Origin: an uncultured Paracoccaceae bacterium
GTDB lineage: Bacteria; Pseudomonadota; Alphaproteobacteria; Rhodobacterales; Rhodobacteraceae
Length of the DNA stretch: 64,000 nucleotides
NCBI GenBank assembly: GCA_947502145.1
Contig: CANMYO010000001.1
Span: forward strand, 1,481,501 to 1,545,500
Direction: 5' to 3'
Shown here: positions 1-64,000 of the stretch, in pieces
Numbering within the stretch: position 1 is the stretch's first letter
Layout of the letters: each line of letters starts with the position of its first letter
The notes under the pieces: model-generated
The model's database searches: none
The model's input: only the letters and a program-made list of their open reading frames with translations
What the model was told of the DNA's origin: nothing
Made by a program: the position numbers and the translations under genes

Positions 1-272
1 TGATCAAACACCTTTGGCACGGGCCAGTGGAACTTGGCCGAGCTGATGTTTTCAGAGGGTGAAAAGTCGATCATTGGTGGGATGCCGGCATCTCCGGGCG
101 CGCGCCAATAGGTTTTCCAGCCCGGTGCGAGCGTGATCTGCAGCGCGGCGGTATGGGTGCCGTCACGTTTCTGCCACCCGGGCAGCACCTCAAGTGCGGC
201 AACCCCGTCAAGGGATTGGGCAATGGCCGGGCCGGACAAAAGACAGGCAATCAGGGGCAACAGTTTTTTCAT
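1..272 (-). CDS. DsbD N-terminal-domain periplasmic protein (partial, 3' end outside window)
   Basis: Reading the minus strand from an ATG at 272 gives about 90 residues that run off the window edge. The start is a typical Sec signal peptide ([14 protein letters not shown], Ala-Gln after it). The mature part has the pattern [19 protein letters not shown], which I recognise from the DsbC/DsbD N-terminal domain (PF11412-like) of protein-disulfide reductase relatives. It should act in the periplasm in thiol/disulfide or cytochrome c chemistry. It is divergent from yqgE with about 100 bases between them. Whether a DsbD membrane domain follows cannot be seen. The family call is from memory of the motif. 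Confidence 0.75.
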
Positions 273-378
273 ACAGAGGTTAGTCGGGCATCTTGGTTGC
301 AATGGGAAATCACGAATGGGCGATATTCTGTCATGTGACGGTCTTGCACCGGTCGCAGCTTGCGCCCATCATCGCAGT

Positions 379-948
379 ATGGAGCCAACCGAAAGCAACC
401 TTTGCGGAAAACTATTGATCGCCATGCCGGACATGGGTGATCCGCGTTTTGCCCATAGCGTTGTCTATGTCTGCGCCCATTCCGAAGAGGGCGCGATGGG
501 GTTGATTGTCAACAAGCCGCAACCCGAACTGCGGTTTTCAGAGCTTCTGGAGCAGCTGGACATCCCCAAGGATCCGAAACTGCGGGACATCCGCGTTCAT
601 TTTGGTGGCCCGGTTGAAGTCGCACGCGGCTTCGTGTTGCATACGCTGGATTACCGGTCCGAGACCGGCACGCTGGATGTGGCCGACGGGATCGGCATGA
701 CGGCGACGCTGGATGTGCTTGAGGACATTGCCAAGGGCCGCGGGCCTGTGACCTCGATGCTGGCGCTGGGTTATGCGGGCTGGGGGCCGGGGCAGCTTGA
801 ATCAGAGATTGCCCAGAACGGCTGGCTGTCCTGTGACGCAAAGTCAGAGATCGTCTTTGGCCGCGCCAATGAACACAAATGGACAGCCGCGCTGAAGGTG
901 CTGGGCATTGACCCGGTGCTGCTGTCGTCGACGGCCGGTCACGCTTAG
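379..948 (+). CDS. YqgE/AlgH family protein
   Basis: This is a 189-residue UPF0301 (YqgE/AlgH) protein. The family signature is near the N-terminus: [15 protein letters not shown] followed by [21 protein letters not shown] later [13 protein letters not shown] segment is also characteristic. The frame is open much further upstream (from 133), but the ATG at 379 places the start a few residues before GKLLIAMP, as in other members. An ATG at 316 is an alternative. The molecular role of the family is not settled; AlgH was linked to alginate regulation in Pseudomonas. It is divergent from the DsbD-N gene and ends before a GC-rich intergenic region. Confidence 0.9.
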
Positions 949-988
949 GGCCTTCGCCACCATTTGCGGGGACGAAGGCCATGTCAAA

Positions 989-1258
989 TTAATGATGGGC
1001 GTGATCTGCGGCCCCGATTGCGGGCGCTTCAACGATGGTGCAATCAGGACAGTGGGCCGGATTGACCGCATCAAGGTCACCGCAAAGCCCATCCACAGGC
1101 AGACCGATCAGCAGATTGCCCGCGATCATTGCGGACTGCCGCAAATCGACCCGGTCGTCCGTTGGCGCCATGACCAGCATCGCCACGGCCAGAACGGCGG
1201 TGAGCGTGCAGCGCAAGAGGCGGTCATTGACAGGGCGGCAGTCATCACAAAATCGCAT
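989..1258 (-). CDS. small Cys-containing membrane/secreted protein, hypothetical
   Basis: A minus-strand ORF of 89 codons fills most of the gap between yqgE and the antiporter gene. The ATG at 1258 gives an N-terminus with CDDC, then a hydrophobic stretch (TLTAVLAVAMLVMA) that could be a signal or membrane helix, then a tail with a CPDC motif and a His-rich end (AADHAHH). Paired cysteines and terminal histidines suggest metal binding, loosely like DUF2946 proteins, but I cannot assign a family. No strong ribosome binding site is visible, and a TTG at 1273 is another possible start. The composition and the hydrophobic segment make it more than a chance ORF, but it may not be a gene. Confidence 0.42.
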   Translation of the reverse strand: MRFCDDCRPVNDRLLRCTLTAVLAVAMLVMAPTDDRVDLRQSAMIAGNLLIGLPVDGLCGDLDAVNPAHCPDCTIVEAPAIGAADHAHH

Positions 1259-1288
1259 GGCTGATCGCGCCAAATAATTGCCAGTGAT

Positions 1289-1301
1289 ACCATGTCATGG
1301 T
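1289..1301. repeat. 13-bp palindrome ahead of the antiporter gene
   Basis: ACCATG-T-CATGGT is an exact inverted repeat 63 bases before the CPA2 antiporter start, in the gap shared with the divergent small ORF. It has the size of a dimeric regulator half-site pair, but one copy this short can arise by chance. Confidence 0.25.
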
Positions 1302-1363
1302 TTGGGTTTCGTCATCGGGGATTTGCGGTTAGCGTAAGTGAATCCTGACGAAAGGCGCGGCTG

Positions 1364-3415
1364 ATGACTGACTTTCTCCTCCTTGCATTCATTTTTCTTT
1401 GTGCTGGTGTTGTTGCCGTGCCGATTGCCAGCCGATTGGGGCTTGGGTCGGTGCTGGGCTATCTGATTGCTGGGATCGTGATCAGCCCCGTGCTCGCACT
1501 TCTGAACGTTGATGTGCTTTCGATTCAGCACTTTGCGGAATTTGGCGTTGTGATGATGTTGTTCCTTGTGGGGCTTGAGCTTGAGCCGCGTGTGCTTTGG
1601 GGGATGCGACATCGGTTGATGGGGCTGGGCGGCGGTCAGGTGGGGCTGACGACGCTGGCTGTCATGATCGTGGCGATGCTGTTTGGTCTGTCGTGGTCCG
1701 TCGCGCTGGCCGTGGGGGCGGTGCTGGCGCTGTCCTCGACCGCGATTGTGCTGCAAACGCTGAACGAGAAAGGTCTGATGAAAAGCGACGGGGGGCAGGC
1801 CAGCTTTTCGGTGTTGCTGACGCAGGATATTGCCGTGATCCCGATGCTGGCGCTGCTGCCGCTGCTTGCGATGCCCGACCTGATGGGTGACATGGCACAG
1901 GGCGCTGATGTCGGTCACGGTGCTGAGGCAGTGCAGGTGGCGGATACAGGTCACGGCGATGGTGACACCCATGCCGATGATCACGGCGACGCGGGTGCTG
2001 CGCATGGTGATGACGGTCACTCAGGCGAGGGTAGTCACGGATCGGGGATGAGCCTTGTTGACGGTCTGAACGGCTGGCAGACCACGCTGGTCACGATTGC
2101 TGCTGTGGCGGCGGTTGTTTTTGCCGGGAACTACCTGACGCGGCCGATTTTCCGCTTTATCGCGGGGGCCGGACTGCGGGAATTATTCACCGCGGCGGCG
2201 CTGATGATGGTTGTGGGCATTGCCCTGCTGATGTCGCTGGTTGGCCTGTCACCGGCACTGGGAACCTTTATCGCAGGCGTGGTGTTGGCCAATAGCGAGT
2301 ACCGGCACGAACTGGAAAGCGACATTGATCCGTTCCGGGGGCTTCTGTTGGGCCTGTTCTTTATGAGCGTTGGTGCGGGGATCAACTTTGCATTGTTGTT
2401 TGACAACCTGTTGCTGATCGTCGCTTTGACCGTTGGTGTCATGGCGTTGAAGGCGGGGGTGCTGTTGGTGCTGGCCTATATCTTCAAGCTGCGCGGCGCC
2501 GATAAATGGCTGTTTTCACTGGGTCTGGCGCAGGCGGGCGAATTTGGCTTCGTGCTGCTGTCCTTTACCGTGGCGGGGAACATCCTGCCGTCGGCATTGG
2601 CGGATCAACTGCTGCTGGTTGTGGCCCTGTCAATGTTGCTGACGCCACTGCTGTTCATTCTGTTTGATCGGGTGATTGCGCCGCGATACGTCGAAACCGA
2701 AGATCGCGAGGCGGATGAAATCGAAGAAACCGGACAGGTGATCATTGCTGGGCATGGGCGCTTTGGCGGAATCGTCAAGCGCATGCTGGATGGGGCCGGG
2801 TATTCTTCAACGGTGATCGACTACAGCTCTGCGCAACTTGAGATGCTGCGCAATTTTGGCCTGCGGGCCTATTTCGGTGACGCAACGCGGCCAGACATGC
2901 TGCAGGCTGCAGGCATCAAGGATGCCAAGATGCTGGTGATTGCGATTGATGATCGTGAAAAGATCAATGAGCTGACCCACTACGTCAGCACCAATTACCC
3001 CGATGTCCACATCATTGCGCGTGCGATAGACCGCAATCATGTCTACGAATTGTTCCACGCAGGCTGCCGCGACATCATCCGCGAGACGTTTGACAGCGCC
3101 GTCCGCACAGGGCGGTCCGCTTTTGAGGCGCTGGGCATCGAAAAGGAACGCGCGCAGACCATGGCAGACGGGTTTGTCGCGGATGATATTGCGGGCATGA
3201 TCCTGATGTCACCGCTGTTTGACCCTGAGGTGCCAGCACAGGAGAACGAAGCCTATATGGAAAAGGCCCGCGAAATCATCAGGTTGCAGGAAGAGGCCTT
3301 TGCAGAGGAAGGATTCGAGTTTGGCCAGATGCGCCAACGCCTGAAAGAGCGTGGCGACGATGTGGACGAAATCGTCAGGCGCAATCGCGTGGCGCTGGAA
3401 ACCAAGGAGGCCTAG
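1364..3415 (+). CDS. CPA2-family monovalent cation:H+ antiporter with RCK/TrkA-N domain (KefB/KefC-like)
   Basis: This 683-residue inner-membrane protein has the KefB/KefC layout. An N-terminal Na+/H+-exchanger domain of many hydrophobic helices (about residues 5-435) is followed by a cytosolic Rossmann RCK/TrkA-N domain starting at QVIIAGHGRFG (about residue 462). Expected role: K+ (or Na+) export in exchange for protons, gated by nucleotide or glutathione adducts. It has an unusual His/Asp/Gly-rich insertion at about residues 175-226 (window 1886-2045) within the transport domain, with seven histidines. I saw no separate KefF/KefG ancillary gene beside it. The stop codon overlaps, tail to tail, the stop of the next minus-strand gene. 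Confidence 0.9.
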   Translation: MTDFLLLAFIFLCAGVVAVPIASRLGLGSVLGYLIAGIVISPVLALLNVDVLSIQHFAEFGVVMMLFLVGLELEPRVLWGMRHRLMGLGGGQVGLTTLAVMIVAMLFGLSWSVALAVGAVLALSSTAIVLQTLNEKGLMKSDGGQASFSVLLTQDIAVIPMLALLPLLAMPDLMGDMAQGADVGHGAEAVQVADTGHGDGDTHADDHGDAGAAHGDDGHSGEGSHGSGMSLVDGLNGWQTTLVTIAAVAAVVFAGNYLTRPIFRFIAGAGLRELFTAAALMMVVGIALLMSLVGLSPALGTFIAGVVLANSEYRHELESDIDPFRGLLLGLFFMSVGAGINFALLFDNLLLIVALTVGVMALKAGVLLVLAYIFKLRGADKWLFSLGLAQAGEFGFVLLSFTVAGNILPSALADQLLLVVALSMLLTPLLFILFDRVIAPRYVETEDREADEIEETGQVIIAGHGRFGGIVKRMLDGAGYSSTVIDYSSAQLEMLRNFGLRAYFGDATRPDMLQAAGIKDAKMLVIAIDDREKINELTHYVSTNYPDVHIIARAIDRNHVYELFHAGCRDIIRETFDSAVRTGRSAFEALGIEKERAQTMADGFVADDIAGMILMSPLFDPEVPAQENEAYMEKAREIIRLQEEAFAEEGFEFGQMRQRLKERGDDVDEIVRRNRVALETKEA

Positions 3416-4011
3416 TTCTTGTTCTTGGCCATCGCTTTGATCAACACAAAGTAGGCCAGAATCAGGGTGAAGATATCCACGCCGCCGGGCCCGGGAATCA
3501 TCTTGGGTTGGGTCGGTTTGCTGGCATGAACCTGCACTTCGCTAAAGCATTGTTTCACGTTCGCAGGCATCTGCCCCATGACGCCGTCCTGGCTGTGTTT
3601 GACGCTGTCCATCCAGTTGCTGAGCGCGTGTTCCATCGCCTCGAACGCGCGTTTCTCGGGGCCGTCACCGGCGGCCAGCGCCTTGGTCAACCGGGCAATC
3701 GCAAGGGCGACACGGGCCAGTTCATTGGCCAGTTCCTTGACGTTCGCCTCCTGGCTCTGAAGCCGCTGATTGGCCTGAAAGGCATGGGCCCCGAACCGGT
3801 TCTGGTTATGGATCATGTGGTTGAAGTGGGACCGCGATTTAAGGTCGCGCGTGACATTGTCATAGGTTTGATTCCAGCCGTCGATCTTGCGCTGCAGCGC
3901 CATGTGAGCGGCGGTGTTGGGTTTGGGCATGTCGCCCAGAAGCTTGATGCGTTCGTTGTCGATCTGGCTGGCAAGTGCGCGCAGGCCAAAGACTTTGGTT
4001 TGATGGCTCAT
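3412..4011 (-). CDS. hypothetical protein with C-terminal membrane helix
   Basis: A 199-residue protein I do not recognise. It is mostly polar and helical. The middle (about 70-145) is rich in Ala, Glu, Lys and Arg (ELANELARVALAIARLTKAL), suggesting a coiled coil or helical bundle. The last 25 residues hold one hydrophobic helix (FTLILAYFVLIKAMA) ending in KNKN, so it could be a tail-anchored inner-membrane protein facing the cytoplasm. It ends in a 4-base stop-to-stop overlap with the antiporter gene. Upstream, between it and tlpA, is an exact inverted repeat (4025-4043), and GGGACGG precedes the ATG. Confidence 0.75.
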   Translation of the reverse strand: MSHQTKVFGLRALASQIDNERIKLLGDMPKPNTAAHMALQRKIDGWNQTYDNVTRDLKSRSHFNHMIHNQNRFGAHAFQANQRLQSQEANVKELANELARVALAIARLTKALAAGDGPEKRAFEAMEHALSNWMDSVKHSQDGVMGQMPANVKQCFSEVQVHASKPTQPKMIPGPGGVDIFTLILAYFVLIKAMAKNKN

Positions 4012-4024
4012 TGAAATCCGTCCC

Positions 4025-4043
4025 GTGCAATCTGTGATTGCAC
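4025..4043. repeat. perfect inverted repeat GTGCAATC-TGT-GATTGCAC
   Basis: Two exact 8-base arms with a 3-base loop lie between the tlpA stop (4077) and the start of the downstream minus-strand gene (4011). No U-tract follows on the minus strand. It could be an operator for the downstream gene, a weak tlpA terminator, or an mRNA-end hairpin. Confidence 0.5.
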
Positions 4044-4076
4044 ATTAGCCGGAAATCCTGTCAGCGCAATGACTTG

Positions 4077-4655
4077 TCAGGATGCAAGTTCTGCAATCAG
4101 CGCTTCGACAATGGCCACGGCGCTGTCGCTGGACCAGTCGGCGTCCCCTTGCAAGCGGGCAATCTCATTGCCGTCGGGATCAACGATTAGCGTGACCGGC
4201 AACCCCAGAACGCCAAGGCTACGGGCAAGGTTCTGGCGTTCGTCGGTATGCAGCGGCAGATTGTCGACGCCGATGTCGTCAAAGAACGCCTCCATCGCTG
4301 GTTTTGGGTTCCGGCCGGTGGCAATTGTCACAACCTCAAATTCATCGCCGCCCAATTGCGATTGCAGGTCGGCCAGTTGCGGCATTTCCTTGCGGCAAGG
4401 GGCGCACCATGTGGCCCAGAAATTGATGGCGACGTATTTGCCCTGATAATTGGACAACGTCATTTCCGATCCGTCCTGCCCCATGAAGGTCACGTCAGAG
4501 CCGGGTAGCGGTTCGCTGTGGAAGGTCAGCTTGCGCATGTCGCCTTCGCGCAGTGCTTCCAGTGCTGCGGGATCAGCGAGAGCGGTATTTGCCATGACAG
4601 ACAGGGCTGTATAAAGCAGGGCTGACTTCAAAATCGACAAAGGACGTCCTTTCAT
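4077..4655 (-). CDS. tlpA: TlpA-family thiol:disulfide oxidoreductase
   Basis: A 192-residue secreted or membrane-anchored thioredoxin-fold protein. After an N-terminal hydrophobic segment (about 8-27, ending ANTALA) comes an AhpC/TSA-like redoxin domain with the active site WCAPC at residues 83-87 and a cis-proline loop GLPVT near 155. In alphaproteobacteria TlpA reduces periplasmic Cys targets in cytochrome oxidase and c-type cytochrome maturation. The ATG at 4655 shares bases with the argH ATG on the other strand (CATG). A later TTG (about residue 9) could be an alternative start just before the hydrophobic segment, since the ATG at 4655 has no clear ribosome binding site. Confidence 0.88.
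4639..4652. promoter_or_regulatory. 14-bp palindrome carrying the argH ribosome binding site
   Basis: AAAGGACGTCCTTT is a perfect palindrome inside the tlpA 5' coding region. On the plus strand its AAAGGA sits at a suitable distance before the argH ATG (4654). Because it is symmetric, the same AAAGGA is presented to the tlpA strand just after the first tlpA codon. Confidence 0.5.
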
Positions 4656-6042
4656 GACCAAGAGCGCGAATTCGATGTGGGGCGGGCGGTTTGCCGCCGG
4701 GCCGGACGCGATCATGGAGGCGATTAACGCTTCTATCGGGTTCGATCAACGGCTAGCCGCACAGGACATCGCAGGGTCGCGTGCCCATGCCGCCATGTTG
4801 GCCGCCACAGGCATCATTTCAGATACAGATGCCGAGGCGATTGGGAAAGGCCTGCTCACGGTGTTGTCAGAGATTGAAAAGGGCGACTTTCCGTTTTCAA
4901 CCGCGCTGGAGGACATTCACATGAATGTCGAGGCGCGCTTGCGCGATCTGATCGGCGAAGCTGCGGGCCGGTTGCATACCGCCCGGTCGCGCAACGATCA
5001 GGTGGCGGTGGATTTCCGTCTGTGGGTGCGCGATCAATGTGATGCGGCAGACGCCGCGCTGGCCGCATTGCAGCAGGCGCTGGTCGCGCAGGCCGAGGCC
5101 GGGGCCGATTGGGTGATGCCGGGATTCACCCATTTGCAAGTGGCGCAGCCGGTGACCTGGGGCCATCACATGCTGGCCTATGTCGAAATGCTTGACCGCG
5201 ACCGGGGGCGGTTCGCTGATGCCCGGGCGCGGATGAACCGCTCGCCTTTGGGGGCGGCGGCCCTGGCGGGCACGTCATTCCCGATTGACCGGGACATGAC
5301 CGCACAGGCACTGGGGTTTGACGCGCCGATGGCCAATTCGCTTGATGCCGTTGCGGATCGGGACTTTGCGCTGGAATTCATGGCCGCCGCGTCAATCTGC
5401 GCGATGCACCTCAGCCGCCTGGCCGAAGAGCTTGTGATCTGGTCGTCAGCGCAGTTCCGGTTCGTGAAGATGTCAGACCGCTGGTCAACCGGGTCGTCGA
5501 TCATGCCGCAAAAGCGCAACCCGGATGCCGCCGAGCTGATCCGCGCCAAGATTGGCCGGATTTTCGGGGCAAATGTTGCGCTGATGACGGTGATGAAGGG
5601 ATTGCCGCTGACCTATTCCAAAGACATGCAGGAAGACAAGGAACAGGTCTTTGATGCGGCGGACAATCTGCTGCTGGCCCTGGCTGCGATGGCCGGGATG
5701 GTGGGCGACATGACCGCCAACCGCGACAGTCTGCGGGCTGCCGCCGCAACCGGCTTTTCCACCGCAACTGACCTGGCGGACTGGCTGGTGCGCTCGCTTG
5801 GCCTACCTTTCAGGGAGGCGCACCACGTCACCGGGACGTTGGTGGCCCTGGCCGAGGACAAGGGGGAAGATTTGCCCGATTTGTCCCTTGAGGAGATGCA
5901 GGGCGTGCATGAAGGTATCACGGCGGATGTCTTTGATGTGCTGGGGGTCGAAAACTCTGTCGCGTCGCGGATGAGCTTTGGCGGGACGGCACCGGCGCAG
6001 GTTCGCGCGCAGGTGGCGCATTGGAAGGAGAAATTGGCATGA
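4654..6042 (+). CDS. argH: argininosuccinate lyase
   Basis: A 462-residue cytosolic enzyme of the fumarase/aspartase superfamily that splits argininosuccinate into arginine and fumarate, the last step of arginine synthesis. It is full length and starts with the typical MWGGRF segment. It contains [10 protein letters not shown] (about 107-116) and the superfamily signature [12 protein letters not shown] (about 280-291), which bears the mobile catalytic loop. The ATG follows AAAGGA in a palindrome. Its stop overlaps the next start as ATGA, so argH, the small lipoprotein and the DUF2834-like gene form one translationally coupled unit leading towards lysA. Confidence 0.98.
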
Positions 6043-6266
6043 AGAAATTTGCGGTTTTGGGCGTCGTGGCGCTTTTGGCGGGCTGTGGCGCGGAGGGTGA
6101 TCCGCTGCGGCCGACGGCCGGTCTGGGCATCGGCATTGGGCCGGGGGGCTTGAAAGTGCGCCCCAATGTGGGGGTCACGGATGGCACCGCACGGGTGGGC
6201 GTTGGCACCGGCGGGGTCACTGCCGGTGCGTCAAGCGGTCCGGTCAGCGTCGGGACGACGCTTTGA
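6039..6266 (+). CDS. small Gly/Val-rich lipoprotein
   Basis: A 75-residue predicted lipoprotein. The N-terminus [17 protein letters not shown] has a short basic region, a hydrophobic core and a lipobox (LLAGC, Cys16). The mature part is short and very rich in Gly, Val and Thr ([18 protein letters not shown]), likely extended or beta-rich. No enzyme domain is present. It overlaps the argH stop by ATGA and its own stop overlaps the next start, so it is made with argH. Small lipoproteins behind argH are, to my recollection, usual in this group; the function is unknown. Confidence 0.85.
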
Positions 6267-6583
6267 TGACGCCGCTGCGTTGGGTCTGGCTTGCGCTTGC
6301 GCTTTGGGGCGCCATCCACCCGATGTATTATTTCGTGAAGTGGTTCATGGCCGAAGGCTGGTCATTGGCGGCGATGGTGGATGCCTGGCACGTCAATGCA
6401 GCGGCAAGTGGTTTGGTCTGGGATTTGACCATCGCGGCAGTAACGCTGACGGTCTGGATCGTCGCAGAGGGCGTTTCGCGGCGCGAATGGGCGGGCCTTC
6501 TGGCGATTCCGGCGACCTTCTGTATTGGCGTCAGCTGTGGCTTGCCGCTTTACCTGTTTTTGCGGGGGCGGGCCGCTGGATGA
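6266..6583 (+). CDS. small membrane protein, DUF2834-like
   Basis: A 105-residue protein with about three hydrophobic segments: near residues 4-24, around 50-65 after HVNAAASGLVWDLTIAA, and 78-98. The pattern of a short N-terminal helix, a WDLTIAAVTLTVWIV helix and a C-terminal GLPLYLFLRGR resembles DUF2834 inner-membrane proteins of unknown role. The ATG at 6266 overlaps the lipoprotein stop by one base (TGATG), so it is coupled to argH. The stop codon lies inside the first copy of the dispersed palindromic element. Confidence 0.8.
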   Translation: MTPLRWVWLALALWGAIHPMYYFVKWFMAEGWSLAAMVDAWHVNAAASGLVWDLTIAAVTLTVWIVAEGVSRREWAGLLAIPATFCIGVSCGLPLYLFLRGRAAG

Positions 6584-6631
6584 CGCTCTTGCCCGGCGAT
6601 GCCGGTCAAAACGCCCCACCCACCGTCCCGT
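6577..6631 (+). repeat. dispersed palindromic element, copy 1
   Basis: This starts at the stop codon of the DUF2834-like gene. The left core is GACGCT; the inner stem is TTGCCCGGC (6589-6597) / GCCGGTCAA (6601-6609) with one mismatch and loop GAT; the right core is ACGCCCCACCCACCGTCCCG. The element shares these cores with copies near 33261, 35911, 40957, 45031 and 56094 and lies between a plus-strand stop and lysA. Confidence 0.7.
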
Positions 6632-6710
6632 AGCGCCGAGCGCGCATATCTAGGGTTGGGCTTTGCGTTTGATCTGCTATGTCAGCGGGAGTTTTCGCTG
6701 AGGGTTGAAC

Positions 6711-7976
6711 GTGGACCATTTTCTGTATCGTGACGGGGCGCTTTTTGCCGAGGATGTTGCTGTATCCGAGATTGCGGCTGCCGTTGGCACGCCGTTTTAC
6801 GTCTATTCCACCGCAACGCTGACGCGGCATTTCCGCCTGTTTGACGACGCGCTGGACGGGCTGCCGCATCTGGTGTGCTTTGCAATGAAATCCTGTTCCA
6901 ATCTTGCTGTTCTGAAAGTTCTCGCAGGGGCCGGGGCAGGCATGGACGTGGTGTCGGGTGGTGAATATCTGCGGGCGCGGGCCGTGGGCGTGCCTGGCGA
7001 GCGCATTGTCTTTTCCGGTGTCGGCAAGACCGAAGAAGAGATGCGCCTGACACTGGCTGGCGGCATCCGCCAGTTCAACGTCGAAAGTGAACCCGAAATG
7101 CGGCGTTTGTCGGCGGTTGCCACAGCGATGGGTGTTGTCGCGCCGATTACCGTGCGGGTGAACCCGGATGTTGACGCCAAGACCCATGCCAAGATCGCTA
7201 CCGGCAAGTCAGAGAACAAGTTTGGCATCCCGATTGCCCGGGCCCGCGAGGTCTATGCGATGGCGGCCGCGCTGCCGGGGCTGAAGATCATTGGGATTGA
7301 TGTGCACATCGGGTCGCAGCTGACTGAGCTGGCACCCTTTGAAGCGGCCTATCAGAAGGTCGCCGAACTGACCGAAGTGCTGCGGGCGGATGGACATGAG
7401 ATCAGCCGGCTTGATCTGGGGGGCGGGCTTGGCATTCCTTACACGCGATCCAACGACGCGCCGCCGCTGCCGACCGAATATGGCGATCTGATCAAGCGCA
7501 CTGTCGGGCATCTGGGCTGTGAAGTCGAAATTGAGCCTGGGCGGCTGATTTCGGGCAATGCCGGATTGATGGTGAGCAAGGTCGTCTACGTCAAGGAAGG
7601 CGCGGACCGGCAATTTCTGATCCTTGATGGCGCGATGAACGATCTGATCCGCCCCGCGATGTATGACGCCTGGCACGATATTGTGCCGGTGATTGAACCT
7701 GCGCCGGGTGCAGAGCAGGTCGCCTTTGACATTGTCGGCCCGGTCTGCGAATCCGGCGATACGTTTGCCAAGGGTCGGCTGATGCCGCAGTTGGGCGAAG
7801 ATGCGCTGGTCGCCTTCCGCTCTGCCGGGGCATATGGCGCTGTTATGGCGTCAGAATACAATTCTCGCCCGCTGATCCCGGAAGTTTTGGTCCATGGTGA
7901 TCAATTTGCAGTTATTCGGGCCCGACCAACCTTTGACGAAATGCTTTCGCGCGATACCATACCATCGTGGTTGTAG
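6711..7976 (+). CDS. lysA: diaminopimelate decarboxylase
   Basis: A 421-residue PLP enzyme of fold type III that decarboxylates meso-diaminopimelate to lysine. The PLP-lysine segment CFAMKSC lies near residue 57, a glycine-rich phosphate-binding LDLGGGLG near 233, and the C-terminal active-site region VGPVCESGDTFA near 343-354 carries the inter-subunit Cys. The frame begins at a TTG (6705), but GTG 6711 puts AGGG about 6 bases upstream and gives the usual MDHFLYRDG start. It lies in the same direction as argH; dapA for the same pathway is elsewhere in the window (24.7 kb). Confidence 0.97.
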   Translation: MDHFLYRDGALFAEDVAVSEIAAAVGTPFYVYSTATLTRHFRLFDDALDGLPHLVCFAMKSCSNLAVLKVLAGAGAGMDVVSGGEYLRARAVGVPGERIVFSGVGKTEEEMRLTLAGGIRQFNVESEPEMRRLSAVATAMGVVAPITVRVNPDVDAKTHAKIATGKSENKFGIPIARAREVYAMAAALPGLKIIGIDVHIGSQLTELAPFEAAYQKVAELTEVLRADGHEISRLDLGGGLGIPYTRSNDAPPLPTEYGDLIKRTVGHLGCEVEIEPGRLISGNAGLMVSKVVYVKEGADRQFLILDGAMNDLIRPAMYDAWHDIVPVIEPAPGAEQVAFDIVGPVCESGDTFAKGRLMPQLGEDALVAFRSAGAYGAVMASEYNSRPLIPEVLVHGDQFAVIRARPTFDEMLSRDTIPSWL

Positions 7977-8039
7977 CCGATTTGGTGCAATCCGCATGAG
8001 TGGAGAGACCTGCTGACCCAGACGACGCAGTTCCGTCAT

Positions 8040-10694
8040 TTGAAATGGCCAGTGGCCCTGACCCGTGCCGGGTTGGTGGCCCAATCGGCTGTGCAATCCT
8101 TCTGGCCATTGTGGACCGTCGCCTTTGTGGTGATCGCGCCGTTGATGTTTGGCTGGCAGGATCAGGTATCGCTCGAAGTTTTTTGGGCCTTTGTGGTGTT
8201 GTCAGCGATCGCGCTGCTGGCGACAGCAGTTATTGGGCTGCGCCGGTTCCGGATGCCCAGCCGGCAGGATGCGGTCAGCGCGGTTGATGCCCGCCTGCCC
8301 GGGCGGCCGATTGCGGCGGTTGCTGACCAACAGGCGATCGGCGCAGGTGATCCCGCGTCAGAGGCGGTCTGGCGCGCGCATCTGGAGCAGATGCGGGCGC
8401 GCACCCATGAGGCCCGCGCGGTCAAACCTGATCTGCGGGTCGCAGGGCGCGATCCTTATGGTTTCCGGTTCATGGCGGTCTTGTTTTTCGTCTGTGCGCT
8501 GCTGTTTGGATCGCTGTTGCGGGTTGGCACAGTCACCGAAATCAGCGGCGGCACGCAAAGTCTGGCAACGGGTCCGGTCTGGGAAGGCTGGGTCGCGCCA
8601 CCGGCTTACACCGGTAAGCCGACGCTGTATCTGAACGACATTCCGCCGGGGCCGCTACGCGTTGCAGAAGGGTCAGAGATCACCCTGCGGCTATATGGCG
8701 AAGTGGGTGCGCTGACCGTATCCGAAACGGTGTCGGGCCGGGTTGAGGACATTGGCGCCGCATCTGCGGCGCAGCAGAAATTTCTTGTCAATCAGACCGG
8801 GTCGCTGTCGATCAACGGCGAGAATGGTGCGACGTGGGATGTGACTCTGGTTGCGGACCAATTGCCATTGGTTGAGCTGACCGGGCCGGTCACGTCCGAT
8901 GCGATGGGCGAATTGAGCCAGCCGTTTCTGGCGATGGACGACTATGGCGTTGAAAGTGGCACGGCGGAAATCACGCTTGATCTGGCCAATGTCGAGCGGC
9001 GCTATGGTCTGAAAGTTGACCCTGACCCAATTGAGACGATCGTGCTGGACCTGCCGATGCCCTTTACCGGCGACCGCACCGATTTTGAGGAATTCCTGAT
9101 CGAAAACCTGAGCGAGCATCCGCTGGCAAATCTGCCGGTGACGCTGACGCTGGATGTGACTGATGCCGCAGGCCAGCTGGGGCAGGCCGAGCCAGAGCAG
9201 ATGATCCTGCCGGGGCGACGTTTTTTCCAGCCGGTCGCAAAGGCCGTGATTGAGCAACGGCGCGATCTGATGTGGTCAAAGTCAAATGCGCGTGGCGTGG
9301 CCCAGATTCTGCGCGCGATAACGCATCGCCCGGAAGAGCTGTTCACCAATCAGACTACCTATCTGCGGGCCCGTCAGATCATCCGTCGGCTTGAGACATT
9401 CAGCGAATTTGGCATGAAGGACGCGCAGCAGGACGAGATTGTGCAGGCGCTGTGGGATCTGGCGATCCAACTTGAGGATGGCACGCTGGCAGATGCGCGT
9501 GAACGTCTGCGCCGGGCACAGGAGCGGCTGGAAGAGGCGATGCGCAATGGTGCCTCGGACGAGGAAATCGCGGAGCTGATGCAGGAATTGCGTGAGGCGA
9601 CGGATGATTACATGCAGATGCTGGCCGATCAGATGGAACCGGGCGAAGATGGCACGGATCAACCTGACATGGCCGAAAGCGGAGAGACGATTACGCAGGA
9701 CGAAATCCAGGCGCTGATGGATCGCATTCAGGAGCTGATGGAAGAAGGCCGCATGGCCGAGGCGCAGGAACTCATGGAACAGCTGAACCAGCTGCTTGAA
9801 AACCTGCGGATCACCCAGGGCGAAGGCGGAGAAGGCGGCCCGCGCACGCCGGGGCAGCAATCCATGCAGGACCTTGCCGACACGCTGCGGGATCAGGAAG
9901 ACCTGTCAGACGACGCCTTTCGCGATCTGCAGGAGCGCAGCCAGCAGGGTGATCGGCAAAACGGCGATCAGCAAGGACAGCAGGGTCAACAGGGTCAACA
10001 GGGTCAGCAGGGCCAGCAAGGACAGCCGGGTCAGAACAATGACGGTGGCGAGCGCGGCCAGCAGGGGCAAGGCCAGCGTGGCGACCAGCAGGGCCGAGAG
10101 GGAGAGGGTGCCGGCACGGGCCAGGACGGGCAAAGCGGCCAGCGCGGCGACAATGGCGAAGGCGGCGAAGGATCGGGCAGCGGCCCGGATGGTCGTGACC
10201 TTGCCGAGCGTCAGCGCGCCTTGCGCGAAGAACTGCAGCGCCAGCGCGACGGCTTGCCCGCTTTGGACGGCGATGCGGGGGACGTTGCCCGCCGCTCGCT
10301 CGACCGGGCGGAAGGCGCGATGGAAGGGGCCGAGGAGGCCCTGCGTGAGGGTGATCTGGCTGAGGCGATAGATCGTCAGGCCGAAGCGATGGATGCGCTG
10401 CGCAATGGCATGCGGTCATTGGGCGAAGCGCTGGCCCAGAACCAGAACGCCGAACCTGGACAAGGCAGCGAAGAGGGAGAGGCCACAGGACGCGCTGAAC
10501 CGTCGCGCCGTGACCCGCTGGGCCGCCAGATGGGCAACACGGGCCAGTTCGGGACCGACGAAAACCTGCTGCAGGGTGAGGATGTCTATCGCCGGGCTGA
10601 AGAGTTGCTGGGTGAGATCCGCCGCCGCTCTGCTGAACAGGACCGCCCCGAGCTTGAGCGCAATTATCTGCGCCGCCTGCTGGATCGGTTCTAG
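8040..10694 (+). CDS. TIGR02302-family membrane protein with Gln/Gly-rich low-complexity region (DUF4175)
   Basis: A protein of 884 residues from the TTG at 8040. Two hydrophobic helices near the N-terminus (about 20-40 and 45-65) and a third near 145-165 are followed by a long exported region. This has beta-rich segments, charged helical stretches (about 480-600, many Glu/Gln/Met) and a Gln/Gly-rich stretch (about 640-720) encoded by near-tandem 9-base units. This is the layout of the alphaproteobacterial TIGR02302 family, whose function is unknown. Conserved sequence seems to begin upstream (residues TQTTQFRH), so a CTG at 8013 behind GGAGAG may be the true start. It is convergent with the zinc-ribbon gene, 3 bases apart. 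Confidence 0.9.
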   Translation: MKWPVALTRAGLVAQSAVQSFWPLWTVAFVVIAPLMFGWQDQVSLEVFWAFVVLSAIALLATAVIGLRRFRMPSRQDAVSAVDARLPGRPIAAVADQQAIGAGDPASEAVWRAHLEQMRARTHEARAVKPDLRVAGRDPYGFRFMAVLFFVCALLFGSLLRVGTVTEISGGTQSLATGPVWEGWVAPPAYTGKPTLYLNDIPPGPLRVAEGSEITLRLYGEVGALTVSETVSGRVEDIGAASAAQQKFLVNQTGSLSINGENGATWDVTLVADQLPLVELTGPVTSDAMGELSQPFLAMDDYGVESGTAEITLDLANVERRYGLKVDPDPIETIVLDLPMPFTGDRTDFEEFLIENLSEHPLANLPVTLTLDVTDAAGQLGQAEPEQMILPGRRFFQPVAKAVIEQRRDLMWSKSNARGVAQILRAITHRPEELFTNQTTYLRARQIIRRLETFSEFGMKDAQQDEIVQALWDLAIQLEDGTLADARERLRRAQERLEEAMRNGASDEEIAELMQELREATDDYMQMLADQMEPGEDGTDQPDMAESGETITQDEIQALMDRIQELMEEGRMAEAQELMEQLNQLLENLRITQGEGGEGGPRTPGQQSMQDLADTLRDQEDLSDDAFRDLQERSQQGDRQNGDQQGQQGQQGQQGQQGQQGQPGQNNDGGERGQQGQGQRGDQQGREGEGAGTGQDGQSGQRGDNGEGGEGSGSGPDGRDLAERQRALREELQRQRDGLPALDGDAGDVARRSLDRAEGAMEGAEEALREGDLAEAIDRQAEAMDALRNGMRSLGEALAQNQNAEPGQGSEEGEATGRAEPSRRDPLGRQMGNTGQFGTDENLLQGEDVYRRAEELLGEIRRRSAEQDRPELERNYLRRLLDRF
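9969..10030 (+). repeat. 9-base tandem repeats coding Gly-Gln-Gln
   Basis: Imperfect repeats of CAGGGTCAA and variants encode a run of QGQ units inside the TIGR02302 protein. The copies differ at third positions (CAG/CAA, GGT/GGC/GGA), so this is an old or selected repeat, though probably still prone to length change. Confidence 0.75.
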
Positions 10695-10697
10695 CGC

Positions 10698-11747
10698 TTA
10701 ACCTTCGCCACCGCCGCCACCTTCGACCAGCGCCAGCAATTTCTGGATCATCAGGTCGATCCACAGGCGCAGGGCATCGACGGCCGCGACATAGGCGGTC
10801 AGGACACTCTCAAGTGCGGGCAGCCATGTGGCGATCTGGTTTGCCGCAAGGTAAATCACAAGCAAAACGATAAAGATCATCAGCACGCCAAAGAACCCGA
10901 AACGGAAGCCGCGCTTTTCTTCGGCGATAATCTCTTCCGGCAGCGGGGGCGGAGCGTCACGTTCGGAATCCGACCGCAGGGTTGAATTGATTTCCTCGAT
11001 ATCGGGCAAAAGTTCGCGTCGGGAGTTGGCGACCGTTGCGGCAACGGCGGCGGCAATGCCGCTATCCTGATCTTCGCCCCTGAGCCGGGAAATGCGCTGT
11101 TCCGTCTCGCTTGGCCCTTGCGATGGGGGCGCACTGCTGGCCTGTTGCAGGCCCAGATCGTCCTGCTGTTCCAGCCCGCTTTGTGCTTCGGCGGCGCGGT
11201 TGGCCTCCTCACGTGCGGCTTCCTCGCGCAGGATTTCCGCGATTGAGGCATCCAGCGGCGGACGCGGCGGCAGGGTCTTGTCAGACTGTGGCGCGGGGTC
11301 AAGCGTGGGGGCGTCATCCTGTTCTGCCGGCTCCGGCGTTTCCAGCTTTTCATCGGCTGGCATATCCGGAGACTGGTCCGGCTCGGATGCTGCATCTGGC
11401 GCGGAGATGGACGACGCGGGTTCGGGGGCGTCTTCAGGGTCTGACGCAGGCACCGCATGCGGGTCGGCTGCAGACGGCGGTGCGCTTTCCGGCGCTGTCG
11501 CGGGCTGGGGGTCTTGTTCGGGCACAGGTTCGGGCTCTGGCTCTGGCGCGAGGTCCGGCTCTGGCGTGGCGTCGACCTCAACCACATCCTGCGGGACGAT
11601 CAGCTCTTCTTCGGCGGCCTCGGATGCGCCGGGGCGTTCAAACCACGTGTGACCACAATTGGAGCACTGCACATCGCGCCCCGCCTCAGGGACCACGTCA
11701 TCGGCAACTTCGTACTGCGCACCACAGTTAGGGCAAATCAGTCGCAT
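10698..11747 (-). CDS. MJ0042-type zinc-ribbon protein with acidic Pro-rich linker and C-terminal membrane helix
   Basis: A 349-residue protein. The N-terminal zinc ribbon has two CxxC pairs, at Cys5/Cys8 (CPNC) and Cys28/Cys31 (CSNC), matching the MJ0042/zinc_ribbon_5 family. Residues about 50-150 are a disordered Glu/Pro/Ala linker. One hydrophobic helix near 280-305 (FFGVLMIFIVLLVIYLAA) would anchor it in the inner membrane, and the end is a Gly-rich tail. The ATG at 11747 follows GGACAGGTAAA; the frame stays open slightly upstream. It is divergent from ftsE, so a link to cell-division membrane functions is an inference from position only. Confidence 0.85.
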   Translation of the reverse strand: MRLICPNCGAQYEVADDVVPEAGRDVQCSNCGHTWFERPGASEAAEEELIVPQDVVEVDATPEPDLAPEPEPEPVPEQDPQPATAPESAPPSAADPHAVPASDPEDAPEPASSISAPDAASEPDQSPDMPADEKLETPEPAEQDDAPTLDPAPQSDKTLPPRPPLDASIAEILREEAAREEANRAAEAQSGLEQQDDLGLQQASSAPPSQGPSETEQRISRLRGEDQDSGIAAAVAATVANSRRELLPDIEEINSTLRSDSERDAPPPLPEEIIAEEKRGFRFGFFGVLMIFIVLLVIYLAANQIATWLPALESVLTAYVAAVDALRLWIDLMIQKLLALVEGGGGGEG

Positions 11748-11770
11748 TTTACCTGTCCTCACGGCCTGCT

Positions 11771-11797
11771 AACCGCTTTCTGCGCGGTTTTGTTTTT
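11771..11797 (+). terminator. terminator-like hairpin with T-tract in the zinc-ribbon/ftsE gap
   Basis: AACCGC (11771-11776) pairs with GCGGTT (11784-11789), followed on the plus strand by a T-rich run up to 11797. It looks like an intrinsic terminator but sits upstream of two divergent genes, so it may instead be part of the zinc-ribbon gene's 5' leader or stop antisense transcription. Confidence 0.3.
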
Positions 11798-11832
11798 CAT
11801 TTCTTAGCAACCGTGGCGGCAAAGGCAAAGGA

Positions 11833-11860
11833 TTTGCATGCAATGTGGGTGCGTTATGAT
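11833..11860 (+). promoter_or_regulatory. possible ftsE promoter
   Basis: TTTGCA (11833-11838) and TATGAT (11855-11860) are separated by 16 bases and lie 56 bases before the ftsE start. This is a fair sigma-70-like match in a low-GC pocket. It is read by eye only. Confidence 0.3.
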
Positions 11861-11915
11861 TGTAACCTGTTGCAGATTTGGGCAGAACAGGCACGCAAAC
11901 CCAAGGAGTTGACCC

Positions 11916-12590
11916 GTGATCGAACTGGAGGATGTGGCCTACAGCTATGGCAGGGCCGAGCTGTTTGCGCAGTTGAACCTGTCGCTTGCACCGGGGTCAT
12001 TTCACTTTCTGACCGGCCCGTCGGGTGCAGGAAAGACAACACTCCTCAAGCTATGTTACGGCGAACTTTCGGCAACGGCCGGACAGGTGCGTCTGTTCGG
12101 GCAGGATGCAACCACGCTTGAGCGTGACGGGATTGCGATGATCCGGCGTCGGATCGGGGTGGTGCATCAGGACTGCCAGTTTCTGGATCATTTGCCGGTA
12201 GCGGAAAACATCGCGTTGCCGCTGAAGGTCGCCAGTCGCGAAGCAGAGGCGGTGGGCAATCTGGACGATCTGCTGGCGTGGGTCGGACTACGGGCGCAGG
12301 CAAACCAGACGCCGCCGCAATTGTCGGGCGGTGAGCGCCAAAGGGCAGCATTGGCACGTGCGGTCATCATGTCGCCGGACGTCATTATCGCGGATGAACC
12401 GACCGGAAATGTCGACTGGGAGATGTCCCAACGGCTGCTGACACTGCTGGTTGAACTGAACAAGATGGGCAAAACGGTGCTGATTGCAACACATGACCTG
12501 AACCTGATCCGCACTGCCAAGAAACAGGTCAGCGCGCGGGTCCTGCGCCTGAAGGACCGCCAGTTACATCAAGCCGGGGCCGAATTATGA
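11916..12590 (+). CDS. ftsE: cell division ATP-binding protein FtsE
   Basis: A 224-residue ABC ATPase that works with FtsX at the septum to activate periplasmic peptidoglycan hydrolases. Walker A GPSGAGKTT lies at residues 34-42, the ABC signature LSGGER at 135-140, Walker B VIIADEP at 155-161, and the switch His in IATHD near 190. The short, single-domain form is typical of FtsE. The start is GTG at 11916 with AAGGAG a few bases upstream. Its stop overlaps the ftsX ATG (ATGA), and ftsX likewise overlaps plsC, so the three are translated as a coupled unit. Confidence 0.95.
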   Translation: MIELEDVAYSYGRAELFAQLNLSLAPGSFHFLTGPSGAGKTTLLKLCYGELSATAGQVRLFGQDATTLERDGIAMIRRRIGVVHQDCQFLDHLPVAENIALPLKVASREAEAVGNLDDLLAWVGLRAQANQTPPQLSGGERQRAALARAVIMSPDVIIADEPTGNVDWEMSQRLLTLLVELNKMGKTVLIATHDLNLIRTAKKQVSARVLRLKDRQLHQAGAEL

Positions 12591-13492
12591 GACTGGCAAT
12601 CCGGGATGTTCTGGCACTGATCGCAGGTGACCCACAGGCGGATCGCGCGGTGCCGCCAACCGGATTTACCGCGCGGCTGACGCTGTTCACAGCCGCTGCG
12701 ATGGCATTTCTGGCGGTCTTTGCGATGGCGCTGTCCCTGGCAACGGGGCGGCTGGCCGATCGCTGGTCGGAGGAACTTGCCCGCACGTCGACGTTGCGGA
12801 TTTCAGCCCCCGCCGATCAGGCTGCCGCACAGGCGCGCAGGGCAATCGCGGTGCTTGAAACGACACCGGGTGTCGCGGCTGCGCGACCGCTGACCGCGGA
12901 AGAGCAGCGCAATTTGCTGGAACCCTGGTTTGGCCCTGATCTGCCGATCGATGCGCTGCCGATCCCGCAGTTGATTGAAATCATAGAAGAAGGTTCGGGT
13001 TACGATCCTATCGGGCTGCGCGCGCGTTTGCAGGCCGAAGTCCCGGGCGCGGTTTTGGATGACCACACGCGTTGGCGCGAACCGCTTGTCGCTGCAGCGG
13101 GGCGGTTGCGGATGTTGGGGTGGTTGGCGATTGCACTGATTGGCCTTGCCACCGGTGCGATGATCACGCTGGCGGCGCAGTCCGCACTGGCTGCCAATGC
13201 GCAGGTGATCCGGGTGATGCGGCTGGTTGGGGCGCAGGACAGCTATATCGCGCGGGCCTTTGTGCGCCGTTTTACCCAGCGCGCCCTGATGGGGGCTGCA
13301 ATCGGGACACTTCTTGGCATGATCGCGGTGTTTGCGCTGCCGGATGCGGATGTTGCGGGCGGTTTCCTGACCGGCCTTGGCTTTCGCGGGGCCGGGTGGA
13401 TCTGGCCGCTGCTGGTGCCACCGCTCGCCGCTGTCGTCGCCTTTTTGGCCACGCGCGCCGCAGCGATGCGCACATTGGGAGAGCAATCATGA
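12587..13492 (+). CDS. ftsX: cell division protein FtsX (ABC permease)
   Basis: A 301-residue inner-membrane permease partner of FtsE. Four hydrophobic helices are apparent: about 28-50, 172-197, 221-247 and 262-292. The periplasmic loop between helices 1 and 2 (about 60-165) would contact the hydrolase activator. The permease fold is MacB/FtsX-like, with VIRVMRLVGAQDSYIARAFVRR as the likely coupling helix (residues near 206-227). It overlaps ftsE at the start and plsC at the end by ATGA. Confidence 0.93.
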   Translation: MRLAIRDVLALIAGDPQADRAVPPTGFTARLTLFTAAAMAFLAVFAMALSLATGRLADRWSEELARTSTLRISAPADQAAAQARRAIAVLETTPGVAAARPLTAEEQRNLLEPWFGPDLPIDALPIPQLIEIIEEGSGYDPIGLRARLQAEVPGAVLDDHTRWREPLVAAAGRLRMLGWLAIALIGLATGAMITLAAQSALAANAQVIRVMRLVGAQDSYIARAFVRRFTQRALMGAAIGTLLGMIAVFALPDADVAGGFLTGLGFRGAGWIWPLLVPPLAAVVAFLATRAAAMRTLGEQS

Positions 13493-14226
13493 GCTATGCA
13501 ATTCAGTGGCTACGCTCCTTGATTTTCAATGCGATGATGTATGTGGTCATGCTGGTCATGGGAGTGCTTTACCTGCCATGGGCGCTGGTCTCGACACATG
13601 GTGCGGTCACGGCCTGCCATCACTATTGCTATGTCGTGCGCTGGATGGCGGGATGGATGATTGGTCTGCGATCTGAAATTCGCGGTGATCCCCCGACAGG
13701 CGAAGTGATGATTGCCGCAAAGCACCAGTCGTTTCTGGATGTGATCCTGATCTACGGGGCTGTGCCGCGGGGCAAGTTCATCATGAAAAGCATCCTGAAA
13801 TATGCGCCAGTGGTGGGGTGGTTTGGCCTGCGGATCGGCTGCGTCCCGGTTGACCGTGGCAAGCGCGGCGCGGCGATCAAGAAGATGCTCGCGGATGTGA
13901 AATCCGGCAAGATTCAGGGCGGGCAGCTGATCATTTATCCACAAGGTACACGTGTCGCACCGGGGGTGCACAGACCCTACAAGGCGGGCACAGCTGCGCT
14001 TTACCGCGAGATGGGGCAGCCCTGTGTGCCAGTCGCGCTGAACATTGGCGTTTTCTGGCCCAAGCGGGGTGTGTACCGTAAGCCGGGATTGGCGGTTGTC
14101 GAGTTCCTAGATCCGATTGCGCCGGGATTACCGACTGAGACCTTCATGGCGCAGCTTGAAGACACGGTAGAGCGGCATTCGGCTCGGCTTGCCGCAGAAG
14201 CGGGATTTGTCGCGCATGTCACCTGA
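13489..14226 (+). CDS. plsC: 1-acyl-sn-glycerol-3-phosphate acyltransferase
   Basis: A 245-residue membrane-associated acyltransferase that makes phosphatidic acid from lysophosphatidic acid. An N-terminal hydrophobic helix (about 10-33) precedes the catalytic HX4D motif HQSFLD (79-84), the GCVPVDR block (about 117-123) and the YPQGTR motif (150-155) that binds glycerol phosphate. The frame is open into ftsX, but the ATG at 13489 overlaps the ftsX stop and gives the expected N-terminus. Coupling to ftsEX would link phospholipid supply to division; that is inference. Confidence 0.95.
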   Translation: MSYAIQWLRSLIFNAMMYVVMLVMGVLYLPWALVSTHGAVTACHHYCYVVRWMAGWMIGLRSEIRGDPPTGEVMIAAKHQSFLDVILIYGAVPRGKFIMKSILKYAPVVGWFGLRIGCVPVDRGKRGAAIKKMLADVKSGKIQGGQLIIYPQGTRVAPGVHRPYKAGTAALYREMGQPCVPVALNIGVFWPKRGVYRKPGLAVVEFLDPIAPGLPTETFMAQLEDTVERHSARLAAEAGFVAHVT

Positions 14227-14827
14227 TGGCAAGATCACCGATATCGCCACGCTTGAAGCGCTTTACGGTGCGCCGGGCAAGGCGTCGGTCATCAAGGTGG
14301 CAGATCGTCTGATCCCGACGTACCGCAAGTGGATCATGGCCAGCCGGTTCTGCGTCTTGTCGACCATCGGACCTGAGGGCACCGACGGCAGCCCGCGCGG
14401 TGATGATGGGCCGGTGGTGCACATCGCCGATGACCGAACGTTGCTGATGCCCGATTGGCGCGGCAATAACCGCATGGATTCGTTGCGTAATATCGTGCGC
14501 GATGGGCGGGTCAGCCTGATGTTCATGGTGCCGGGGTCCGCCAATGTGATGCGGGTGAATGGCCGGGCTGATGTCTCGACCGATGCGACGCTCTGCGCCC
14601 GGTTCAGTGACAGGGGGCGGCAGCCGCGCAGCGTTGTGGTGATCCACATCGCAGAAGTTTACAGTCAATGCGCCCGCGCGATCCTGCGGGCCGAACTTTG
14701 GCAAGCGGGTGACGAAAGCGGCGATCTTCCTACCGTGGGTGAGATGCTCGCCGATGTTGAGGACGGGTTTGACGGTAAGGCCTATGACGCCGATTGGCCG
14801 GGCCGCGCTGCCAAAACGATGTGGTGA
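14216..14827 (+). CDS. pyridoxamine 5'-phosphate oxidase-family flavin protein (MSMEG_1061-like)
   Basis: A 203-residue split-barrel flavin-binding protein. The region FCVLSTIGPEGTDGSPRGDDG followed by LLMPDWRGNNRMDSLRNI is typical of the PPOX family, subgroup TIGR04025/MSMEG_1061. Such proteins bind FMN or F420 and reduce small molecules, but the substrate is unknown. The ATG at 14216 overlaps the end of plsC by 11 bases, so it is probably cotranscribed. A further upstream start at 14189 would extend into plsC and is less likely. Confidence 0.88.
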   Translation: MSPDGKITDIATLEALYGAPGKASVIKVADRLIPTYRKWIMASRFCVLSTIGPEGTDGSPRGDDGPVVHIADDRTLLMPDWRGNNRMDSLRNIVRDGRVSLMFMVPGSANVMRVNGRADVSTDATLCARFSDRGRQPRSVVVIHIAEVYSQCARAILRAELWQAGDESGDLPTVGEMLADVEDGFDGKAYDADWPGRAAKTMW

Positions 14828-15005
14828 TCGGGGCGACGGGCTTTCAGGAACGTCAGGACACCCCATTGAACGCCATCCCAGCGCATTGCCCAAGCGCAAT
14901 GCCGTTATTGGAAATGCGGACAGGTTCGGGCTGATACCACTCAGTACCGGGACCACGTCCAGAATCGCGCCTGCTTATCTGACATCGGGCCCCTATTCGC
15001 GGTGA

Positions 15006-15028
15006 TGCTGCGCCAGCGGAGCGCAGCA
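15006..15028 (-). terminator. hairpin downstream of accA
   Basis: TGCTGCGC (15006-15013) and GCGCAGCA (15021-15028) form an exact 8-base stem just past the accA stop. No U-tract follows on the minus strand, so it is a candidate terminator or mRNA-end hairpin only. The remaining 14830-15005 stretch shows no gene. Confidence 0.4.
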
Positions 15029-15036
15029 ACAGCGGG

Positions 15037-15999
15037 TTAAGCGGCGAGCCCCTTTGACCCCAGGCTCAGGTATTTGGCCCGCCGCGCTTTGCGCACCTCG
15101 TCCGGGGTCATCCCGGCGAGTTCGGCCAGAAGGTGTGCGATAGCCTTGCCGACAGCCGTGATCGTTTCGGGTTTGTTGCGATGTGCGCCCCCCATTGGTT
15201 CGGGGATGATATGGTCGCAAATATCCAATTCTTTCAGGTCTTTAGCGGTCAGTCGCATGGCCTCTGCCGCCTCGCGCATCTTTTCGGAATCCTTCCAGAG
15301 GATGGATGCACAGCCTTCCGGCGTGATCACCGAATAGATCGAATGTTCCAGCATCGCGACGCGGTTGGCAGCAGCAAAGGCGACGGCACCGCCAGAGCCA
15401 CCTTCACCAATGACGATGCTGATCAGCGGCACACCAAGTTCGAGACATTTTTCTGTCGACCGGGCAATGGCCTCGGACTGGCCGCGTTCTTCAGCACCGC
15501 GACCGGGATAGGCACCGGGGGTATCAACAAGCGTGATGACGGGCAGGCCAAAGCGGTGGGCAAGGTCCATCAGACGGATCGCCTTGCGGTAACCTTCGGG
15601 GCGGGCCATGCCAAAATTCCGTTCGATCCGCGATTTCGTGTCGCTGCCCTTTTCATGGCCAATAACCATGACCGGTTGCCCGTCAAAGCGGGCCAGCCCG
15701 CCCATGACGGCAGGATCATCGGCAAAGTTCCGATCACCTGCCAGGGGGGTGAAATCGGTGAAAAGCGCCTCGATATAATCTTTGCAATGGGGGCGTTCGG
15801 GGTGGCGGGCGACCTGGCATTTGCGCCAGGGCGTCAAACTGCCGTAAAGCGATTTCAGCAGATCAGCGGCCTTGCGATCAAGGGCGGCTGCCTCTTTCTC
15901 GACGTCCATCTCATCATTTTCGCGTGCCAGTGCGCGGAGTTCTTCCGCTTTGCCTTCGATCTCAGCAAGTGGTTTTTCGAAATCGAGATACTGCGTCAT
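15037..15999 (-). CDS. accA: acetyl-CoA carboxylase carboxyltransferase subunit alpha
   Basis: A 320-residue subunit that with AccD transfers carboxyl from carboxybiotin to acetyl-CoA, making malonyl-CoA for fatty acid synthesis. The N-terminal helical segment [15 protein letters not shown] and the crotonase-fold core are standard: [18 protein letters not shown], then [12 protein letters not shown] and [11 protein letters not shown]. The length is usual. The ATG at 15999 follows AAGGGCGC; the frame is open 19 codons further, but the family starts here. It is followed by a hairpin at 15006-15028. accD is not in the window. Confidence 0.97.
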
Positions 16000-16106
16000 G
16001 TTGCGCCCTTTGTGCGGTGTCTGCACGATATAAGGCGTCCCGCGCCCAGTTTGCAATGACTGAGCACGGGGAAAGGTCGACTGAACGAGTCATCCCCGGT
16101 CGCGGG

Positions 16107-17066
16107 TCAGGCGGCCGAGATCATCTCGTATTGCTTGACGATGACTTCAGCCTGTTTGATCGATGCGATATCCACAAGGCGACCCTTGTAAACCGTTGCG
16201 CCTTCACCATTTTTCTTGGCTTCTTCCATCGCCGCAAGGATGTCGCGGGCCTCTGCGACGGCCTCAGCCGAGGGGGTGAAAACTTCGTTGGCGAGGGCGA
16301 TCTGCTTGGGGTGGATGGCCCATTTGCCAACCATGCCCAATGTTGCACTGCGGCGTGCCTGGGCGCGGTAGCCTTCGTCATCAGAGAAATCGCCAAAGGG
16401 GCCATCAACCGGCAGGATCCCATGGGTGCGACAGGCGGCAACGATGGCCGTCTGCGCCCAGTGCCATGGATCGCTGTAGTGGCGGCTATCCCCTTGCAAC
16501 ATATAATAATTTTCCTGCGTTCCGCCGATTCCGGTGGTTTGCATGCCCATGCTGGCGGCAAAGTCGGCCGCACCCAGGCTCATCGCTTGCATGCGCGGAG
16601 AAGATGCAGCGATTTCAGTGACATGCGCCAGACCGGCCGCGGATTCGATGATCACCTCAAAGCCGATTTTCTTGCGCCGGCCCTTTGCGGTTTCAATCGC
16701 GGTCACAAGCGCATCAACGGCATAGATATCTGCCGCATTGCCCACCTTCGGGATCATGATCTGGTCAAGCCGGTCGCCTGCCTGTTCCAGCAAATCCACC
16801 ACATCGCGATACCAATAGGGCGTATCCAGCCCATTGATCCGAACGCTCAAGTGCTTGTTATTCCAGTCAATATCACGCGTTGCCTGAATGATGTTGGCGC
16901 GCGCCGTATCCTTGTCGGAGGGGGCGACGGAATCTTCCAGATCAAGGTTGATCACATCAGCGGCGCTGGCGGCCATCTTTTCAAACAGCGCCGTGCGAGA
17001 GCCGGGGCCAAACAACTGGCAGCGGTTAGGACGTGCGGGCGGCGTGGGTTGCAGGCGAAACGACAT
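16107..17066 (-). CDS. mcl1: L-malyl-CoA/beta-methylmalyl-CoA lyase
   Basis: A 319-residue HpcH/HpaI-type TIM-barrel lyase. The start MSFRLQPTPPARPNRCQLFGPGSR and the Asp/Glu pattern INLDLEDSVAPSDK, then IESAAGLAHVTEIAAS and SLGAADFAASMGM, are those of Rhodobacter Mcl1. It cleaves beta-methylmalyl-CoA to glyoxylate plus propionyl-CoA, and condenses or cleaves malyl-CoA, in the ethylmalonyl-CoA pathway for acetyl-CoA assimilation. It is minus strand, about 110 bases upstream of accA. The 320-base gap before it holds two hairpins. Confidence 0.93.
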   Translation of the reverse strand: MSFRLQPTPPARPNRCQLFGPGSRTALFEKMAASAADVINLDLEDSVAPSDKDTARANIIQATRDIDWNNKHLSVRINGLDTPYWYRDVVDLLEQAGDRLDQIMIPKVGNAADIYAVDALVTAIETAKGRRKKIGFEVIIESAAGLAHVTEIAASSPRMQAMSLGAADFAASMGMQTTGIGGTQENYYMLQGDSRHYSDPWHWAQTAIVAACRTHGILPVDGPFGDFSDDEGYRAQARRSATLGMVGKWAIHPKQIALANEVFTPSAEAVAEARDILAAMEEAKKNGEGATVYKGRLVDIASIKQAEVIVKQYEMISAA

Positions 17067-17240
17067 GGAGTTCCTCGCGTATGATTATTTCGTCAGATGT
17101 TGCCTGTGGGGTAGAATATTGCGTGGTTAATCACAAGTTCATTTTGCGCCCGCAGCATTTTGGCGATGCACAATCCATACACATCCCGGCAACAACCCAT
17201 GCAGACGTGAATCTTAATGCGGGTTAACCATGACTTTGCG

Positions 17241-17262
17241 GGACGCAACGCGCGTTGCGTCC
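17241..17262. repeat. perfect 22-bp palindrome between the aminotransferase and mcl1 genes
   Basis: GGACGCAACGC followed at once by GCGTTGCGTCC is an exact palindrome with no spacer, about 175 bases upstream of mcl1. Perfect dyads this long suit a dimeric regulator site or a cruciform/hairpin. The flanking TTAA-N6-TTAA (17214-17227) has the wrong spacing for a CtrA box. Confidence 0.6.
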
Positions 17263-17330
17263 TGTGCGGCCCCCATTCGGCAAAGTTGCGTGCGGCCCCA
17301 GCCTTGGCCCAGACAGAGGTGCCGTGCGGG

Positions 17331-17369
17331 GCGGGCGGCATGTGACTGCGGCCGGCCATTGCCGCCCGC
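17331..17369 (-). terminator. hairpin downstream of the aminotransferase gene
   Basis: GCGGGCGGCA (17331-17340) pairs exactly with TGCCGCCCGC (17360-17369), 19 bases past the aminotransferase stop on the minus strand. There is no U-tract, so termination may depend on Rho, or the hairpin may protect the mRNA end. Confidence 0.4.
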
Positions 17370-17387
17370 CGCAATCAGGGGCTGGGG

Positions 17388-18572
17388 TCAGATACCGGCC
17401 TTGATGATGGCTTGCGCCAGAACCGGGACGGTGTCCGCGTTCAGGCCGGCGATGTTCATCCGGCTGTCGCCCACCATGTAGATGCCAAAATCGGCGCGCA
17501 GCTTCTCAACCATTTCGGGCGTGGTGCCAAGGCGGCTGAACATGCCCCGGTGATCGGCCAGAAAATCAAACCGGTCGGAGTTGGACATGCGGCGCAATTC
17601 GTCGGCCAGCTGTTTGCGCAGGGCCAGCATCCCGTTGCGGGTTTCCTCAAGCTCTGCCTCCCAATCGGCGCGCAACTCTGGATCGTTGAGGATCGTGGTC
17701 ACGATGCGCGCGCCGTGATCCGGCGGGAAGGAATAGTTCTGCCGGTTGAGGAAGGCGAGATTCTGCTGTGTGATGGCGGTTTCGTCCGCATCCTTGCAGC
17801 GCGCCATCAGGATTCCGGTGCGTTCGCGGTAGATCCCGAAGTTCTTGGAGCAGGACGCGGCGATCAGCACGTTGTCAAATGCGCTGACGACCTTGCGGGT
17901 CGCGGCGCTGTCTTCTTCCAGACCATCGCCAAAGCCCTGATAGGCGATGTCGATAAAGGGCACAGCCGATTTTTCCTTGATCAGTTTGATCAGCCCATCC
18001 CATTGCGCCATGGTCAGGTTCGCCCCGGTCGGGTTATGGCAGCAGCCGTGCAACAATACGACGTCGCCGGGCAGCATCGCGCCCAGATCGGTCAACATGC
18101 CGATGTAATCCACGCCGCGGGTTTCGCTGTCAAAGTAGCGATAGCTTTGTGATTTCATCCCCAGATAATTGATGATCGAAGGGTGGTTCGGCCATGTGGG
18201 ATCGGAAATCCAGACGGTGGCCTTGGGGGCTGCGCGTTTGATCAGCTCAAGCGCCTGCCGGATCGCCCCGGTGCCTCCGGGTGTCGCCACGGCGGCGACA
18301 TGGGCGTGATCCACACTATCGGCCAGCACGAGGGATTTCATCGCGGCCCCAAAGGCCGGATCACCGGCAAGCCCGGTGTAGGCCTTGCTGTCCTGTTCTG
18401 CGAGGATGCGTCGCTCGGCCGCTTTGACCGCGCGCATGACGGGCGTGTTGCCGCTGGCGTCTTTGTAGACACCAACACCAAGGTCGACCTTGTCGTCGCG
18501 CGGGTCAGCGCGATAGGCCGCCATCAGGGCGAGGATTTTATCTGCGGGTTGTTCTTTGAGTTGCGCGAACAT
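17388..18572 (-). CDS. aromatic/aspartate aminotransferase (class I)
   Basis: A 394-residue PLP aminotransferase of the E. coli AspC/TyrB subgroup, rather than the thermophile-like AspAT common in alphaproteobacteria. Evidence includes MFAQLKEQPADKILAL at the start, KVDLGVGVYKD, HNPTGANLT, and the PLP-lysine segment SCSKNFGIYRER near residue 236-247; the last part has DSRMNIAGL, with the substrate-carboxylate Arg. It transfers amino groups among aspartate or aromatic amino acids and 2-oxoglutarate; substrate preference cannot be read from sequence by eye. It starts 2 bases after the sseA stop, so the two are an operon. Confidence 0.92.
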   Translation of the reverse strand: MFAQLKEQPADKILALMAAYRADPRDDKVDLGVGVYKDASGNTPVMRAVKAAERRILAEQDSKAYTGLAGDPAFGAAMKSLVLADSVDHAHVAAVATPGGTGAIRQALELIKRAAPKATVWISDPTWPNHPSIINYLGMKSQSYRYFDSETRGVDYIGMLTDLGAMLPGDVVLLHGCCHNPTGANLTMAQWDGLIKLIKEKSAVPFIDIAYQGFGDGLEEDSAATRKVVSAFDNVLIAASCSKNFGIYRERTGILMARCKDADETAITQQNLAFLNRQNYSFPPDHGARIVTTILNDPELRADWEAELEETRNGMLALRKQLADELRRMSNSDRFDFLADHRGMFSRLGTTPEMVEKLRADFGIYMVGDSRMNIAGLNADTVPVLAQAIIKAGI

Positions 18573-18574
18573 GT

Positions 18575-19435
18575 TCAGTTTCCAGTTGCGATTGGCAGGT
18601 CGTCATACATGCCCCATTCGGACCACGATCCATCATAGAGGCTGTGATCGGTCTTGCCGATCCGTTCAAGGGCAAGGGCGAGGATAGCGGCCGTCACGCC
18701 AGAGCCACAGGTGGTAATCACCGGCTTGGTCAGATCAGCGCCCGCATCCGAGAAGGCCTTTTGCAGGGCCGGGGCCTCTTTCATCGTGCCATCGGCCTTG
18801 AGCAGTGTCTTGTAGAACACATTGGTTGATCCGGGGATGTGGCCGGCGCGCAGCCCTTCGCGGGGTTCCGGTGCGGTCCCGGCAAAGCGGGTCGGGGCGC
18901 GGGCGTCGAGGATGGTATGATCGCCAAGTTTGGCGGCACGGGCGACCTGGGTGACATCCTTGACCAGCAGGTTCTGGCGCGACACGGTCATGTGACGGTC
19001 GCGGATCACGGGCGGCATGTCTTCGACCGGGCGATCCTCTGCCAGCCATTTTGGCAGCCCGCCATCCAGCACGGCAACATCGGTTTTGCCCATCAGGCGG
19101 AACAGCCACCAGACGCGAGCTGCTGAAAACAGCCCGGTGCTGTCATAGACAACAACCTGATGGCCATCACCCACGCCCATCGCGCGCATCCGCGACATGA
19201 ACTTTTCCACCGGCGGTGCCATATGCGGCATGTCGGAGCGGTGGTCGCTGATCGCGTCGATGTCAAAGAAACGTGCGCCGGGAATATGCTGTGCGGTGTA
19301 TTCCGCCTCTGCGTCGCGGTTATCGCCGGGCAAATGCCAGGAGGCATCAAGAATCCGCAGGTCGGGGTCCTTGAGGTGTGCCGCCAGCCAACCTGTGCTG
19401 ACCAGCGTTTTGGGATCATCCAGCATGTCGGCCAT
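18575..19435 (-). CDS. sseA: 3-mercaptopyruvate sulfurtransferase
   Basis: A 286-residue two-domain rhodanese. The N-terminal domain (about 8-145) has LRILDASWHLPG and the inactive-loop region. The C-terminal domain carries the active-site loop CGSGVTA near residue 243; this Gly-Ser-Gly-Val-Thr loop is the mercaptopyruvate type, not the thiosulfate type. It moves sulfur from 3-mercaptopyruvate to thiophilic acceptors. It lies directly upstream of an aminotransferase that could make mercaptopyruvate by transaminating cysteine; this link is an inference from gene order. Confidence 0.93.
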   Translation of the reverse strand: MADMLDDPKTLVSTGWLAAHLKDPDLRILDASWHLPGDNRDAEAEYTAQHIPGARFFDIDAISDHRSDMPHMAPPVEKFMSRMRAMGVGDGHQVVVYDSTGLFSAARVWWLFRLMGKTDVAVLDGGLPKWLAEDRPVEDMPPVIRDRHMTVSRQNLLVKDVTQVARAAKLGDHTILDARAPTRFAGTAPEPREGLRAGHIPGSTNVFYKTLLKADGTMKEAPALQKAFSDAGADLTKPVITTCGSGVTAAILALALERIGKTDHSLYDGSWSEWGMYDDLPIATGN

Positions 19436-19502
19436 TTCCTGGGTCCTTTCCTAGCTGCTGCGGGAGGTACCGCAGCGGGCCGGGTGAGGCAAGTGGCCGC
19501 TG

Positions 19503-19532
19503 GGGTGTGCCAGACTGGCACACCCGGTTTTT
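19503..19532 (+). terminator. strong hairpin with T-run on the plus strand
   Basis: GGGTGTGCCAG (19503-19513), a one-base loop and CTGGCACACCC (19515-19525) are followed by GG and five Ts on the plus strand. The flanking genes (the Gly-rich gene ending at 19541 and sseA starting at 19435) are both on the minus strand, so the T-run side faces antisense transcription. On the minus strand it can still act as an mRNA-end hairpin for the Gly-rich gene. Confidence 0.55.
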
Positions 19533-19540
19533 GTGGCCCC

Positions 19541-19822
19541 TTAGCTGGCCATTTTGCTTTTGATCAATCCGACGACCGCGGTCAGGATCGCGCCACCGGC
19601 ACCGCCGCCGACAAGACTGCCCAGAAGGCCGCCCATACCGCCACCGCCTGCGGCATCTGCCGCACCACCCAGCATGCCCGCCAGCACAGAGCCGCCGCCA
19701 AGGCCGCCGAGCAGGCCAACGATCGTATTGCCCAATGTGCCAAGCGACAGGTTCTTGAGGCCCGCGCCTGCGGCATTCCCGCCAACGGCACCGGCGATCA
19801 GTTGTGTTATCAGAGTTTCCAT
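19541..19822 (-). CDS. small Gly/Ala-rich hydrophobic protein, hypothetical
   Basis: A 93-residue protein made almost entirely of Gly, Ala, Leu and Val, starting METLITQLIAGAVGGNAAGAG. Hydrophobic glycine-rich helices, with a C-terminal AILTAVVGLIKSKMAS, suggest membrane insertion or assembly, as in glycine-zipper proteins. There are no cysteines, charged clusters or enzyme motifs. It lies between smpB and sseA, all on the minus strand, and is followed by a strong hairpin (19503-19525). I recall similar proteins in this bacterial group, but no function. Confidence 0.72.
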   Translation of the reverse strand: METLITQLIAGAVGGNAAGAGLKNLSLGTLGNTIVGLLGGLGGGSVLAGMLGGAADAAGGGGMGGLLGSLVGGGAGGAILTAVVGLIKSKMAS

Positions 19823-19951
19823 TGTCCCCCACTTCCTTTGTTGGGCCGCATTTCATCGGCCTGCCCGGTGGCCCAACCACGGCAAGCTGGCAGAAGCCTA
19901 GGCCAGATCGGGGCATATGCGTGAGGGGAACATTGGCGCGGCTCTCCCCGC

Positions 19952-20425
19952 CTAGTGGTTTTGCCGCAACAGCCGTTGTTTCTGCCGGTTCCAGTCGCGT
20001 TTCGCGTCCGTCTGGCGTTTGTCGTGGTTTTTCTTGCCCTTGGCAATGCCGATCTTGAGCTTTACCAGCCCGCGATCGTTGAAATACATGACCAGCGGCA
20101 CAAGGGTCATGCCCTCGCGACGGGTGGCGTTCCACAGCTTGGACAGCTCTTTGCGGGACACCAGCAATTTGCGTTTGCGCCGGGGCTCGTGGCTGAACAT
20201 CGCCTGTTCGTAGGGCGCGATATAGGCATTTGTCAGCCACAGCTCTCCATCATCCACCGAGGCGTAGCTGTCAGCGATGTTGGATTGGCCGGTGCGCAGG
20301 GATTTCACCTCTGGGCCCTCAAGGATGATGCCCACCTCGAGGTCATCCTCGATGGCGTAGTCGTAGCGCGCGCGCCGGTTTTCGGCAACGACCTTGTAGT
20401 TCTTGTTTTCGGGTTTCTTGGCCAT
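19952..20425 (-). CDS. smpB: SsrA-binding protein
   Basis: A 157-residue RNA-binding protein essential for tmRNA trans-translation; it delivers tmRNA to stalled ribosomes. The sequence has the standard beta-barrel: [40 protein letters not shown]-type loop, then APYEQA and [11 protein letters not shown]. The basic C-terminal tail [17 protein letters not shown] becomes structured on the ribosome. The frame is open another 71 codons upstream, but ATG 20425 ([11 protein letters not shown]) is the family start. The tmRNA gene itself (ssrA) is not in the window. Confidence 0.97.
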
Positions 20426-20512
20426 AACGCTGCTGATGTATGCCAGCATTGGGGGCGGGACAAGCCGCATGGCTGTTGTTAGGTTGCGCGGACGCAAGAA
20501 GGAGTCATCGCA

Positions 20513-20947
20513 ATGTTCGTTCAATTGGCGCTGGGCACGCTGTTGCTGGTGATCTCGGTGTTGGTGGCGGGGATCAGTTTCTGGATCATGGAGGCGGCCT
20601 TGTTTCGGATGCGTCCCTGGCTGGTGCGCAGCCCACATGCCCCCAAGCTGATGTTTGTCCTGTGTGCCGCTGCGACGTGGATTCTGCTGCAGATGACGTT
20701 TGGCGTCTGGCTGTGGGCCATTGCGATGATCACGCTCAACATTTTCGCCACGATGGAGGAATCGATCTATTTCGCGCTGGTCGCATTCACCACGCTGGGA
20801 TTTGGCGATGTGCTGTTGCCGCAGGAGTGGCGGCTGTTATCGGGGATGGCGGCGATCAACGGGCTCTTGAACATCGGTCTGGTCACGGCCGTTCTGATTG
20901 AATCGATGCGCCAGATCCGGGTGCTGCAGCGCGAGGGTCGGTCATGA
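20513..20947 (+). CDS. two-helix K+ channel-like protein
   Basis: A 144-residue protein with an N-terminal helix (about 3-28), a second hydrophobic segment (45-73), a pore-loop region with the filter-like TTLGFGD (about 93-99) and a last helix (110-130). TxGFGD is the K+-channel selectivity filter with Phe for Tyr, as in the Ion_trans_2 family. Four copies would be needed for a pore. There is no RCK or cyclic-nucleotide domain, so gating is unknown. It is divergent from smpB, and its stop overlaps the next ATG. Confidence 0.82.
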
Positions 20948-22152
20948 ACGTGCCGGTCATTGACAACGCGCGCGCGCGGCGCATTTTTCTGGCCAAACAC
21001 GGGCTTTCCGGGCCGACCGCCGGGACGGGACGGGGCGCAGACCTTGGCGCGGTGCTGCATGATCTGGGGTTTGTCCAGCTTGATTCCGTCAATACCTTTG
21101 CCCGTGCCCATGATCTGATCCTGTGGACCCGGCGCGGCCAGTATCGCCCGAAGGCCTTGGGTCATGCGCTGGCACGGGACGGGGCCGTGTTTGAGCATTG
21201 GACACATGATGCGGCGGCCATTCCGATGGCATTCTATCCACACTGGCAACTGAGGTTCGAACGCGACGCGGCGCGGATGCGGCAACGCTGGTCAGAATGG
21301 CGACGCGGCGATTTCATCAGCAAGATCGAGGATGTGCTGCGCCAGATTGAAAAGCATGGCTGCTGTACCTCGGGGGATGTGGGCACGGATGAAAAGAAGG
21401 GGTCGGGCGGCTGGTGGGACTGGCACCCCAGCAAAACCGCGTTGGAATATCTGTGGCGGTCGGGGCAACTGGCTGTCGCCCGCCGGGACGGATTCCGCAA
21501 GGTCTATGATCTGACCGAACGGGTCATCCCGGCGGATGTGCGCGCGCAGCGCCCGTCGCCGGAGGAGACAATTCGCTGGTTATGTGACAACGCGCTTGAC
21601 CGCTTGGGCTTTGCCACCAGCGGAGAGATCGCGGCATTCTGGGACACGGTCACCCCGGCAGAAGCAAAGGCATGGTGCGCTGCCGCACTGGCCGACGGAC
21701 AGGTGATCGAAGTTGATGTTGCGGGCGTTGACGGCAAGCTGCGTCGCAGTTTTGCCCGCCCGGACGTCATGGACGTGGCGCCTCCGGCCCCCGGTGGCGC
21801 AGTGCGGATCATGTCGCCGTTTGATCCGGCCCTGCGCGACCGCAAGCGCGCCGAGCGGCTGTTCGGTTTTCACTACCGGATCGAGATTTTTGTCCCCGCC
21901 GCCAAACGCAAATACGGCTATTACGTTTTCCCGGTGATGCAGGGCGGCCGGGTGATCGGGCGCATTGACATGAAACGGGACGGAGAGATCCTGCGCGTGA
22001 CCGGGTTCTGGCCCGAACCGGGCGTGCAGATGGGGTCCGGGCGGTTGGCCAGGCTGCGGGCCGCGCTGGATCGCGCGGCGCGATTTGGCGGTTGCGGGGC
22101 AGTGGACATTGTGGACGGCTGGCTTCATCAATCGGGCAGTTTATCCAGCTAA
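20944..22152 (+). CDS. YcaQ/AlkZ-like winged-helix DNA glycosylase
   Basis: A 402-residue protein of the HTH_42 (winged helix) family. The block near 35-50, DLGFVQLDSVN, contains a QxD motif of the kind used catalytically by AlkZ and YcaQ. Later come ERHWTHDAAAIP-like sequence (FEHWTHDAAAIP, about 79-90) and KRAERLFGFHYRIEIFVPAAKRKYGYYVFP towards the C-terminus. YcaQ unhooks interstrand crosslinks and removes bulky N7-alkyl purines, so a DNA-repair role is expected. It overlaps the channel gene by ATGA, which may only reflect compact packing. Confidence 0.85.
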   Translation: MNVPVIDNARARRIFLAKHGLSGPTAGTGRGADLGAVLHDLGFVQLDSVNTFARAHDLILWTRRGQYRPKALGHALARDGAVFEHWTHDAAAIPMAFYPHWQLRFERDAARMRQRWSEWRRGDFISKIEDVLRQIEKHGCCTSGDVGTDEKKGSGGWWDWHPSKTALEYLWRSGQLAVARRDGFRKVYDLTERVIPADVRAQRPSPEETIRWLCDNALDRLGFATSGEIAAFWDTVTPAEAKAWCAAALADGQVIEVDVAGVDGKLRRSFARPDVMDVAPPAPGGAVRIMSPFDPALRDRKRAERLFGFHYRIEIFVPAAKRKYGYYVFPVMQGGRVIGRIDMKRDGEILRVTGFWPEPGVQMGSGRLARLRAALDRAARFGGCGAVDIVDGWLHQSGSLSS

Positions 22153-22164
22153 GGGCCCGTTTCG

Positions 22165-23340
22165 ATGTTGCGCGATATTTCTGCTCCGGCGGTCTATATG
22201 GGCCTGCTGGCCACCTTTGTCGGCTATGCGGCGTCATTCGCGATTGTGTTGGCCGGGCTGTCGGCGGTGGGTGCGACGCCAGCGCAGGCTGCGACCGGGC
22301 TGTTTTTCGCAACCCTTGGCATGGGGCTGTGCAGCATTCTGCTACCGGCGATGACACGCACCCCGGCGGCGGTCGCCTGGTCGACGCCGGGCGCGGCGTT
22401 TCTGGCATCAACCGCAGCGCTGCCCGGCGGTTTTGCCGAGGCCGTGGGCGCGATGATCTGTTGCGCCCTGTTGATCTTGGTGACGGGGTTTGTGCCTGCC
22501 CTGGGCCGGGCGGTTGCGGCGATCCCCAAACCGGTTGCCAATGCGTTGCTGGCGGGAGTTCTGCTAAAGCTGTGTTTTGCCCCGGCGCTGGGGCTGGGCA
22601 GCATTCCCCTGCTGGTCTTGCCGGTGCTGGTGGCCTGGTTGGTCGGGCTGACATGGCATCGGCTGGCAGCCATGCCTGCCGCGGTGCTGAGCTTTGCCAT
22701 TGTGCTGGCGTTTGTGGTCGACACCGAGGGCGCAGATGCGATGCGGGCGGGTCTGCCCGCGCTGGCGTGGGTCACGCCGGTCTTTACCCTGCAGGCGCTG
22801 ATTTCGGTCGCGCTGCCGCTGTATCTGGTGACCATGGCGGGGCAGAATATCCCCGGTTTCGCCGTGCTTGAGTTGCACGATTATCCCGTTGACCGCCAAT
22901 CCCTGATCCGCAGCACCGGGATTGCCAGCCTGCTGATCGCTCCGTTTGGGGCGATCCCGGTCAATATGTCTGCCATCACCGCGGCGATGATGTCCGGCGA
23001 GGATGCGGGCCGCGATCCGGGCAAGCGATACTGGGCTGCCATCACGTCGGGGTTTGGGTATGTCGCGCTGGCCTTTGTGGCGGGATATATCGCGATGATC
23101 GCCAACCTTGCCCCGGCCGCGCTGATCACCACGGTGGCGGGTCTGGCGCTGATCCCGGCGATGGTTGGGGCCCTGAAGGGCGCGTTTCAGGACCCCGGTC
23201 AGGTTGAGGCGCCTGCGCTGACATTCCTGATTGCGGCCAGCGGCATGACCCTGTTTGGGGTCAGTGGCGCATTCTGGGGTGTCTGTGTCGGGGTTATCGT
23301 CTGGCTGGCCAAGGCAATGCGACAACCCAAATCATCATAA
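22165..23340 (+). CDS. benE: BenE-family benzoate/H+ symporter
   Basis: A 391-residue inner-membrane transporter with about 11-12 hydrophobic segments. The family pattern is clear: TPAAVAWSTPGAAFLAS near 73-89 and MAGQNIPGFAVL near 221-232, which carry the substrate-site loops, and APFGAIPVNMSAITAAM near 255-271. BenE proteins take up benzoate with protons. No benzoate catabolism genes are nearby, so the natural substrate is uncertain. It starts 12 bases after the YcaQ-like gene and its stop is just before the twin operator. Confidence 0.9.
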   Translation: MLRDISAPAVYMGLLATFVGYAASFAIVLAGLSAVGATPAQAATGLFFATLGMGLCSILLPAMTRTPAAVAWSTPGAAFLASTAALPGGFAEAVGAMICCALLILVTGFVPALGRAVAAIPKPVANALLAGVLLKLCFAPALGLGSIPLLVLPVLVAWLVGLTWHRLAAMPAAVLSFAIVLAFVVDTEGADAMRAGLPALAWVTPVFTLQALISVALPLYLVTMAGQNIPGFAVLELHDYPVDRQSLIRSTGIASLLIAPFGAIPVNMSAITAAMMSGEDAGRDPGKRYWAAITSGFGYVALAFVAGYIAMIANLAPAALITTVAGLALIPAMVGALKGAFQDPGQVEAPALTFLIAASGMTLFGVSGAFWGVCVGVIVWLAKAMRQPKSS

Positions 23341-23350
23341 AACGAAACTA

Positions 23351-23396
23351 TTGAACGATGTTCAAATATGTGCGACAAGAATGTGAACGATGTTCA
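23351..23396. promoter_or_regulatory. twin palindromic operator TGAAC-GAT-GTTCA
   Basis: Two identical 13-base copies of TGAACGATGTTCA lie at 23352-23364 and 23384-23396, with start-to-start spacing of 32 bases (three helical turns). The first copy has 6-base arms (TTGAAC/GTTCAA, 23351-23365). They fill the 70-base gap between benE and the next gene, and the second copy ends 14 bases before its ATG. The form suits a TetR-type dimer acting as a repressor of the downstream membrane-protein gene. No TetR-type gene is encoded nearby. Confidence 0.75.
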
Positions 23397-23410
23397 TGGA
23401 GTGATTCGCA

Positions 23411-24595
23411 ATGTATTACGTGGCAGAAACCGGGGCCTTGGTATCGGACGGGATTTTGACCCGCGAACAGGCCAGCACAATTGAGGCACGTGCCCGCGAG
23501 GCGATGGTGGCGCTGTCGTTAAACACGCTATTGGTGTTTGGGATCATAGCCGCCACGCTGGGCTTGGTCTTTTGGTTGGCAAGCCCTTTGGCTGTGGCGA
23601 TCTTTGGGCTTTTGGCGATTCTGGGCGGCATTGCCATTTTGCGCGGCGGATCAGTGCTTTACCGGATGTTTGGCAATGCCAGCACGCTGATTGGTGCCGG
23701 GATGCTGGCCGCGGGCGCGGGGCTGGAACTGGCGGATAAATACGCCGGTATCGCAACGCCGCTGATGATCGGGTTGGGGGTAATATTGGCTGGCTGTGCG
23801 GGCTGGTGGTTCCGCGTCGCGGTGCCGCACCTGCGGTTTGCGACCGGGGCGGTGACGCTGATGGGGGCAGCGCTGATCGTGGGCGGGATCTATTTTGGTG
23901 CGTCACATTATGACTTGGCCGGGTTGGCGATGCCCGCGGTTCACCTTGCGGTTTTTGCATTGCTGGTCGGGGTCGGGCTGTTCCTTGACCTGCGGGTGGT
24001 CACGGCGCTGGCGATTGTCCCGTTTTCGCAAGCGCTCGACACCGGTACGTTTTATGCCCACGCGATGTATGCGTTTTATTCGCCGGAGCCGACGCTGAGC
24101 ATTCTGCAGATGCTGGCGCTGATTGCGCTGTGTATTCTGGTGGCACGGGCCGGGTCGGACCGGGTCAAGCGGCAGGCCGGCATTCTGGCGATCATGGGGT
24201 TTGTCGTGGCCAACCTGTGTTTCCTCGTCGGCAGCCTGTGGGGTGACGTCGTGGGCGAACGCATGTGGGGCCCGGTTTACGACGCGGATTACGACAGCTA
24301 TCGCGCCGCAAGGGATACCTTCCGCGCCACAGCGATCAGCATTTCAGAGCATGTCTACAGTGTGATCTGGGCGCTGCTGCTGGCGGGGGCCGCGTTCTGG
24401 GCGGCGGACCGTAACAAGCGCGGGCTGTTCAACACGGCCATCACCTTTGGAGCGATCCATGCCTATACGCAGATGTTCGAAAGTTTTGGCGATGAGCCGC
24501 TGGCCTATGTCATCGGCGGGCTGGGTGCGATCCCGCTGGCCTGGGGGATGTGGCGGCTTAACAACCGCTTTCGTGATCCCGTCGATGTGATGTGA
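23411..24595 (+). CDS. multi-spanning membrane protein, DUF2157-like
   Basis: A 394-residue protein. The short soluble N-terminus (ETGALVSDGILTREQASTIEARAREA) resembles the start of DUF2157 proteins, which have about 50-70 residues before a membrane domain. About ten hydrophobic helices follow from residue 38. A polar stretch around 285-305 (YDADYDSYRAARDTFRAT) is probably a loop. The substrate is unknown. It stands alone behind the twin TGAAC-N3-GTTCA operator and in front of a strong bidirectional terminator, so it is probably a single-gene unit under dedicated repression. Confidence 0.8.
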   Translation: MYYVAETGALVSDGILTREQASTIEARAREAMVALSLNTLLVFGIIAATLGLVFWLASPLAVAIFGLLAILGGIAILRGGSVLYRMFGNASTLIGAGMLAAGAGLELADKYAGIATPLMIGLGVILAGCAGWWFRVAVPHLRFATGAVTLMGAALIVGGIYFGASHYDLAGLAMPAVHLAVFALLVGVGLFLDLRVVTALAIVPFSQALDTGTFYAHAMYAFYSPEPTLSILQMLALIALCILVARAGSDRVKRQAGILAIMGFVVANLCFLVGSLWGDVVGERMWGPVYDADYDSYRAARDTFRATAISISEHVYSVIWALLLAGAAFWAADRNKRGLFNTAITFGAIHAYTQMFESFGDEPLAYVIGGLGAIPLAWGMWRLNNRFRDPVDVM

Positions 24596-24605
24596 TCCGG
24601 AAAAG

Positions 24606-24634
24606 AAAAGCGCCGCGACAATCGCGGCGCTTTT
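24606..24634. terminator. bidirectional intrinsic terminator
   Basis: AAAAGCGCCGCGA (24606-24618), loop CAA, and TCGCGGCGCTTTT (24622-24634) form a perfect 13-base stem with an A-tract on one side and a T-tract on the other. It separates the convergent DUF2157-like gene and dapA and can end transcription from both. Confidence 0.92.
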
Positions 24635-24654
24635 GCGTGGCGAGGCGGCGGGGC

Positions 24655-25527
24655 CTAGTTCAGCAACCCGGCGTGGACCATGCCATCACGAATGGCGGCC
24701 TTGGTACCATCGGTGAGCGGCACATGCGGTGCGCGGACCTCGGCGCTGCTCATCCCCAGCAGGGACATCCCGTATTTGGCACCAATCAGGCCCGGCTCGG
24801 TAAAGATTGCCTCGTGCAGGGGCATAAGACGGTCAAGCTGCACCAGCGCGGAGGCGTAATCACCGGCCAGCGTCGCCTCCTGAAACTCTGCGCAGAGCTT
24901 GGGCGCGACATTGGCGGTGACCGAGATACAGCCAACGCCGCCATGCGCGTTAAAGCCCAGCGCGGTGGCGTCTTCGCCGGACATCTGCACAAAGTCAGCA
25001 CCGCAGCGCATACGTTGCTTGGGCACGCGCGACAGATCGGCGGTGGCGTCCTTCACACCGATGATCATCGGGTGCTTGGACAGCGTGGCCATGGTTTCAA
25101 CGGTCATATCAACCGCAGACCGGCCGGGGATGTTGTAGATCATCACCGGCAGGCCGCAGTCAGCCGCAGCGGTGAAATGCGCGATCAGCCCGGCCTGTGT
25201 CGGCTTGTTGTAATAGGGTGTCACAACAAGGGCCGCATCCGCGCCGGCGTCCTTGGCCGCCTGCACCAGACGCACGGTTTCGGCGGTATTGTTGGACCCG
25301 GCGCCCGCAATCACGGGCACTCGCCCAGCGGCGTGTTCCACCACGGTCTGCACCACCAGATCATGTTCCGCATGGCTGAGCGTCGGGCTTTCACCCGTCG
25401 TTCCGACGGGCACGATCCCGTGAGTGCCCTGATCGACATGCCAGTCCACAAGTTTTTTGAGCGCATCAAGATCCACCTTGCCGTCCGTAAACGGCGTGAC
25501 GAGGGCGACGTAAGAGCCTTTGAACAT
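24655..25527 (-). CDS. dapA: 4-hydroxy-tetrahydrodipicolinate synthase
   Basis: A 290-residue TIM-barrel aldolase that condenses pyruvate with aspartate semialdehyde, the first committed step to diaminopimelate and lysine. Visible motifs are GTTGESPTL (about 43-51, with the catalytic Thr pair), YNIPGRS with the catalytic Tyr (about 131-137), and the Schiff-base lysine in [10 protein letters not shown] (about 159-168). The length is normal. It is monocistronic between a bidirectional terminator and the divergent slt promoter region. lysA, for the last step, is at 6.7 kb. Confidence 0.97.
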
Positions 25528-25578
25528 GACACGCTTCCTTTGGTGGTAGGCCGGATTCGGCCCGTTAAAATCGCGCGG

Positions 25579-25607
25579 AACTTAGACGGCTTTCCGCCGA
25601 ATGCCAA
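25579..25607 (-). promoter_or_regulatory. possible dapA promoter
   Basis: On the minus strand TTGGCA (25602-25607) and TAAGTT (25579-25584) are 17 bases apart and about 50 bases from the dapA start. This is a moderate sigma-70-like match judged by eye. A weaker plus-strand pair, TTGCGT (25617-25622) and TAGGAT (25639-25644), could serve the divergent slt gene. Confidence 0.35.
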
Positions 25608-25677
25608 GAATGTGCGTTGCGTGTCGGTCGCGCTGGTTTAGGATCAGGGTCCGTGACCCCCGACACAGGTTTCAATC

Positions 25678-27759
25678 ATGCTGACCCGAACGATGCGCGC
25701 CCTTGTGACATGTGGTTTGCTGGCGGTTGCACTGCCGCTAAACGCGCAAATCCTGCCCGATCAGGCGGTCGCGGCGATCGAGCTGGCGGGCGAGGGGCAG
25801 TTCACGGCTGCCTATGACCGGATTGATCTGGACGACGACGTCACCCGCGATCTGGTGACCTGGCTGCGGCTGCGCGAATCCGGCCAACCCTTTGCCGACT
25901 ATGTTGTTTTCATGGCCGCCCGGCCCCATTGGCCGGGGGCATCGCGCCTATATGCCCGTGCCGAGGAGGCGCTGCCCAAGGGCACCGATCCCGATACGGT
26001 GATTGGCTGGTTTGGCGACCGCACCCCGCAGACCGGCGAAGGTGTGGTGCGGCTGGCCGAAGCGCTGCTGGCAAAGGGCCGGATCGCCGAGGCGGCCACC
26101 GTGGTTGAAACAGGCTGGCGCGACCTGCGCCTGACGAACAGCGGCCAGGAGGTTCTGGTCGCCGGTTTTGCCGATATCATCGCGCCATTGCACAATGCGC
26201 GGGTCGACAACCTGTTGTGGCGCTGGCGCGTGGATGAAGCGAGGCGGATGCTGGACCTGCTGGACGAAGACCAGAAGGCGCTGGCGCTGGCGCGGATCGC
26301 CTATATCCGCAAGACAAGCGGGATCACCGCGGCCCTGAAAGAGGTGCCCGAGGCGCTGAAGTCACACCCCGGGCTGGCCTATGACCGTTATAACTGGCTT
26401 GCCGATCAGGGACGCCGATCAGAGGCCGTGACAATGTTGCGCGCGGCGTCGGTTTCGGCGGAAAAACTGGGAGAGCCGTTTCGCTGGTCGGGCTGGCGTC
26501 GGTCACTGGCCCGTTGGGAAATGCGAGAGGGGCGGCCCGAAGTGGCCTATGAACTTGCCGCAAGGCATTACCTGAGCGAGGGATCGTCCTTTGCCGATCT
26601 GGAATGGTTGGCGGGGTATCTGTCGCTGACCTATCTGGATGATCCAACGCAGGCGCTGGTGCATTTTGACCGGGCGCGGGCGGCGGTGGACAGTCCGATC
26701 TCGGTCGGGCGGATGGCCTATTGGCAGGCCCGCGCCCATGAGGTGCTGGGTGATCCTGTTGCTGCAGAGGCGGCTTACGGTGAAGCGGCGCAGCACCAGA
26801 CCGGATTTTATGGATTGCTGGCGGCTGAGAAGCTGGGGCGGCAATTGGACGGGCGGTTGATTGATGATGGTGCGCGCTGGGATCAGGCGGTGATGTCGCA
26901 GGATCTGGTGCAGGCGGCATTTGCGCTTTTGGAAGCCGGTGAACGCGGCCATGCGACGACGTTTTTTGTCAGTATCGGGCAGGCCCTGCCTGCCGCTGAT
27001 CTGGCCAGCATTGGTGCGGCGCTGCGTGACGCTGATGAGGTCTATTTCGCGGTTGCGATGGGCAAGGCCGCCGTGACGCAGGGCAAGGTTGTGCCGTCGA
27101 TCTATTTCCCGCTGCACCCGCTGGCCGAAATGGACATGCTGGTTGACCCGGCGCTGGCGCTGTCGATTGCCCGGCGCGAAAGTGAATTTAACGCCGGGGT
27201 CGGATCACCCGTGGGCGCGTTGGGTCTGATGCAGCTGATGCCCGCCACCGCCGAAGAGGTCGCAGGCTTTGTCGGTGTCGACTATAGCCGCCCGCGCCTG
27301 ACCGGCGATTGGCGCTATAATGCGACGCTGGGCGCGCGCTATCTGGCGGAACTTGAGGCGCAGTTCGGCCCGTCGCCGGTGCAGGTCGCGGCCGGATATA
27401 ACGCCGGACCGTCACGGCCCGAAATCTGGATGGACGAGCGTGGCGATCCCCGTCTTGGCGAAGTTGATGTGGTGGATTGGATTGAGCACATTCCGTTTCG
27501 CGAGACCCGCAATTACGTGATGCGGGTGACGGAATCGCTGCCGATCTATCGCGCGCGGCTGAACGGCACGCTTGGCCCGGTGCGCTTTACCGCGTTGTTG
27601 AATGGCACAAAGCCGATGATCCGCCCGGTGGGTCGCGGTGAATTACCGCCATTGGGATCAAGCGCGGTTGTTTCAACCTCGGATGCGCCACCGCGCCGCG
27701 CCGTTGCCCGCCCGGCACCGGTCGCGCCGCAGCGCCCGGTGGCCCGGTCTGACGGTTAG
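25678..27759 (+). CDS. slt: soluble-type lytic murein transglycosylase
   Basis: A 693-residue periplasmic enzyme that cleaves peptidoglycan to 1,6-anhydro products. There is a signal peptide (about 1-24, ending PLNAQ). A long alpha-superhelical region (about 30-490, many ALA/GEAA repeats) forms the Slt70-like ring. The C-terminal SLT domain has the catalytic Glu in ARRESEFN (about 500-507), then PVGALGLMQLMPATA and AAGYNAGPSRP. The last 50 residues are Pro/Ala-rich. Its stop overlaps tail to tail with the DMT transporter stop. Confidence 0.93.
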   Translation: MLTRTMRALVTCGLLAVALPLNAQILPDQAVAAIELAGEGQFTAAYDRIDLDDDVTRDLVTWLRLRESGQPFADYVVFMAARPHWPGASRLYARAEEALPKGTDPDTVIGWFGDRTPQTGEGVVRLAEALLAKGRIAEAATVVETGWRDLRLTNSGQEVLVAGFADIIAPLHNARVDNLLWRWRVDEARRMLDLLDEDQKALALARIAYIRKTSGITAALKEVPEALKSHPGLAYDRYNWLADQGRRSEAVTMLRAASVSAEKLGEPFRWSGWRRSLARWEMREGRPEVAYELAARHYLSEGSSFADLEWLAGYLSLTYLDDPTQALVHFDRARAAVDSPISVGRMAYWQARAHEVLGDPVAAEAAYGEAAQHQTGFYGLLAAEKLGRQLDGRLIDDGARWDQAVMSQDLVQAAFALLEAGERGHATTFFVSIGQALPAADLASIGAALRDADEVYFAVAMGKAAVTQGKVVPSIYFPLHPLAEMDMLVDPALALSIARRESEFNAGVGSPVGALGLMQLMPATAEEVAGFVGVDYSRPRLTGDWRYNATLGARYLAELEAQFGPSPVQVAAGYNAGPSRPEIWMDERGDPRLGEVDVVDWIEHIPFRETRNYVMRVTESLPIYRARLNGTLGPVRFTALLNGTKPMIRPVGRGELPPLGSSAVVSTSDAPPRRAVARPAPVAPQRPVARSDG

Positions 27760-28616
27760 GGTTGGCGGGCGCGCAGCAGGGTGAACAGCCCGGCGGCGAC
27801 GACTATGGCACCGCCGATCGCCACATGGGTTTGCAGGGTTTCGTGAAACACCAGCAACCCGATGCCGCTGGCAAAGACCAGTTGCAGGTAGGCAAAGGGT
27901 TGTAGGGCGCTGGCCTCTGCCACTTCGTAGGCGCGGATCATCAGCCAATGGCCCGTGGCCCCGCTGATACAGAGCGCCAGCATCCAGCCCCAGTCGGGCA
28001 GGGTCATCGGTTGCCAGAAGCTGACCCCAATCACCGTGCTGACCAGCGCCCCGACCGTGCCGGTCCAGAAGAAACTGGTTGCGGTGCTGTCCTTGCGGGC
28101 TGCGTAGCGGGTCAGCAGCGCATAAAGCGCAAACATGCAGGCGGCCAGCAGCGGGATCGCGGCGGCGGGGGCAAAGACGGTGATACCGGGCTGCAGGATG
28201 ATCAGCACGCCGACAAAGCCCGCACCGATCGCCAACCAGCGCCGCCAGCCGACCTTTTCCCCCAGCACGGGGCCGGACAGCGCGGCCACAAGCAGCGGGT
28301 AGCTGGCAAATATGGCATGGCTTTCCACAAGCCCCAGCGTCACGAACCCCAGCACCATCACGTTGATTTCCAGCGCCAGCAGGAGGCCGCGAAAGCCCTG
28401 CAAAACGGGTTGGCGCGTGGCGGCGGCGGCGCGCAGTGACCCGCTTTGACGGGTGGCAACGCTGATCACGAAGGCGGCAAAGAACCAGTAGCGGATCATC
28501 ACCACCATCATCACGTTGTATTCTCCGGCAAGATGCCGCGACAGCCCGTCCTGCAGGGCAAAGATCAGCATTGTCGCAATCATCAGCCAGATGCCAAGGC
28601 GGGTATTGCCGGTCAT
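27756..28616 (-). CDS. DMT-superfamily (EamA) transporter
   Basis: A 286-residue inner-membrane protein with about ten hydrophobic helices in two EamA repeats (about 8-140 and 150-280). Typical EamA features are GEKVGWRRWLAIGAGFVGVLII at the end of repeat 1 and ASALQPFAYLQLVFASGIGLLVFHE in repeat 2. Substrates of this family range from amino acids to nucleosides, and nothing here fixes one. Its ATG overlaps the mnmD stop (ATGA), so it is translated behind mnmD. Confidence 0.88.
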   Translation of the reverse strand: MTGNTRLGIWLMIATMLIFALQDGLSRHLAGEYNVMMVVMIRYWFFAAFVISVATRQSGSLRAAAATRQPVLQGFRGLLLALEINVMVLGFVTLGLVESHAIFASYPLLVAALSGPVLGEKVGWRRWLAIGAGFVGVLIILQPGITVFAPAAAIPLLAACMFALYALLTRYAARKDSTATSFFWTGTVGALVSTVIGVSFWQPMTLPDWGWMLALCISGATGHWLMIRAYEVAEASALQPFAYLQLVFASGIGLLVFHETLQTHVAIGGAIVVAAGLFTLLRARQP

Positions 28617-29296
28617 GGCCGCTGTGCCCGCGTCATGTGACGTTTGCGCCCATAGCCCGGCGTGCGGGTTACGGTGAAGCCTGCCGCCGCAAGCGATTGC
28701 CGCACGTGGCCCGCGGCGGAATAGGTTGCCGCGGTGCCGCCGGGCGCGGTGTGATCGTAGAGTGCCGCGATCAGCGATGGTTCCCAGAGCGCGGGGTTCT
28801 TGGCGGGCGAAAACCCGTCAAGGAACCAGGCATCGGCCTGTCCGGTCCAGTCGGGCAGCATGGTCCGGGCGTCACCGATGATGACTTCAAGTGTCAGGCC
28901 CGGTGCCAGCGGCGTGGACCCCATCCCCGGCTGCCAGTGTTGCAAGAGCATCGCGGCCTGTGCTGCGATCTCGGGGAAGGATTGCAAGGCGCGGGCCATA
29001 TCCGGGGGGGCCATGGGGTAGGCCTCAAACGAGGTGAAGCGCAGCGTGCCGGGCTGCCCCGCGTCACACCAAGCGGCCCATGTGGTCAGGAAGTTCAGAC
29101 CGGTGCCAAATCCAAGCTCGGCGATATGAAAGTCATTGCCAAAGCGGTCGGGCAGCCCGTTGCCGTCCAGAAACACATGGCGCGTTTCCAACAGGCCGCC
29201 GTTCAGCGAGTAATAGGGATCGTCAAACCGACGCGAGACCGGAACCGCGCCGTGGTCGGTGTCGCGCCATTGGAGGTCTGCGGGCTGGTCGGTCAT
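28613..29296 (-). CDS. mnmD: tRNA (5-methylaminomethyl-2-thiouridine)(34) methyltransferase MnmD
   Basis: A 227-residue SAM-dependent methyltransferase, the free-standing equivalent of the MnmC N-terminal domain (DUF752/Methyltransf_30). Motifs are the N-terminal DPYYSLNGGLLETRHVFLDGN, the SAM site AELGFGTGLNFL (about 59-70), and the catalytic WFLDGFSPAKNPALW block (about 157-171). It would methylate the aminomethyl group on wobble uridine in tRNA. The open frame runs to 29536, but ATG 29296 is the family start. It is divergent from the FAD gene that matches the other half of MnmC. Confidence 0.92.
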   Translation of the reverse strand: MTDQPADLQWRDTDHGAVPVSRRFDDPYYSLNGGLLETRHVFLDGNGLPDRFGNDFHIAELGFGTGLNFLTTWAAWCDAGQPGTLRFTSFEAYPMAPPDMARALQSFPEIAAQAAMLLQHWQPGMGSTPLAPGLTLEVIIGDARTMLPDWTGQADAWFLDGFSPAKNPALWEPSLIAALYDHTAPGGTAATYSAAGHVRQSLAAAGFTVTRTPGYGRKRHMTRAQRP

Positions 29297-29344
29297 GCGG
29301 GTTTGCCTTAGGTGTCGGGCGGACTTTGCGAGGGATTGCAGCGA

Positions 29345-30361
29345 ATGGCAACGGCAGACGTAACGGTGATGGGGGCGGGGATTTTTGGCCTGTCGGTGGC
29401 CTATGCCTGTGCGCAGCGGGGCGCAAGGGTGCAGGTGATCGACCCGGCGGGGGTTGCGGCAGGCGCTTCCGGCGGGATCGTCGGCGCGCTGGCCCCGCAT
29501 GTACCGGAAAACTGGAACGACAAGAAAGCGTTCCAATTGGACAGCCTGCTGATGGCCGCAGCGTTCTGGGCCGAGGTTGCCGCGACCACGGGGGCCAGGA
29601 CGGGCTATGCCCGGTCAGGACGCTTGCAACCCCTGGCTGACGCGCGGGCGGTCGCGCTGGCCCGGGCGCGGGAGGTCACGGCCGCAACGCTATGGGGCGA
29701 TCATGCCCAATGGCAGGTGGTACCCGCGACGGGGGCCGCCTGGGAGCCGCCATCCCCCACCGGCCTGTTGGTCAGCGACACGCTGTCGGCGCTTATTCAC
29801 CCCCGGCGCGCAACGAAGGCGCTGGCCGGTGCGATTACGGCGCGAGGCGGTGAGATCGTGACCGACGGCAAAGCCAGCGGCCCTGTGGTCTGGGCGACGG
29901 GCTGGCAGGGGCTTGACGGTTTGGGTGATGGGATCAAGGGGCAGGCGGCACTTTTGGCGCATGACGCCGCGGGTGCACCGCAGCTGTTTGCCGATACGCT
30001 GCACGTCATTCCGCATGACGACGGCACGGTGGCGATCGGGTCCACCTCGGAGCGGGACTTTGCCGATCTTGGCACCGATGCGGCGCTGGATGATGTGATC
30101 GCCCGGGCGCGGAAGGCCATGCCGGTATTGCGCGACGCGCCTGTGCTGGAGCGCTGGGCCGGGGTGCGCCCACGCGCCAAAAGCCGCGCACCCTTGCTGG
30201 GCCATCATCCGCAGAAACCCGGCGCGTTTATCGCCAACGGCGGGTTCAAGATCGGCTTTGGCATGGCCCCCAAGGTGGGTGTGGTGATGGCAGAGCTGAT
30301 CCTGGAAAACCGTGATAGGATCCCCGAAGGATTCACGGCGAAGGTCAAGGCGGAGGGCTGA
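29345..30361 (+). CDS. FAD-dependent oxidoreductase, MnmC C-terminal-domain-like (DAO family)
   Basis: A 338-residue D-amino-acid-oxidase-family flavoprotein. The Rossmann FAD motif is VTVMGAGIFGLSVAYACAQ (about 6-24), followed by GASGGIVGALAPHVP, a feature of MnmC oxidases. GERWAGVRPR-type sequence (LERWAGVRPRAKSRAPLLG) and NGGFKIGFGMAP lie near the end. The likely role is oxidation of carboxymethylaminomethyl-uridine in tRNA, before MnmD methylation. The start at ATG 29345 has GAGGGA upstream. It lies back to back with mnmD, so the two MnmC halves are separate divergent genes. Another amine substrate is possible. Confidence 0.8.
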   Translation: MATADVTVMGAGIFGLSVAYACAQRGARVQVIDPAGVAAGASGGIVGALAPHVPENWNDKKAFQLDSLLMAAAFWAEVAATTGARTGYARSGRLQPLADARAVALARAREVTAATLWGDHAQWQVVPATGAAWEPPSPTGLLVSDTLSALIHPRRATKALAGAITARGGEIVTDGKASGPVVWATGWQGLDGLGDGIKGQAALLAHDAAGAPQLFADTLHVIPHDDGTVAIGSTSERDFADLGTDAALDDVIARARKAMPVLRDAPVLERWAGVRPRAKSRAPLLGHHPQKPGAFIANGGFKIGFGMAPKVGVVMAELILENRDRIPEGFTAKVKAEG

Positions 30362-30362
30362 C

Positions 30363-30761
30363 ATGCCAAAAGTGACATCATTGGATCATCTGGTGCTGAC
30401 GGTGGCGGATATTGCCGAAACCGTCGCCTTTTACCGGGACGTATTGGGCATGACGGCCGAAACATTTCATCCCGCAGATGGCACCACGCGCAGCGCACTG
30501 ACCTTTGGGGTGCAAAAGATCAACCTGCACCCTGCCGCCGCACCGTTTGAGCCAAAGGCGCGGCAGGTGACGGCAGGCAGTGCCGATCTGTGTTTCCTGA
30601 CGGCGGGTACGATGGCGGAGTGGTTGGCCCATTTTGCCGCCCACGAAGTGCCGGTGCTGGAAGGGCCGGTGCAGCGCACTGGTGCGACCGGGCCGCTGAC
30701 GTCACTCTATGTGCGCGACCCGGATGGCAATCTGGTCGAGGTGTCCTTGCCGGCGGGCTAG
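30363..30761 (+). CDS. VOC-family (glyoxalase-like) protein
   Basis: A 132-residue vicinal-oxygen-chelate protein. It begins LDHLVLTVADIAETVAFYRDVLGM and ends YVRDPDGNLVEVS, the usual two beta-alpha-beta-beta-beta modules in one chain, with a His at the start and a Glu at the end as likely metal ligands. The substrate is unknown. ATG 30363 is one base past the stop of the FAD oxidoreductase; the frame is open further back into that gene. Its stop overlaps the FMN reductase stop on the other strand. Confidence 0.88.
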   Translation: MPKVTSLDHLVLTVADIAETVAFYRDVLGMTAETFHPADGTTRSALTFGVQKINLHPAAAPFEPKARQVTAGSADLCFLTAGTMAEWLAHFAAHEVPVLEGPVQRTGATGPLTSLYVRDPDGNLVEVSLPAG

Positions 30762-31288
30762 GTGAGATCCCGCAGCGCGGACATCAAGGCACTGAGTGCA
30801 GCGATGGAGCGTTCGTTGACAAGCGCCCCGTCATCATCAAATGCCTTGCCTGACGCGGCGATCATCACCTCTGGGCCCTGCAGGATATGGGGACGAAAAG
30901 GGGTGAGGCAGTGGCGCAGCGCGTATTGCGTCCGTTCACCACCCGATCGCCCCGCCGCGGCGGACATGATGGCCACGGGTTTTGCCGCCCAGGGGTTGCC
31001 CTCGGTTCGGCTGACCCAATCCAGCGCGTTCTTGAGCACACCGGAGATGGATTTGTTGTATTCGGGCCCGGAAATGATCACCGCATCTGCTGCTGCTATC
31101 TGATCGGCAAGGGTCTGCACCTCTGCCGGGATGCCTGACGCAGTTTCCAGATCACCGTCATAAAGCGGCAAACGCAGGTTCGCCTCAATAAAGGTGTCGG
31201 GGGCAAAGAGCGCTGCGGCCTGCCGGATGAGTTTGGTATTGGTTGAACCTGTGCGCAGGGCGCCGGAGAGGCCAAGGAGGGTGGTCAT
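30758..31288 (-). CDS. NADPH-dependent FMN reductase-family protein
   Basis: A 176-residue flavodoxin-fold oxidoreductase. The FMN phosphate loop is LSGALRTGSTNTKLI (about 6-20), then the GPEYNKSISGVLKNALDWVSR block (about 74-94) and PVAIMSAAAGRSGGERTQ (about 103-120), as in azoreductase or chromate-reductase type quinone reductases. It would reduce FMN, quinones or xenobiotics with NAD(P)H. It is 30 bases downstream of the two Lin0512 genes on the same strand, so the three are a likely operon. Confidence 0.88.
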   Translation of the reverse strand: MTTLLGLSGALRTGSTNTKLIRQAAALFAPDTFIEANLRLPLYDGDLETASGIPAEVQTLADQIAAADAVIISGPEYNKSISGVLKNALDWVSRTEGNPWAAKPVAIMSAAAGRSGGERTQYALRHCLTPFRPHILQGPEVMIAASGKAFDDDGALVNERSIAALSALMSALRDLT

Positions 31289-31318
31289 GGATGTCGTCCT
31301 GGGTTGGGTCGGGATGGA

Positions 31319-31687
31319 TCAAGCGGGGTCTGATCGCTTCCATTTGTGCGCCTGTGTGGGCAAAAACGCTTCGACCGCGGCGGCGGCGATCACGGCCGTG
31401 TCGCCTGCGGGGTTGACCACGTTCTGCCCGCCCTTGACGGCGGTGACGGTGGCGCGGCCCCGCGGCAGGATCTGTGCCAAGGCTGCGGTGTCGATTTGGT
31501 CAGGGGCCTGCACGCCAACGGTCACGGTCACGCGCATGTCGCTGTGGGGCAGGTCAAGCGCGCCAAACATCGGGATCGTGGAATGGCGAAAGGCATCTTC
31601 AATCGCGCGTGCGGCGGCCTTTTGATAATCCATCCCGTGCAGGTCGTTGCCCATGCCCATTTCAATGATGAAACGCTGATCTGTCAT
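31319..31687 (-). CDS. Lin0512-family protein (second of a pair)
   Basis: A 122-residue protein of the Lin0512 family (TIGR02058/PF09585), of unknown function. It starts RFIIEMGMGNDLHGMDYQKAAARAIEDAF, contains DMRVTVTVGVQAPDQID, and has a central PRGRATVTAVKGGQNV block. It overlaps the stop of its paralogue by ATGA, so the two are coupled. The paired subunits may form a heteromer; that is inference. The FMN reductase gene follows. Confidence 0.85.
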   Translation of the reverse strand: MTDQRFIIEMGMGNDLHGMDYQKAAARAIEDAFRHSTIPMFGALDLPHSDMRVTVTVGVQAPDQIDTAALAQILPRGRATVTAVKGGQNVVNPAGDTAVIAAAAVEAFLPTQAHKWKRSDPA

Positions 31688-32028
31688 GACGGCTCCATCT
31701 CAAATGACACCGAGATCGCGGCATTGGCGATCACCGTCGGGTTGCCATCGGGGCGCGGCACGTCAAGCCCGCCGTGGGTGACGTGAATGGTCGGCTGGCC
31801 ATAGGGGAAGACCGCCGCCAGCGTCTGGGCGTCAACCTGATCGGGCTGCTGGACTGCGATTTCCACGTCAATCAGCATCGCGGATTTGGGCAGGCCGAAG
31901 AGTTCGGCCAGATTGATCGAATTATGCCAGAGCGCGTCCTGCAGGGCGCGTTTGGCGGCTTGGGTATAATCCTGTCGGCGCAGGCTGGTGCCCATGCCAA
32001 ATTCGGTCAGGACGCGGTGTTTGGGCAT
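31684..32028 (-). CDS. Lin0512-family protein (first of a pair)
   Basis: A 114-residue paralogue of the following gene. It shows the same pattern: RVLTEFGMGTSLRRQDYTQAAKRALQDALWHNS, then MLIDVEIAVQQPDQVD and PYGQPTIHVTHGGLDVPR. EMGMGNDLH in one copy corresponds to EFGMGTSLR in the other. No catalytic function is known. It is the first gene of a probable three-gene operon with its twin and the FMN reductase. Confidence 0.85.
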   Translation of the reverse strand: MPKHRVLTEFGMGTSLRRQDYTQAAKRALQDALWHNSINLAELFGLPKSAMLIDVEIAVQQPDQVDAQTLAAVFPYGQPTIHVTHGGLDVPRPDGNPTVIANAAISVSFEMEPS

Positions 32029-32182
32029 GCGAAATCCTTGGCGGTCAGGGTCTGAACGTGGTGGTTGTGCCTTGGATCGGTTTGGGGCGAAAGGGTTTTT
32101 TGCGCGCCTGGCATCAAGATGTGTTGAGCCGCCGCGGGCGGTCGTCTAGCGTGGCGCGCAGGTAAAGGTGACAGGAGTTTGC

Positions 32183-33259
32183 GTGAAAAACCCTCAGGAT
32201 ATGGACCTTGCAGAGCTGACGTCAATCCGCGCCTTTGCGGCCTTTGTCGTGGTGCTGCTGCATATGTATCTGGACGAAAACGCCATGGCGTCGTCGTTCT
32301 GGGCGCGGGTGATCGCTGATGGGCATCTGGGCGTTGATCTGTTTTTCATCCTGAGCGGGTTTATCCTGACCCATGTTTACCTGCCGCAGTGGCAGGCCGG
32401 GACATTCCGTTTCGGCAAGTTTCTGAGCAACCGGATTTCGCGGATTTATCCGCTGCATCTGGTGATGTTGCTGGTCTTCGTGCTGGCCTATCAGGGGCTG
32501 CGACTGACCGGGTTGGGCAGTGATTTTGTCGGTGAGGACTGGGCCGCGTTTCCCGCACATCTGGGGCTGTTGCATGCCTGGGGGACAGTTGATCACCACG
32601 CCTGGAATTTTCCGTCCTGGTCCGTCAGTGCCGAATTTTTCGCCTATCTGATCTTTCCGCTGATGCTTTGGGCGTTGCTGCGGCTGGGCGCCTGGTCGGC
32701 CCTGGGGGTGGGCCTGGTGCTGTTTGGTCTGGCGGGTGAAATTCTGGCGCGGCAGGGCGTGCTGATTACCAAGATGATGTTTGATTTTGGCATCGTGCGG
32801 ATCTTTTTCGAATTTGCGATTGGTGTCGCGCTTTACCGGGTGTTTCTGGTGTGGCGGGTGCCCGCGGCCATGACGCGACCGCTGTTGCTGGCGCTGATTG
32901 TGGCGGTGATCGGGCTGGCCGGGGTGCAGGCGGATGAGCGGCTGATCGTGATTTGCCTTGCGGCTGTGATCTTTGTGGTTGGCTGTCTCAGCATGGAAGA
33001 ACGCGGGTCGATCATGCGCCATCGCGCCTTGGTCTATCTGGGCGAGATTTCATATGCGACCTACATGGTGCATATTTTCGTGCTGTTCGTGATGAACAAG
33101 ATCGCCGAGATTCTGGGCCTGACCACCGGTGCGGGGGCGCTGGTGATTGATCTGGTCATCCTGGTGCTGATCTATGGCGGATCTGCGCTGCTTTATCACC
33201 TTGTCGAACGGCCCTGCCGCGCGTTGCTGCGCCGGGGGTTTGCCCGGATCTGGCGCTAG
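32183..33259 (+). CDS. acyltransferase 3-family membrane protein (OafA/OatA-like)
   Basis: A 358-residue inner-membrane acyltransferase with about ten helices. Typical family motifs are LTSIRAFAAFVVVLLHMYL with the essential His (about 11-29), a DLFFILSGFILTHVYL block (about 52-67), SRIYPLHLVMLL (about 85-96) and the C-terminal YATYMVHIFVL. Such enzymes move acetyl or other acyl groups onto sugars, lipids or cell-wall polymers; the acceptor is unknown. GTG 32183 with CAGGAG 5 bases before it is a better start than GTG 32168. Its stop is followed by a copy of the palindromic element. Confidence 0.9.
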   Translation: MKNPQDMDLAELTSIRAFAAFVVVLLHMYLDENAMASSFWARVIADGHLGVDLFFILSGFILTHVYLPQWQAGTFRFGKFLSNRISRIYPLHLVMLLVFVLAYQGLRLTGLGSDFVGEDWAAFPAHLGLLHAWGTVDHHAWNFPSWSVSAEFFAYLIFPLMLWALLRLGAWSALGVGLVLFGLAGEILARQGVLITKMMFDFGIVRIFFEFAIGVALYRVFLVWRVPAAMTRPLLLALIVAVIGLAGVQADERLIVICLAAVIFVVGCLSMEERGSIMRHRALVYLGEISYATYMVHIFVLFVMNKIAEILGLTTGAGALVIDLVILVLIYGGSALLYHLVERPCRALLRRGFARIWR

Positions 33260-33260
33260 G

Positions 33261-33317
33261 CGGGACAGCGGACGACGCTATTTGGCTGCGCCAAACGCGC
33301 CCCGCCCACCGTCCCGT
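33261..33317 (+). repeat. dispersed palindromic element, copy 2
   Basis: This lies between the acyltransferase stop and the convergent cobO stop. The left core is GGACGACGCT; the inner stem is TTTGGC (33281-33286), loop TGC, GCCAAA (33290-33295); the right core is GCGCCCCGCCCACCGTCCCGT. The outer CGGGAC (33261-33266) can also pair with GTCCCG. Confidence 0.8.
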
Positions 33318-33321
33318 CTGA

Positions 33322-33930
33322 TCAGTATTCGACGCCGATCTGTGCCTTGATGCCGGACCGGAACGGGTGTTTGACCAGCTCCATTTCGGTGACAAGGTCG
33401 GCCTGTTCGATGAGGTCCGCATGGGCGTTGCGCCCGGTCAGCACTACATGTGTCATGTCGGGTTTTTCGTCGCGCAGAAAGGCGATGACCTCGGCCACGT
33501 CAACGTAGTCGTAGCGGATGGCGATGTTGATTTCATCCAGCAGGACCATGTGGTTGGCAGGATCGCGGATCAGTTCCTTGGCCTTGGCCCAGGCTGCCTG
33601 CGCCATTTCGGTGTCGCGGGATTTGTCCTGTGTTTCCCAGGTGAAACCTTCGCCCATGGTGTGAAAGGCGCAGGTGTCAGAGAACTTGTCCAAAATCAGG
33701 TCACGTTCGCCGGTGGACATGCCACCCTTGATGAATTGCACCACGGCGCATTTCATATCGTGGGCGATGCAGCGGAAGATCATCCCAAAGGCGGCTGAGC
33801 TTTTGCCCTTGCCCTTGCCCGTATGCACGATGACCAGCCCTTTTTTGTCGGTCTTTGTCGCCATGATCTTGTCGCGCGCGGCCTTCTTCTTGGCCATTTT
33901 TGTCGCGTGGCGGTCGGTGTCGTCGGTCAT
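33322..33930 (-). CDS. cobO: cob(I)yrinic acid a,c-diamide adenosyltransferase
   Basis: A 202-residue CobO/BtuR-type ATP:corrinoid adenosyltransferase, which adds the upper 5'-deoxyadenosyl ligand. The N-terminus is basic (MAKKKAARDKIMATKTDKKG). The unusual P-loop HTGKGKGKSSAAFG is at about 36-49, with the family block GFTWETQDKSRD near 94-105 and VLLDEINIAIRYDYVD near 127-142. It ends a minus-strand cobalamin block, 690 bases downstream of cobN. I did not find a cobalamin riboswitch directly in front of cobO. Confidence 0.95.
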   Translation of the reverse strand: MTDDTDRHATKMAKKKAARDKIMATKTDKKGLVIVHTGKGKGKSSAAFGMIFRCIAHDMKCAVVQFIKGGMSTGERDLILDKFSDTCAFHTMGEGFTWETQDKSRDTEMAQAAWAKAKELIRDPANHMVLLDEINIAIRYDYVDVAEVIAFLRDEKPDMTHVVLTGRNAHADLIEQADLVTEMELVKHPFRSGIKAQIGVEY

Positions 33931-34114
33931 GCTGTTTTCCCCTTTTCAGACGGGTGTAGCGGGTCAGGCGGGGTTGGTAAATGTGATGCGTCTCGCGCAA
34001 TTGCAGAGAATGCCGGTCCGGGCGGCACGGGGGCGGAGACTGTGGCCCACCAGTCGCAGTCGGGTGGCATTTGCCGTGGCAGGAGCAACGAAGACTTAAC
34101 GTGCCTCTGTCAGT

Positions 34115-34252
34115 ATGAGTAAAACCGATCCTACAGCGGGTGAAGCAGCCGCTGACGCCAAAAAGAAAAAGAAAGACAAAGTGATGCGTTATTTCGTTTT
34201 ATGCATGTTTGCCGCCTATGTTGGCACCGCCGCACTTGCCACAGGTCTGTGA
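34115..34252 (+). CDS. candidate 45-residue single-helix microprotein A
   Basis: A short ORF on the plus strand between the minus-strand genes cobO and cobN. The N-terminal half is acidic then strongly basic (ADAKKKKKDK). The C-terminal half is one hydrophobic helix, MRYFVLCMFAAYVGTAALAT, followed by GL and stop. Its last 23 residues align without gaps to microprotein B. An in-frame TAA lies just upstream of the ATG, so 34115 is the only ATG start for the full form. No strong ribosome binding site is seen. Basic flank plus one helix predicts an inner-membrane microprotein with its N-terminus in the cytoplasm. Function and family are unknown to me. Confidence 0.55.
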   Translation: MSKTDPTAGEAAADAKKKKKDKVMRYFVLCMFAAYVGTAALATGL

Positions 34253-34302
34253 CGGGGCCTATGGGCCGGAATTTCCCCTGATGCGTTGACGCTGGCAGGT
34301 CT

Positions 34303-34329
34303 AACACTCCGTTCGTATCAGGGAGTGTT
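34303..34329 (+). promoter_or_regulatory. hairpin that would hide the microprotein B ribosome binding site
   Basis: AACACTCC (34303-34310) pairs exactly with GGAGTGTT (34322-34329) across an 11-base loop. The right arm contains the GGAG that would serve as ribosome binding site for the ATG at 34334. The hairpin could regulate translation, or act as a processing or termination structure between the two microgenes. Confidence 0.5.
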
Positions 34330-34333
34330 CACG

Positions 34334-34405
34334 ATGATGAAATATATGGTTATGGGGTTGTTCCTGAGCTATCTTGGCGTCGCAGCCCTGGCCGCTGGCA
34401 TCTAA
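34334..34405 (+). CDS. candidate 23-residue single-helix microprotein B
   Basis: A 24-codon ORF that is essentially one hydrophobic helix: MMKYMVMGLFLSYLGVAALA, then AGI and stop. GGGAG lies 8 bases before the first ATG. It aligns over its whole length with the C-terminal half of microprotein A: (V/M)M(R/K)Y, then AAYVGTAALATG matching LSYLGVAALAAG. Two related short helices in tandem are unlikely by chance, which is the main support. Size and lack of charge recall subunit-like microproteins of membrane enzymes. The rest of the gap up to the cobN stop (34406-34617) shows no gene or clear RNA element. Confidence 0.55.
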   Translation: MMKYMVMGLFLSYLGVAALAAGI

Positions 34406-34617
34406 GCGCAAAGGTGGCCTGCGTCCGTCAGTTTGGCAGGGGGCAGGTCATCGCGGGTGTGTTTCAACTGGCAGGGGTGCCCCGCCAATTTCCAAATTCG
34501 TGCCGGCTATGTCAGTGAATCGGGCCGGGCGCTGCTGGTTGCAGTTGACCCGGAGGCTGCGGTTCCACCGCATCTGGCCGCCCCAACTTGCGCGCGGCTG
34601 CGTTGGCCATACCGGGA

Positions 34618-37600
34618 TCAGGGGTTGGCCAGAAGTCCGGCGATGCGCGCGCGAGCCGAGTTTGACTTGGGTGTCCACAGACCACGGTCCATCGCCTCGG
34701 ACAAACGGGCGGCGATGTCGCGCAGGGCGGGCGCGTTATGCGTGGCGATGAAGTCGCGGGTGTCGTCGTCCTTGAGGAACGCCTCTTCCACCAGATCAAA
34801 GTGATGGTTGCGCACCACGCCGGTGGTTGCGGCAAAGGCAAAGAGGTAATCCACGGTGGCCGCCATTTCAAAGGCGCCCTTGTATCCGTGGCGTTTGACC
34901 CCGGTGATCCATTTGGGATTGACCACGCGGCTGCGCAGTACCCGGCCGATCTCATCCTCGAGGGTGCGGATCACCGGGCGTTCGGGGCGCGAATGGTCAT
35001 TGTGGTAGATCGGGCGGTCCTGCCCTTGCAGGGTGGCGACAGCGGCGGCGGCCCCGCCTTCGAACTGGTAATAATCATCGGAGTCCAGCACGTCGTGTTC
35101 CCGGTTGTCCTGGTTTTGCACGATGGCGTCGGTCTGGGTCAGGCGCTGTTCAAAGGCCGGGCGGGCGGCAGTGCCCTGCGCATCCGCGCCATAGGCGTAG
35201 GACCCCCATGTGAGGTAGGCCTCGGCCAGGTCGGTTTTGTCGGCCCAGAGTTTCTCGTCGATCATCGCCTGCAATCCCGCGCCGTAAGCGCCGGGTTTGG
35301 AACCAAAGACCCGCGCCCCGTCCTGACCTTGTCGGGCGCGATCGGCTGCGGGGTTGACTGCGGCCGGGTCGTCAAGGGCCTGCACCGCGCGGGCGGCGCT
35401 GTCGACAAGGGCAATCAGTTGCGGGAAGGCATCCCGAAAGAAGCCGGATATCCGCAGGGTCACATCGACGCGGGGGCGGCCAAGTGTGGTCTGGGGGATG
35501 ACGGCAAAGCCGGTGACGCGGCGGTTGGCGCTGTCCCAGGTGGGTTTGACGCCCATCAGGGCGAGGGCCTGCGCGATGTCATCGCCGCCGGTGCGCATAT
35601 TGGCTGTGCCCCAGGCCGAGATCAGCAGGCTGCGCGGCCAGTCGCCGTGGTCCTGCAAATGCTTGTCGATCAGGAGGTTGGCGGATTTCCACCCCAGCGC
35701 CCAGGCGGTTGGCGTGGGCACGGCGCGGCTGTCAACGGAGTAGAAATTGCGCCCTGTGGGTAATGTATCGAGCCGCCCGCGCGTCGGCGCGCCAGAGGGG
35801 CCCGCAGGGATCGCCCGCCCGTCAAGCGCCCGCAGCAGGCTGGCGCCTTCCTGCGGTCCGCAGGCGCGGATTGCGGGCAGGATCCTGGTGTTGATCTGGT
35901 GCAGGACACTGGCCGACGCTGGTCCCGGAGCAGGCTCCGGAACGGCGCCCCGCCCACCGTCCCGCAACAGGCGTTGCGCCATGTTTTCGAGCCGTTCGAC
36001 CGTGTCGCCGTTGCTGCGCCATGTGGTGTCATCGGCAAGGGCTGCGGGTTTTTCCGGGGCCGGGGCGGCCATGTCACAATCAAGCGGGTCAACAGAAAGA
36101 CCAAGGTCAGTGGCCAGCGCCCGCAAGAGCGATGCGTTTTCCCCTTTGCCGTCACCACGGGGAATCCGGGCGAGCGCGATGGCGAGGTCGGTTTCCTGCT
36201 GGCCGGTCGGGCTTTGCCCGAAAACATGCAGGCCGTCGCGGATCTGCGCCTCTTTCAGGTCGCAGAGGTAGGCGTCAAGCCTGGCAAGGTCGGTGTCGGC
36301 ATCGCCCGAGAACCCTGCGTCCTTGGCCAGACCGGTGACGTCGGACAGCGAGAGAATCTCGCGGCGCAGGTGGTCGATGCGGCGCGGGTCAACGCCTGCC
36401 GCTTCGTAATATTCGTCCACCAGCGCTTCGAGGTCGCGCAGCGGGCCATAGGTTTCCGCCCGGGTCAGCGGTGGCGTCAGGTGATCCACGATGACGGCGG
36501 ACGTGCGGCGTTTGGCCTGGGTGCCTTCGCCGGGATCGTTGACGATGAAGGGGTAGATATGTGGTGTCGCGCCCAGGGCAATTTCCGGCCAGCTTTCGGC
36601 ATCCAGCGCCAGTGCCTTGCCGGGCAGCCATTCCAGATTGCCATGTTTGCCCATGTGCACGATGGCGTCCGCGCCCCAGTGGTGGCGCAGCCAGAAGTAG
36701 AATGCGAGGTAGTTGTGCGGCGGCACAAGATCAGGCGAATGGTAGGTTTCGGTCGGGTCGATATTATAGCCGCGCGCCGGTTGCAGACCCACAATGGCAT
36801 TGCCGAAACGGTGGATCGACAGTTTGAAGCCATCGGCCCCAACGTCAAAGAAGGGATCATTGCCGGGCGCGCCCCAACGGTCGGTGATCTGTTGTTTCGC
36901 AGCCCAGGGCAGGGCATCGAAGTGGGATTGGTAAACGGCCAGCGGCAGCGTTTCGCCGCCGCGTTTGTTGGCGCGGTCGGTGAGCCAGTTTGTTGGACCG
37001 GCCATCAGTTGATCCATCAACGCCTGCGGATCAGCGGGGGCGTCCGTCCGGTAGCCCGCCGCTTGCAGCAGGTTCAGGCTGTGCACAGTGGCGGCGGGCG
37101 TATCGAGGCCAACGCCATTGGCCAGCCGGCCATCCTTGTTGGGATAATTGGCAAGGATCAGCGCGACCTTGCGATCCTGTGGATCGGTTTGGCGCAGGCG
37201 GGCCCAGTTGCGGGCCAGTTGCGCGACGTAATCAACACGGTCCCCGACACCCTGATAGGTTGCGATCGGGCATTGGGTTTCGGCGTCGAAGAAGGCTTCG
37301 GATTTGAAGCTGACCGCGCGGGACAGGATGCGGCCGTCGACCTCGGGCAGGGCGACGTTCATCGCGATGTCGCGCCCCGAGAGGCCTTGCGGGTTATTGC
37401 GCCAGATTTCTTCGGTGGTGCTGGACAGGATGACCTGAAACACTGGCGCGTCATTCACCAAGAGCGGGTTGGTCGGGCTGTCGTCGCCGTCATGGGGGCT
37501 GCCCACGGCGAAGGCGGTGCAATTGAGGATGACCGTGGGCGGGGCTTGCTCAAACAATTGCGAGAGCGTGGCGGTGCTGACCGGGTCCTTGAGGCTGGCC

Positions 37601-38310
37601 ACAAAGATCGGCAGCGGGTTCAGCCCGGCGCGGGTCAGGCTGCGGCACAACCGGTTGATCGGGTTCAGCCCGCCCCCCTGCACCAGCGCCCGGTAGAAGA
37701 TGATTGGCACAACCGGTGCCCCCTGCGCCCATGCGGTGCGGGCCGCGTCAAGGTCCGCAATTCCGCCGCCGGGCCAATAGACACCGCAACGCAGCAAGGG
37801 CGCGGCGGGCGCAGGTTTCTCTGACCCATTGATAATTGCGCGCGCATATTCAAGAAATGATGTGGTATTTTGAGGTCCGCCCTCAACAAGGTAGGACCAG
37901 AGCGCGTCATAATCGCCATCGCTGACGGTGGAGAGGCTGCGCAGCTCCGGGTCCGGCTTATCGTCGCCGGGCAGGAAGGCCACCGGCACCCCGGCGGCAT
38001 GCAGCCGCGCGGCGTATTGGGTGAACCCGTACTTCCAGTAACCGGCGCCGCCGAGGACGCGGGCGATCACCAGCCGTGATTTTGTGGCGCAATCGTCCAG
38101 ATGCAGATCCACCGACATCGGGTGTTGCAGATGCATCATGTTCGCCAGTCGCAACCCCGGCGGATCGGCCATTTGCGCGCGCGCCTCCGACAGGGCGGCG
38201 AGTTCGGTATCCGCGGCAGAAATCACCACCAGATCAGCGGGGGACTGGCCCAGATCGACGGGCTCATCGCCATCGGCGATGGTGCCGGGTGTGGCTGCTA
38301 GAAGATGCAT
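34618..38310 (-). CDS. cobN: cobaltochelatase subunit CobN
   Basis: The 1230-residue large subunit of the aerobic ATP-dependent cobaltochelatase, which with CobS and CobT inserts Co2+ into hydrogenobyrinic acid a,c-diamide. Typical CobN/BchH blocks are visible: YWKYGFTQYAARL and RVDYVAQLARNWARL in the first half, NYLAFYFWLRHHWGADAIVHMGKHGNLEWLPG (about 520-555), and LPTGRNFYSVDSRAVPT (about 850-866). The C-terminal region has TGVKRHGYKGAFEMAATVDYLF. Residues about 783-800 are encoded by a copy of the dispersed palindromic element. It is 34 bases after the GNAT gene in the hupE-cobW operon. cobS and cobT are not in the window. Confidence 0.96.
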   Translation of the reverse strand: MHLLAATPGTIADGDEPVDLGQSPADLVVISAADTELAALSEARAQMADPPGLRLANMMHLQHPMSVDLHLDDCATKSRLVIARVLGGAGYWKYGFTQYAARLHAAGVPVAFLPGDDKPDPELRSLSTVSDGDYDALWSYLVEGGPQNTTSFLEYARAIINGSEKPAPAAPLLRCGVYWPGGGIADLDAARTAWAQGAPVVPIIFYRALVQGGGLNPINRLCRSLTRAGLNPLPIFVASLKDPVSTATLSQLFEQAPPTVILNCTAFAVGSPHDGDDSPTNPLLVNDAPVFQVILSSTTEEIWRNNPQGLSGRDIAMNVALPEVDGRILSRAVSFKSEAFFDAETQCPIATYQGVGDRVDYVAQLARNWARLRQTDPQDRKVALILANYPNKDGRLANGVGLDTPAATVHSLNLLQAAGYRTDAPADPQALMDQLMAGPTNWLTDRANKRGGETLPLAVYQSHFDALPWAAKQQITDRWGAPGNDPFFDVGADGFKLSIHRFGNAIVGLQPARGYNIDPTETYHSPDLVPPHNYLAFYFWLRHHWGADAIVHMGKHGNLEWLPGKALALDAESWPEIALGATPHIYPFIVNDPGEGTQAKRRTSAVIVDHLTPPLTRAETYGPLRDLEALVDEYYEAAGVDPRRIDHLRREILSLSDVTGLAKDAGFSGDADTDLARLDAYLCDLKEAQIRDGLHVFGQSPTGQQETDLAIALARIPRGDGKGENASLLRALATDLGLSVDPLDCDMAAPAPEKPAALADDTTWRSNGDTVERLENMAQRLLRDGGRGAVPEPAPGPASASVLHQINTRILPAIRACGPQEGASLLRALDGRAIPAGPSGAPTRGRLDTLPTGRNFYSVDSRAVPTPTAWALGWKSANLLIDKHLQDHGDWPRSLLISAWGTANMRTGGDDIAQALALMGVKPTWDSANRRVTGFAVIPQTTLGRPRVDVTLRISGFFRDAFPQLIALVDSAARAVQALDDPAAVNPAADRARQGQDGARVFGSKPGAYGAGLQAMIDEKLWADKTDLAEAYLTWGSYAYGADAQGTAARPAFEQRLTQTDAIVQNQDNREHDVLDSDDYYQFEGGAAAAVATLQGQDRPIYHNDHSRPERPVIRTLEDEIGRVLRSRVVNPKWITGVKRHGYKGAFEMAATVDYLFAFAATTGVVRNHHFDLVEEAFLKDDDTRDFIATHNAPALRDIAARLSEAMDRGLWTPKSNSARARIAGLLANP
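35911..35965 (+). repeat. dispersed palindromic element, copy 3, inside cobN
   Basis: The left core is GGCCGACGCT; the inner stem is TCCCGGAGC (35923-35931), loop AG, GCTCCGGAA (35934-35942) with one mismatch; the right core is CGGCGCCCCGCCCACCGTCC, then CG. It lies antisense inside the cobN reading frame and encodes a Gly/Arg/Pro/Ala segment (about residues 783-800). The cores match the intergenic copies, so this is an insertion tolerated in frame rather than ordinary coding sequence. Confidence 0.72.
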
Positions 38311-38344
38311 ATCGGGTGCTTCTGCCTGATGGATCGGGGGCGGA

Positions 38345-38797
38345 TCATGTCAGCGGCTTTTCCATAAAAATCGACGATTTGGCCGCCGCGTAGCCGCCAA
38401 ACGGACCGCAATCAATAAAGCCGTGGCGGCGATAAAGCGCATGTGCCGCGTGCAGCACATTGCCGGTTTCCAGCTTCAGCAGGGGCAGGTTTTCGGCGCG
38501 GGCCTCGTCTTCGATCTGGCGCATCAGCGCATCCGCGACACCTTTGCCGCGGGCGTTTTCGGCCACAAACATCGACTTTACCTCACCGTAGTCCGGTTTG
38601 ATTGCAAGGGCCCCGGTGCCAAGGACATCCTGCCCTTCGCGGGCGGTGAAGAACCGGATGTCGGGCGCGGTAAGGTCATTGATATCGAGGTAGAAATTAT
38701 CCTCGGGCGGGAAAAGCTGTTCCATCAGCGCGTGGCTTTGACGCAGGAGCGCGGTGGCCTGTGGCGCATGTGGGTCGCTTTTCTCGACTATGATCAT
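38345..38797 (-). CDS. GNAT-family N-acetyltransferase
   Basis: A 150-residue acetyltransferase of the GNAT fold. The acetyl-CoA-binding motif A is visible as EVKSMFVAENARGKGVADALMRQIEDEA (about 71-98, with the R-G-K-G loop), and motif B as KLETGNVLHAAHALYRRHGF. Such proteins are close to the YitI/PA4026-like subgroup; the acceptor is unknown. It sits between cobW and cobN, its ATG overlapping the cobW stop, so it is expressed with the cobalamin genes. A role in cobalamin chemistry is not established. Confidence 0.88.
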   Translation of the reverse strand: MIIVEKSDPHAPQATALLRQSHALMEQLFPPEDNFYLDINDLTAPDIRFFTAREGQDVLGTGALAIKPDYGEVKSMFVAENARGKGVADALMRQIEDEARAENLPLLKLETGNVLHAAHALYRRHGFIDCGPFGGYAAAKSSIFMEKPLT

Positions 38798-39870
38798 GCG
38801 GTGAGTGCGGCGGTGATCGCGGCACGGTCAAGCCCTGCCTCGCCGATTACCACAAGGCGGGTTTCGCGTGGGCCGCTGCCAAAGGGGGCGTCAAAATGCG
38901 TGTCGACACGGGGGCCCACGGCCTGAAGGGTCAGGCGCATCGGTTTGTCTGCGACGGCAGCAAACCCTTTCAGACGCAGGATATTGTGCTGACGGATGAC
39001 ATCGGCAACCTGTTGGGCAAAGGCGCTGGCGTCTGCGATCTCGGGGCGGGTGACAATGAAGCTTTCGAATTCGTCATGGCCGTGTTCGTGTTCATGATCA
39101 TGTTCATCGTCGGCGTGATGGGCACCATCATCGTGGTGATGATGGTGGTGGTGCACCTCATGCCGGCTGTCGAGATCGCTTTCGGCGGCGACACCTTGTC
39201 CCAGCAGGACATCCACGGGCAGGGCGCCCATGCTGGCCCGGACCACCTGCACACCCTCGCGGCTGTCGGTCTTGAGCTTGTCGGACAGGGTGTCGGTTTC
39301 GTCCGCGGTCAAAAGGTCGGTCTTGTTCACCACGATCATGTCGGCGCAGGCAATCTGATCTTCGAACAGCTCTGACAGGGGTGTTTCGTGATCAAGGTTG
39401 TCATCCTGGGCGCGCTGCGCGTCGATCGCGGCGAGATTATGGGCGAATTGCCCGTCATTCACAGCCTTGCCGTCCACCACAGTGACAACACCGTCAACGG
39501 TGACTTTCGTCGAAATGCCGGGCCAGTTGAATGCGCGCACAAGCGGTTGCGGCAGCGCAAGGCCAGAGGTTTCGATGACGATATGGTCCGGCTTGTCGGG
39601 GCGGGCGAGCAGTTTTTCCATCGTCGGGATGAAATCATCGGCCACGGTGCAGCAGATGCAGCCGTTGGAGAGTTCGACAACGTCCTCTTCGCGGCAGGTC
39701 TCTTCGCCGCAGCCCTTGAGGATGTCGCCGTCGACCCCAAGGTCGCCAAATTCGTTGATGATCAGTGCGATCCGGCGGCCTTGGGCATTTTGCAGCATGT
39801 GACGGATCAGCGTTGTTTTTCCGGCACCCAGAAATCCGGTGACGACGGTGGCGGGAATCTTGGCAGGCAT
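38794..39870 (-). CDS. cobW: CobW GTPase, cobalt chaperone
   Basis: A 358-residue G3E-family P-loop GTPase proposed to deliver cobalt for cobalamin synthesis. The P-loop GFLGAGKTTL is at about 11-20, the metal-binding SNGCICCTV (CxCC) near 67-75, and the guanine motif VVNKTDLLT near 180-188. A His/Asp/Glu-rich loop (about 237-268) holds many histidines and is likely a metal store. The C-terminal CobW_C domain follows. ATG 39870 has AAAGGA 7 bases upstream; the frame stays open into hupE. It follows a terminator-like hairpin after hupE and overlaps the GNAT gene. Confidence 0.96.
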   Translation of the reverse strand: MPAKIPATVVTGFLGAGKTTLIRHMLQNAQGRRIALIINEFGDLGVDGDILKGCGEETCREEDVVELSNGCICCTVADDFIPTMEKLLARPDKPDHIVIETSGLALPQPLVRAFNWPGISTKVTVDGVVTVVDGKAVNDGQFAHNLAAIDAQRAQDDNLDHETPLSELFEDQIACADMIVVNKTDLLTADETDTLSDKLKTDSREGVQVVRASMGALPVDVLLGQGVAAESDLDSRHEVHHHHHHHDDGAHHADDEHDHEHEHGHDEFESFIVTRPEIADASAFAQQVADVIRQHNILRLKGFAAVADKPMRLTLQAVGPRVDTHFDAPFGSGPRETRLVVIGEAGLDRAAITAALTA

Positions 39871-39893
39871 GGGGGCATCCTTTGCGGGCATGA

Positions 39894-39919
39894 AAAAGGG
39901 GACCGCGCGGCCCCCTTTT
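39894..39919 (-). terminator. intrinsic terminator between hupE and cobW
   Basis: AAAAGGGG (39894-39901) pairs with CCCCTTTT (39912-39919), and the middle CCGCGCGG (39903-39910) is itself palindromic. On the minus strand the stem ends in a run of Ts. It lies 16 bases after the hupE stop and before the cobW ribosome binding site, so it should reduce read-through from the riboswitch-controlled hupE into cobW-cobN. Confidence 0.75.
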
Positions 39920-39935
39920 GTCGGATTGGGTCGGC

Positions 39936-40577
39936 TTAGGCCGTGATCAGCGCAAGCAGCGGACCTTCGATGGCTTCCAGTGCGAGGAATGCGCCGACAC
40001 CGGCCACCATGGCACCGCTGAGGCGGGCGTTGATCGCTGTGGCATCTGTTGCGCCAGACTTGCTGGCGATCCAGCCCGCAGCGATGGCGATCAGATATTG
40101 GATGACGGCCAGGCCGATGAAGTAGCCGACAAGTACTGCGCCGCCGACGCCGCCTTCTTGGGCGGCAATTGTGCCGCCGAATGCAGAGCCGTGAAACAGG
40201 CCAAATGCGCCAAAGACCAGCAGTGCTGCTGTCGTGCCCAGGGCGCGGCCAGAGAGGACGATGCCACCCAGCACGATCAGCGAAGCAACGATGACAAGTT
40301 CGGCAACCGGCATCGCGATACCGGCATACATCAGCGCGCAACCGGCGATCATGGCGCCGATATAGGCGGCGGGCGTCAGCAGCTTGTTGCCAGTGAACAG
40401 GGCCGCAACGCCCATCAGCGCCACAAAGAACAGGTGGTCAAAGCCAAGTACCGGGTGGCCGACACCGGAGAGCAGCCCGTGCGCAAACGTTTCCATCGGC
40501 AGCCCGCCAAGCGGGTGGTGGGCAAGCGCCGGGGACGCAAACAGCGTCAGTGCGGCGGCGGTCATCAGTTTCTTCAT
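39936..40577 (-). CDS. hupE: HupE/UreJ-family metal (cobalt/nickel) transporter
   Basis: A 213-residue membrane protein with a signal-like N-terminus ending SPALAHHPLGG, then about six or seven hydrophobic helices. The HupE/UreJ family metal motif appears as HHPLGG and GHPVLGFDHLFF (about 20-50), and a further HG pair as FGLFHGSAFGG (about 125-135). Family members import Ni2+ or Co2+; the cobalamin riboswitch directly upstream and cobW downstream make cobalt the likely substrate here. ATG 40577 follows AAGGGG. A terminator separates it from cobW. Confidence 0.92.
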   Translation of the reverse strand: MKKLMTAAALTLFASPALAHHPLGGLPMETFAHGLLSGVGHPVLGFDHLFFVALMGVAALFTGNKLLTPAAYIGAMIAGCALMYAGIAMPVAELVIVASLIVLGGIVLSGRALGTTAALLVFGAFGLFHGSAFGGTIAAQEGGVGGAVLVGYFIGLAVIQYLIAIAAGWIASKSGATDATAINARLSGAMVAGVGAFLALEAIEGPLLALITA

Positions 40578-40689
40578 GTCTACCCCTTCAGGTCATCTGT
40601 TAAGGGGGATGCGTGGAGTGCGCGGGCATGATGCCGTTTGCTGACCCCCCGGAACACCCCGTCCGTTGTATTAGTCCGACCCATCTGGG

Positions 40690-40900
40690 GCCGCGCATGG
40701 CTGGTCTCCTGGCTTGCGGGTCGATGCGTTCTGCGGCCTTCCCGGTTTCCCAGTGGCTTCGGTGCAGGACGCTCTCCGCTTACAGTCGCGGGGGCGGCTG
40801 TGGTTGTGGGTCTCCCCTTCAGGATCGGCCCGTCCACATTCCCATTTCATCCCCCGAGGCTTTGGCCTTTGTTGGGGGAACCATGCGGGGTGTTTGTGCG
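40690..40900 (-). promoter_or_regulatory. cobalamin (B12) riboswitch upstream of hupE
   Basis: Read on the minus strand, the region begins near a GCATGGTTCCC segment (about 40890-40877), has the conserved core GCCCCCGCGACTGTAAGC (near 40790) and GCCACTGGG (near 40750), and ends with the B12 box AGCCAGGAGACCAGCCAT (40696-40714). These elements in this order are the adenosylcobalamin-type riboswitch. It precedes hupE by about 110 bases, which must hold the expression platform near the AAGGGG. B12 should lower hupE expression. Confidence 0.93.
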
Positions 40901-40956
40901 CCCGGAGGTGGGGTGACGTCAAGGCGGAATGCGACATTCTGTCCGGGGTGGGCGAC

Positions 40957-41004
40957 GGACGACGCTATTGCCCTGCGGGCAAGGCGCCCCGCCCGCCGTC
41001 CCGT
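40957..41004 (+). repeat. dispersed palindromic element, copy 4
   Basis: This lies in the divergent gap between the hupE riboswitch and smc. The left core is GGACGACGCT; the inner stem is TTGCCC (40968-40973), loop TGC, GGGCAA (40977-40982); the right core is GGCGCCCCGCCCGCCGTCCCGT. It is the only copy not directly downstream of a plus-strand gene or inside a gene. Confidence 0.82.
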
Positions 41005-41026
41005 AGGGGCAATTGCCGCAATATGT

Positions 41027-41035
41027 TGTGGATAA
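41027..41035 (-). promoter_or_regulatory. perfect DnaA-box sequence upstream of smc
   Basis: TGTGGATAA is the exact complement of the consensus DnaA box TTATCCACA. It lies about 35 bases upstream of the predicted smc -35 element. I see no second box or AT-rich unwinding region nearby, so it is not an origin; it could link smc expression to DnaA or be chance. Confidence 0.4.
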
Positions 41036-41069
41036 CTGGCCGGATCGCGCCGCATCTGGGGTGATTGCG

Positions 41070-41099
41070 TTGACAGCACGCCAGTTGCGACGGCAGAAT
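41070..41099 (+). promoter_or_regulatory. likely smc promoter
   Basis: TTGACA (41070-41075), a perfect -35, is followed after 18 bases by CAGAAT (41094-41099) as a -10 match, 35 bases upstream of the smc TTG start. Confidence 0.5.
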
Positions 41100-41133
41100 T
41101 TGGGTTCATGCGGGAATCAGGGGGCAATGGCCT

Positions 41134-44100
41134 TTGCGTTTTTCCAGACTGCGGCTGAATGGCTTCAAGAGCTTTGTGGACCCGACCGATCTGGTGATCG
41201 CGGACGGGTTGACGGGTGTTGTCGGCCCCAATGGCTGCGGCAAGTCCAACCTGCTGGAAGCCTTGCGGTGGGTGATGGGTGAGAACCGCCCCACGGCGAT
41301 GCGCGGCGGCGGCATGGAAGATGTCATTTTTGCCGGGGCCGCCACGCGCCCGGCGCGCAACTTTGCCGAGGTGTCGTTGCACATCGACAATGCTGAACGG
41401 CTGGCGCCGGCGGCGTTCAACGATGCAGACACGCTGGAAATCGTGCGACGGATCACCCGTGATGCGGGGTCGGCCTATAAGGTTGGTGCCAAGGATGTGC
41501 GTGCGCGGGATGTGCAGATGCTGTTTGCCGATGCCTCGACCGGGGCCCATTCCCCGGCGCTGGTGCGGCAGGGTCAAATCAGTGAGCTGATCAACGCCAA
41601 GCCAAAGGCCCGGCGGCGCATTCTGGAGGAAGCGGCCGGGATTTCGGGGCTTTATCAGCGCCGCCATGAGGCGGAACTGAAGTTGCGAGGGGCTGAAACC
41701 AACCTGACGCGGGTTGACGATGTGGTTGAGCAGCTGGCCGCGCAGCTGTCGCAACTGGCGCGGCAGGCCCGCCAGGCCGCCCGGTACCGGGAGATCGGCA
41801 GCGCGTTGCGGCAGGCCGATGGGCTGTTGCTTTACCGGCGGTGGAAAGAGGCGGATGAGGCGCTGTTTGCCGCGCAGGCGCAATTGCGCGAACGCACGAC
41901 GGCTGCGGCCCAGGCGGAAACCAACGCCCGGCAGGCGGCAAAGGGGCGGGCAGAGGCAGAAGCCGCCCTGCCGCCGTTTCGCGAGGAAGAAGCGATTGCG
42001 GCCGCGGTGTTGCAGCGTCTGGCGGTGCAGCGTGACACGCTGGCCGATCAGGAAGCCCGTGCCGTTGCGGCGATTGAAACCCTGCAGGCGCGGATTGAAC
42101 AGCTGTCGCGCGACATGGCGCGCGAATCCGGGCTGAACCGAGATGCCGGTGAGACGATTGAGCGTCTTGAATGGGAAGCCGGGGAAATCGCCAAGGCGGG
42201 CGAGGGCCACGCCGAAAAGCTGGACGCGGCGCGCAATGCGGCATCTGAGGCGGCGCTGACTTTGCAGGCCCGCGAGGAAGATTTGTCGCAGCTGACCGAA
42301 GATGTGGCGCGCCTTGCCGCGCGGCATCAGTCTGCGCAGCGCCTGTTGGACGACAGCCGGACGACATTGCAGAAATCCGAAACTGAAGAGGCGAAGGCCA
42401 AGGCGGCGATGGCCGAGGCACGGGCCACGCTGGCGCGGGCCGAAGCGGATTTTGCAAGCGCCGGACAGGCCGAGGCGCAGGCTGTGGCCACCGCTGCTGC
42501 GGCGGATGAGACCCTGCTGGCGGCAGAAGCGGCCCGGGCTGACACACAGGCCCGCGAGAGCGACGCACGTGGCAAGCGATCCGAGGCAGAGGGCGAGGCC
42601 AATGCGCTGCGCGCCGAAGTCGCCGCATTGGCGCGCATGGTGGAACGGGACACCGCTGAGGGCGGGCAGGTGCTGGACCTGCTGCGGGTTGATTCAGGTT
42701 ATGAAAAGGCACTGGGTGCGGCGCTGGCTGATGATCTGCGCGCTCCGGCGGTCGATGCGGATGCAAAAAGCGGCTGGGCCGCATTGCCGGGCTATGCCGA
42801 CCCGCAAACCCTGCCTGCCGGGGTCAAGGCGCTGACCAACTTTGTGTCGGTGCCGGATGTGCTGGTCCGGCGCATGGGCCAGGTGGGTCTGGTGGATGCC
42901 ACCGAAGGTGCGCGTTTGCAGGCCGATCTGAAACCGGGGCAGCGGTTGGTATCTGCAGAGGGTGATCTGTGGCGCTGGGACGGCTTCCGGGCCGGGGCCG
43001 AGGATGCGCCGTCGGCGGCCGCCCTGCGGTTGCAGCAACTGAACCGCCTTGCGGGGTTGAAGCTGGATCTCGAAGCGGCCAGCGCCACGGCACAGGGCAT
43101 GGTGCAGGCGCATGAGGCGCTGACCGCGCGGCTGGCGGAACTGACCGAAGCAGATCAGAAGGCGCGGCAGGCGCGGCGCGATGCGGATCGTTTGGTTGCG
43201 GATGCAAACCGGGCGCTGAGCCGGGCCGAAGCCGATCGCAATCTGAGCCAGGGCCGGGTGGAATCGCAGGCGCTGGCCGCAAAACGCCATGCCGAAGAGG
43301 CGATGGCGGCGCGGGCATCGCTCGCTGAGGCGGAAAAGGCATCGGGTGATCTTGATGATCTGGATGCGGCCCGCGCAGAGGTCGAAGACATCAAGATGAC
43401 GGTCGAGGCGGCGCGGATCACGATGATGTCGCGGCGGTCGTCACATGACGAAATTCGCCGCGAGGGCGAAGCGCGCCTGAAACGCAGTCAGGAGATCGCC
43501 AAAGAGGTTTCGGGCTGGAAGCACCGGCTTGAGACGGCCAACAAACGCACCGCGGAACTGGAAGAGCGCAAGGCGGAGTCGGAGCTGGCGCTGAAGGATG
43601 CGACGGCGGCACCGGAGGAAATAGCCGCCAAACGCGCCGAACTGGCGGATGCAATTGATACGGCCGAAACCCGGCGCAAGGCGGCGGCCGATATTCTTGC
43701 CACGGCGGAAACCGCCTTGCGCGCGGCCAATGATGCAGAGCGTGAAGCGGAGCGTGAAGCCTCGGAAGCGCGCGAGGCGCGGGCGCGGTCAGAGGCGCGC
43801 GCGGATGCGGCGCGCGAGACGGTCGAGGCCGCGGCGGAACGGATCATGGAAGCGCAGGAGGTGACGCCGGATGCGCTGCTGGAGGCGCTGGACGTTGACC
43901 CCGACAAGATGCCAGACGCCGAAAAGATCGAGGCGCAGGTCAATACCTACAAGCGGCAGCGGGATGCGCTGGGCGCGGTGAACCTGCGCGCCGAGGAAGA
44001 TTCAAAAGAGGTGCGCGAAGAGCACGACACGCTGGTCAATGAAAAGGCCGATCTGGAGGCTGCGATCGCGGCGCTGCGGTCCGGCATTGCGGCGCTGAAC

Positions 44101-44589
44101 AAAGAAGGTCGTGAGCGGCTGGTGACGGCCTTTGAGCAGGTGAACGGCAGTTTCGGGCAGTTGTTCCGGCATTTGTTTGGCGGCGGCGAGGCCAAACTGG
44201 TGCTGGTGGAATCCGATGATCCGCTTGAGGCCGGTCTGGAGATCATGTGTCAGCCGCCGGGCAAGAAACTGTCGACGCTTTCGCTGTTGTCGGGTGGGGA
44301 GCAGACCCTGACGGCGCTGGCGCTGATCTTTGCGGTCTTCCTGGCCAATCCCGCGCCGATCTGTGTGCTCGACGAGGTGGATGCGCCCCTGGATGATGCC
44401 AATGTCACCCGGTTCTGTGATCTGCTGGACGAGATGGCGCGCCAGACGGACACCCGGTTCCTGATCATCACCCACCATGCGGTCACGATGAGCCGGATGG
44501 ATCGCCTGTTTGGCGTGACGATGGGAGAGCAGGGCGTGTCGCAGCTGGTGTCGGTCGATCTCAAGAAGGCCGAGGCGATGGTGGCCTGA
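41134..44589 (+). CDS. smc: chromosome segregation protein SMC
   Basis: An 1151-residue condensin ATPase that organises and segregates the chromosome. The N-terminal head has Walker A VVGPNGCGKSNLLEAL (about 29-44). Two long coiled coils (about 165-490 and 640-930, very Ala/Glu/Arg-rich) flank a hinge region (about 505-620). The C-terminal head has the signature LSLLSGGEQTLTALAL (near 1048-1063) and Walker B ICVLDEVDAPLDD (near 1077-1089). The start is TTG 41134 with AGGGGGC upstream and the expected MRFSRLRLNGFKSF. scpA and scpB are not in the window. Confidence 0.96.
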   Translation: MRFSRLRLNGFKSFVDPTDLVIADGLTGVVGPNGCGKSNLLEALRWVMGENRPTAMRGGGMEDVIFAGAATRPARNFAEVSLHIDNAERLAPAAFNDADTLEIVRRITRDAGSAYKVGAKDVRARDVQMLFADASTGAHSPALVRQGQISELINAKPKARRRILEEAAGISGLYQRRHEAELKLRGAETNLTRVDDVVEQLAAQLSQLARQARQAARYREIGSALRQADGLLLYRRWKEADEALFAAQAQLRERTTAAAQAETNARQAAKGRAEAEAALPPFREEEAIAAAVLQRLAVQRDTLADQEARAVAAIETLQARIEQLSRDMARESGLNRDAGETIERLEWEAGEIAKAGEGHAEKLDAARNAASEAALTLQAREEDLSQLTEDVARLAARHQSAQRLLDDSRTTLQKSETEEAKAKAAMAEARATLARAEADFASAGQAEAQAVATAAAADETLLAAEAARADTQARESDARGKRSEAEGEANALRAEVAALARMVERDTAEGGQVLDLLRVDSGYEKALGAALADDLRAPAVDADAKSGWAALPGYADPQTLPAGVKALTNFVSVPDVLVRRMGQVGLVDATEGARLQADLKPGQRLVSAEGDLWRWDGFRAGAEDAPSAAALRLQQLNRLAGLKLDLEAASATAQGMVQAHEALTARLAELTEADQKARQARRDADRLVADANRALSRAEADRNLSQGRVESQALAAKRHAEEAMAARASLAEAEKASGDLDDLDAARAEVEDIKMTVEAARITMMSRRSSHDEIRREGEARLKRSQEIAKEVSGWKHRLETANKRTAELEERKAESELALKDATAAPEEIAAKRAELADAIDTAETRRKAAADILATAETALRAANDAEREAEREASEAREARARSEARADAARETVEAAAERIMEAQEVTPDALLEALDVDPDKMPDAEKIEAQVNTYKRQRDALGAVNLRAEEDSKEVREEHDTLVNEKADLEAAIAALRSGIAALNKEGRERLVTAFEQVNGSFGQLFRHLFGGGEAKLVLVESDDPLEAGLEIMCQPPGKKLSTLSLLSGGEQTLTALALIFAVFLANPAPICVLDEVDAPLDDANVTRFCDLLDEMARQTDTRFLIITHHAVTMSRMDRLFGVTMGEQGVSQLVSVDLKKAEAMVA

Positions 44590-44660
44590 GGCATGCTCGC
44601 TTGATTGTGAGTGGTGAGCCGGGTGGCTTGGCCTATGGTGGGGCAACCAAAGGAGCCCCG

Positions 44661-45017
44661 ATGCGATTTATTCTTCCGATAGTGATGATGGCAAGCCCGG
44701 CGGTGGCGCAGGAATTTGTACCACGTGAGGGGGATGTGGTGCTGGATGCGGCGGCGATGGCGGCGGACGTCGTGGGCGCGCGCCATGAGTTTTACGATGG
44801 CGGCGTGTCGTTCTTTTCGGTGTCGGGCACCTATACCTACACCTATGCGGATGGCGGGCGGGCATACGGCAGTTACGAATTGCGGGATGGCGGTGCCGGC
44901 GGGGTTGTCTGCACGTCCTTTGCGCAGGGGTTTTCGCGCTGCGATATGTATGTGCGAAATGCGGACCGGCTGGTGCTGATCACGCAGGACGGGGATCGGT
45001 TTCCGGTGCGGCCCTAA
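44661..45017 (+). CDS. small secreted protein, hypothetical
   Basis: A 118-residue protein with a short signal peptide (MRFILPIVMMASPAVAQ) and a mature domain with a YDGGVSFFSVSGTYTYTYADGG segment, beta-rich by pattern, and two cysteines (about 83 and 91) that could form a disulfide. I do not recognise a family. ATG 44661 has AGGAG 5 bases upstream; the frame is open 20 codons further. It follows smc by 70 bases, and a copy of the palindromic element lies just after its stop. Confidence 0.78.
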   Translation: MRFILPIVMMASPAVAQEFVPREGDVVLDAAAMAADVVGARHEFYDGGVSFFSVSGTYTYTYADGGRAYGSYELRDGGAGGVVCTSFAQGFSRCDMYVRNADRLVLITQDGDRFPVRP

Positions 45018-45030
45018 CGGCCCGGGCCGT

Positions 45031-45080
45031 CGTGCGACGCTGTTGCGCTGACGCGCAAGGCGCCCCGCCCACCGTCCCGT
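45031..45080 (+). repeat. dispersed palindromic element, copy 5
   Basis: This lies between the stop of the secreted-protein gene and the convergent transglycosylase stop at 45081. The left core is TGCGACGCTG; the inner stem is TTGCGC (45043-45048), loop TGAC, GCGCAA (45053-45058); the right core is GGCGCCCCGCCCACCGTCCC. Confidence 0.82.
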
Positions 45081-46244
45081 TCAGAGTTTGCCAAGAAGTT
45101 CCGGTGTGGGCCATGCATCCGCAGGCAGGCCGAGGCGTTGTTGTTCGACCTGCACCGCGGCGCGGGTTTTGGCCCCGAGAATTCCGTCGATGCCACCCAC
45201 GTCATGGCCCAGTGCTGTAAGTTTTTCCTGCAGGCGCATCATGTCTTCACCCGCAAGCCCGGTATCGGGGTTGCCCGCGTCATAGGCCGGTGCGCCCATC
45301 AGACGGGTGCCAAAGTAGGCCGCGGTTGTGACGTAGACAAAGCTTTTGTTCCATTCGAAATAGACGTCAAAGTTGGGATAGGCGAGGAAGGCAGGTCCCT
45401 TGCGCCCCATCGGCAAAAGCACCGATGCGGGCAGATCCGCCGGGCCAAGGGCACCGGTGCGGGCGGTCACGCCCGATGCCTGCCAGTCTGCAACGCTGCG
45501 TTTGTGATTGAGCCCCGTCAGCGACCAGTCGAGATCGGCGGGCACGCGAATTTCCTGCAGCCACGGTTCATTGGCGCGCCAACCAAGGTTTGACAGCACA
45601 TTGGCCCCCGACAGCAGGGCATCGGGCGCAGAGGTCTTGAGCGTCACCCGGCCGTCCCCATCCCCATCGCGGCCATAGGCGATGATGTCTTCGGGCAGCA
45701 TCTGGACCTGACCGATTTCGCCCGCCCAGGCTCCGGTGGTGGTGGCAGGATCAAAATCGCCACGCGCGGCCAATGCGATGCCGGCAATCAGCTGGGGGCG
45801 GAACAGTTCTGGCCGGCGGCAATCATGGGCCAGCGTCAGCAGGGCGTTGCGCGTATTGAAGTTGCCCTGCACCTGGCCGAAATCGGTTTCGAAGGCCCAA
45901 AACGCAAGGATGACGCCGCGGGGAATACCATATTCGGCGGCGATCCGGTCAAAGGTCGCATCGTGGCGGTCGCCATAGATGCGCCCGTTATCAAGGCGGT
46001 TCTGGCTGATCAGCCGCCGGGAAAAGTCGATGAAATCGCGCTGAAAGACGCCCTGCGCGCGGTCGGCCTTGATCACGTTGGGATCAAGGGCGGCCCCGGC
46101 AAAGAAGGCGTCGACGTCGGTGGCGGCAATGCCTTTTGACACTGCCTCTGCCTTGACGCCTGCGATAAATGCGGGCAACGGACCACCGCAGGTCTGGGCG
46201 CTGGCGTGGCCAGCCAAAAGGGTCAGGATCAGGGCGATGCGCAT
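45081..46244 (-). CDS. MltB-family lytic murein transglycosylase with peptidoglycan-binding domain
   Basis: A 387-residue periplasmic enzyme with a signal peptide (about 1-16). The SLT_2/MltB domain (about 22-310) has the catalytic Glu in ILAFWAFETDFGQVQGNFNT (about 112-131) and AGEIGQVQMLPEDIIAYG (about 174-191). A C-terminal PG_binding_1 domain (about 330-387) contains MMRLQEKLTALGHDVGGIDG and GAKTRAAVQ. There is no lipobox Cys after the signal, so it is soluble. It cleaves glycan strands. A second transglycosylase of different type is at 25.7 kb. It is separated from the cbiB stop by 39 bases on the same strand. Confidence 0.93.
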   Translation of the reverse strand: MRIALILTLLAGHASAQTCGGPLPAFIAGVKAEAVSKGIAATDVDAFFAGAALDPNVIKADRAQGVFQRDFIDFSRRLISQNRLDNGRIYGDRHDATFDRIAAEYGIPRGVILAFWAFETDFGQVQGNFNTRNALLTLAHDCRRPELFRPQLIAGIALAARGDFDPATTTGAWAGEIGQVQMLPEDIIAYGRDGDGDGRVTLKTSAPDALLSGANVLSNLGWRANEPWLQEIRVPADLDWSLTGLNHKRSVADWQASGVTARTGALGPADLPASVLLPMGRKGPAFLAYPNFDVYFEWNKSFVYVTTAAYFGTRLMGAPAYDAGNPDTGLAGEDMMRLQEKLTALGHDVGGIDGILGAKTRAAVQVEQQRLGLPADAWPTPELLGKL

Positions 46245-46283
46245 GGGTCTCTCCGCTTTGGTTCGCGAAAGCCTAGCAGCGGC

Positions 46284-47192
46284 CTAACTGATCAGAAAGA
46301 GGCCGATCACAAGGGCGGGGAAAAGCGCCGCTGCCCAGACCCGCCAGAGGACGCCAAGGGTTTCGATGATGTGATCGGCGCCGAGATCGCGGATGCCCTT
46401 TTCGTTCACGAAGGGAAAATCCAACATCTCACCGTGGTAGGTGCGCGGCCCTGACAGGGCGAAGTTGAGCGCATGGGCCAGCGCGGCTTCGGGCCAACCG
46501 GCATTGACCGAGCGATGGCGCGGGGCGTCTTCGCGGACGCTGTCAAAGGTGTCAAAGCGGAACGTGACCAGAATGATCAGCCCGGCCGTGAGCCGGGCGG
46601 GCAGCCAGTTGAGCAGATCGTCAAAACGCGCCGCCGCCCAGCCGAACTCTGCATGGCGCTGGGTGCGGTAGCCGATCATGCTGTCAGCCGTATTGGTGAA
46701 CTTGTAGAGCAGCAGGCCGGGCAGACCAAGAATCGCAAACCAGAACAGCGGCGCGATGACCCCGTCGGACAGATTTTCCGCGGCACTTTCGATCGCGGCG
46801 CGGGCGACCGCGGGGTCATCCATATCGGTTGTGTCACGGCCAACGATCTGGGCCACCGCCGCGCGCCCGGCTTCGCCCGAGATCCGCATCCCGCGGGCAA
46901 CGGCGCGGACGTGATCATGCAGCGATCGCTGTGCCAGCAGAACCGCGAGCACGAGAATATCAACAACGGTGCCGGGAATGGCGTGCAGGACGAGGCCCAG
47001 CACCACCGCGACAAGGCCCAGCCCAATCAGTGCAACAATGCCTTTCGCCTTGCGGGCCGATCCGACGTTCAATGCCTCGTCCATCCATCCCACAAGCCGC
47101 CCCATCAACACGGCGGGGTGCGGGATACGGTCCCAGATCGCTTTTGGCTCTCCGAAGATGGCATCCAGGATCATGGCAAGGGCGATGGTCAA
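46284..47192 (-). CDS. cbiB: adenosylcobinamide-phosphate synthase CbiB/CobD
   Basis: A 302-residue inner-membrane protein that joins adenosylcobyric acid to aminopropanol (phosphate). Family features are DAIFGEPKAIWDRIPHPAVLMGRLVGWMDEALN near the start, DDPAVARAAIESAAENLSDGVIAPLFW (about 123-149) and KFTNTADSMIGYR (about 164-176), plus several helices. TTG 47192 is preceded by GGAGG at 7 bases and overlaps the cobC stop as TTGA; ATG 47174 is a weaker alternative. It is the last gene of the DUF1636-cobC-cbiB block. Confidence 0.95.
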   Translation of the reverse strand: MTIALAMILDAIFGEPKAIWDRIPHPAVLMGRLVGWMDEALNVGSARKAKGIVALIGLGLVAVVLGLVLHAIPGTVVDILVLAVLLAQRSLHDHVRAVARGMRISGEAGRAAVAQIVGRDTTDMDDPAVARAAIESAAENLSDGVIAPLFWFAILGLPGLLLYKFTNTADSMIGYRTQRHAEFGWAAARFDDLLNWLPARLTAGLIILVTFRFDTFDSVREDAPRHRSVNAGWPEAALAHALNFALSGPRTYHGEMLDFPFVNEKGIRDLGADHIIETLGVLWRVWAAALFPALVIGLFLIS

Positions 47193-48124
47193 AATGCGGC
47201 CTCCAGCTGGGTCCAGCGGTCAGGGTGGGGCAGGCCAAGTCTGATCCAGTTATCGGAGTAAGGGAAGGTGCGGCTCCAGATTTTGTGGCGCGCGAGGTGC
47301 GCCTGTGCGGCGGCGGCGTCCTGCACTTCATAGAGCCGAAAAAGCGTGGTGCCGCCCAAGGTGCGTGCGCCTTGTCGCCTCATGAGGTCATCAAGGCGGG
47401 CAGCATCGTCAGAGAGCCGTTGCCGTGTCTCATCGGCCCAAGTAGGGTCCGAAAGCGCCTCTGCGCCGATTTGCAGCGCGGGGCCCGCGACCTGCCACGG
47501 GCCAAGCGCCTCGCGCAGGTCAGCGATGATCCCGGGGTCCCCGATGGCAAAGCCCAATCGCAGGCCCGCAAGGCCCCAGAACTTGCCAAAGCTTTTGAGC
47601 AGGATGGTGCCGGGGCGCGCGGCAAGGGCGATGTGGCTGTCCCCCGGCGTGGTGTCGCAAAAGCTCTCGTCGATCACGGTCAGCGGGGCCGCAAGCTGCG
47701 CCGCGGGCCATGTCACCCCGTCCGGGTTATTGGGATGCACGACGACAAGCGCGTCGGCGGCATCATCCTGCAAGGTCCAGCCGGCAGCGCGGAACGCCGC
47801 GCCGTGTTCGTTGTAGGTGGGTCCGGGGATCGACACCTGCCCGGCAGGGCGCATGCGCGGCAATTGCGCGATCAGGGCTGACGCCCCGGCAGCGGGCAGA
47901 ATCTCCGCACCGTCGGGGACGGTCCAATAGCTGCGCGCCAGCCCGATCAACCGGTCAAAGGCATTGCGGTCAGGCAGGGCCGTCCATGCGTCATGGCTGA
48001 GCCTTGGCATTGGATAGGGCACCGGATTGATCCCGGTCGACAGGTCCAGCCAGTCACGGCGCGCACCACCATACTGGGCAATCGCGGCATCCAGACCGCC
48101 GCCATGGTCACGAACCCTGGTCAT
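47189..48124 (-). CDS. cobC: threonine-phosphate decarboxylase CobC
   Basis: A 311-residue PLP class I/II aminotransferase-fold enzyme that makes the (R)-1-amino-2-propanol phosphate arm of cobalamin (CobC in Pseudomonas naming, CobD in Salmonella). Evidence: MTRVRDHGGGLDAAIAQYGG, WLDLSTGINPVPYP (substrate-binding start, about 24-37), VVHPNNPDG (about 127-135), and the PLP-lysine segment LLKSFGKFWGLAGLRLGFA (about 174-192). ATG 48124 overlaps the DUF1636 stop; the longer frame is not needed. It is coupled to cbiB, whose product uses its product. Confidence 0.93.
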   Translation of the reverse strand: MTRVRDHGGGLDAAIAQYGGARRDWLDLSTGINPVPYPMPRLSHDAWTALPDRNAFDRLIGLARSYWTVPDGAEILPAAGASALIAQLPRMRPAGQVSIPGPTYNEHGAAFRAAGWTLQDDAADALVVVHPNNPDGVTWPAAQLAAPLTVIDESFCDTTPGDSHIALAARPGTILLKSFGKFWGLAGLRLGFAIGDPGIIADLREALGPWQVAGPALQIGAEALSDPTWADETRQRLSDDAARLDDLMRRQGARTLGGTTLFRLYEVQDAAAAQAHLARHKIWSRTFPYSDNWIRLGLPHPDRWTQLEAAF

Positions 48125-48495
48125 GTGTCTTCGGGCAGCGGCGCGTGGCGGGTGACAAAGTGGCCTTTGATCGCTTGTGGCCAATCGCGATAGGGTACCT
48201 GACCGGTTTCGGATTCGGCATGTAGCGCGGCATAGCCCACGATCCCCGCCGCAGACTCTGCATCCGGTTCAAACCGGCCCAGCGTATAGTTCAATTTGCC
48301 GTTGGCCTGAATCGTGACGTTGCACCCGTGTTTGCACCCCATCAGGCAGGACACCCGGCGGGTGCGCAGGTTGGGGCGCCCGGCGGCGGCGGACTCGACC
48401 TGGGCGGCCAGAATTTCACCATCGGTCTGGGTCATGTCGCCGGTGTCCCAGCCTTCGCGCTTGCAGGTGTCGCAAACGGTAATCCAAGTGGTCAT
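48121..48495 (-). CDS. DUF1636-family Cys-rich metal/Fe-S protein
   Basis: A 124-residue protein with conserved cysteines in the order C8, C11, C50, C54 and C58 (CDTC then CLMGCKHGC). This resembles 2Fe-2S thioredoxin-like ferredoxins and matches DUF1636 (COG5469) as I know it. It is repeatedly next to cobalamin genes in alphaproteobacteria and may be an electron carrier or metal handler in that pathway; that is inference. ATG 48495 is chosen as MTTWITVCDTC. It overlaps cobC by ATGA and heads that block. Confidence 0.85.
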   Translation of the reverse strand: MTTWITVCDTCKREGWDTGDMTQTDGEILAAQVESAAAGRPNLRTRRVSCLMGCKHGCNVTIQANGKLNYTLGRFEPDAESAAGIVGYAALHAESETGQVPYRDWPQAIKGHFVTRHAPLPEDT

Positions 48496-48596
48496 ATGCG
48501 TTGCCCTTCGTTTCAGGCCCGAGTTCAAGCGGATTTCTGCCAAGGACACAAGCGCGTCGGCGGGTTTTCGTAAAATCTTCCGAACCGTCTGCTGCG

Positions 48597-48611
48597 TTAA
48601 TCTTTCGTTTA
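48597..48611 (+). promoter_or_regulatory. possible CtrA-box-like site upstream of the receiver gene
   Basis: TTAA-N7-TTTA matches the CtrA consensus TTAA-N7-TTAA except for one base. It lies about 85 bases before the receiver gene start, in a low-GC pocket that also holds an inverted repeat TTGTA (48649-48653) / TACAA (48664-48668). Single sites of this type are common by chance. Confidence 0.3.
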
Positions 48612-48692
48612 CCCATTAAGTGAATGAGTGCTTAACGCGCTGGTCAAATTGTAACTTTTTTGATACAAGTGATAAGGGGATTTGGAGGGCAA

Positions 48693-49094
48693 ATGCACGT
48701 ACTGATTGTACAGTCAAATGCACAGCTGGGGTTGCTTTGGCAGCGCCACCTAGAGCGATTGGGTGCGGTTGTGGAACTCGCCACAAGCGGGTCCGCAGCC
48801 GTGGACGCGCTTGAGGTTCACGCATTTGACGTCATCGTGCTTGACCTTGTTCTGGGCGAAGGGTCGGCATTGACGGTCGCGGATGTCGCCAATTATCGCC
48901 TGCCCGATGCCAATGTGATTTTCGTGACCGACACGACATTCTTTTCTGACGGGTCGATCTTTGCCCATAGTGCAAATGCCCGCGCCTTTGTCGAAAAGGC
49001 GACGCCGCCGCAAGACCTTGCGGCGATCGTCGAGCATTATGGTCAGCCGCCTAGCCGCGCCCGTGCGGTTCCAAAAAGTTCGGTTGCGGGTTGA
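48693..49094 (+). CDS. stand-alone, partly degenerate response-regulator receiver protein
   Basis: A 133-residue receiver-fold protein with no output domain. The phospho-acceptor Asp51 is in VIVLDLVLGEG, and the conserved Lys102 in FVEKA. The acidic pair that binds Mg2+ near the first strand is missing: MHVLIVQSNAQ has Gln7, Ser8 and Asn9. The Thr site is in VTDTT. Such proteins may be phosphorylated poorly, or signal by partner binding. ATG 48693 has GGAGGG 4 bases before it. No sensor kinase is nearby. The 3' end overlaps the convergent glutathionyl reductase gene by 44 bases. Confidence 0.85.
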   Translation: MHVLIVQSNAQLGLLWQRHLERLGAVVELATSGSAAVDALEVHAFDVIVLDLVLGEGSALTVADVANYRLPDANVIFVTDTTFFSDGSIFAHSANARAFVEKATPPQDLAAIVEHYGQPPSRARAVPKSSVAG

Positions 49095-50025
49095 TTGGAA
49101 CAATCCGGTGCGGATTGATTGAATCATGACTGTAATGATAGTGCCGCACGATATGGTCAAAGTTGACTGTATCGGCCACGCCGTCCCACTGAAATAGTTC
49201 GCGCGTATATGCCCAGAGGTTGGGATAATCGCGGATATAGTGGCGGTTGCACTTAAAGTGCATGTGATAGACCATATCAAAGCGGACAAGGGTCGTGAAC
49301 GCCCGCCAGTCGGCTTCGGTGATACGATTCCCCATCAGGTAGCGGTTTTTGGAGAGGCGGTCTTCGAGCCAATCCAGCGTGTCAAAAAGCGGACCAACGG
49401 CGGCGTCGTAGGCGGACTGCGAGGTGGCAAAGCCGGATTTGTAGACGCCATTGTTGAGCGTGTCGTAGACGCGGTCATTTATCGGCGCGATGTCTGCCTG
49501 CATTTCGGTTGGCCAATAGTCATCGATATTGCCGGTGATGGCGTCAAAGGCGCTGTTGAACATGCGAATGATTTCGGAGCTTTCGTTTGACACGATGGTT
49601 TCGCGGTCTGTGTCCCAGAGGATCGGCACCGTCACCCGACCCGACATGTCCGGCATCGCCTTGGTATAAATATCGCGCGCAAATGGCAGGCCATAGAGGG
49701 TATCGCCCGTCGCGCCCTTGTCGTCGGTTTCAAACGTCCAGCCCTCTGACAGCATGTCGGGATGCACAACCGAAACACTGATGTGATCGGTCAGATCCTT
49801 GAGTTTGCGGAAGATCAGCGTGCGATGTGCCCAGGGGCACGCGTAGGACACGTAAAGGTGGTAACGGCCGCTTTTTGCCTCGAATCCGCCCTCGCCTGAG
49901 GGGCCGGCGCTGCCGTCCGCGGTGATCCAATTGCGGAATTTTGCGTTGGCGCGTTTGAACGCGCCGCCGGTCGATTTGGTGTCATACCAGACGTCATGCC
50001 AGACGCCGTCAACGAGTTGGCCCAT
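49051..50025 (-). CDS. glutathionyl-hydroquinone reductase (GST Xi class, YqjG/ECM4-like)
   Basis: A 324-residue cytosolic glutathione transferase of the Xi class that removes glutathione from glutathionyl-hydroquinones. The catalytic Cys63 is in YACPWAHRTL, the class hallmark (CPWAHR rather than CPxC). Other matches are GRVTVPILWDTDRETIVSNESSEIIRMFN (about 129-157), RYLMGNRITEADWRAFTTLVRFD (about 228-250) and the end PHGRG. The length is normal. Its last 44 bases overlap the convergent receiver gene. Confidence 0.95.
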   Translation of the reverse strand: MGQLVDGVWHDVWYDTKSTGGAFKRANAKFRNWITADGSAGPSGEGGFEAKSGRYHLYVSYACPWAHRTLIFRKLKDLTDHISVSVVHPDMLSEGWTFETDDKGATGDTLYGLPFARDIYTKAMPDMSGRVTVPILWDTDRETIVSNESSEIIRMFNSAFDAITGNIDDYWPTEMQADIAPINDRVYDTLNNGVYKSGFATSQSAYDAAVGPLFDTLDWLEDRLSKNRYLMGNRITEADWRAFTTLVRFDMVYHMHFKCNRHYIRDYPNLWAYTRELFQWDGVADTVNFDHIVRHYHYSHDSINPHRIVPINPQPNFLEPHGRG

Positions 50026-50327
50026 CGGGTGGCTCCTTTAATCTGCGTGCTCGCAAGAGAAATAGTCTTTGCATGATCGCACAGAAACCCCGACTGGCGC
50101 GCAAGTCTTGCGCGGTTGCGCACATGTCGCTTTTGCCACACAGGGCTGCGTGGAATCGTTTGCGCAGGGTCGCTGTGGCGCCTATACGTGGCCCCAGACG
50201 AAGCCCATGCGGGCCAGAGAGGTTGGTGCCAAATTCGGTTGACCCAGACAGGGGACCAGATTGGCACATCGTCAGATGTCGCAAGGTGCGGCCCCCTCTG
50301 CCTGCAATAACGCGAAACGGAGCCGAA
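50026..50327 (+). other. 302-base leader region upstream of the cob operon, no gene seen
   Basis: The gap between the glutathionyl reductase and the His-rich small protein holds no convincing ORF. It lacks the conserved GACTGTAAGC, GCCACTG and B12-box sequence of the hupE riboswitch. Near its 3' end GTGCCAA (50226-50232) pairs with TTGGCAC (50261-50267) around a loop containing CCCAGACAGGGG, and ACATC/GATGT follow at 50266-50279. These stems suggest a structured leader RNA, of unknown type. Confidence 0.35.
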
Positions 50328-50543
50328 ATGCGCCTGATCCTGACCCTTTGCCTGACCTTTCTTGCCAGCGCGGTGAGCGCCCACCCCGGTCATATCATCG
50401 ACGTTGCCGGACATGACCATTGGGTTGCGGGCATCGCCATTGGCGCAGCGGTTGCGATTGGGTTGTGGGGCGCGCTGCGTCCCAAGAAGGGGGAGGTCGA
50501 AGAGGCTGAGCCCGAGGGTGAGATGGAAGAGGAAGCGGCGTGA
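50328..50543 (+). CDS. small His-containing exported membrane protein at the head of the cob operon (DUF6732-like)
   Basis: A 71-residue protein: a signal peptide (about 1-18, ending AVSA), a mature start HPGHIIDVAGHDHW with five histidines, one hydrophobic helix (about 33-48) and an acidic tail. The His-rich start facing the periplasm suggests divalent metal capture, fitting a cobalt-uptake helper. It resembles the DUF6732 proteins I recall from this group, but this naming is uncertain. ATG 50328 has CGGAG 6 bases before. Its stop overlaps the cbiX ATG, so it is coupled to the corrin-methylation genes. Confidence 0.78.
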   Translation: MRLILTLCLTFLASAVSAHPGHIIDVAGHDHWVAGIAIGAAVAIGLWGALRPKKGEVEEAEPEGEMEEEAA

Positions 50544-51754
50544 AAACCGGCGTCATAATCTGCGGCCATGGGTCGCGCAGTCAGTCGGCCGTGGATGAAT
50601 TCGCTGTGCTGGCGGAAAAACTGCCCGCCTATCTGCCCGACGACTGGATCACCGATTATGGGTATCTTGAGTTTGCAAATCCGGTGATCCGTGACGGGCT
50701 GGACCGGCTGCGCGCGGCTGGATGCGCGCGCATTCTGGCCGTGCCGGGCATGTTGTTTGCCGCAATGCACGCCAAGAACGACATTCCCACCGTGCTGAAT
50801 ACCTATGCCAGCAAACACGGCATTGATGTCCGCTATGGGCGCGAATTGGGCGTGGACCCCAAGATGGTCGCGGCGGCCGCAGCGCGGGTGCAAGAGGCGG
50901 TCAGCGCCGCCAATGCCACCCATGGAGATCTGCCGTTGCATGAGACCTGTCTGGTGGTGATCGGACGCGGGGCCTCTGACCCGGATGCAAATGGCAACGT
51001 CAGCAAGATTGCGCGGCTGTTGCAGGAGGGCATGGGGTTTGGCTGGTGCGAAGTCGGATTTTCCGGCGTGACATTTCCGCTGGTGGAACCCTGTCTGCAG
51101 CATGTGGCGCGTCTGCCTTACAAACGCGTCATCGTCTTCCCCTATTTCCTGTTTTCGGGCATTCTGATTGACCGGATTTACGGCTTTACCGATCAGGTTG
51201 CGGCGGCCCATCCCGGGATCAACTTTATCAAGGCCCCTTATCTGGGTGATCACCCCAAGGTGCTGGAAACCTTTGCGGAGCGGATCACCGAGCAGGTCAG
51301 TGCGGTGCCCCCGCCCAACTGCGGTATCTGCGGGTATCGCGAACAGATCCTTGCGCTTGAGGATGGCGGCCACCACCACATCACACCACAAGAGCGCAAG
51401 CACCCCGCCTTTGGTGACGTGCCGCCACCCACTTGCGTGATGTGCAAATACCGCACCGAAGTGTTGGGATTTGAGGCCGAAGTCGGCGCCGTGCAGGAAA
51501 GCCATCACCACCACGTTGAGGGTCAGGGCGCAAATGCGCCGGGGTCAAACGTGTCTGATTGCAACCTGTGTGACAGCTTTTGCACCGGGCTTTGCCGGTT
51601 GCAGAGTGAACAACATCACCATCACCACGATCATGGGCATGATCACCACCATGGGCATGGCCACGGGCACGGGCATGATCATCACCATGCGACCTATCCC
51701 CATGCAGACCACCCGCATGGCCCGGAAAGTGCCAGAAAACCGCAAAAGGCGTAA
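50540..51754 (+). CDS. cbiX: sirohydrochlorin/cobalt chelatase CbiX, long His-rich form
   Basis: A 404-residue class II chelatase of the CbiX-long type. The two-domain core has the N-terminal catalytic-type His10 in IICGHGSRS and His79 in PGMLFAAMHAKND. The second half has VVIGRGASDPDAN and YFLFSGILIDRIY. After residue 260 come three cysteine pairs (CGIC, CVMC, CNLC) plus CTGLC, probably for a metal or Fe-S cluster. The tail from about 357 is dominated by His/Gly/Asp (HHHHHDHGHDHHHGHGHG). It would insert or hold cobalt. Occurrence with cobN in one genome is notable. It is coupled to the small upstream gene, and cobH starts one base after its stop. Confidence 0.93.
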   Translation: MKTGVIICGHGSRSQSAVDEFAVLAEKLPAYLPDDWITDYGYLEFANPVIRDGLDRLRAAGCARILAVPGMLFAAMHAKNDIPTVLNTYASKHGIDVRYGRELGVDPKMVAAAAARVQEAVSAANATHGDLPLHETCLVVIGRGASDPDANGNVSKIARLLQEGMGFGWCEVGFSGVTFPLVEPCLQHVARLPYKRVIVFPYFLFSGILIDRIYGFTDQVAAAHPGINFIKAPYLGDHPKVLETFAERITEQVSAVPPPNCGICGYREQILALEDGGHHHITPQERKHPAFGDVPPPTCVMCKYRTEVLGFEAEVGAVQESHHHHVEGQGANAPGSNVSDCNLCDSFCTGLCRLQSEQHHHHHDHGHDHHHGHGHGHGHDHHHATYPHADHPHGPESARKPQKA

Positions 51755-51755
51755 T

Positions 51756-52394
51756 GTGAGACCCTACGAGAAAGACCCCGGCGCGATCTATGCGCAAAGC
51801 TTTGCCACGGTGCGGGCAGAGGCACGGCTGGAGCGGTTTCAGGCGGATATGCGCCCGATGATCACCCGGTTGATCCATGCCTGCGGCATGGTTGAAGTGG
51901 CCGACCGGCTGGTCTGGTCGCCTGCGGCCTTTGCGGCAGGACACGCTGCCCTGCGTGCCGGGCGGCCGGTGCTTTGTGATTGCGAAATGGTCGGTGCGGG
52001 GATCATTCGTCGTTATCTGCCCAACAACAACGATGTCATCGTGACGCTGAATGACGCCAGTGTGCCCGAACGTGCCAAGGCGATTGGCAATACCCGCTCT
52101 GCCGCGGCGGTTGAATTGTGGGCTGACCATCTGGAAGACGCGGTTGTGGCGATCGGAAATGCACCAACGGCGCTGTTTCATCTGCTTGAGCTGCTGGATG
52201 CCGGTGCGCCGAAACCGGCGGTGATCCTGGGGTTTCCGGTTGGATTTGTCGGCGCGGCGGAGAGCAAGGCAGAGCTGGCAGCGGCCCCGCGCGGTTGCGA
52301 ATTTGTCGCCCTGCGGGGACGGCGGGGCGGTTCGGCCATTGCATCAGCGGCGGTGAACGCCCTGTCCGCAGGCCTGCCGGAGGAAACAGCATGA
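51756..52394 (+). CDS. cobH: precorrin-8X methylmutase
   Basis: A 212-residue enzyme that moves the C11 methyl to C12 to give hydrogenobyrinate. The family start is PYEKDPGAIYAQSFATVRAEARLERF; later DCEMVGAGIIRRYLP and RSAAAVELWADHL lead to GFPVGFVGAAESK and the end ALRGRRGGSAIASAAVNAL. The start is GTG 51756, with AAAGGCG 5 bases upstream; the frame is open upstream but overlaps cbiX. It overlaps cobL by ATGA. Confidence 0.95.
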   Translation: MRPYEKDPGAIYAQSFATVRAEARLERFQADMRPMITRLIHACGMVEVADRLVWSPAAFAAGHAALRAGRPVLCDCEMVGAGIIRRYLPNNNDVIVTLNDASVPERAKAIGNTRSAAAVELWADHLEDAVVAIGNAPTALFHLLELLDAGAPKPAVILGFPVGFVGAAESKAELAAAPRGCEFVALRGRRGGSAIASAAVNALSAGLPEETA

Positions 52395-53593
52395 GCAAAC
52401 CCTGGTTACATATTGTCGGCATTGGCGAAGACGGGTTGGACGGGCTGACACCTGCGACCCGCGCCGTGGTCGCCGCGGCAGAGGTCATTCTGGGCGGGGA
52501 TCGCCATCATGTATTGACCGACGATATCAAGGCTGTGCGGATTGCCTGGCCTTCGCCCTTTGATGCGATGATTGACGTGATCGAGGGGCTGCGCGGACGC
52601 CGTGCGGTGATCCTTGTCACCGGTGATCCGCTATGGTTTTCGGTCGGGGCGCGTATCGGGCGCGCCATTGATCCGGCCGAGATTGTCTATCACCCGCAGC
52701 TGAGCGCGTTTCAGCTGGCGGCGGCGCGGATGGGCTGGTCGCTGCCGGACGTGGAGACATTGACGGTTCATGGCCGTCCGGTGGCGCAGATGATCGCCTT
52801 TATCCAGCCGGATGCGCGGCTGTTGATCCTGACCACGGGGGCCGAGACACCGGCCCAGATTGCCGCCTATCTGACCGAGCGTGGCTATGGGCAATCCCGG
52901 TTGACGGTTCTGGCGGCGATGGGGGGCAAGGACGAGGCGCGGTTTGAAGGCATCGCTGCGGACTGGGATCACGTTGTTCCCGCCTTCAACACGCTGGCGG
53001 TGGAATGTATCGCGGCGCAGGATGCGGCATTGCAGCCGCGGGTGCCGGGTTTGTCGGACGATCTGTTCCAGTCCGATGGGACCATGACCAAACGCGAGGT
53101 GCGGGCGGCGACACTGGCCAAGTTGATGCCGATGCGGGGTGCGCTGTTATGGGACATCGGCTGCGGGTCCGGTTCTGTTGCAATCGAATGGATCCGGGCG
53201 GCCCGATATGCGCGGGCCATCGGCATTGAACCGCGTGCAGACCGCCGGGCGATGGCGGGCGCAAATGCGATGGCGCTGGGTGCACCCAAGCTGGACCTGA
53301 TCGATGGGTCGGTGCCCGGTGCGCTGGTCGGGCTTGATGCGCCGGATGCGATTTTCATCGGTGGCGGGCTCAGTCGCGAGACGTTTGAATCCGCCTTTGC
53401 AGCGCTGCGCCCGCTGGGCCGGCTGGTGGCCAATGCGGTGACATTGGAAAGTGAGGCGGTGTTGATGGACCTGCACGCCGAATTTGGCGGCGATCTGGTG
53501 CGCCTGTCGGTCTGCCGTGCGGAGCCGGTGGGGCAGCTGACCGGATGGCGGCCGGCGATGCCCGTGACCCAATGGAGCCTGGTCAAGCGATGA
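52391..53593 (+). CDS. cobL: precorrin-6Y C5,15-methyltransferase (decarboxylating)
   Basis: A 400-residue bifunctional enzyme. The N-terminal CbiE-like domain (about 1-205) starts LHIVGIGEDGLDGLTPATRAVVAAAEV and has VTGDPLWFSVGARIGR near 75-90. The C-terminal CbiT-like domain (about 230-400) starts TKREVRAATLAKLMP and has the SAM loop WDIGCGSGSVAIEW (about 252-265) and GGGLSRE. It methylates C5 and C15 and decarboxylates the acetate arm of ring C. ATG 52391 overlaps the cobH stop, and its own stop overlaps cobI. Confidence 0.95.
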   Translation: MSKPWLHIVGIGEDGLDGLTPATRAVVAAAEVILGGDRHHVLTDDIKAVRIAWPSPFDAMIDVIEGLRGRRAVILVTGDPLWFSVGARIGRAIDPAEIVYHPQLSAFQLAAARMGWSLPDVETLTVHGRPVAQMIAFIQPDARLLILTTGAETPAQIAAYLTERGYGQSRLTVLAAMGGKDEARFEGIAADWDHVVPAFNTLAVECIAAQDAALQPRVPGLSDDLFQSDGTMTKREVRAATLAKLMPMRGALLWDIGCGSGSVAIEWIRAARYARAIGIEPRADRRAMAGANAMALGAPKLDLIDGSVPGALVGLDAPDAIFIGGGLSRETFESAFAALRPLGRLVANAVTLESEAVLMDLHAEFGGDLVRLSVCRAEPVGQLTGWRPAMPVTQWSLVKR

Positions 53594-54291
53594 GCGGGAC
53601 ATTGTATGGTGTGGGCGTCGGCCCCGGCGCGCCGGACCTTGTGACATTGCGCGCCGCGCGGCTGATTGAGGCGGCTGCGGTCGTGGCCTACCCCTCGCTC
53701 GCGGGGGCGGACAGCTTTGCGCGGTCGATCGTGGCGGAGCTGATCCCGGATGGCGCAGCAGAGATCGTCATGGATGTGCCAATGACTATCGCCCGCGCAC
53801 CGGCGCAGGCGGCCTATGATCAGGGCGCGGCAGACATTGCCGCCGCCCTGGATGCGGGCCGCGATGTGGTGTGCCTCTGTGAGGGGGATCCGTTCTTTTA
53901 CGGGTCGTTCATGTATCTGTTTGCGCGGCTGTCTGACCGGTATCGGGTTGAAATTGTGCCGGGTGTGACTTCTGTCACGGCCTGCGCGGGCAGTGCGGGT
54001 CGTCCGTTGACCGCCCGCAATGAGCGGCTGACGGTGCTGCCCGGCCCGCTGCCGGAGGCAGAGCTGCGGGCCCGGATTGATGGCGCGGAGAGCGTGGCAA
54101 TCATGAAGGTCGGGCGGCATCTGCCCAAAATCCGCGGCGTGATCGCGGCGCTGGGCCTGACTGGTTCAGCGGTCTATGTGCAGCGCGCGACACTGCCTGA
54201 CGAAGTGGTGCTGCCGCTGGCGGATGCGCCGGAGACGGCACCGTACTTTTCAATGATATTGCTGACCAAAGGGGCCGATCCATGGCTGTGA
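53590..54291 (+). CDS. cobI: precorrin-2 C20-methyltransferase
   Basis: A 233-residue SAM-dependent tetrapyrrole methylase making precorrin-3A. It starts LYGVGVGPGAPDLVTLRAARLIEAA, the methylase family N-motif, and has the LCEGDPFFYGSFMYLF block (about 96-111) and VEIVPGVTSVTACAGSAGRPL (about 119-139), the C20 subtype. ATG 53590 overlaps the cobL stop; the open frame extends into cobL. The next gene starts 10 bases before its stop. Confidence 0.95.
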   Translation: MSGTLYGVGVGPGAPDLVTLRAARLIEAAAVVAYPSLAGADSFARSIVAELIPDGAAEIVMDVPMTIARAPAQAAYDQGAADIAAALDAGRDVVCLCEGDPFFYGSFMYLFARLSDRYRVEIVPGVTSVTACAGSAGRPLTARNERLTVLPGPLPEAELRARIDGAESVAIMKVGRHLPKIRGVIAALGLTGSAVYVQRATLPDEVVLPLADAPETAPYFSMILLTKGADPWL

Positions 54292-56099
54292 AACCGGTTG
54301 TTCTGGCACTGTCGCGGTCCGGTGAGGGCACCGCGCATCGCGTCGCGGAGGCGCTTGGCGCAGCTGTGCACGGGCGCAAGGGGCGTGTCGCCGCGGCGGA
54401 TGCCTATTTTGACAATGCACTGGATCATGCGCGCGATTTGTTTGCGGCGGGGGTTCCGGTTGTTGGGGTCTGCGCCAGCGGCATTCTGATCCGGGCGGTG
54501 GCCCCGTTGCTGGCTGACAAGACAACAGAGCCACCGGTGGTCAGTGTCGCCGATGACGGGTCGGTGGTAGTGCCGCTTTTGGGGGGACACCGCGGCGCGA
54601 ACCGGTTGGCGGGGCAGATCGCCGCTGCGCTGGGCGCGGTATCGGCGGTGACGACCGCCGGCGATGTCGCATTGGGTGTCGCGCTGGATGAACCGCCCGC
54701 AGGCTGGCGGCTGGTGAACCCCGAACATGCAAAGGGCGCGATGGCGATGTTGCTGTCGGGGGCGGGCGCGAGGATTTGCGATGATGAGGCCGCCAAGGCA
54801 GGCTGGCTTGCCGATCTCCCGCAGGGCGAGGGGCTGCGAATTTCCTGCACGATGGAACCGCTTGACGATCTGGGGGACAGCCATTTGCAATTTACGCCAC
54901 AGCGGGTAGCGCTTGGCGTGGGGTGCGCCCGCAATTGCCCGCCCGAGGAACTGGGCGCGCTGGTTGACGAGATGATGGCGGAGGCGGGGATCGTGCCCGC
55001 GGCCGTGCATTCGATCAATACGCTTGATCTGAAGGCGGACGAACCCGCCATTCTTGCACTTTCTGCCCGTCTGAATGCGCCGTTGCGGTTGTTTTCGGCC
55101 GCAGAGTTGGACGCTTTGACGGCAAGGGTCGAGACCCCGTCGGATGTGGTCTTTGCCGAGGTCGGCACCCATTCGGTGGCGGAGGCCGGGGCTTTGGCGC
55201 AGTCCGAAAGCGCGATCCTGTGGTATCCCAAGCGCAAGACCGAGATGAGCACCTGTGCCATTTCAGTGACCCCGATGCCATTGGTGGACTTGCAAGGGCG
55301 CGGTCGCGGCAAGCTGTCGATTGTCGGCATCGGGCCGGGGCAGGCGACCTGGCGCACGCCAGAGGTGTCAAAACTGGTGGCAGAGGCCGAGGAATTGGTG
55401 GGCTACGGGCTCTATATCGATTTGCTGGGGCCGTTGGCCGTCGGCAAGGCCCGGTCCGATTTTCCCCTTGGCGGGGAAGAGGCCCGGTGCCGCTATGCGC
55501 TGGAGCAGGCCGGGCGGGGAAAAAATGTCGCGCTGGTCTGTTCCGGTGATGCGGGCATTTATGCCATGGGCGCGTTGGTGTTTGAATTGCTGGACCGGGG
55601 GCCGGATCAGATGGGCGTTTGTGACGCGGCACGCCGGATCGAGGTGCAATGTTCGCCCGGTGTCAGCGCCCTGCAGGGGGCCGCGGCGCGGGCGGGTGCG
55701 CCGCTGGGACATGATTTCTGCGCGATTTCGCTGTCCGACCTGCTGACCCCGCGCGACGATATTCTGCGGCGGTTGAAAGCGGCGGCAGAGGGGGACTTTG
55801 TGATCGCGTTTTACAACCCGGTTTCAAAGACCCGGCGCACACTATTGGCCGAAGGGCGCGATATCCTGTTGCAGCACCGCCCGGCGGATACACCTGTGAT
55901 GCTGGCCTCTTCGCTGGGGCGGCCAGAGGAGCACATCCGCTATCGGCGGCTGGAAGAGCTGGACGTTGACGAAGTGGACATGCTGACCGTCGTGCTGGTG
56001 GGGTCGTCCAATTCACGCATTGCGCATCTGGGCGAAGGGCCACGCATGTTCACACCTCGCGGCTATGCACGCAAGATTGATGGGGATCTGGCGGGATGA
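54282..56099 (+). CDS. cobJ: CbiG-CobJ fusion: cobalamin CbiG-like domain with precorrin-3B C17-methyltransferase
   Basis: A 605-residue fusion. The N-terminal CbiG part (about 1-335) has VVGVCASGILIRAVAPLLADK (about 60-80), PLLGGHRGANRLA, and the C-terminal CbiG block LGVGCARNCPPEEL and DLKADEPAILALSARL. The C-terminal CobJ part (about 342-605) begins GKLSIVGIGPGQATWRTPE and has CSGDAGIYAMGALVFEL and SDLLTPRDDILRRL. CbiG opens the ring-A delta-lactone in the anaerobic route; CobJ contracts the ring and methylates C17. Its presence suggests a mixed route as in Rhodobacter with CobZ. It overlaps cobI by 10 bases. Confidence 0.94.
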   Translation: MAVKPVVLALSRSGEGTAHRVAEALGAAVHGRKGRVAAADAYFDNALDHARDLFAAGVPVVGVCASGILIRAVAPLLADKTTEPPVVSVADDGSVVVPLLGGHRGANRLAGQIAAALGAVSAVTTAGDVALGVALDEPPAGWRLVNPEHAKGAMAMLLSGAGARICDDEAAKAGWLADLPQGEGLRISCTMEPLDDLGDSHLQFTPQRVALGVGCARNCPPEELGALVDEMMAEAGIVPAAVHSINTLDLKADEPAILALSARLNAPLRLFSAAELDALTARVETPSDVVFAEVGTHSVAEAGALAQSESAILWYPKRKTEMSTCAISVTPMPLVDLQGRGRGKLSIVGIGPGQATWRTPEVSKLVAEAEELVGYGLYIDLLGPLAVGKARSDFPLGGEEARCRYALEQAGRGKNVALVCSGDAGIYAMGALVFELLDRGPDQMGVCDAARRIEVQCSPGVSALQGAAARAGAPLGHDFCAISLSDLLTPRDDILRRLKAAAEGDFVIAFYNPVSKTRRTLLAEGRDILLQHRPADTPVMLASSLGRPEEHIRYRRLEELDVDEVDMLTVVLVGSSNSRIAHLGEGPRMFTPRGYARKIDGDLAG

Positions 56100-56152
56100 T
56101 GTCCGTCGCTGTTTCCCCGTGCCGGGGAAAGGCGCCCCGCCCACCATCCCGT
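56094..56152 (+). repeat. dispersed palindromic element, copy 6
   Basis: This starts at the stop codon of the cbiG-cobJ gene and ends just before the cobM ribosome binding site. The left core is TCCGTCGCTG; the inner stem is a perfect TTTCCCCG (56112-56119), loop TGC, CGGGGAAA (56123-56130); the right core is GGCGCCCCGCCCACCATCCC, with one A for G. Confidence 0.8.
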
Positions 56153-56165
56153 ATTGGAGCTTGAG

Positions 56166-56936
56166 ATGACGGTATATTTTATTGGTGCAGGCCCGGGTGA
56201 TCCTGAGCTGCTGACGCTGAAGGCGGCGCGGATCATTGGCGCCTGTCCGGTGTGCCTATATGCCGGGTCACTTGTCCCGGCAGAGGTTGTGGCCTGTGCC
56301 CCTGCGGGTGCGCGGGTGCTGGACACGGCCCCGATGACGCTTGCCGACACCCACGCCGAAATCGTTGCCGCCCATGCGCGGGGCGAGGATGTGGCGCGGG
56401 TGCACTCGGGGGATCCGTCGCTATACGGGGCCATTGCCGAGCAGATCCGCAGGCTGAAGGACGCAGGCATTGATTATCAGATCATCCCCGGCGTGCCTGC
56501 CTATGCGGCCGCGGCTGCCGCGCTTGGCACCGAGTTGACCGTGCCGGAACTGGCGCAGTCGATTGTGCTGACCCGGATGTCGATGAAATCAACCGGCATG
56601 CCGGCGGGTGAGACGCTGGAAAACTTTGCCCGCACCGGCGCGACGCTTGCGATCCATCTGGGGATTCGGGCGCTGCGCGAGATCGAACGGCAGTTGATCC
56701 CGCATTATGGTGCCGATTGCCCGGTGGCGGTGATTTATCGTGCGTCCTGGCCCGACCAGATGATCATTCGCGGCACGCTGACGGATGTGCGCGAGAAAGT
56801 CCGCGCCGCCAAGATCACGCGCACGGCCCTGATCATGGTTGGACCGGCGCTGGGCGAGGGCTATGGGTTTCCGGATTCAGCGCTATATGATGCGGCCAAG
56901 CCGCATGTGCTGCGGCCGCGGGTCAAATCCGCCTGA
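56166..56936 (+). CDS. cobM: precorrin-4 C11-methyltransferase
   Basis: A 256-residue SAM-dependent tetrapyrrole methylase making precorrin-5. It starts VYFIGAGPGDPELLTLKAARII (GAGPGDPELLT), has RVHSGDPSLYGAIAEQIRRL (about 79-98) and QIIPGVPAYAAAAAALGTELTVPE (about 107-130), the C11 subtype. ATG 56166 has GGAGC 5 bases upstream. It is separated from cobJ by a copy of the palindromic element, unlike the other genes of the block, which overlap. Confidence 0.95.
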   Translation: MTVYFIGAGPGDPELLTLKAARIIGACPVCLYAGSLVPAEVVACAPAGARVLDTAPMTLADTHAEIVAAHARGEDVARVHSGDPSLYGAIAEQIRRLKDAGIDYQIIPGVPAYAAAAAALGTELTVPELAQSIVLTRMSMKSTGMPAGETLENFARTGATLAIHLGIRALREIERQLIPHYGADCPVAVIYRASWPDQMIIRGTLTDVREKVRAAKITRTALIMVGPALGEGYGFPDSALYDAAKPHVLRPRVKSA

Positions 56937-57034
56937 GACCAGATAGGCGCAATTCTGCATTGCGGCAAAAATTGTCACTTGATCTTTAACCTTCTCAGCT
57001 AGTTAGCTTGTGAGGTTCAAAGAGGTGACTGGTA

Positions 57035-57385
57035 GTGAATGATATTTTACCCGAAGCTGTGCGTCAGGGATTGGAGCAGGCCCGCAAGGCGGCGCTGCAT
57101 CGCAATGACCGCTTGTCTGTCCATGATGGCGAGGACGTTTTTCGTATCCTCCGATTTTGGGATTCTGGCATGTCGGTGGCGGCCAAGCACGCAGGCAAGC
57201 TGCGCGGACGGGTCGAAATTTACGATGGTGCGCGGCATTTATACCAATGTTTATTGGAGAATGGGCATGCCGAAGGTGACGAGATGGTCTTTGACTTCAA
57301 GTGGTTGAATCCGGTGACCGCTTCAGCCCCGGTTGATTTTGAACTGCCTGAATTCACGCCTGCGGCTCTAATCGCAAAGGCCTGA
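57035..57385 (+). CDS. conserved hypothetical protein
   Basis: A 116-residue soluble protein I do not recognise beyond its likely presence in related bacteria. It has a helical start (ILPEAVRQGLEQARKAALHRNDRLSVHDGE), then RILRFWDSGMSVAAKHAGKLRGRVEIYDGARHLYQCLL, reading as a small mixed alpha/beta domain. The end is Pro/Ala-rich. The start is GTG 57035 with AGAGGTG about 9 bases before. Upstream is the partial dyad AGCTA/TAGCT (56997-57008). The following 57386-57591 stretch shows no gene. Confidence 0.78.
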   Translation: MNDILPEAVRQGLEQARKAALHRNDRLSVHDGEDVFRILRFWDSGMSVAAKHAGKLRGRVEIYDGARHLYQCLLENGHAEGDEMVFDFKWLNPVTASAPVDFELPEFTPAALIAKA

Positions 57386-57591
57386 ATGGCGCCGGTGTGC
57401 CACATTGCGATGGTCTGAAAGTGCGCCCCGAGGCGTCGAAGGCGGTTGGCCTCGGTCCGGATGACAGCGATTCGCGATCAGCCGTTTCATTTGCCGCACG
57501 CGATATAAAATGACATCAGCCAGCGCAAACGCCGCCTGCGGGGTTTTGGCGTCGAGCCCGCCTTTCCCGGTCCCGGGGCATACGTGCGGGG

Positions 57592-58776
57592 CTATTGCAG
57601 GTCTGAAAAGGCGTCCTGCAACCGCGCGACCGCCTCTGTGACAATGTGGCGCTGCGTGGCGAGGTTAAAGCGCATGTGGCCGGTGCCGCCAGCCCCGAAG
57701 GTTGGTCCGGCGGAGGCCGCGATCCGGGCGCGATCACGTATTCGGGCTGCAACCTCGTCGTCGGTCATGCCCGTGCCCGAAAAATCGACCCAGGCCAGAT
57801 AGGTGGCTTGCAGCGGCATTGACCGGACACCGGGGATTGCATTTATCCCGGCATCAAAAAGCGCGATGTTGGCAGCAAGGTGAGCATTCTGCGCTTCCAC
57901 CCATGCCGCGCCGGCGGGGGAGTAGGCGGCCGTGATCATCGACACCGCCATGGATGACGGTTTGTAATCCAGCGATTTCAGCCGGGTCTTCATCTGCTGG
58001 CGCAGGGTGTCATCGGGGATGATCATGTTGCCAGTGCGCTGCCCGGCAATATTGAAGGTTTTCGACGCCCCGGTGAGATAGACGGTAAAGGCACGGCCCG
58101 TCGGGGCGGCCACATCCATCGGCACAAATGTCGTACCTTCAAAGACGAGGTCGTGGTGGATTTCATCGCAGACCAGCATCATGCCGTTCCGCGCAGCAAA
58201 CGCGGAAACGGCGCGCAGTTCATCCGCGCTCCAGACCCGGCCAGAGGGGTTTTGCGGCGAACACCAGATCAGCATCTTCTCTTGCCCGGTGAGGCGGCTT
58301 TGCGCGTCGTCTAGATCAAGCGTGTAGCCGCTGTCGCTGCGCGCAAGGGGGCATTCCGTAACGGCGCGTCCGGCATTTTGGATTTTCAGTGCAAATTCGT
58401 GATAGACAGGTGAAAAGATCGCAACGTGATCCCTCGGATCTGTCCAGACGTCGAGGCAAAGCGCGATCGCATTGCCAAGGCCCTGGGCGCTGAGCACCCA
58501 GGTCTTGTTGATGGTCCAGTTGTGGCGATTTTCCATCCACCAGACCACGGCGCCGCGATAGGCATCATGTTCGGGCATATAGCCAAACACACCATGATCG
58601 GCCTGGGCGCGGATTGCGTCGATCACGCAGGGCGCTGTGCGATAGTCGGAATCCGCTGTCCACATCGCAAGGCCGTCGGCGGGGTCGACATCATAGAGAT
58701 CAAGCATCCAATCCCATTTGGTGGAATTGGTGCCGCGCCGGTCAATTTTGGTGTTGAAATCCATCGGAATTGCCAT
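57592..58776 (-). CDS. MalY/PatB-family PLP enzyme (cystathionine beta-lyase-like)
   Basis: A 394-residue fold-type I PLP protein. It starts FNTKIDRRGTNSTKWDWML and has MWTADSDYRTAPCVIDAI, matching the MalY/PatB layout (MWVADMDF in others). CSPQNPSGRVWSADEL (about 172-187), VCDEIHHDLVFEG (about 203-215) and the PLP-lysine segment LTGASKTFNIAGQRTGN (about 235-251) follow. It likely cleaves C-S bonds in cystathionine or related thioethers; an aminotransferase role is possible. ATG 58764 (MDFNTK) is an alternative start. Confidence 0.9.
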   Translation of the reverse strand: MAIPMDFNTKIDRRGTNSTKWDWMLDLYDVDPADGLAMWTADSDYRTAPCVIDAIRAQADHGVFGYMPEHDAYRGAVVWWMENRHNWTINKTWVLSAQGLGNAIALCLDVWTDPRDHVAIFSPVYHEFALKIQNAGRAVTECPLARSDSGYTLDLDDAQSRLTGQEKMLIWCSPQNPSGRVWSADELRAVSAFAARNGMMLVCDEIHHDLVFEGTTFVPMDVAAPTGRAFTVYLTGASKTFNIAGQRTGNMIIPDDTLRQQMKTRLKSLDYKPSSMAVSMITAAYSPAGAAWVEAQNAHLAANIALFDAGINAIPGVRSMPLQATYLAWVDFSGTGMTDDEVAARIRDRARIAASAGPTFGAGGTGHMRFNLATQRHIVTEAVARLQDAFSDLQ

Positions 58777-58874
58777 CGTTTTGATAAGACCGGCAACCTG
58801 TCGGGATGTGGCCGAATGTTCAAGGTGAAATTGCGCGACTTGCGACCGGGCCGGGCAGCGGCTAGATCGTGAAC

Positions 58875-59399
58875 ATGGCTTTGCGTTCGATATTGATACA
58901 CCCTGATCCGCGGCTGAAAAAACCCGCTGACCCTGTCACTGAAGTGACGGACGACATCCGTCGTCTGGCCGATGACATGCTTGAAACGATGTATGACGCG
59001 CCCGGGATCGGATTGGCGGCGCCACAGATCGCGGTCATGTCGCGGGTGCTAGTGATGGATTGCATGAAGGATGAGGGCGACACGCCCCGTCCGATGGTTC
59101 TGTTGAATCCAACCGTCACATGGTCGTCCGAGGAAACTGGCGTCTATGAAGAGGGTTGCCTGTCGATCCCCGAACAATATGCCGAAGTGACCCGCCCTTC
59201 GGAGGTTGAGGTCGCCTGGCTTGGCCTTGATGGTCAGATGCACAGCGAAAAGTTCGATGGCCTGTGGTCGACATGTGTGCAGCACGAGATTGATCACCTG
59301 AATGGCAAGTTGTTCATCGACTATCTCAAGCCGCTGAAACGTCAGATGATCACCCGCAAGATGCAAAAGCTGAAGCGCGAGAGGGCACGGGCGGGATGA
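58875..59399 (+). CDS. def: peptide deformylase 1
   Basis: A 174-residue metallo-enzyme that removes the N-formyl group from nascent proteins. All three motifs are intact: GIGLAAPQ (44-51), EGCLSIP (93-99, metal-ligand Cys96) and HEIDH (137-141, two His ligands and catalytic Glu). A basic C-terminal helix (MQKLKRERARAG) is present. ATG 58875 is used; GTG 58869 is also possible. It heads a def-VOC-def-def-fmt run with ATGA overlaps and is probably the main deformylase. Confidence 0.96.
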   Translation: MALRSILIHPDPRLKKPADPVTEVTDDIRRLADDMLETMYDAPGIGLAAPQIAVMSRVLVMDCMKDEGDTPRPMVLLNPTVTWSSEETGVYEEGCLSIPEQYAEVTRPSEVEVAWLGLDGQMHSEKFDGLWSTCVQHEIDHLNGKLFIDYLKPLKRQMITRKMQKLKRERARAG

Positions 59400-59779
59400 T
59401 CGCGATCCGCACCCACGGGATCATTCTGGGCACGGAGCGCTACGAAGAGTGCCGCGCATTCTATCGCGACATCATTGGTCTGCCGGTCTGGTTCGACAAG
59501 GGGTATCTGTGCTGCCTGCGGTTTGGCGACGGCTATCTGATGATTGAAGGCGGCGGTGTGGCGCGGGAAGGCCGCAAGGCGCAGTCGGAAAACCCAACGA
59601 TGATCCGCTTCCACGTGGATGATGTTGCGACAACCGCCGAAGAATTGCGGGCAAAGGGTCTTAGCGTGGATGTGCGGCAATTTGATTGGGGCATTGTCGG
59701 GACGTTTTGTGATCCCGACGGCAATGCCTGTGAGCTCAAGAACGCGGATGACCCGTTTTTCACCGGGGATGCGGTGTGA
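59396..59779 (+). CDS. VOC-family (glyoxalase-like) protein
   Basis: A 127-residue vicinal-oxygen-chelate protein. It starts THGIILGTERYEECRAFYRDIIGLPVWFD, has MIRFHVDDVATTAEELRAKG in the middle and ends GTFCDPDGNACELKNADDPFF. The His near the start and the Glu in NACELK are probable metal ligands. The substrate is unknown. It overlaps def1 (ATGA) and def2 (GTGA), so it is inserted in the deformylase run. Confidence 0.9.
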   Translation: MIAIRTHGIILGTERYEECRAFYRDIIGLPVWFDKGYLCCLRFGDGYLMIEGGGVAREGRKAQSENPTMIRFHVDDVATTAEELRAKGLSVDVRQFDWGIVGTFCDPDGNACELKNADDPFFTGDAV

Positions 59780-60222
59780 TAATCCTGACGGTGCCTCATC
59801 CCATACTGCGCGCGGTGTGCCATCCGGTTGCGGAATTCGGGCATACGTTACAGGCGCTGACGGACAAGATGCTTGCCACCATGTATGCCGCGCCGGGTCG
59901 CGGGCTGGCGGCCCCGCAAGTTGGCGTGGCGCGGCGGATTTTCGTGATGGATGCGACCTGGAAGGACGGTGATCCCAGCCCGATGGTATTTATCAACCCG
60001 GTTCTGGTGCAAAGCTCTGCCACGGTTGAAACGGGCGAAGAGGGGTGCCTTTCGATCCCCGATACCGCTTGCGATGTCACCCGCCCGACAGAGATCACGC
60101 TGCGCTGGCAGGCGCTGGATGGCACCACGCAGGAGGGCGCATTCGACGGGTTCGCGGCGCGGTGCATCCAGCACGAACGGGATCATCTGGATGGCATTCT
60201 TTGCACGGATTATTCAGCATGA
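59776..60222 (+). CDS. def: peptide deformylase 2 (short form)
   Basis: A 148-residue deformylase. All motifs are present: GRGLAAPQ (41-48), EGCLSIP (89-95) and HERDH (133-137). It lacks the C-terminal helix of def1 and ends soon after the third motif (TDYSA). Short forms may differ in ribosome binding. The start is GTG 59776, overlapping the VOC stop; its stop overlaps the def3 ATG. It probably is active, given the intact ligands. Confidence 0.93.
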   Translation: MIILTVPHPILRAVCHPVAEFGHTLQALTDKMLATMYAAPGRGLAAPQVGVARRIFVMDATWKDGDPSPMVFINPVLVQSSATVETGEEGCLSIPDTACDVTRPTEITLRWQALDGTTQEGAFDGFAARCIQHERDHLDGILCTDYSA

Positions 60223-60716
60223 ATCACCGCCCCTTTGTCATGTGGCCCGACGCGGCCCTGCGCACCCCCGCCAAGCCGGTTGCCGAGATCACCGACGCGG
60301 TGCGGGCCATCTGGGACGAGATGATCAACGCGATGGAGGCGATGCCGGGCGTGGGGCTGGCCGCGGTGCAGCTTGGCATTCCGATGGCGCTTGCGATTGT
60401 CGATGCCAGCGAAGCGCGCGGGCAGGTGGTGCGGATGGCGAATCCGGAGGTCCTGCATGCCAGCGTGGAGCCACGCACCCATGAAGAAGGGTCGCCAAAT
60501 CTGCCGGGTGTGTCCGCCAAAATCGTGCGCCCGCGTGCGGTGACGGTCCGGTTTCTGAATGCCGATGGCATCATCCAAGAGCAGGACTTTGTCGGGCTTT
60601 GGGCAACATCGGTGCAGCATCAGATCGACCATTTGGCCGGGCGAATGTATTTTGACCGCCTGAGCCGGGTCAAACGGGACATGTTGCTGAAAAAGGCACG
60701 CAAGGCAGCACGCTAG
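60219..60716 (+). CDS. peptide deformylase-like protein 3, probably inactive
   Basis: A 165-residue deformylase fold. Motif 1 is near normal, GVGLAAVQ (44-51). Motif 2 reads EEGSPNLP (89-96), with Ser92 where the metal-binding Cys should be. Motif 3 reads HQIDH (134-138), with Gln135 in place of the catalytic Glu. The two His ligands remain. It should not deformylate in the usual way and may bind peptide or ribosome instead. The C-terminal basic helix ([14 protein letters not shown]) is kept. ATG 60219 overlaps the def2 stop; fmt follows after 32 bases. Confidence 0.9.
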
Positions 60717-60748
60717 CGCGGTTCGGCAAGGCAAAGAAGGGTAACGAC

Positions 60749-61663
60749 ATGCGAATTGTGTTCATGGGAACACCCGATTTTTCGGTGCCGGTGCTGCAGG
60801 CGCTGGTTGATGCTGGGCATGACGTCGTCTGTGCCTATGCCCAGCCGCCGCGCCCTGCCGGACGGGGCAAGAAGGATCGCCCGTCACCGGTGCAGCGCTG
60901 CGCCGAAGACCTGGGGATTGAGGTGCGCTATCCGGTGTCGTTGAAAGGTGCGGGTGAACAGGCGGCCTTTGCGGCGCTGGAGGCGGACGTGGCCGTCGTT
61001 GTGGCCTATGGCCTGATCCTGCCGCAGGCGGTTCTGGATGCACCGGCGCAGGGGTGTCTGAATATTCACGCATCGCTGCTGCCGAGGTGGCGCGGGGCGG
61101 CACCGATCCATCGTGCGATCATGGCGGGGGATGCTGAAACCGGGGTCTGCATCATGCAGATGGAAGCCGGGTTGGACACCGGGCCGGTGCTGCAGCGTGC
61201 AGCGATTCCCATTCTGGCCGAAGACACCACCGGATCACTGCATGACAAACTGTCCAAGCTGGGGGCAGACCTGATCGTTGACACATTGGCCGCGTCACCG
61301 CTTGCGGCCACACCGCAACCTGCGGATGGCGTGACCTATGCCGCCAAGATCGACAAGGCCGAAGCACGGGTGGATTGGTCGCAGCCTGCAATTGAACTGG
61401 ACCGGTTGATCCGTGGTCTTTCGCCGTTTCCGGGCGCCTGGTGCATGGTCGGCGATGAGCGGGTCAAGCTGCTGGGCGCACGTGTTGTTGCGGGCAGCGC
61501 TGCGCCGGGCACTGTGCTGGAAGGGTTCACCATTGCCTGCGCAGAGGGGGCGGTTGAAATCACCCATGCGCAACGGGCCGGAAAACGACCGATGCCAGCA
61601 ACCGACGTGCTGAAGGGGCTGACCCTGCCTGCGGTGCTGAACCCGGGTGACAAGGAGCCCTAA
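60749..61663 (+). CDS. fmt: methionyl-tRNA formyltransferase
   Basis: A 304-residue enzyme that formylates initiator Met-tRNA with 10-formyl-tetrahydrofolate. The N-terminal formyl-transferase domain starts [19 protein letters not shown] and has the catalytic block [24 protein letters not shown] (about 106-129). The C-terminal OB-like domain (about 205-304) has [13 protein letters not shown]. The length is normal. It is downstream of three def genes, the formylation and deformylation pair in one block. Confidence 0.97.
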
Positions 61664-61702
61664 ATCGTTATAGATTCCAGTCTGCAATTGGGAGACCGCG
61701 AC

Positions 61703-62509
61703 ATGAACAGGCCACCACGCATTGGCTATGGCACCTGGAACCGGCCCGGACAGGCGGCCTATGACGGCACACTTGCGGCGCTTGAGGCGGGGTATCGCCA
61801 TCTGGATTGCGCCGAAGGATACGAAAACGAGGCTGAGGTCGGGCGCGCGATTGCAGACTTTGGCGGCACGTGTGCGGATCTGTGGGTGACAACCAAGGTC
61901 GCCCCGGAAAGCTTCGGCCCCGGCCAGATTCGCCCGCATGTCGAGGCATCGCTGGACAAGCTGGGCGTGGGGCCGGTTGACCTGCTCTTGCTGCATTACC
62001 CGTCGATCAATGATGAATTCGAGATCGAAGACTACATGGCGCAATTCGCTGCCGTGCTGGATGCCGGGTTGTGCCGGCACATTGGCGTTTCCAATTTCAC
62101 AATTCGCTACATTGATCGTGCGCTGGAGCTGCTGGGTGATCGGGCGTTGCTGACCAATCAGGTCGAGTTGCACCCGTTCCTGCACAATCGCCCGATTGTT
62201 GATCACTGTGCCAGCAAAGGGATTGGGATGACGGCCTATTCGCCGCTTGCCCGGGGTGCGGTTTTGCAAGATCCGGTTATCGGTGCCGTGGCCGGGGAGC
62301 TTGGGGCAACGCCATCGCAGGTCGCGCTAAGCTGGTTGTTGGCCAAGGGATACTGGGTCATCCCCTCCGCCGGATCCAAGGGGCGGATCTCCGAAAACCT
62401 TGCAGCCGGTGACGTCCTGCTGACGCCCAATCAGATCGCCCGGATTGATGCGCTGGACCGTAATGAGCGCTTGGTGAATGGGCCGTGGTGTCCCAAGTGG
62501 GACGTCTGA
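61703..62509 (+). CDS. aldo/keto reductase
   Basis: A 268-residue TIM-barrel NADPH reductase of the 2,5-diketo-D-gluconate reductase type. Visible are GYRHLDCAEGYENEAEVGRAI with the catalytic Asp and Tyr (about 33-53), the catalytic Lys in LWVTTKVAPE, HYP (His of the tetrad, about 98-100), IGVSNFTIRYID and the NADPH site IPSAGSKGRISENL near the end. Substrates are aldehydes or ketones, not fixed here. ATG 61703 has GGGAG 8 bases before; TTG 61688 is a poorer start. It is two bases upstream of a VOC gene. Confidence 0.94.
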   Translation: MNRPPRIGYGTWNRPGQAAYDGTLAALEAGYRHLDCAEGYENEAEVGRAIADFGGTCADLWVTTKVAPESFGPGQIRPHVEASLDKLGVGPVDLLLLHYPSINDEFEIEDYMAQFAAVLDAGLCRHIGVSNFTIRYIDRALELLGDRALLTNQVELHPFLHNRPIVDHCASKGIGMTAYSPLARGAVLQDPVIGAVAGELGATPSQVALSWLLAKGYWVIPSAGSKGRISENLAAGDVLLTPNQIARIDALDRNERLVNGPWCPKWDV

Positions 62510-62511
62510 GC

Positions 62512-62949
62512 ATGCCCCATCGCGACATTCCGTTTTCATTGGTGGGGCTGGATCATGTCGTCTTTCTTGTGGACGATCTGGACCGCGCGGTGCGCTGGTA
62601 TAAAGATGTGCTGGGTTGCCCTGTCGGCTATGTCTACCCCGACCTTGGCATGGTGCAGGTCTGGGCGGGCGCGGCGCTGATCGTGTTGTGGGACACCACC
62701 CATCCCGGCGCCAAGGGCGCGGTGCCGCCGGTTGCGGGCGGGCGAAATGTTGATCACGTGTGCCTTGCCCTGTCGCCCTTTGACCTGGACGAAATGCGGG
62801 CCCATCTGGCCGCGCATGATGTGACGATCGAGCTTGAGGCCAATCACGGTGGTGCACGGGGCATGGGGATGGCGATTTATGTGCGCGACCCCTTTGGCAA
62901 CAAACTCGAACTGAAGGGCCCTGCAGAATACCCCGACGGACGCGGTTAA
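62512..62949 (+). CDS. VOC-family (glyoxalase-like) protein
   Basis: A 145-residue vicinal-oxygen-chelate protein. It starts LVGLDHVVFLVDDLDRAVRWYKDVLGCPVG, has VDHVCLALSPFDLDEMRAHLAAHDV in the second module and ends YVRDPFGNKLELKGP. His and Glu residues in the first and last strands fit metal ligands. It might be a glyoxalase, dioxygenase or resistance type; the substrate is not fixed. ATG 62512 is two bases after the aldo/keto reductase stop, so the two are one unit. Confidence 0.92.
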   Translation: MPHRDIPFSLVGLDHVVFLVDDLDRAVRWYKDVLGCPVGYVYPDLGMVQVWAGAALIVLWDTTHPGAKGAVPPVAGGRNVDHVCLALSPFDLDEMRAHLAAHDVTIELEANHGGARGMGMAIYVRDPFGNKLELKGPAEYPDGRG

Positions 62950-63069
62950 CAATCCCGCGCAACGCCGTGGCGTTTCGCGAACGCGGTGCAATGCCCGGAC
63001 CGTGCCAGAGATCAACGCATGGTGCAGCGCGGCAGGATTACGCCGCGCCGCGATTGGTGCTGCACATGA

Positions 63070-64000
63070 TTATTCGGCGGGGACGGCGGGCATCTGGCTG
63101 ACGCTTCGTTCGGCGCGTTTAACCCCCAACATCAGCATTGCGGGCGTCACCAGAAGGGTGAGCACGGTAGCAAATATCAGCCCCCCTGCGATAGCGCTTG
63201 AAAGCTCTGTCCACCATTGTGTCGATGGCGCGCCATAGACGATTTCGCGGGTGAAGAAATTTATGTTCAGCCCGATCACCATGGGCATCAGCCCCAACGC
63301 CGTGGTCACAGAGGTCAGCACCACCGGGCGCAGACGTTGCGCACCGGTGCGCAGCGCCGCCTCAAGCGGGGACAGGCCACGCGCGCGCATGTCGTTGAAG
63401 GTGTCAATCAGGACGATATTGTTGTTCACCACGATCCCGGCGAGGGCGATCACGCCGATCCCGCTCATCACGATGCCAAAGGGGCGACCGGTGACCAGCA
63501 AGCCCAACAGCACGCCCGCAATGGAAAACACGATCGCCGACATCACGATAAACGCCTGCCAGAAGCTGTTGAATTGCGTCAGCAAGATCACGAACATCAA
63601 GCCAATCGCAGAGGCGAAGGCGCCAATGAGGAACTGCCCGGCGGCAGCCTGATCTTCGGCCTCACCCCCAAATTCGACCTTGACGCTCGCTGGCAGATCC
63701 AGCGTTTTGATCGTTTCCTGCAATGCTACGATCTGGTCGTTGACCAGCACATCCGGCGTCACGTCGCTGGATATCGTGATGGCACGGGCCTGATCAATGC
63801 GGGTGATGACGCCGCTACGGGGGGCGGGTGTGAAAGAGACAAAGTTCGAAATCGGCACAAGCCCGGCTGAGGTCGGGACGCGCAGCCCTTCCAATTCGGC
63901 CAGAGTCCGGTCAACGGCCGGGAAACGCACAACGATATCAACCTCTTCGTCGCTGTCGTCGGGTCGGTAGTCGGCAACGGTGATGCCACGCGTGAGCAAT
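63070..64000 (-). CDS. RND-family efflux permease (partial, 5' end outside window)
   Basis: The C-terminal 309 residues of an RND inner-membrane pump, cut by the window edge. The visible part begins in a periplasmic docking/porter region (VPTSAGLVPISNFVSF, then EFGGEAEDQAAAG) and continues with helices TM8-TM12: GLMFVILLTQFNSFWQAFIVM, then GVIALAGIVVNNNIVLIDTFNDMRARGLSP and LRPVVLTSVTTALGLMPM. These are diagnostic of the AcrB/HAE family. The full protein should exceed 1000 residues; substrate cannot be told. It lies convergent with the VOC gene, with 120 bases between showing no gene. Confidence 0.92.
   Translation of the reverse strand, partial: LLTRGITVADYRPDDSDEEVDIVVRFPAVDRTLAELEGLRVPTSAGLVPISNFVSFTPAPRSGVITRIDQARAITISSDVTPDVLVNDQIVALQETIKTLDLPASVKVEFGGEAEDQAAAGQFLIGAFASAIGLMFVILLTQFNSFWQAFIVMSAIVFSIAGVLLGLLVTGRPFGIVMSGIGVIALAGIVVNNNIVLIDTFNDMRARGLSPLEAALRTGAQRLRPVVLTSVTTALGLMPMVIGLNINFFTREIVYGAPSTQWWTELSSAIAGGLIFATVLTLLVTPAMLMLGVKRAERSVSQMPAVPAE

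Follow-up and report, generated by a model that had tools for sequence, protein, structure and literature searches.

Palindromes dispersed through bacterial genomes are commonly attributed to mobile debris or to structures at mRNA 3′ ends. In plasmids and phages, the hairpins ssi, sso, Frpo, and the G4 origin act as single-stranded template in an orientation-dependent manner and occur once or a few times per replicon. The sections of the REP literature drawn on here define a REP as a palindrome of 20–40 bp with a short stem, 8–9 bp in the CGTC families, and portray the CGTC REPs, like the element reported below, as lacking a dedicated transposase (PMC3733652). The relevant part of the STAXI report presents that motif as a candidate structured RNA with a suggested single-stranded DNA role (PMC2864571).

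The element analyzed here is a dispersed hairpin present in six copies, all on the plus strand, in a window of 64 kb (the whole stretch of DNA under analysis); no description of it was found in the literature searched, comprising titles, abstract openings, and passages of some papers. In some members of the roseobacter family, up to dozens of copies are distributed over the chromosome. Nearly all of them point in the direction of replication, regardless of how neighboring genes are oriented, and this suggests a so far undescribed signal linked to the copying of the chromosome.

Copies in the window and across genomes

Allowing up to three mismatches, the 20-base right core is matched six times in the 64 kb, against 0.07 expected, and none of 100 shuffles reaches six. 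The six copies are thus real rather than due to chance, and they are part of a larger family. Each element spans ~64 nt, with 19 pairs in three helices that form a covarying, imperfect stem in three parts, so that the fold extends beyond the inner hairpin: an outer stem, a short CGC/GCG block, and a variable inner hairpin. The right arm, CGCCCCRCCCRCCRTCCCG, is C-rich and nearly invariant, also at unpaired positions. The sequence-only reading had placed six copies on one strand at 6577, 33261, 35911, 40957, 45031, and 56094, with inner arms that vary yet pair and with four copies starting at or near the stop of a plus-strand gene. All positions and the strand proved correct, the arms do pair (with a single mismatch in each of the copies at 6577 and 35911), and the copies at 6577, 33261, 45031, and 56094 start at a plus-strand stop codon or overlap one. 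The copies are as follows.

Copy 1, 6564..6632, plus strand: inner arms TTGCCCGGC/GCCGGTCAA with one mismatch; overlaps the end of a small plus-strand ORF.
Copy 2, 33256..33318, plus strand: inner arms TTTGGC/GCCAAA; occupies the whole gap between convergent genes.
Copy 3, 35897..35966, plus strand: antisense within the cobN gene (34618..38310, minus strand).
Copy 4, 40943..41005, plus strand: inner arms TTGCCC/GGGCAA; between divergent genes, upstream of smc and next to a cobalamin riboswitch on the minus strand.
Copy 5, 45018..45081, plus strand: inner arms TTGCGC/GCGCAA; between convergent genes, with a stop codon immediately before it.
Copy 6, 56087..56153, plus strand: inner arms TTTCCCCG/CGGGGAAA; between two plus-strand genes, cobJ-like and cobM.

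Covariance models returned 19 matches in the window's genome and 15–19 in each of five congeners. Matches occur in 13 of the 41 sampled genera of the family, where the element is not universal, and the highest copy number among the genomes searched is 39. At the sites of copies 1 and 6, orthologous copies are present in all six genomes of the genus, while the copy 2 site has one in G005 only. The copy 4 site is occupied in G003, G004, and G005 and empty in G001 and G002, the latter two genomes retaining only a left-arm-like stretch at the copy 5 site. Within cobN, whose identity was confirmed by TIGR02257, the element is also found in G001, G004, and G005, each time with a long open frame running across it on the strand of cobN, and G002 and G003 have plain coding sequence there; since cobN carries the element in four of six species, individual sites are dispensable.

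Neighboring copies are ~1.6 kb or more apart, excepting reverse-strand shadows of one copy, of which that at G003:C2:935153 was excluded from the copies. In grouping the loci of the genus, two flank clusters (9 and 6 loci) were each divided by hand into two sites, and 6 of the 106 copies were omitted from one later step. The main flank comparison was made on the element strand; a minus-strand check found no inverted flank matches over the 106 loci. A pattern scan of named genomes listed at least 80 loci. For 53 of those listed, the model gives a match at E≤0.01 (57 matches in total), and the titles of three of the 53 place them outside the family (Streptomyces, E 0.006; a Planctomycetota MAG, E 0.009; a Euryarchaeota MAG, E 8e-5). 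The culturable roseobacter Tateyamaria omphalii is one of the bacteria found to carry copies. Among 27 listed loci without a model match, three carry family names (Allgaiera, Wenxinia saemankumensis, and a Roseobacter isolate); most of the others belong to GC-rich bacteria of other groups, and their core matches are taken as chance. Phage records gave no match to the element, and the one plasmid match, in Martelella (70% of the query at 84%, E 3e-3), lying under an ABC-transporter gene, was likewise read as chance.

Orientation and gene context

Copies point away from the replication origin in all 30 cases in genome G321 and in 31 of 31 cases in three genomes from the genus of the window, counted on the contigs that carry dnaA (G000 C1, 14/14; G003 C2, 6/6; G004 C1, 11/11), where orthologous sites are non-independent tests of orientation. 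Sampled GC skew in G321 changes sign at 320–500 kb and at 2.52–2.70 Mb, which agrees with an origin located after 434 kb, where the last minus copy lies, and before 932 kb, where the first plus copy lies. The control, a terminator-like motif, is consistently oriented in 36 of 45 cases, or 80% (G321, 17/22; G004 C1, 19/23, a count that excludes five copies inside the interval that must hold the origin), compared with 41 of 41 elements (Fisher p = 0.003; some control copies adjoin elements). Elsewhere, one of five copies on G382 C1 lies on the wrong side of dnaA at a distance of 13 kb, and the origin need not coincide with dnaA; G284 contig C17 bears one minus and one plus copy in origin-like order without dnaA; and one of six copies on G025 C13 is opposite to the others. 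In the comparison with replication direction that had been proposed earlier, the orientation follows the replication fork irrespective of gene direction. Of the three roles suggested from the six window copies, strand-biased chromosome architecture therefore fits best, and the prospect that a wider search would find no further copies, no stem conservation, or random orientation was checked and not borne out.

A second suggested role was an mRNA 3′-end structure, which as an RNA element would protect ends, terminate transcription, or form an sRNA-like 3′ structure. The upstream gene is on the same strand at 17 of 30 sites in the genus and 19 of 30 in G321, and in 17/17 and 17/19 of these, respectively, the distance from the gene end to the left end of the element is no more than 20 nt. 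A simple gene caller places 29 of the 30 genus sites between genes or across a gene end and the other within cobN, and it finds two G321 copies antisense within genes. The upstream gene is head-on at 12 of the 30 genus sites, and one site is antisense within a gene, so that a 3′-end role is not the rule and was rejected as a general explanation. Moreover, sampled G321 genes show no strand bias (170 leading versus 179 lagging), and the 30/30 replichore orientation is not obtainable from gene 3′ ends with such a split. A plain intrinsic terminator, already doubted in the sequence-only reading, was rejected because in none of the six window copies does a T-run (U-tract in RNA) come after the right core. 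In some relatives, a separate terminator-like motif lies downstream of the element.

Further evidence on an RNA role comes from Rfam, which gave no match over the window copies at the gathering score and none at E≤1 on five loci, and from the inner arms, where A5 holds 4 G.T-type versus 7 A.C-type cells of 534. This absence of wobble excess weakly suggests DNA rather than RNA. The T-G/T-A pair adjoining the inner hairpin is most often T.G (42 of 100 in A5), which counts against a DNA-only reading because an RNA fold would permit T.G too. With orientation tracking replication instead of genes, an RNA element at mRNA 3′ ends is considered very unlikely.

Structure, conservation, and the origin of the variable arms

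Covariation among 16 copies of the window's genome scores 0.263 against a shuffled mean of 0.105, with none of 500 shuffles as high and slid controls at ≤0.060. The same 16 copies, folded singly, are not more stable than dinucleotide shuffles (z −1.57 to +0.57), which means that structure is supported by comparative rather than thermodynamic evidence. When orthologous sites are compared across species, a standard pair is kept in 167 of 186 cells in which both bases of an inner pair have changed, while one-sided inner changes break the pair in 21 of 25; the claim that the folded form is maintained or regenerated is thereby supported. Over 171 orthologous pairs, from which the near-duplicates G001–G002 were left out, 8 of 12 inner-arm positions are 0.58–0.78 identical with pairing retained, and the two bases past the right end are 0.55 and 0.49 identical. 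Identity is 0.98–1.00 in those C columns of the right arm that fall outside the drawn pairs, although gathering copies with covariance models inflates the apparent conservation of the strongest columns. The G/A of the right-arm CRTC, located within the stem, varies with its partner. Pairing in the outer stem is loose, with 78% of cells paired and one of the pairs present in only 30 of 68 sequences, and between orthologs 193 of its one-sided changes leave no standard pair versus 70 that keep one, with 63 two-sided changes keeping the pair. A putative G-quadruplex was noted on the strand complementary to the element.

The nearly invariant right arm, conserved even where unpaired, the loosely pairing outer left arm, and the strict replichore polarity would also suit a polar motif in double-stranded DNA comparable to KOPS, Chi, or AIMS, in which a translocase or nuclease reads the C-rich arm as duplex and the hairpin is secondary. 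Such a motif leaves the covariation of inner and outer stems in need of a reason, and copies are few (up to 39), with no clear increase toward the terminus in G321 (by arithmetic, 17 of 30 in the terminus-proximal halves). It is judged a distinctly unlikely account.

The remaining suggested role, a REP-like mobile element, can be extended to IS200/IS605-like hairpins: an HUH enzyme would insert them into the single-stranded lagging-strand template, which would set their orientation, and re-insertion or conversion would replace copies. According to the parts of PMC6006769 used here, IS608 and ISDra2 do target the lagging strand. In a permutation test with G002 left out as a near-duplicate and seven hairpins delimited by hand, hairpin variants from different sites resembled each other somewhat more when they came from the same genome than when they came from different ones (a level reached in 1 of 300 permutations), and near-identical pairs numbered 12 versus 6.3 (7 of 300). 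Two G004 sites 4 kb apart have the same hairpin, right cores that differ by one base, and a common terminator-like tract after the element, and the cobN element is present in some species and absent in others. Against mobility, the search for a REP-associated transposase found Y1_Tnp (PF01797) in only 1 of 10 element-rich genomes and not in the other nine, for which REP/RAYT was rejected as a general explanation and the REP-like role went unsupported; copies are single, with neither head-to-head dimers nor a conserved GTAG tag seen, and match number stays constant (15–19) at conserved sites without spread. Orthologous hairpins that change while staying paired also count against mobility, because inert insertions should not stay paired. 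Mobile hairpins are therefore regarded as unlikely, if still a serious contender.

Pairing could also be restored without selection, by template-switch correction of quasipalindromes at lagging-strand hairpins, with conversion spreading the variants. Inner arms indeed vary in length and sequence but mostly pair, and certain variants recur at several sites. This mutational product is scarcely plausible, since fixed mismatches in the outer stem stay uncorrected, the unpaired C-rich arm is conserved, and the persistence of sites across species is left unexplained.

Proposed role and comparison with known systems

The reading favored here, tentatively, is that selection keeps this family of DNA elements of ~64 nt at fixed positions on the chromosome, aligned with the direction of the fork, and that their hairpin would be recognized by a protein on the lagging-strand template. 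Briefly, the orientation would make the element strand the lagging-strand template, hence single-stranded at each fork passage, and the exposed element could fold into its hairpin. A putative protein would recognize the folded form via the C-rich arm and the stem geometry; as candidate outcomes, this could lead to restart or priming at the fork or provide chromosome processing with a polar signal. Inner hairpins appear to be copied occasionally from site to site. A bolder possibility, offered with greater reserve, is that these are chromosome-wide single-stranded DNA signals, lagging-strand-template hairpins at fixed sites with strict polarity that a dedicated protein would recognize at each fork passage. 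If true, a native bacterial chromosome uses folded single-stranded DNA as a polar landmark of replication or repair. The family separates the usual ideas about dispersed palindromes, as it tracks replication, not genes, and retains both structure and unpaired sequence at fixed sites, which makes fork-side folded single-stranded DNA testable as a chromosomal signal. The element also marks the polarity of these chromosomes naturally, and its sites provide a replicate set for the study of hairpin rewriting.

Like the GTAG and CGTC families of REP elements, the latter including RPE-4 and RPE-6 of Rickettsia, the element is a dispersed palindrome, and REPs are described in the relevant sections as mostly intergenic, downstream of genes, and sometimes within genes (PMC3733652), a distribution matched by 29 of 30 genus sites that are intergenic or overlap gene ends. 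It differs in its ~64 nt and three-part stem, compared with the 20–40 bp and, in CGTC families, 8–9 bp stem given in the same sections (PMC3733652). It also occurs as single copies, at sites common to several species and in strict replichore orientation, whereas REPs form head-to-head dimers. Neither end bears a conserved GTAG (although a TAG stop codon stands there in a few copies) of the kind that, as GTAG or CGTC, tags one end of a REP, and the RAYT/Y1 transposase of GTAG families (PF01797) was detected in one of ten element-rich genomes searched.

In the IS200/IS605 family, the transposase is described, in the part of the source used, as recognizing subterminal hairpins and acting on the lagging-strand template (PMC6006769), resembling the strand proposed for the element; nine of ten element-rich genomes searched, however, had no Y1 transposase, and element sites are conserved across species. 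STAXI motifs, in the account available from their report, are pseudoknots that occur repeatedly, often close to genes whose proteins handle DNA, and are listed for Enterobacteriales (PMC2864571). The ssi, sso, Frpo, and G4-origin hairpins, likened by description only, differ in that element copies are spread along the chromosome. With AIMS and KOPS, as treated in the relevant passages of PMC5993296, the element shares strand bias relative to replication (30/30, 14/14, 6/6, 11/11); those are octamers whose abundance and bias rise toward the terminus, whereas the element is a structured sequence of ~64 nt with no more than 39 copies in any genome searched and no clear rise in G321.

Copies in the window and fold of the element

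All six copies described by the sequence-only reading were found in the window, on a single strand and at the positions noted, with six matches to their shared right core against 0.07 expected. Across the home genome G000 (4.03 Mb, 22 contigs; the window is C1:1481501-1545500), the right core with up to three mismatches yielded 16 copies, on which covariance model R1 was trained. At E <= 0.1, the model search that this reading had proposed returned 19 matches in G000; five congeners (G001-G005) gave 17, 15, 19, 18, and 19, one of the 19 in G003 being a reverse-strand shadow.

A 23-kb stretch (33256-56153) holds five of the window's six copies, the highest element density in the G000 genome, among genes for a CobO-type adenosyltransferase, CobN, CobW, CobJ, and CobM. 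Amid them lies one further feature:

40682-40900, minus strand, cobalamin riboswitch

Copy 4 (40943-41005) is located 129 bases upstream of the chromosome condensin SMC gene (41134-44589; TIGR02168). A histidine-codon-rich stretch in 18-base steps (51611-51682) belongs to ORF 50540..51754; the beginning of this ORF is similar to sirohydrochlorin chelatases, with a score below the curated cut-off.

Fixed mismatches mark the outer stem of the element, a CGCT block adjoins its variable inner hairpin, and its right arm reads CGCCCCRCCCRCCRTCCCG. In the 16 G000 copies, 19 pairs form two helices, with 86.1% of cells paired versus 76.5% after shuffling and a covariation of 0.263 versus 0.105, a value reached by none of 500 shuffles and by no slid version (<=0.060). 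For 70 copies from within and outside the genus, in an alignment whose fitting to the model favours the structure, covariation was 0.330 versus 0.115 shuffled (slid, <=0.077); the nine pairs changed on both sides in these copies did not exceed shuffles (204/500 as high). Single-sequence folding of the copies was no better than shuffles, and parts of the outer stem are frequently unpaired. Variation at the right arm's three R positions is mostly matched by the left partner, as C-G or T-A.

On the complementary strand (for example at window 45059-45080), the right arm reads GGGAYGGYGGGYGGGG, in which spacers of one or two bases separate four G-runs, so that a two-layer G-quadruplex on that strand is conceivable; the spacer pyrimidines are the main variable positions. 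Between the orthologous copies L127 and L148, identical in the inner hairpin itself, the base before it and the two after it co-vary (G with GG, C with AA), a hint of a non-canonical contact.

Replichore polarity independent of genes

Orientation was found to follow replication direction, as the sequence-only reading had suggested checking. In G321, a genome of another genus (four contigs, C1 of 3.93 Mb), 15 plus-strand matches occupy 0.93-2.44 Mb of C1 and 15 minus-strand matches the rest. GC skew in twenty 20-kb samples changes sign at 320-500 kb and 2.52-2.70 Mb, the exceptions being a sample at 3.88 Mb of locally opposite sign and one near zero at 3.50 Mb. With the origin set at 470 kb and the terminus at 2.6 Mb, 30/30 copies are directed away from the origin; dnaA, at 0.79 Mb, likewise falls in the interval separating the last minus-strand from the first plus-strand copy. 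On the dnaA-bearing contigs of the window's genus, all copies are consistent (G000 C1, 14/14; G003 C2, 6/6; G004 C1, 11/11), counts that are not independent because the genus sites are orthologous, and contig C1 of G001 and of G002, without dnaA, displays a single terminus-like switch from plus to minus. Smaller sets, judged by position with one terminus assumed between strand blocks, were consistent in G192 C1 (4/4), G307 C1 (5/5), G178 C1 (5/5), G139 C10 (1/1), G254 C11 (2/2), G150 C6 (2/2), and G284 C12 (3/3); the exceptions are G382 C1, with 4/5 if its origin is placed at dnaA, and G284 C17, with one minus copy followed by one plus copy. In the draft genome G025, counting contigs that carry two or more copies, 35/36 copies occupy the majority strand of their contig.

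This polarity is independent of genes. G321 samples held 170 leading and 179 lagging genes by a simple codon-based caller. The earlier placement of copies at gene 3' ends holds in part: the upstream gene is on the same strand at 17 of 30 sites in the genus (each represented by one copy) and 19 of 30 G321 sites, versus head-on at 12 and 6, respectively, and some copies sit inside or overlap genes (one genus site, inside; five of 30 in G321 overlap a head-on gene by the crude caller, two well inside). The 3'-end impression arose because same-strand upstream genes end no more than 20 nt from the left end of the element (17/17 genus, 17/19 G321 sites).

A terminator-like motif, GCCTCCGGCGGNNRTATTT with at most one mismatch, served as control. 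It was replichore-consistent in 17/22 cases in G321 and 19/23 on G004 C1 outside the origin-holding interval (21/28 with dnaA as boundary), versus 41/41 for the element in G321 and G004 C1 (Fisher p = 0.003); the control's consistency is raised because some of its copies adjoin elements. GCCTCCGGCGGNNRTATTT is itself a second dispersed motif, a short hairpin with a T-rich tract, about 80% replichore-consistent, matched 51 times in G004 and 22 times in G321, and absent in a whole-genome search of G000, a congener of G004. It stands directly 3' of some elements (locus stretches L290:2571, 11906, 16003; L296:4384, 17583).

Persistence of sites and rewriting of arms

Flank comparison grouped 106 genus copies into 30 sites (two flank clusters being divided by hand), seven of them in all six genomes, four in five, and seven in one only; none was inverted relative to its flanks (no minus-strand flank match at 106 loci). 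That the inner arms vary yet pair was borne out in 171 orthologous pairs: among inner pairs with both bases altered, 167/186 were kept, and 21 of 25 one-sided inner changes broke the pair. Inner-arm identity was 0.58-0.78 at 8 of 12 positions and 0.93-0.94 at the outermost two pairs. In the outer part, 63/64 doubly changed pairs were kept and 193/263 one-sided changes left no standard pair. The C columns of the right arm retained 0.97-1.00 identity whether paired or unpaired, a conservation partly due to ascertainment because copies were gathered with the model; the two bases just past the right end showed 0.55 and 0.49.

Similarity among inner hairpins from different sites is slightly higher within a genome than across genomes (difference 0.011; 1/300 permutations), and near-identical pairs within a genome number 12 versus 6.3 (7/300 permutations), which is suggestive, not proof, of copying between sites.

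Sites are also gained and lost. CobN (TIGR02257, 1595 bits versus a cut-off of 822) is encoded with an antisense element in its coding region in G000, G001, G004, and G005, and in each of them an open frame of at least 948 codons within the stretch analysed runs across the element. In G002, close to G001 judging from near-identical element copies, and in G003, the corresponding position is ordinary coding sequence. Around this site (cobN, window 34618-38310; L292, L293), G001 and G002 differ over about 100 bases, as if this stretch had been exchanged by recombination. At the 45031 site, both retain only a left-arm-like remnant between convergent genes. Given these cobN absences and this remnant, single sites are dispensable and able to change.

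Distribution, mobility, and a reading of the element

At E <= 1e-5, R1 matched 32/100 genomes of the family, taken as Rhodobacteraceae; a search at E <= 1e-7 in which no more than 13 candidates were scored in each genome matched 55/394. The wider model R2, built from 100 diverse copies, matched 13/41 genomes (one per genus) at E <= 1e-3, with a maximum of 39 matches (G025); filters in these searches drop weak matches. In a named-genome pattern scan, 53/80 loci among the matches listed matched R1, 50 of these belonging to the family or to alphaproteobacterial MAGs, with genera including Tateyamaria, Silicimonas, Pseudooceanicola, Wenxinia, Roseovarius, Litoreibacter, Marivita, and Pelagimonas. 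Within the reach of these models, the element is a trait of part of the family. One match on a Euryarchaeota MAG contig (L233:5367-5410; 33.7 bits, E 8e-5) may reflect chance, misbinning, or a distant copy.

The candidate role as a REP-like mobile element found little backing: the REP-associated transposase Y1_Tnp (PF01797) was found in just 1/10 element-rich genomes searched and in 1/3 genomes without R1 matches. Phage records gave no element match and plasmids one weak match. The element may have spread through a different enzyme or in the ancient past.

Structure, sequence constraint, persistent sites, and gene-independent replichore polarity characterize the element, whose strand, because of this polarity, lies on the lagging-strand template. 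That strand would fold into the hairpin while the template is single-stranded, and the hairpin would be recognised there. In the inner arms, G.T cells numbered 4 versus 7 A.C of 534 in alignment A5, and 2 versus 5 of 411 in A4, whose rows are partly common to A5; the missing G.T excess leans, weakly, towards DNA rather than RNA. The common T.G at the pair adjoining the inner hairpin fits folding of the element strand as either. Parallels to such an element are ssi, sso, and Frpo.
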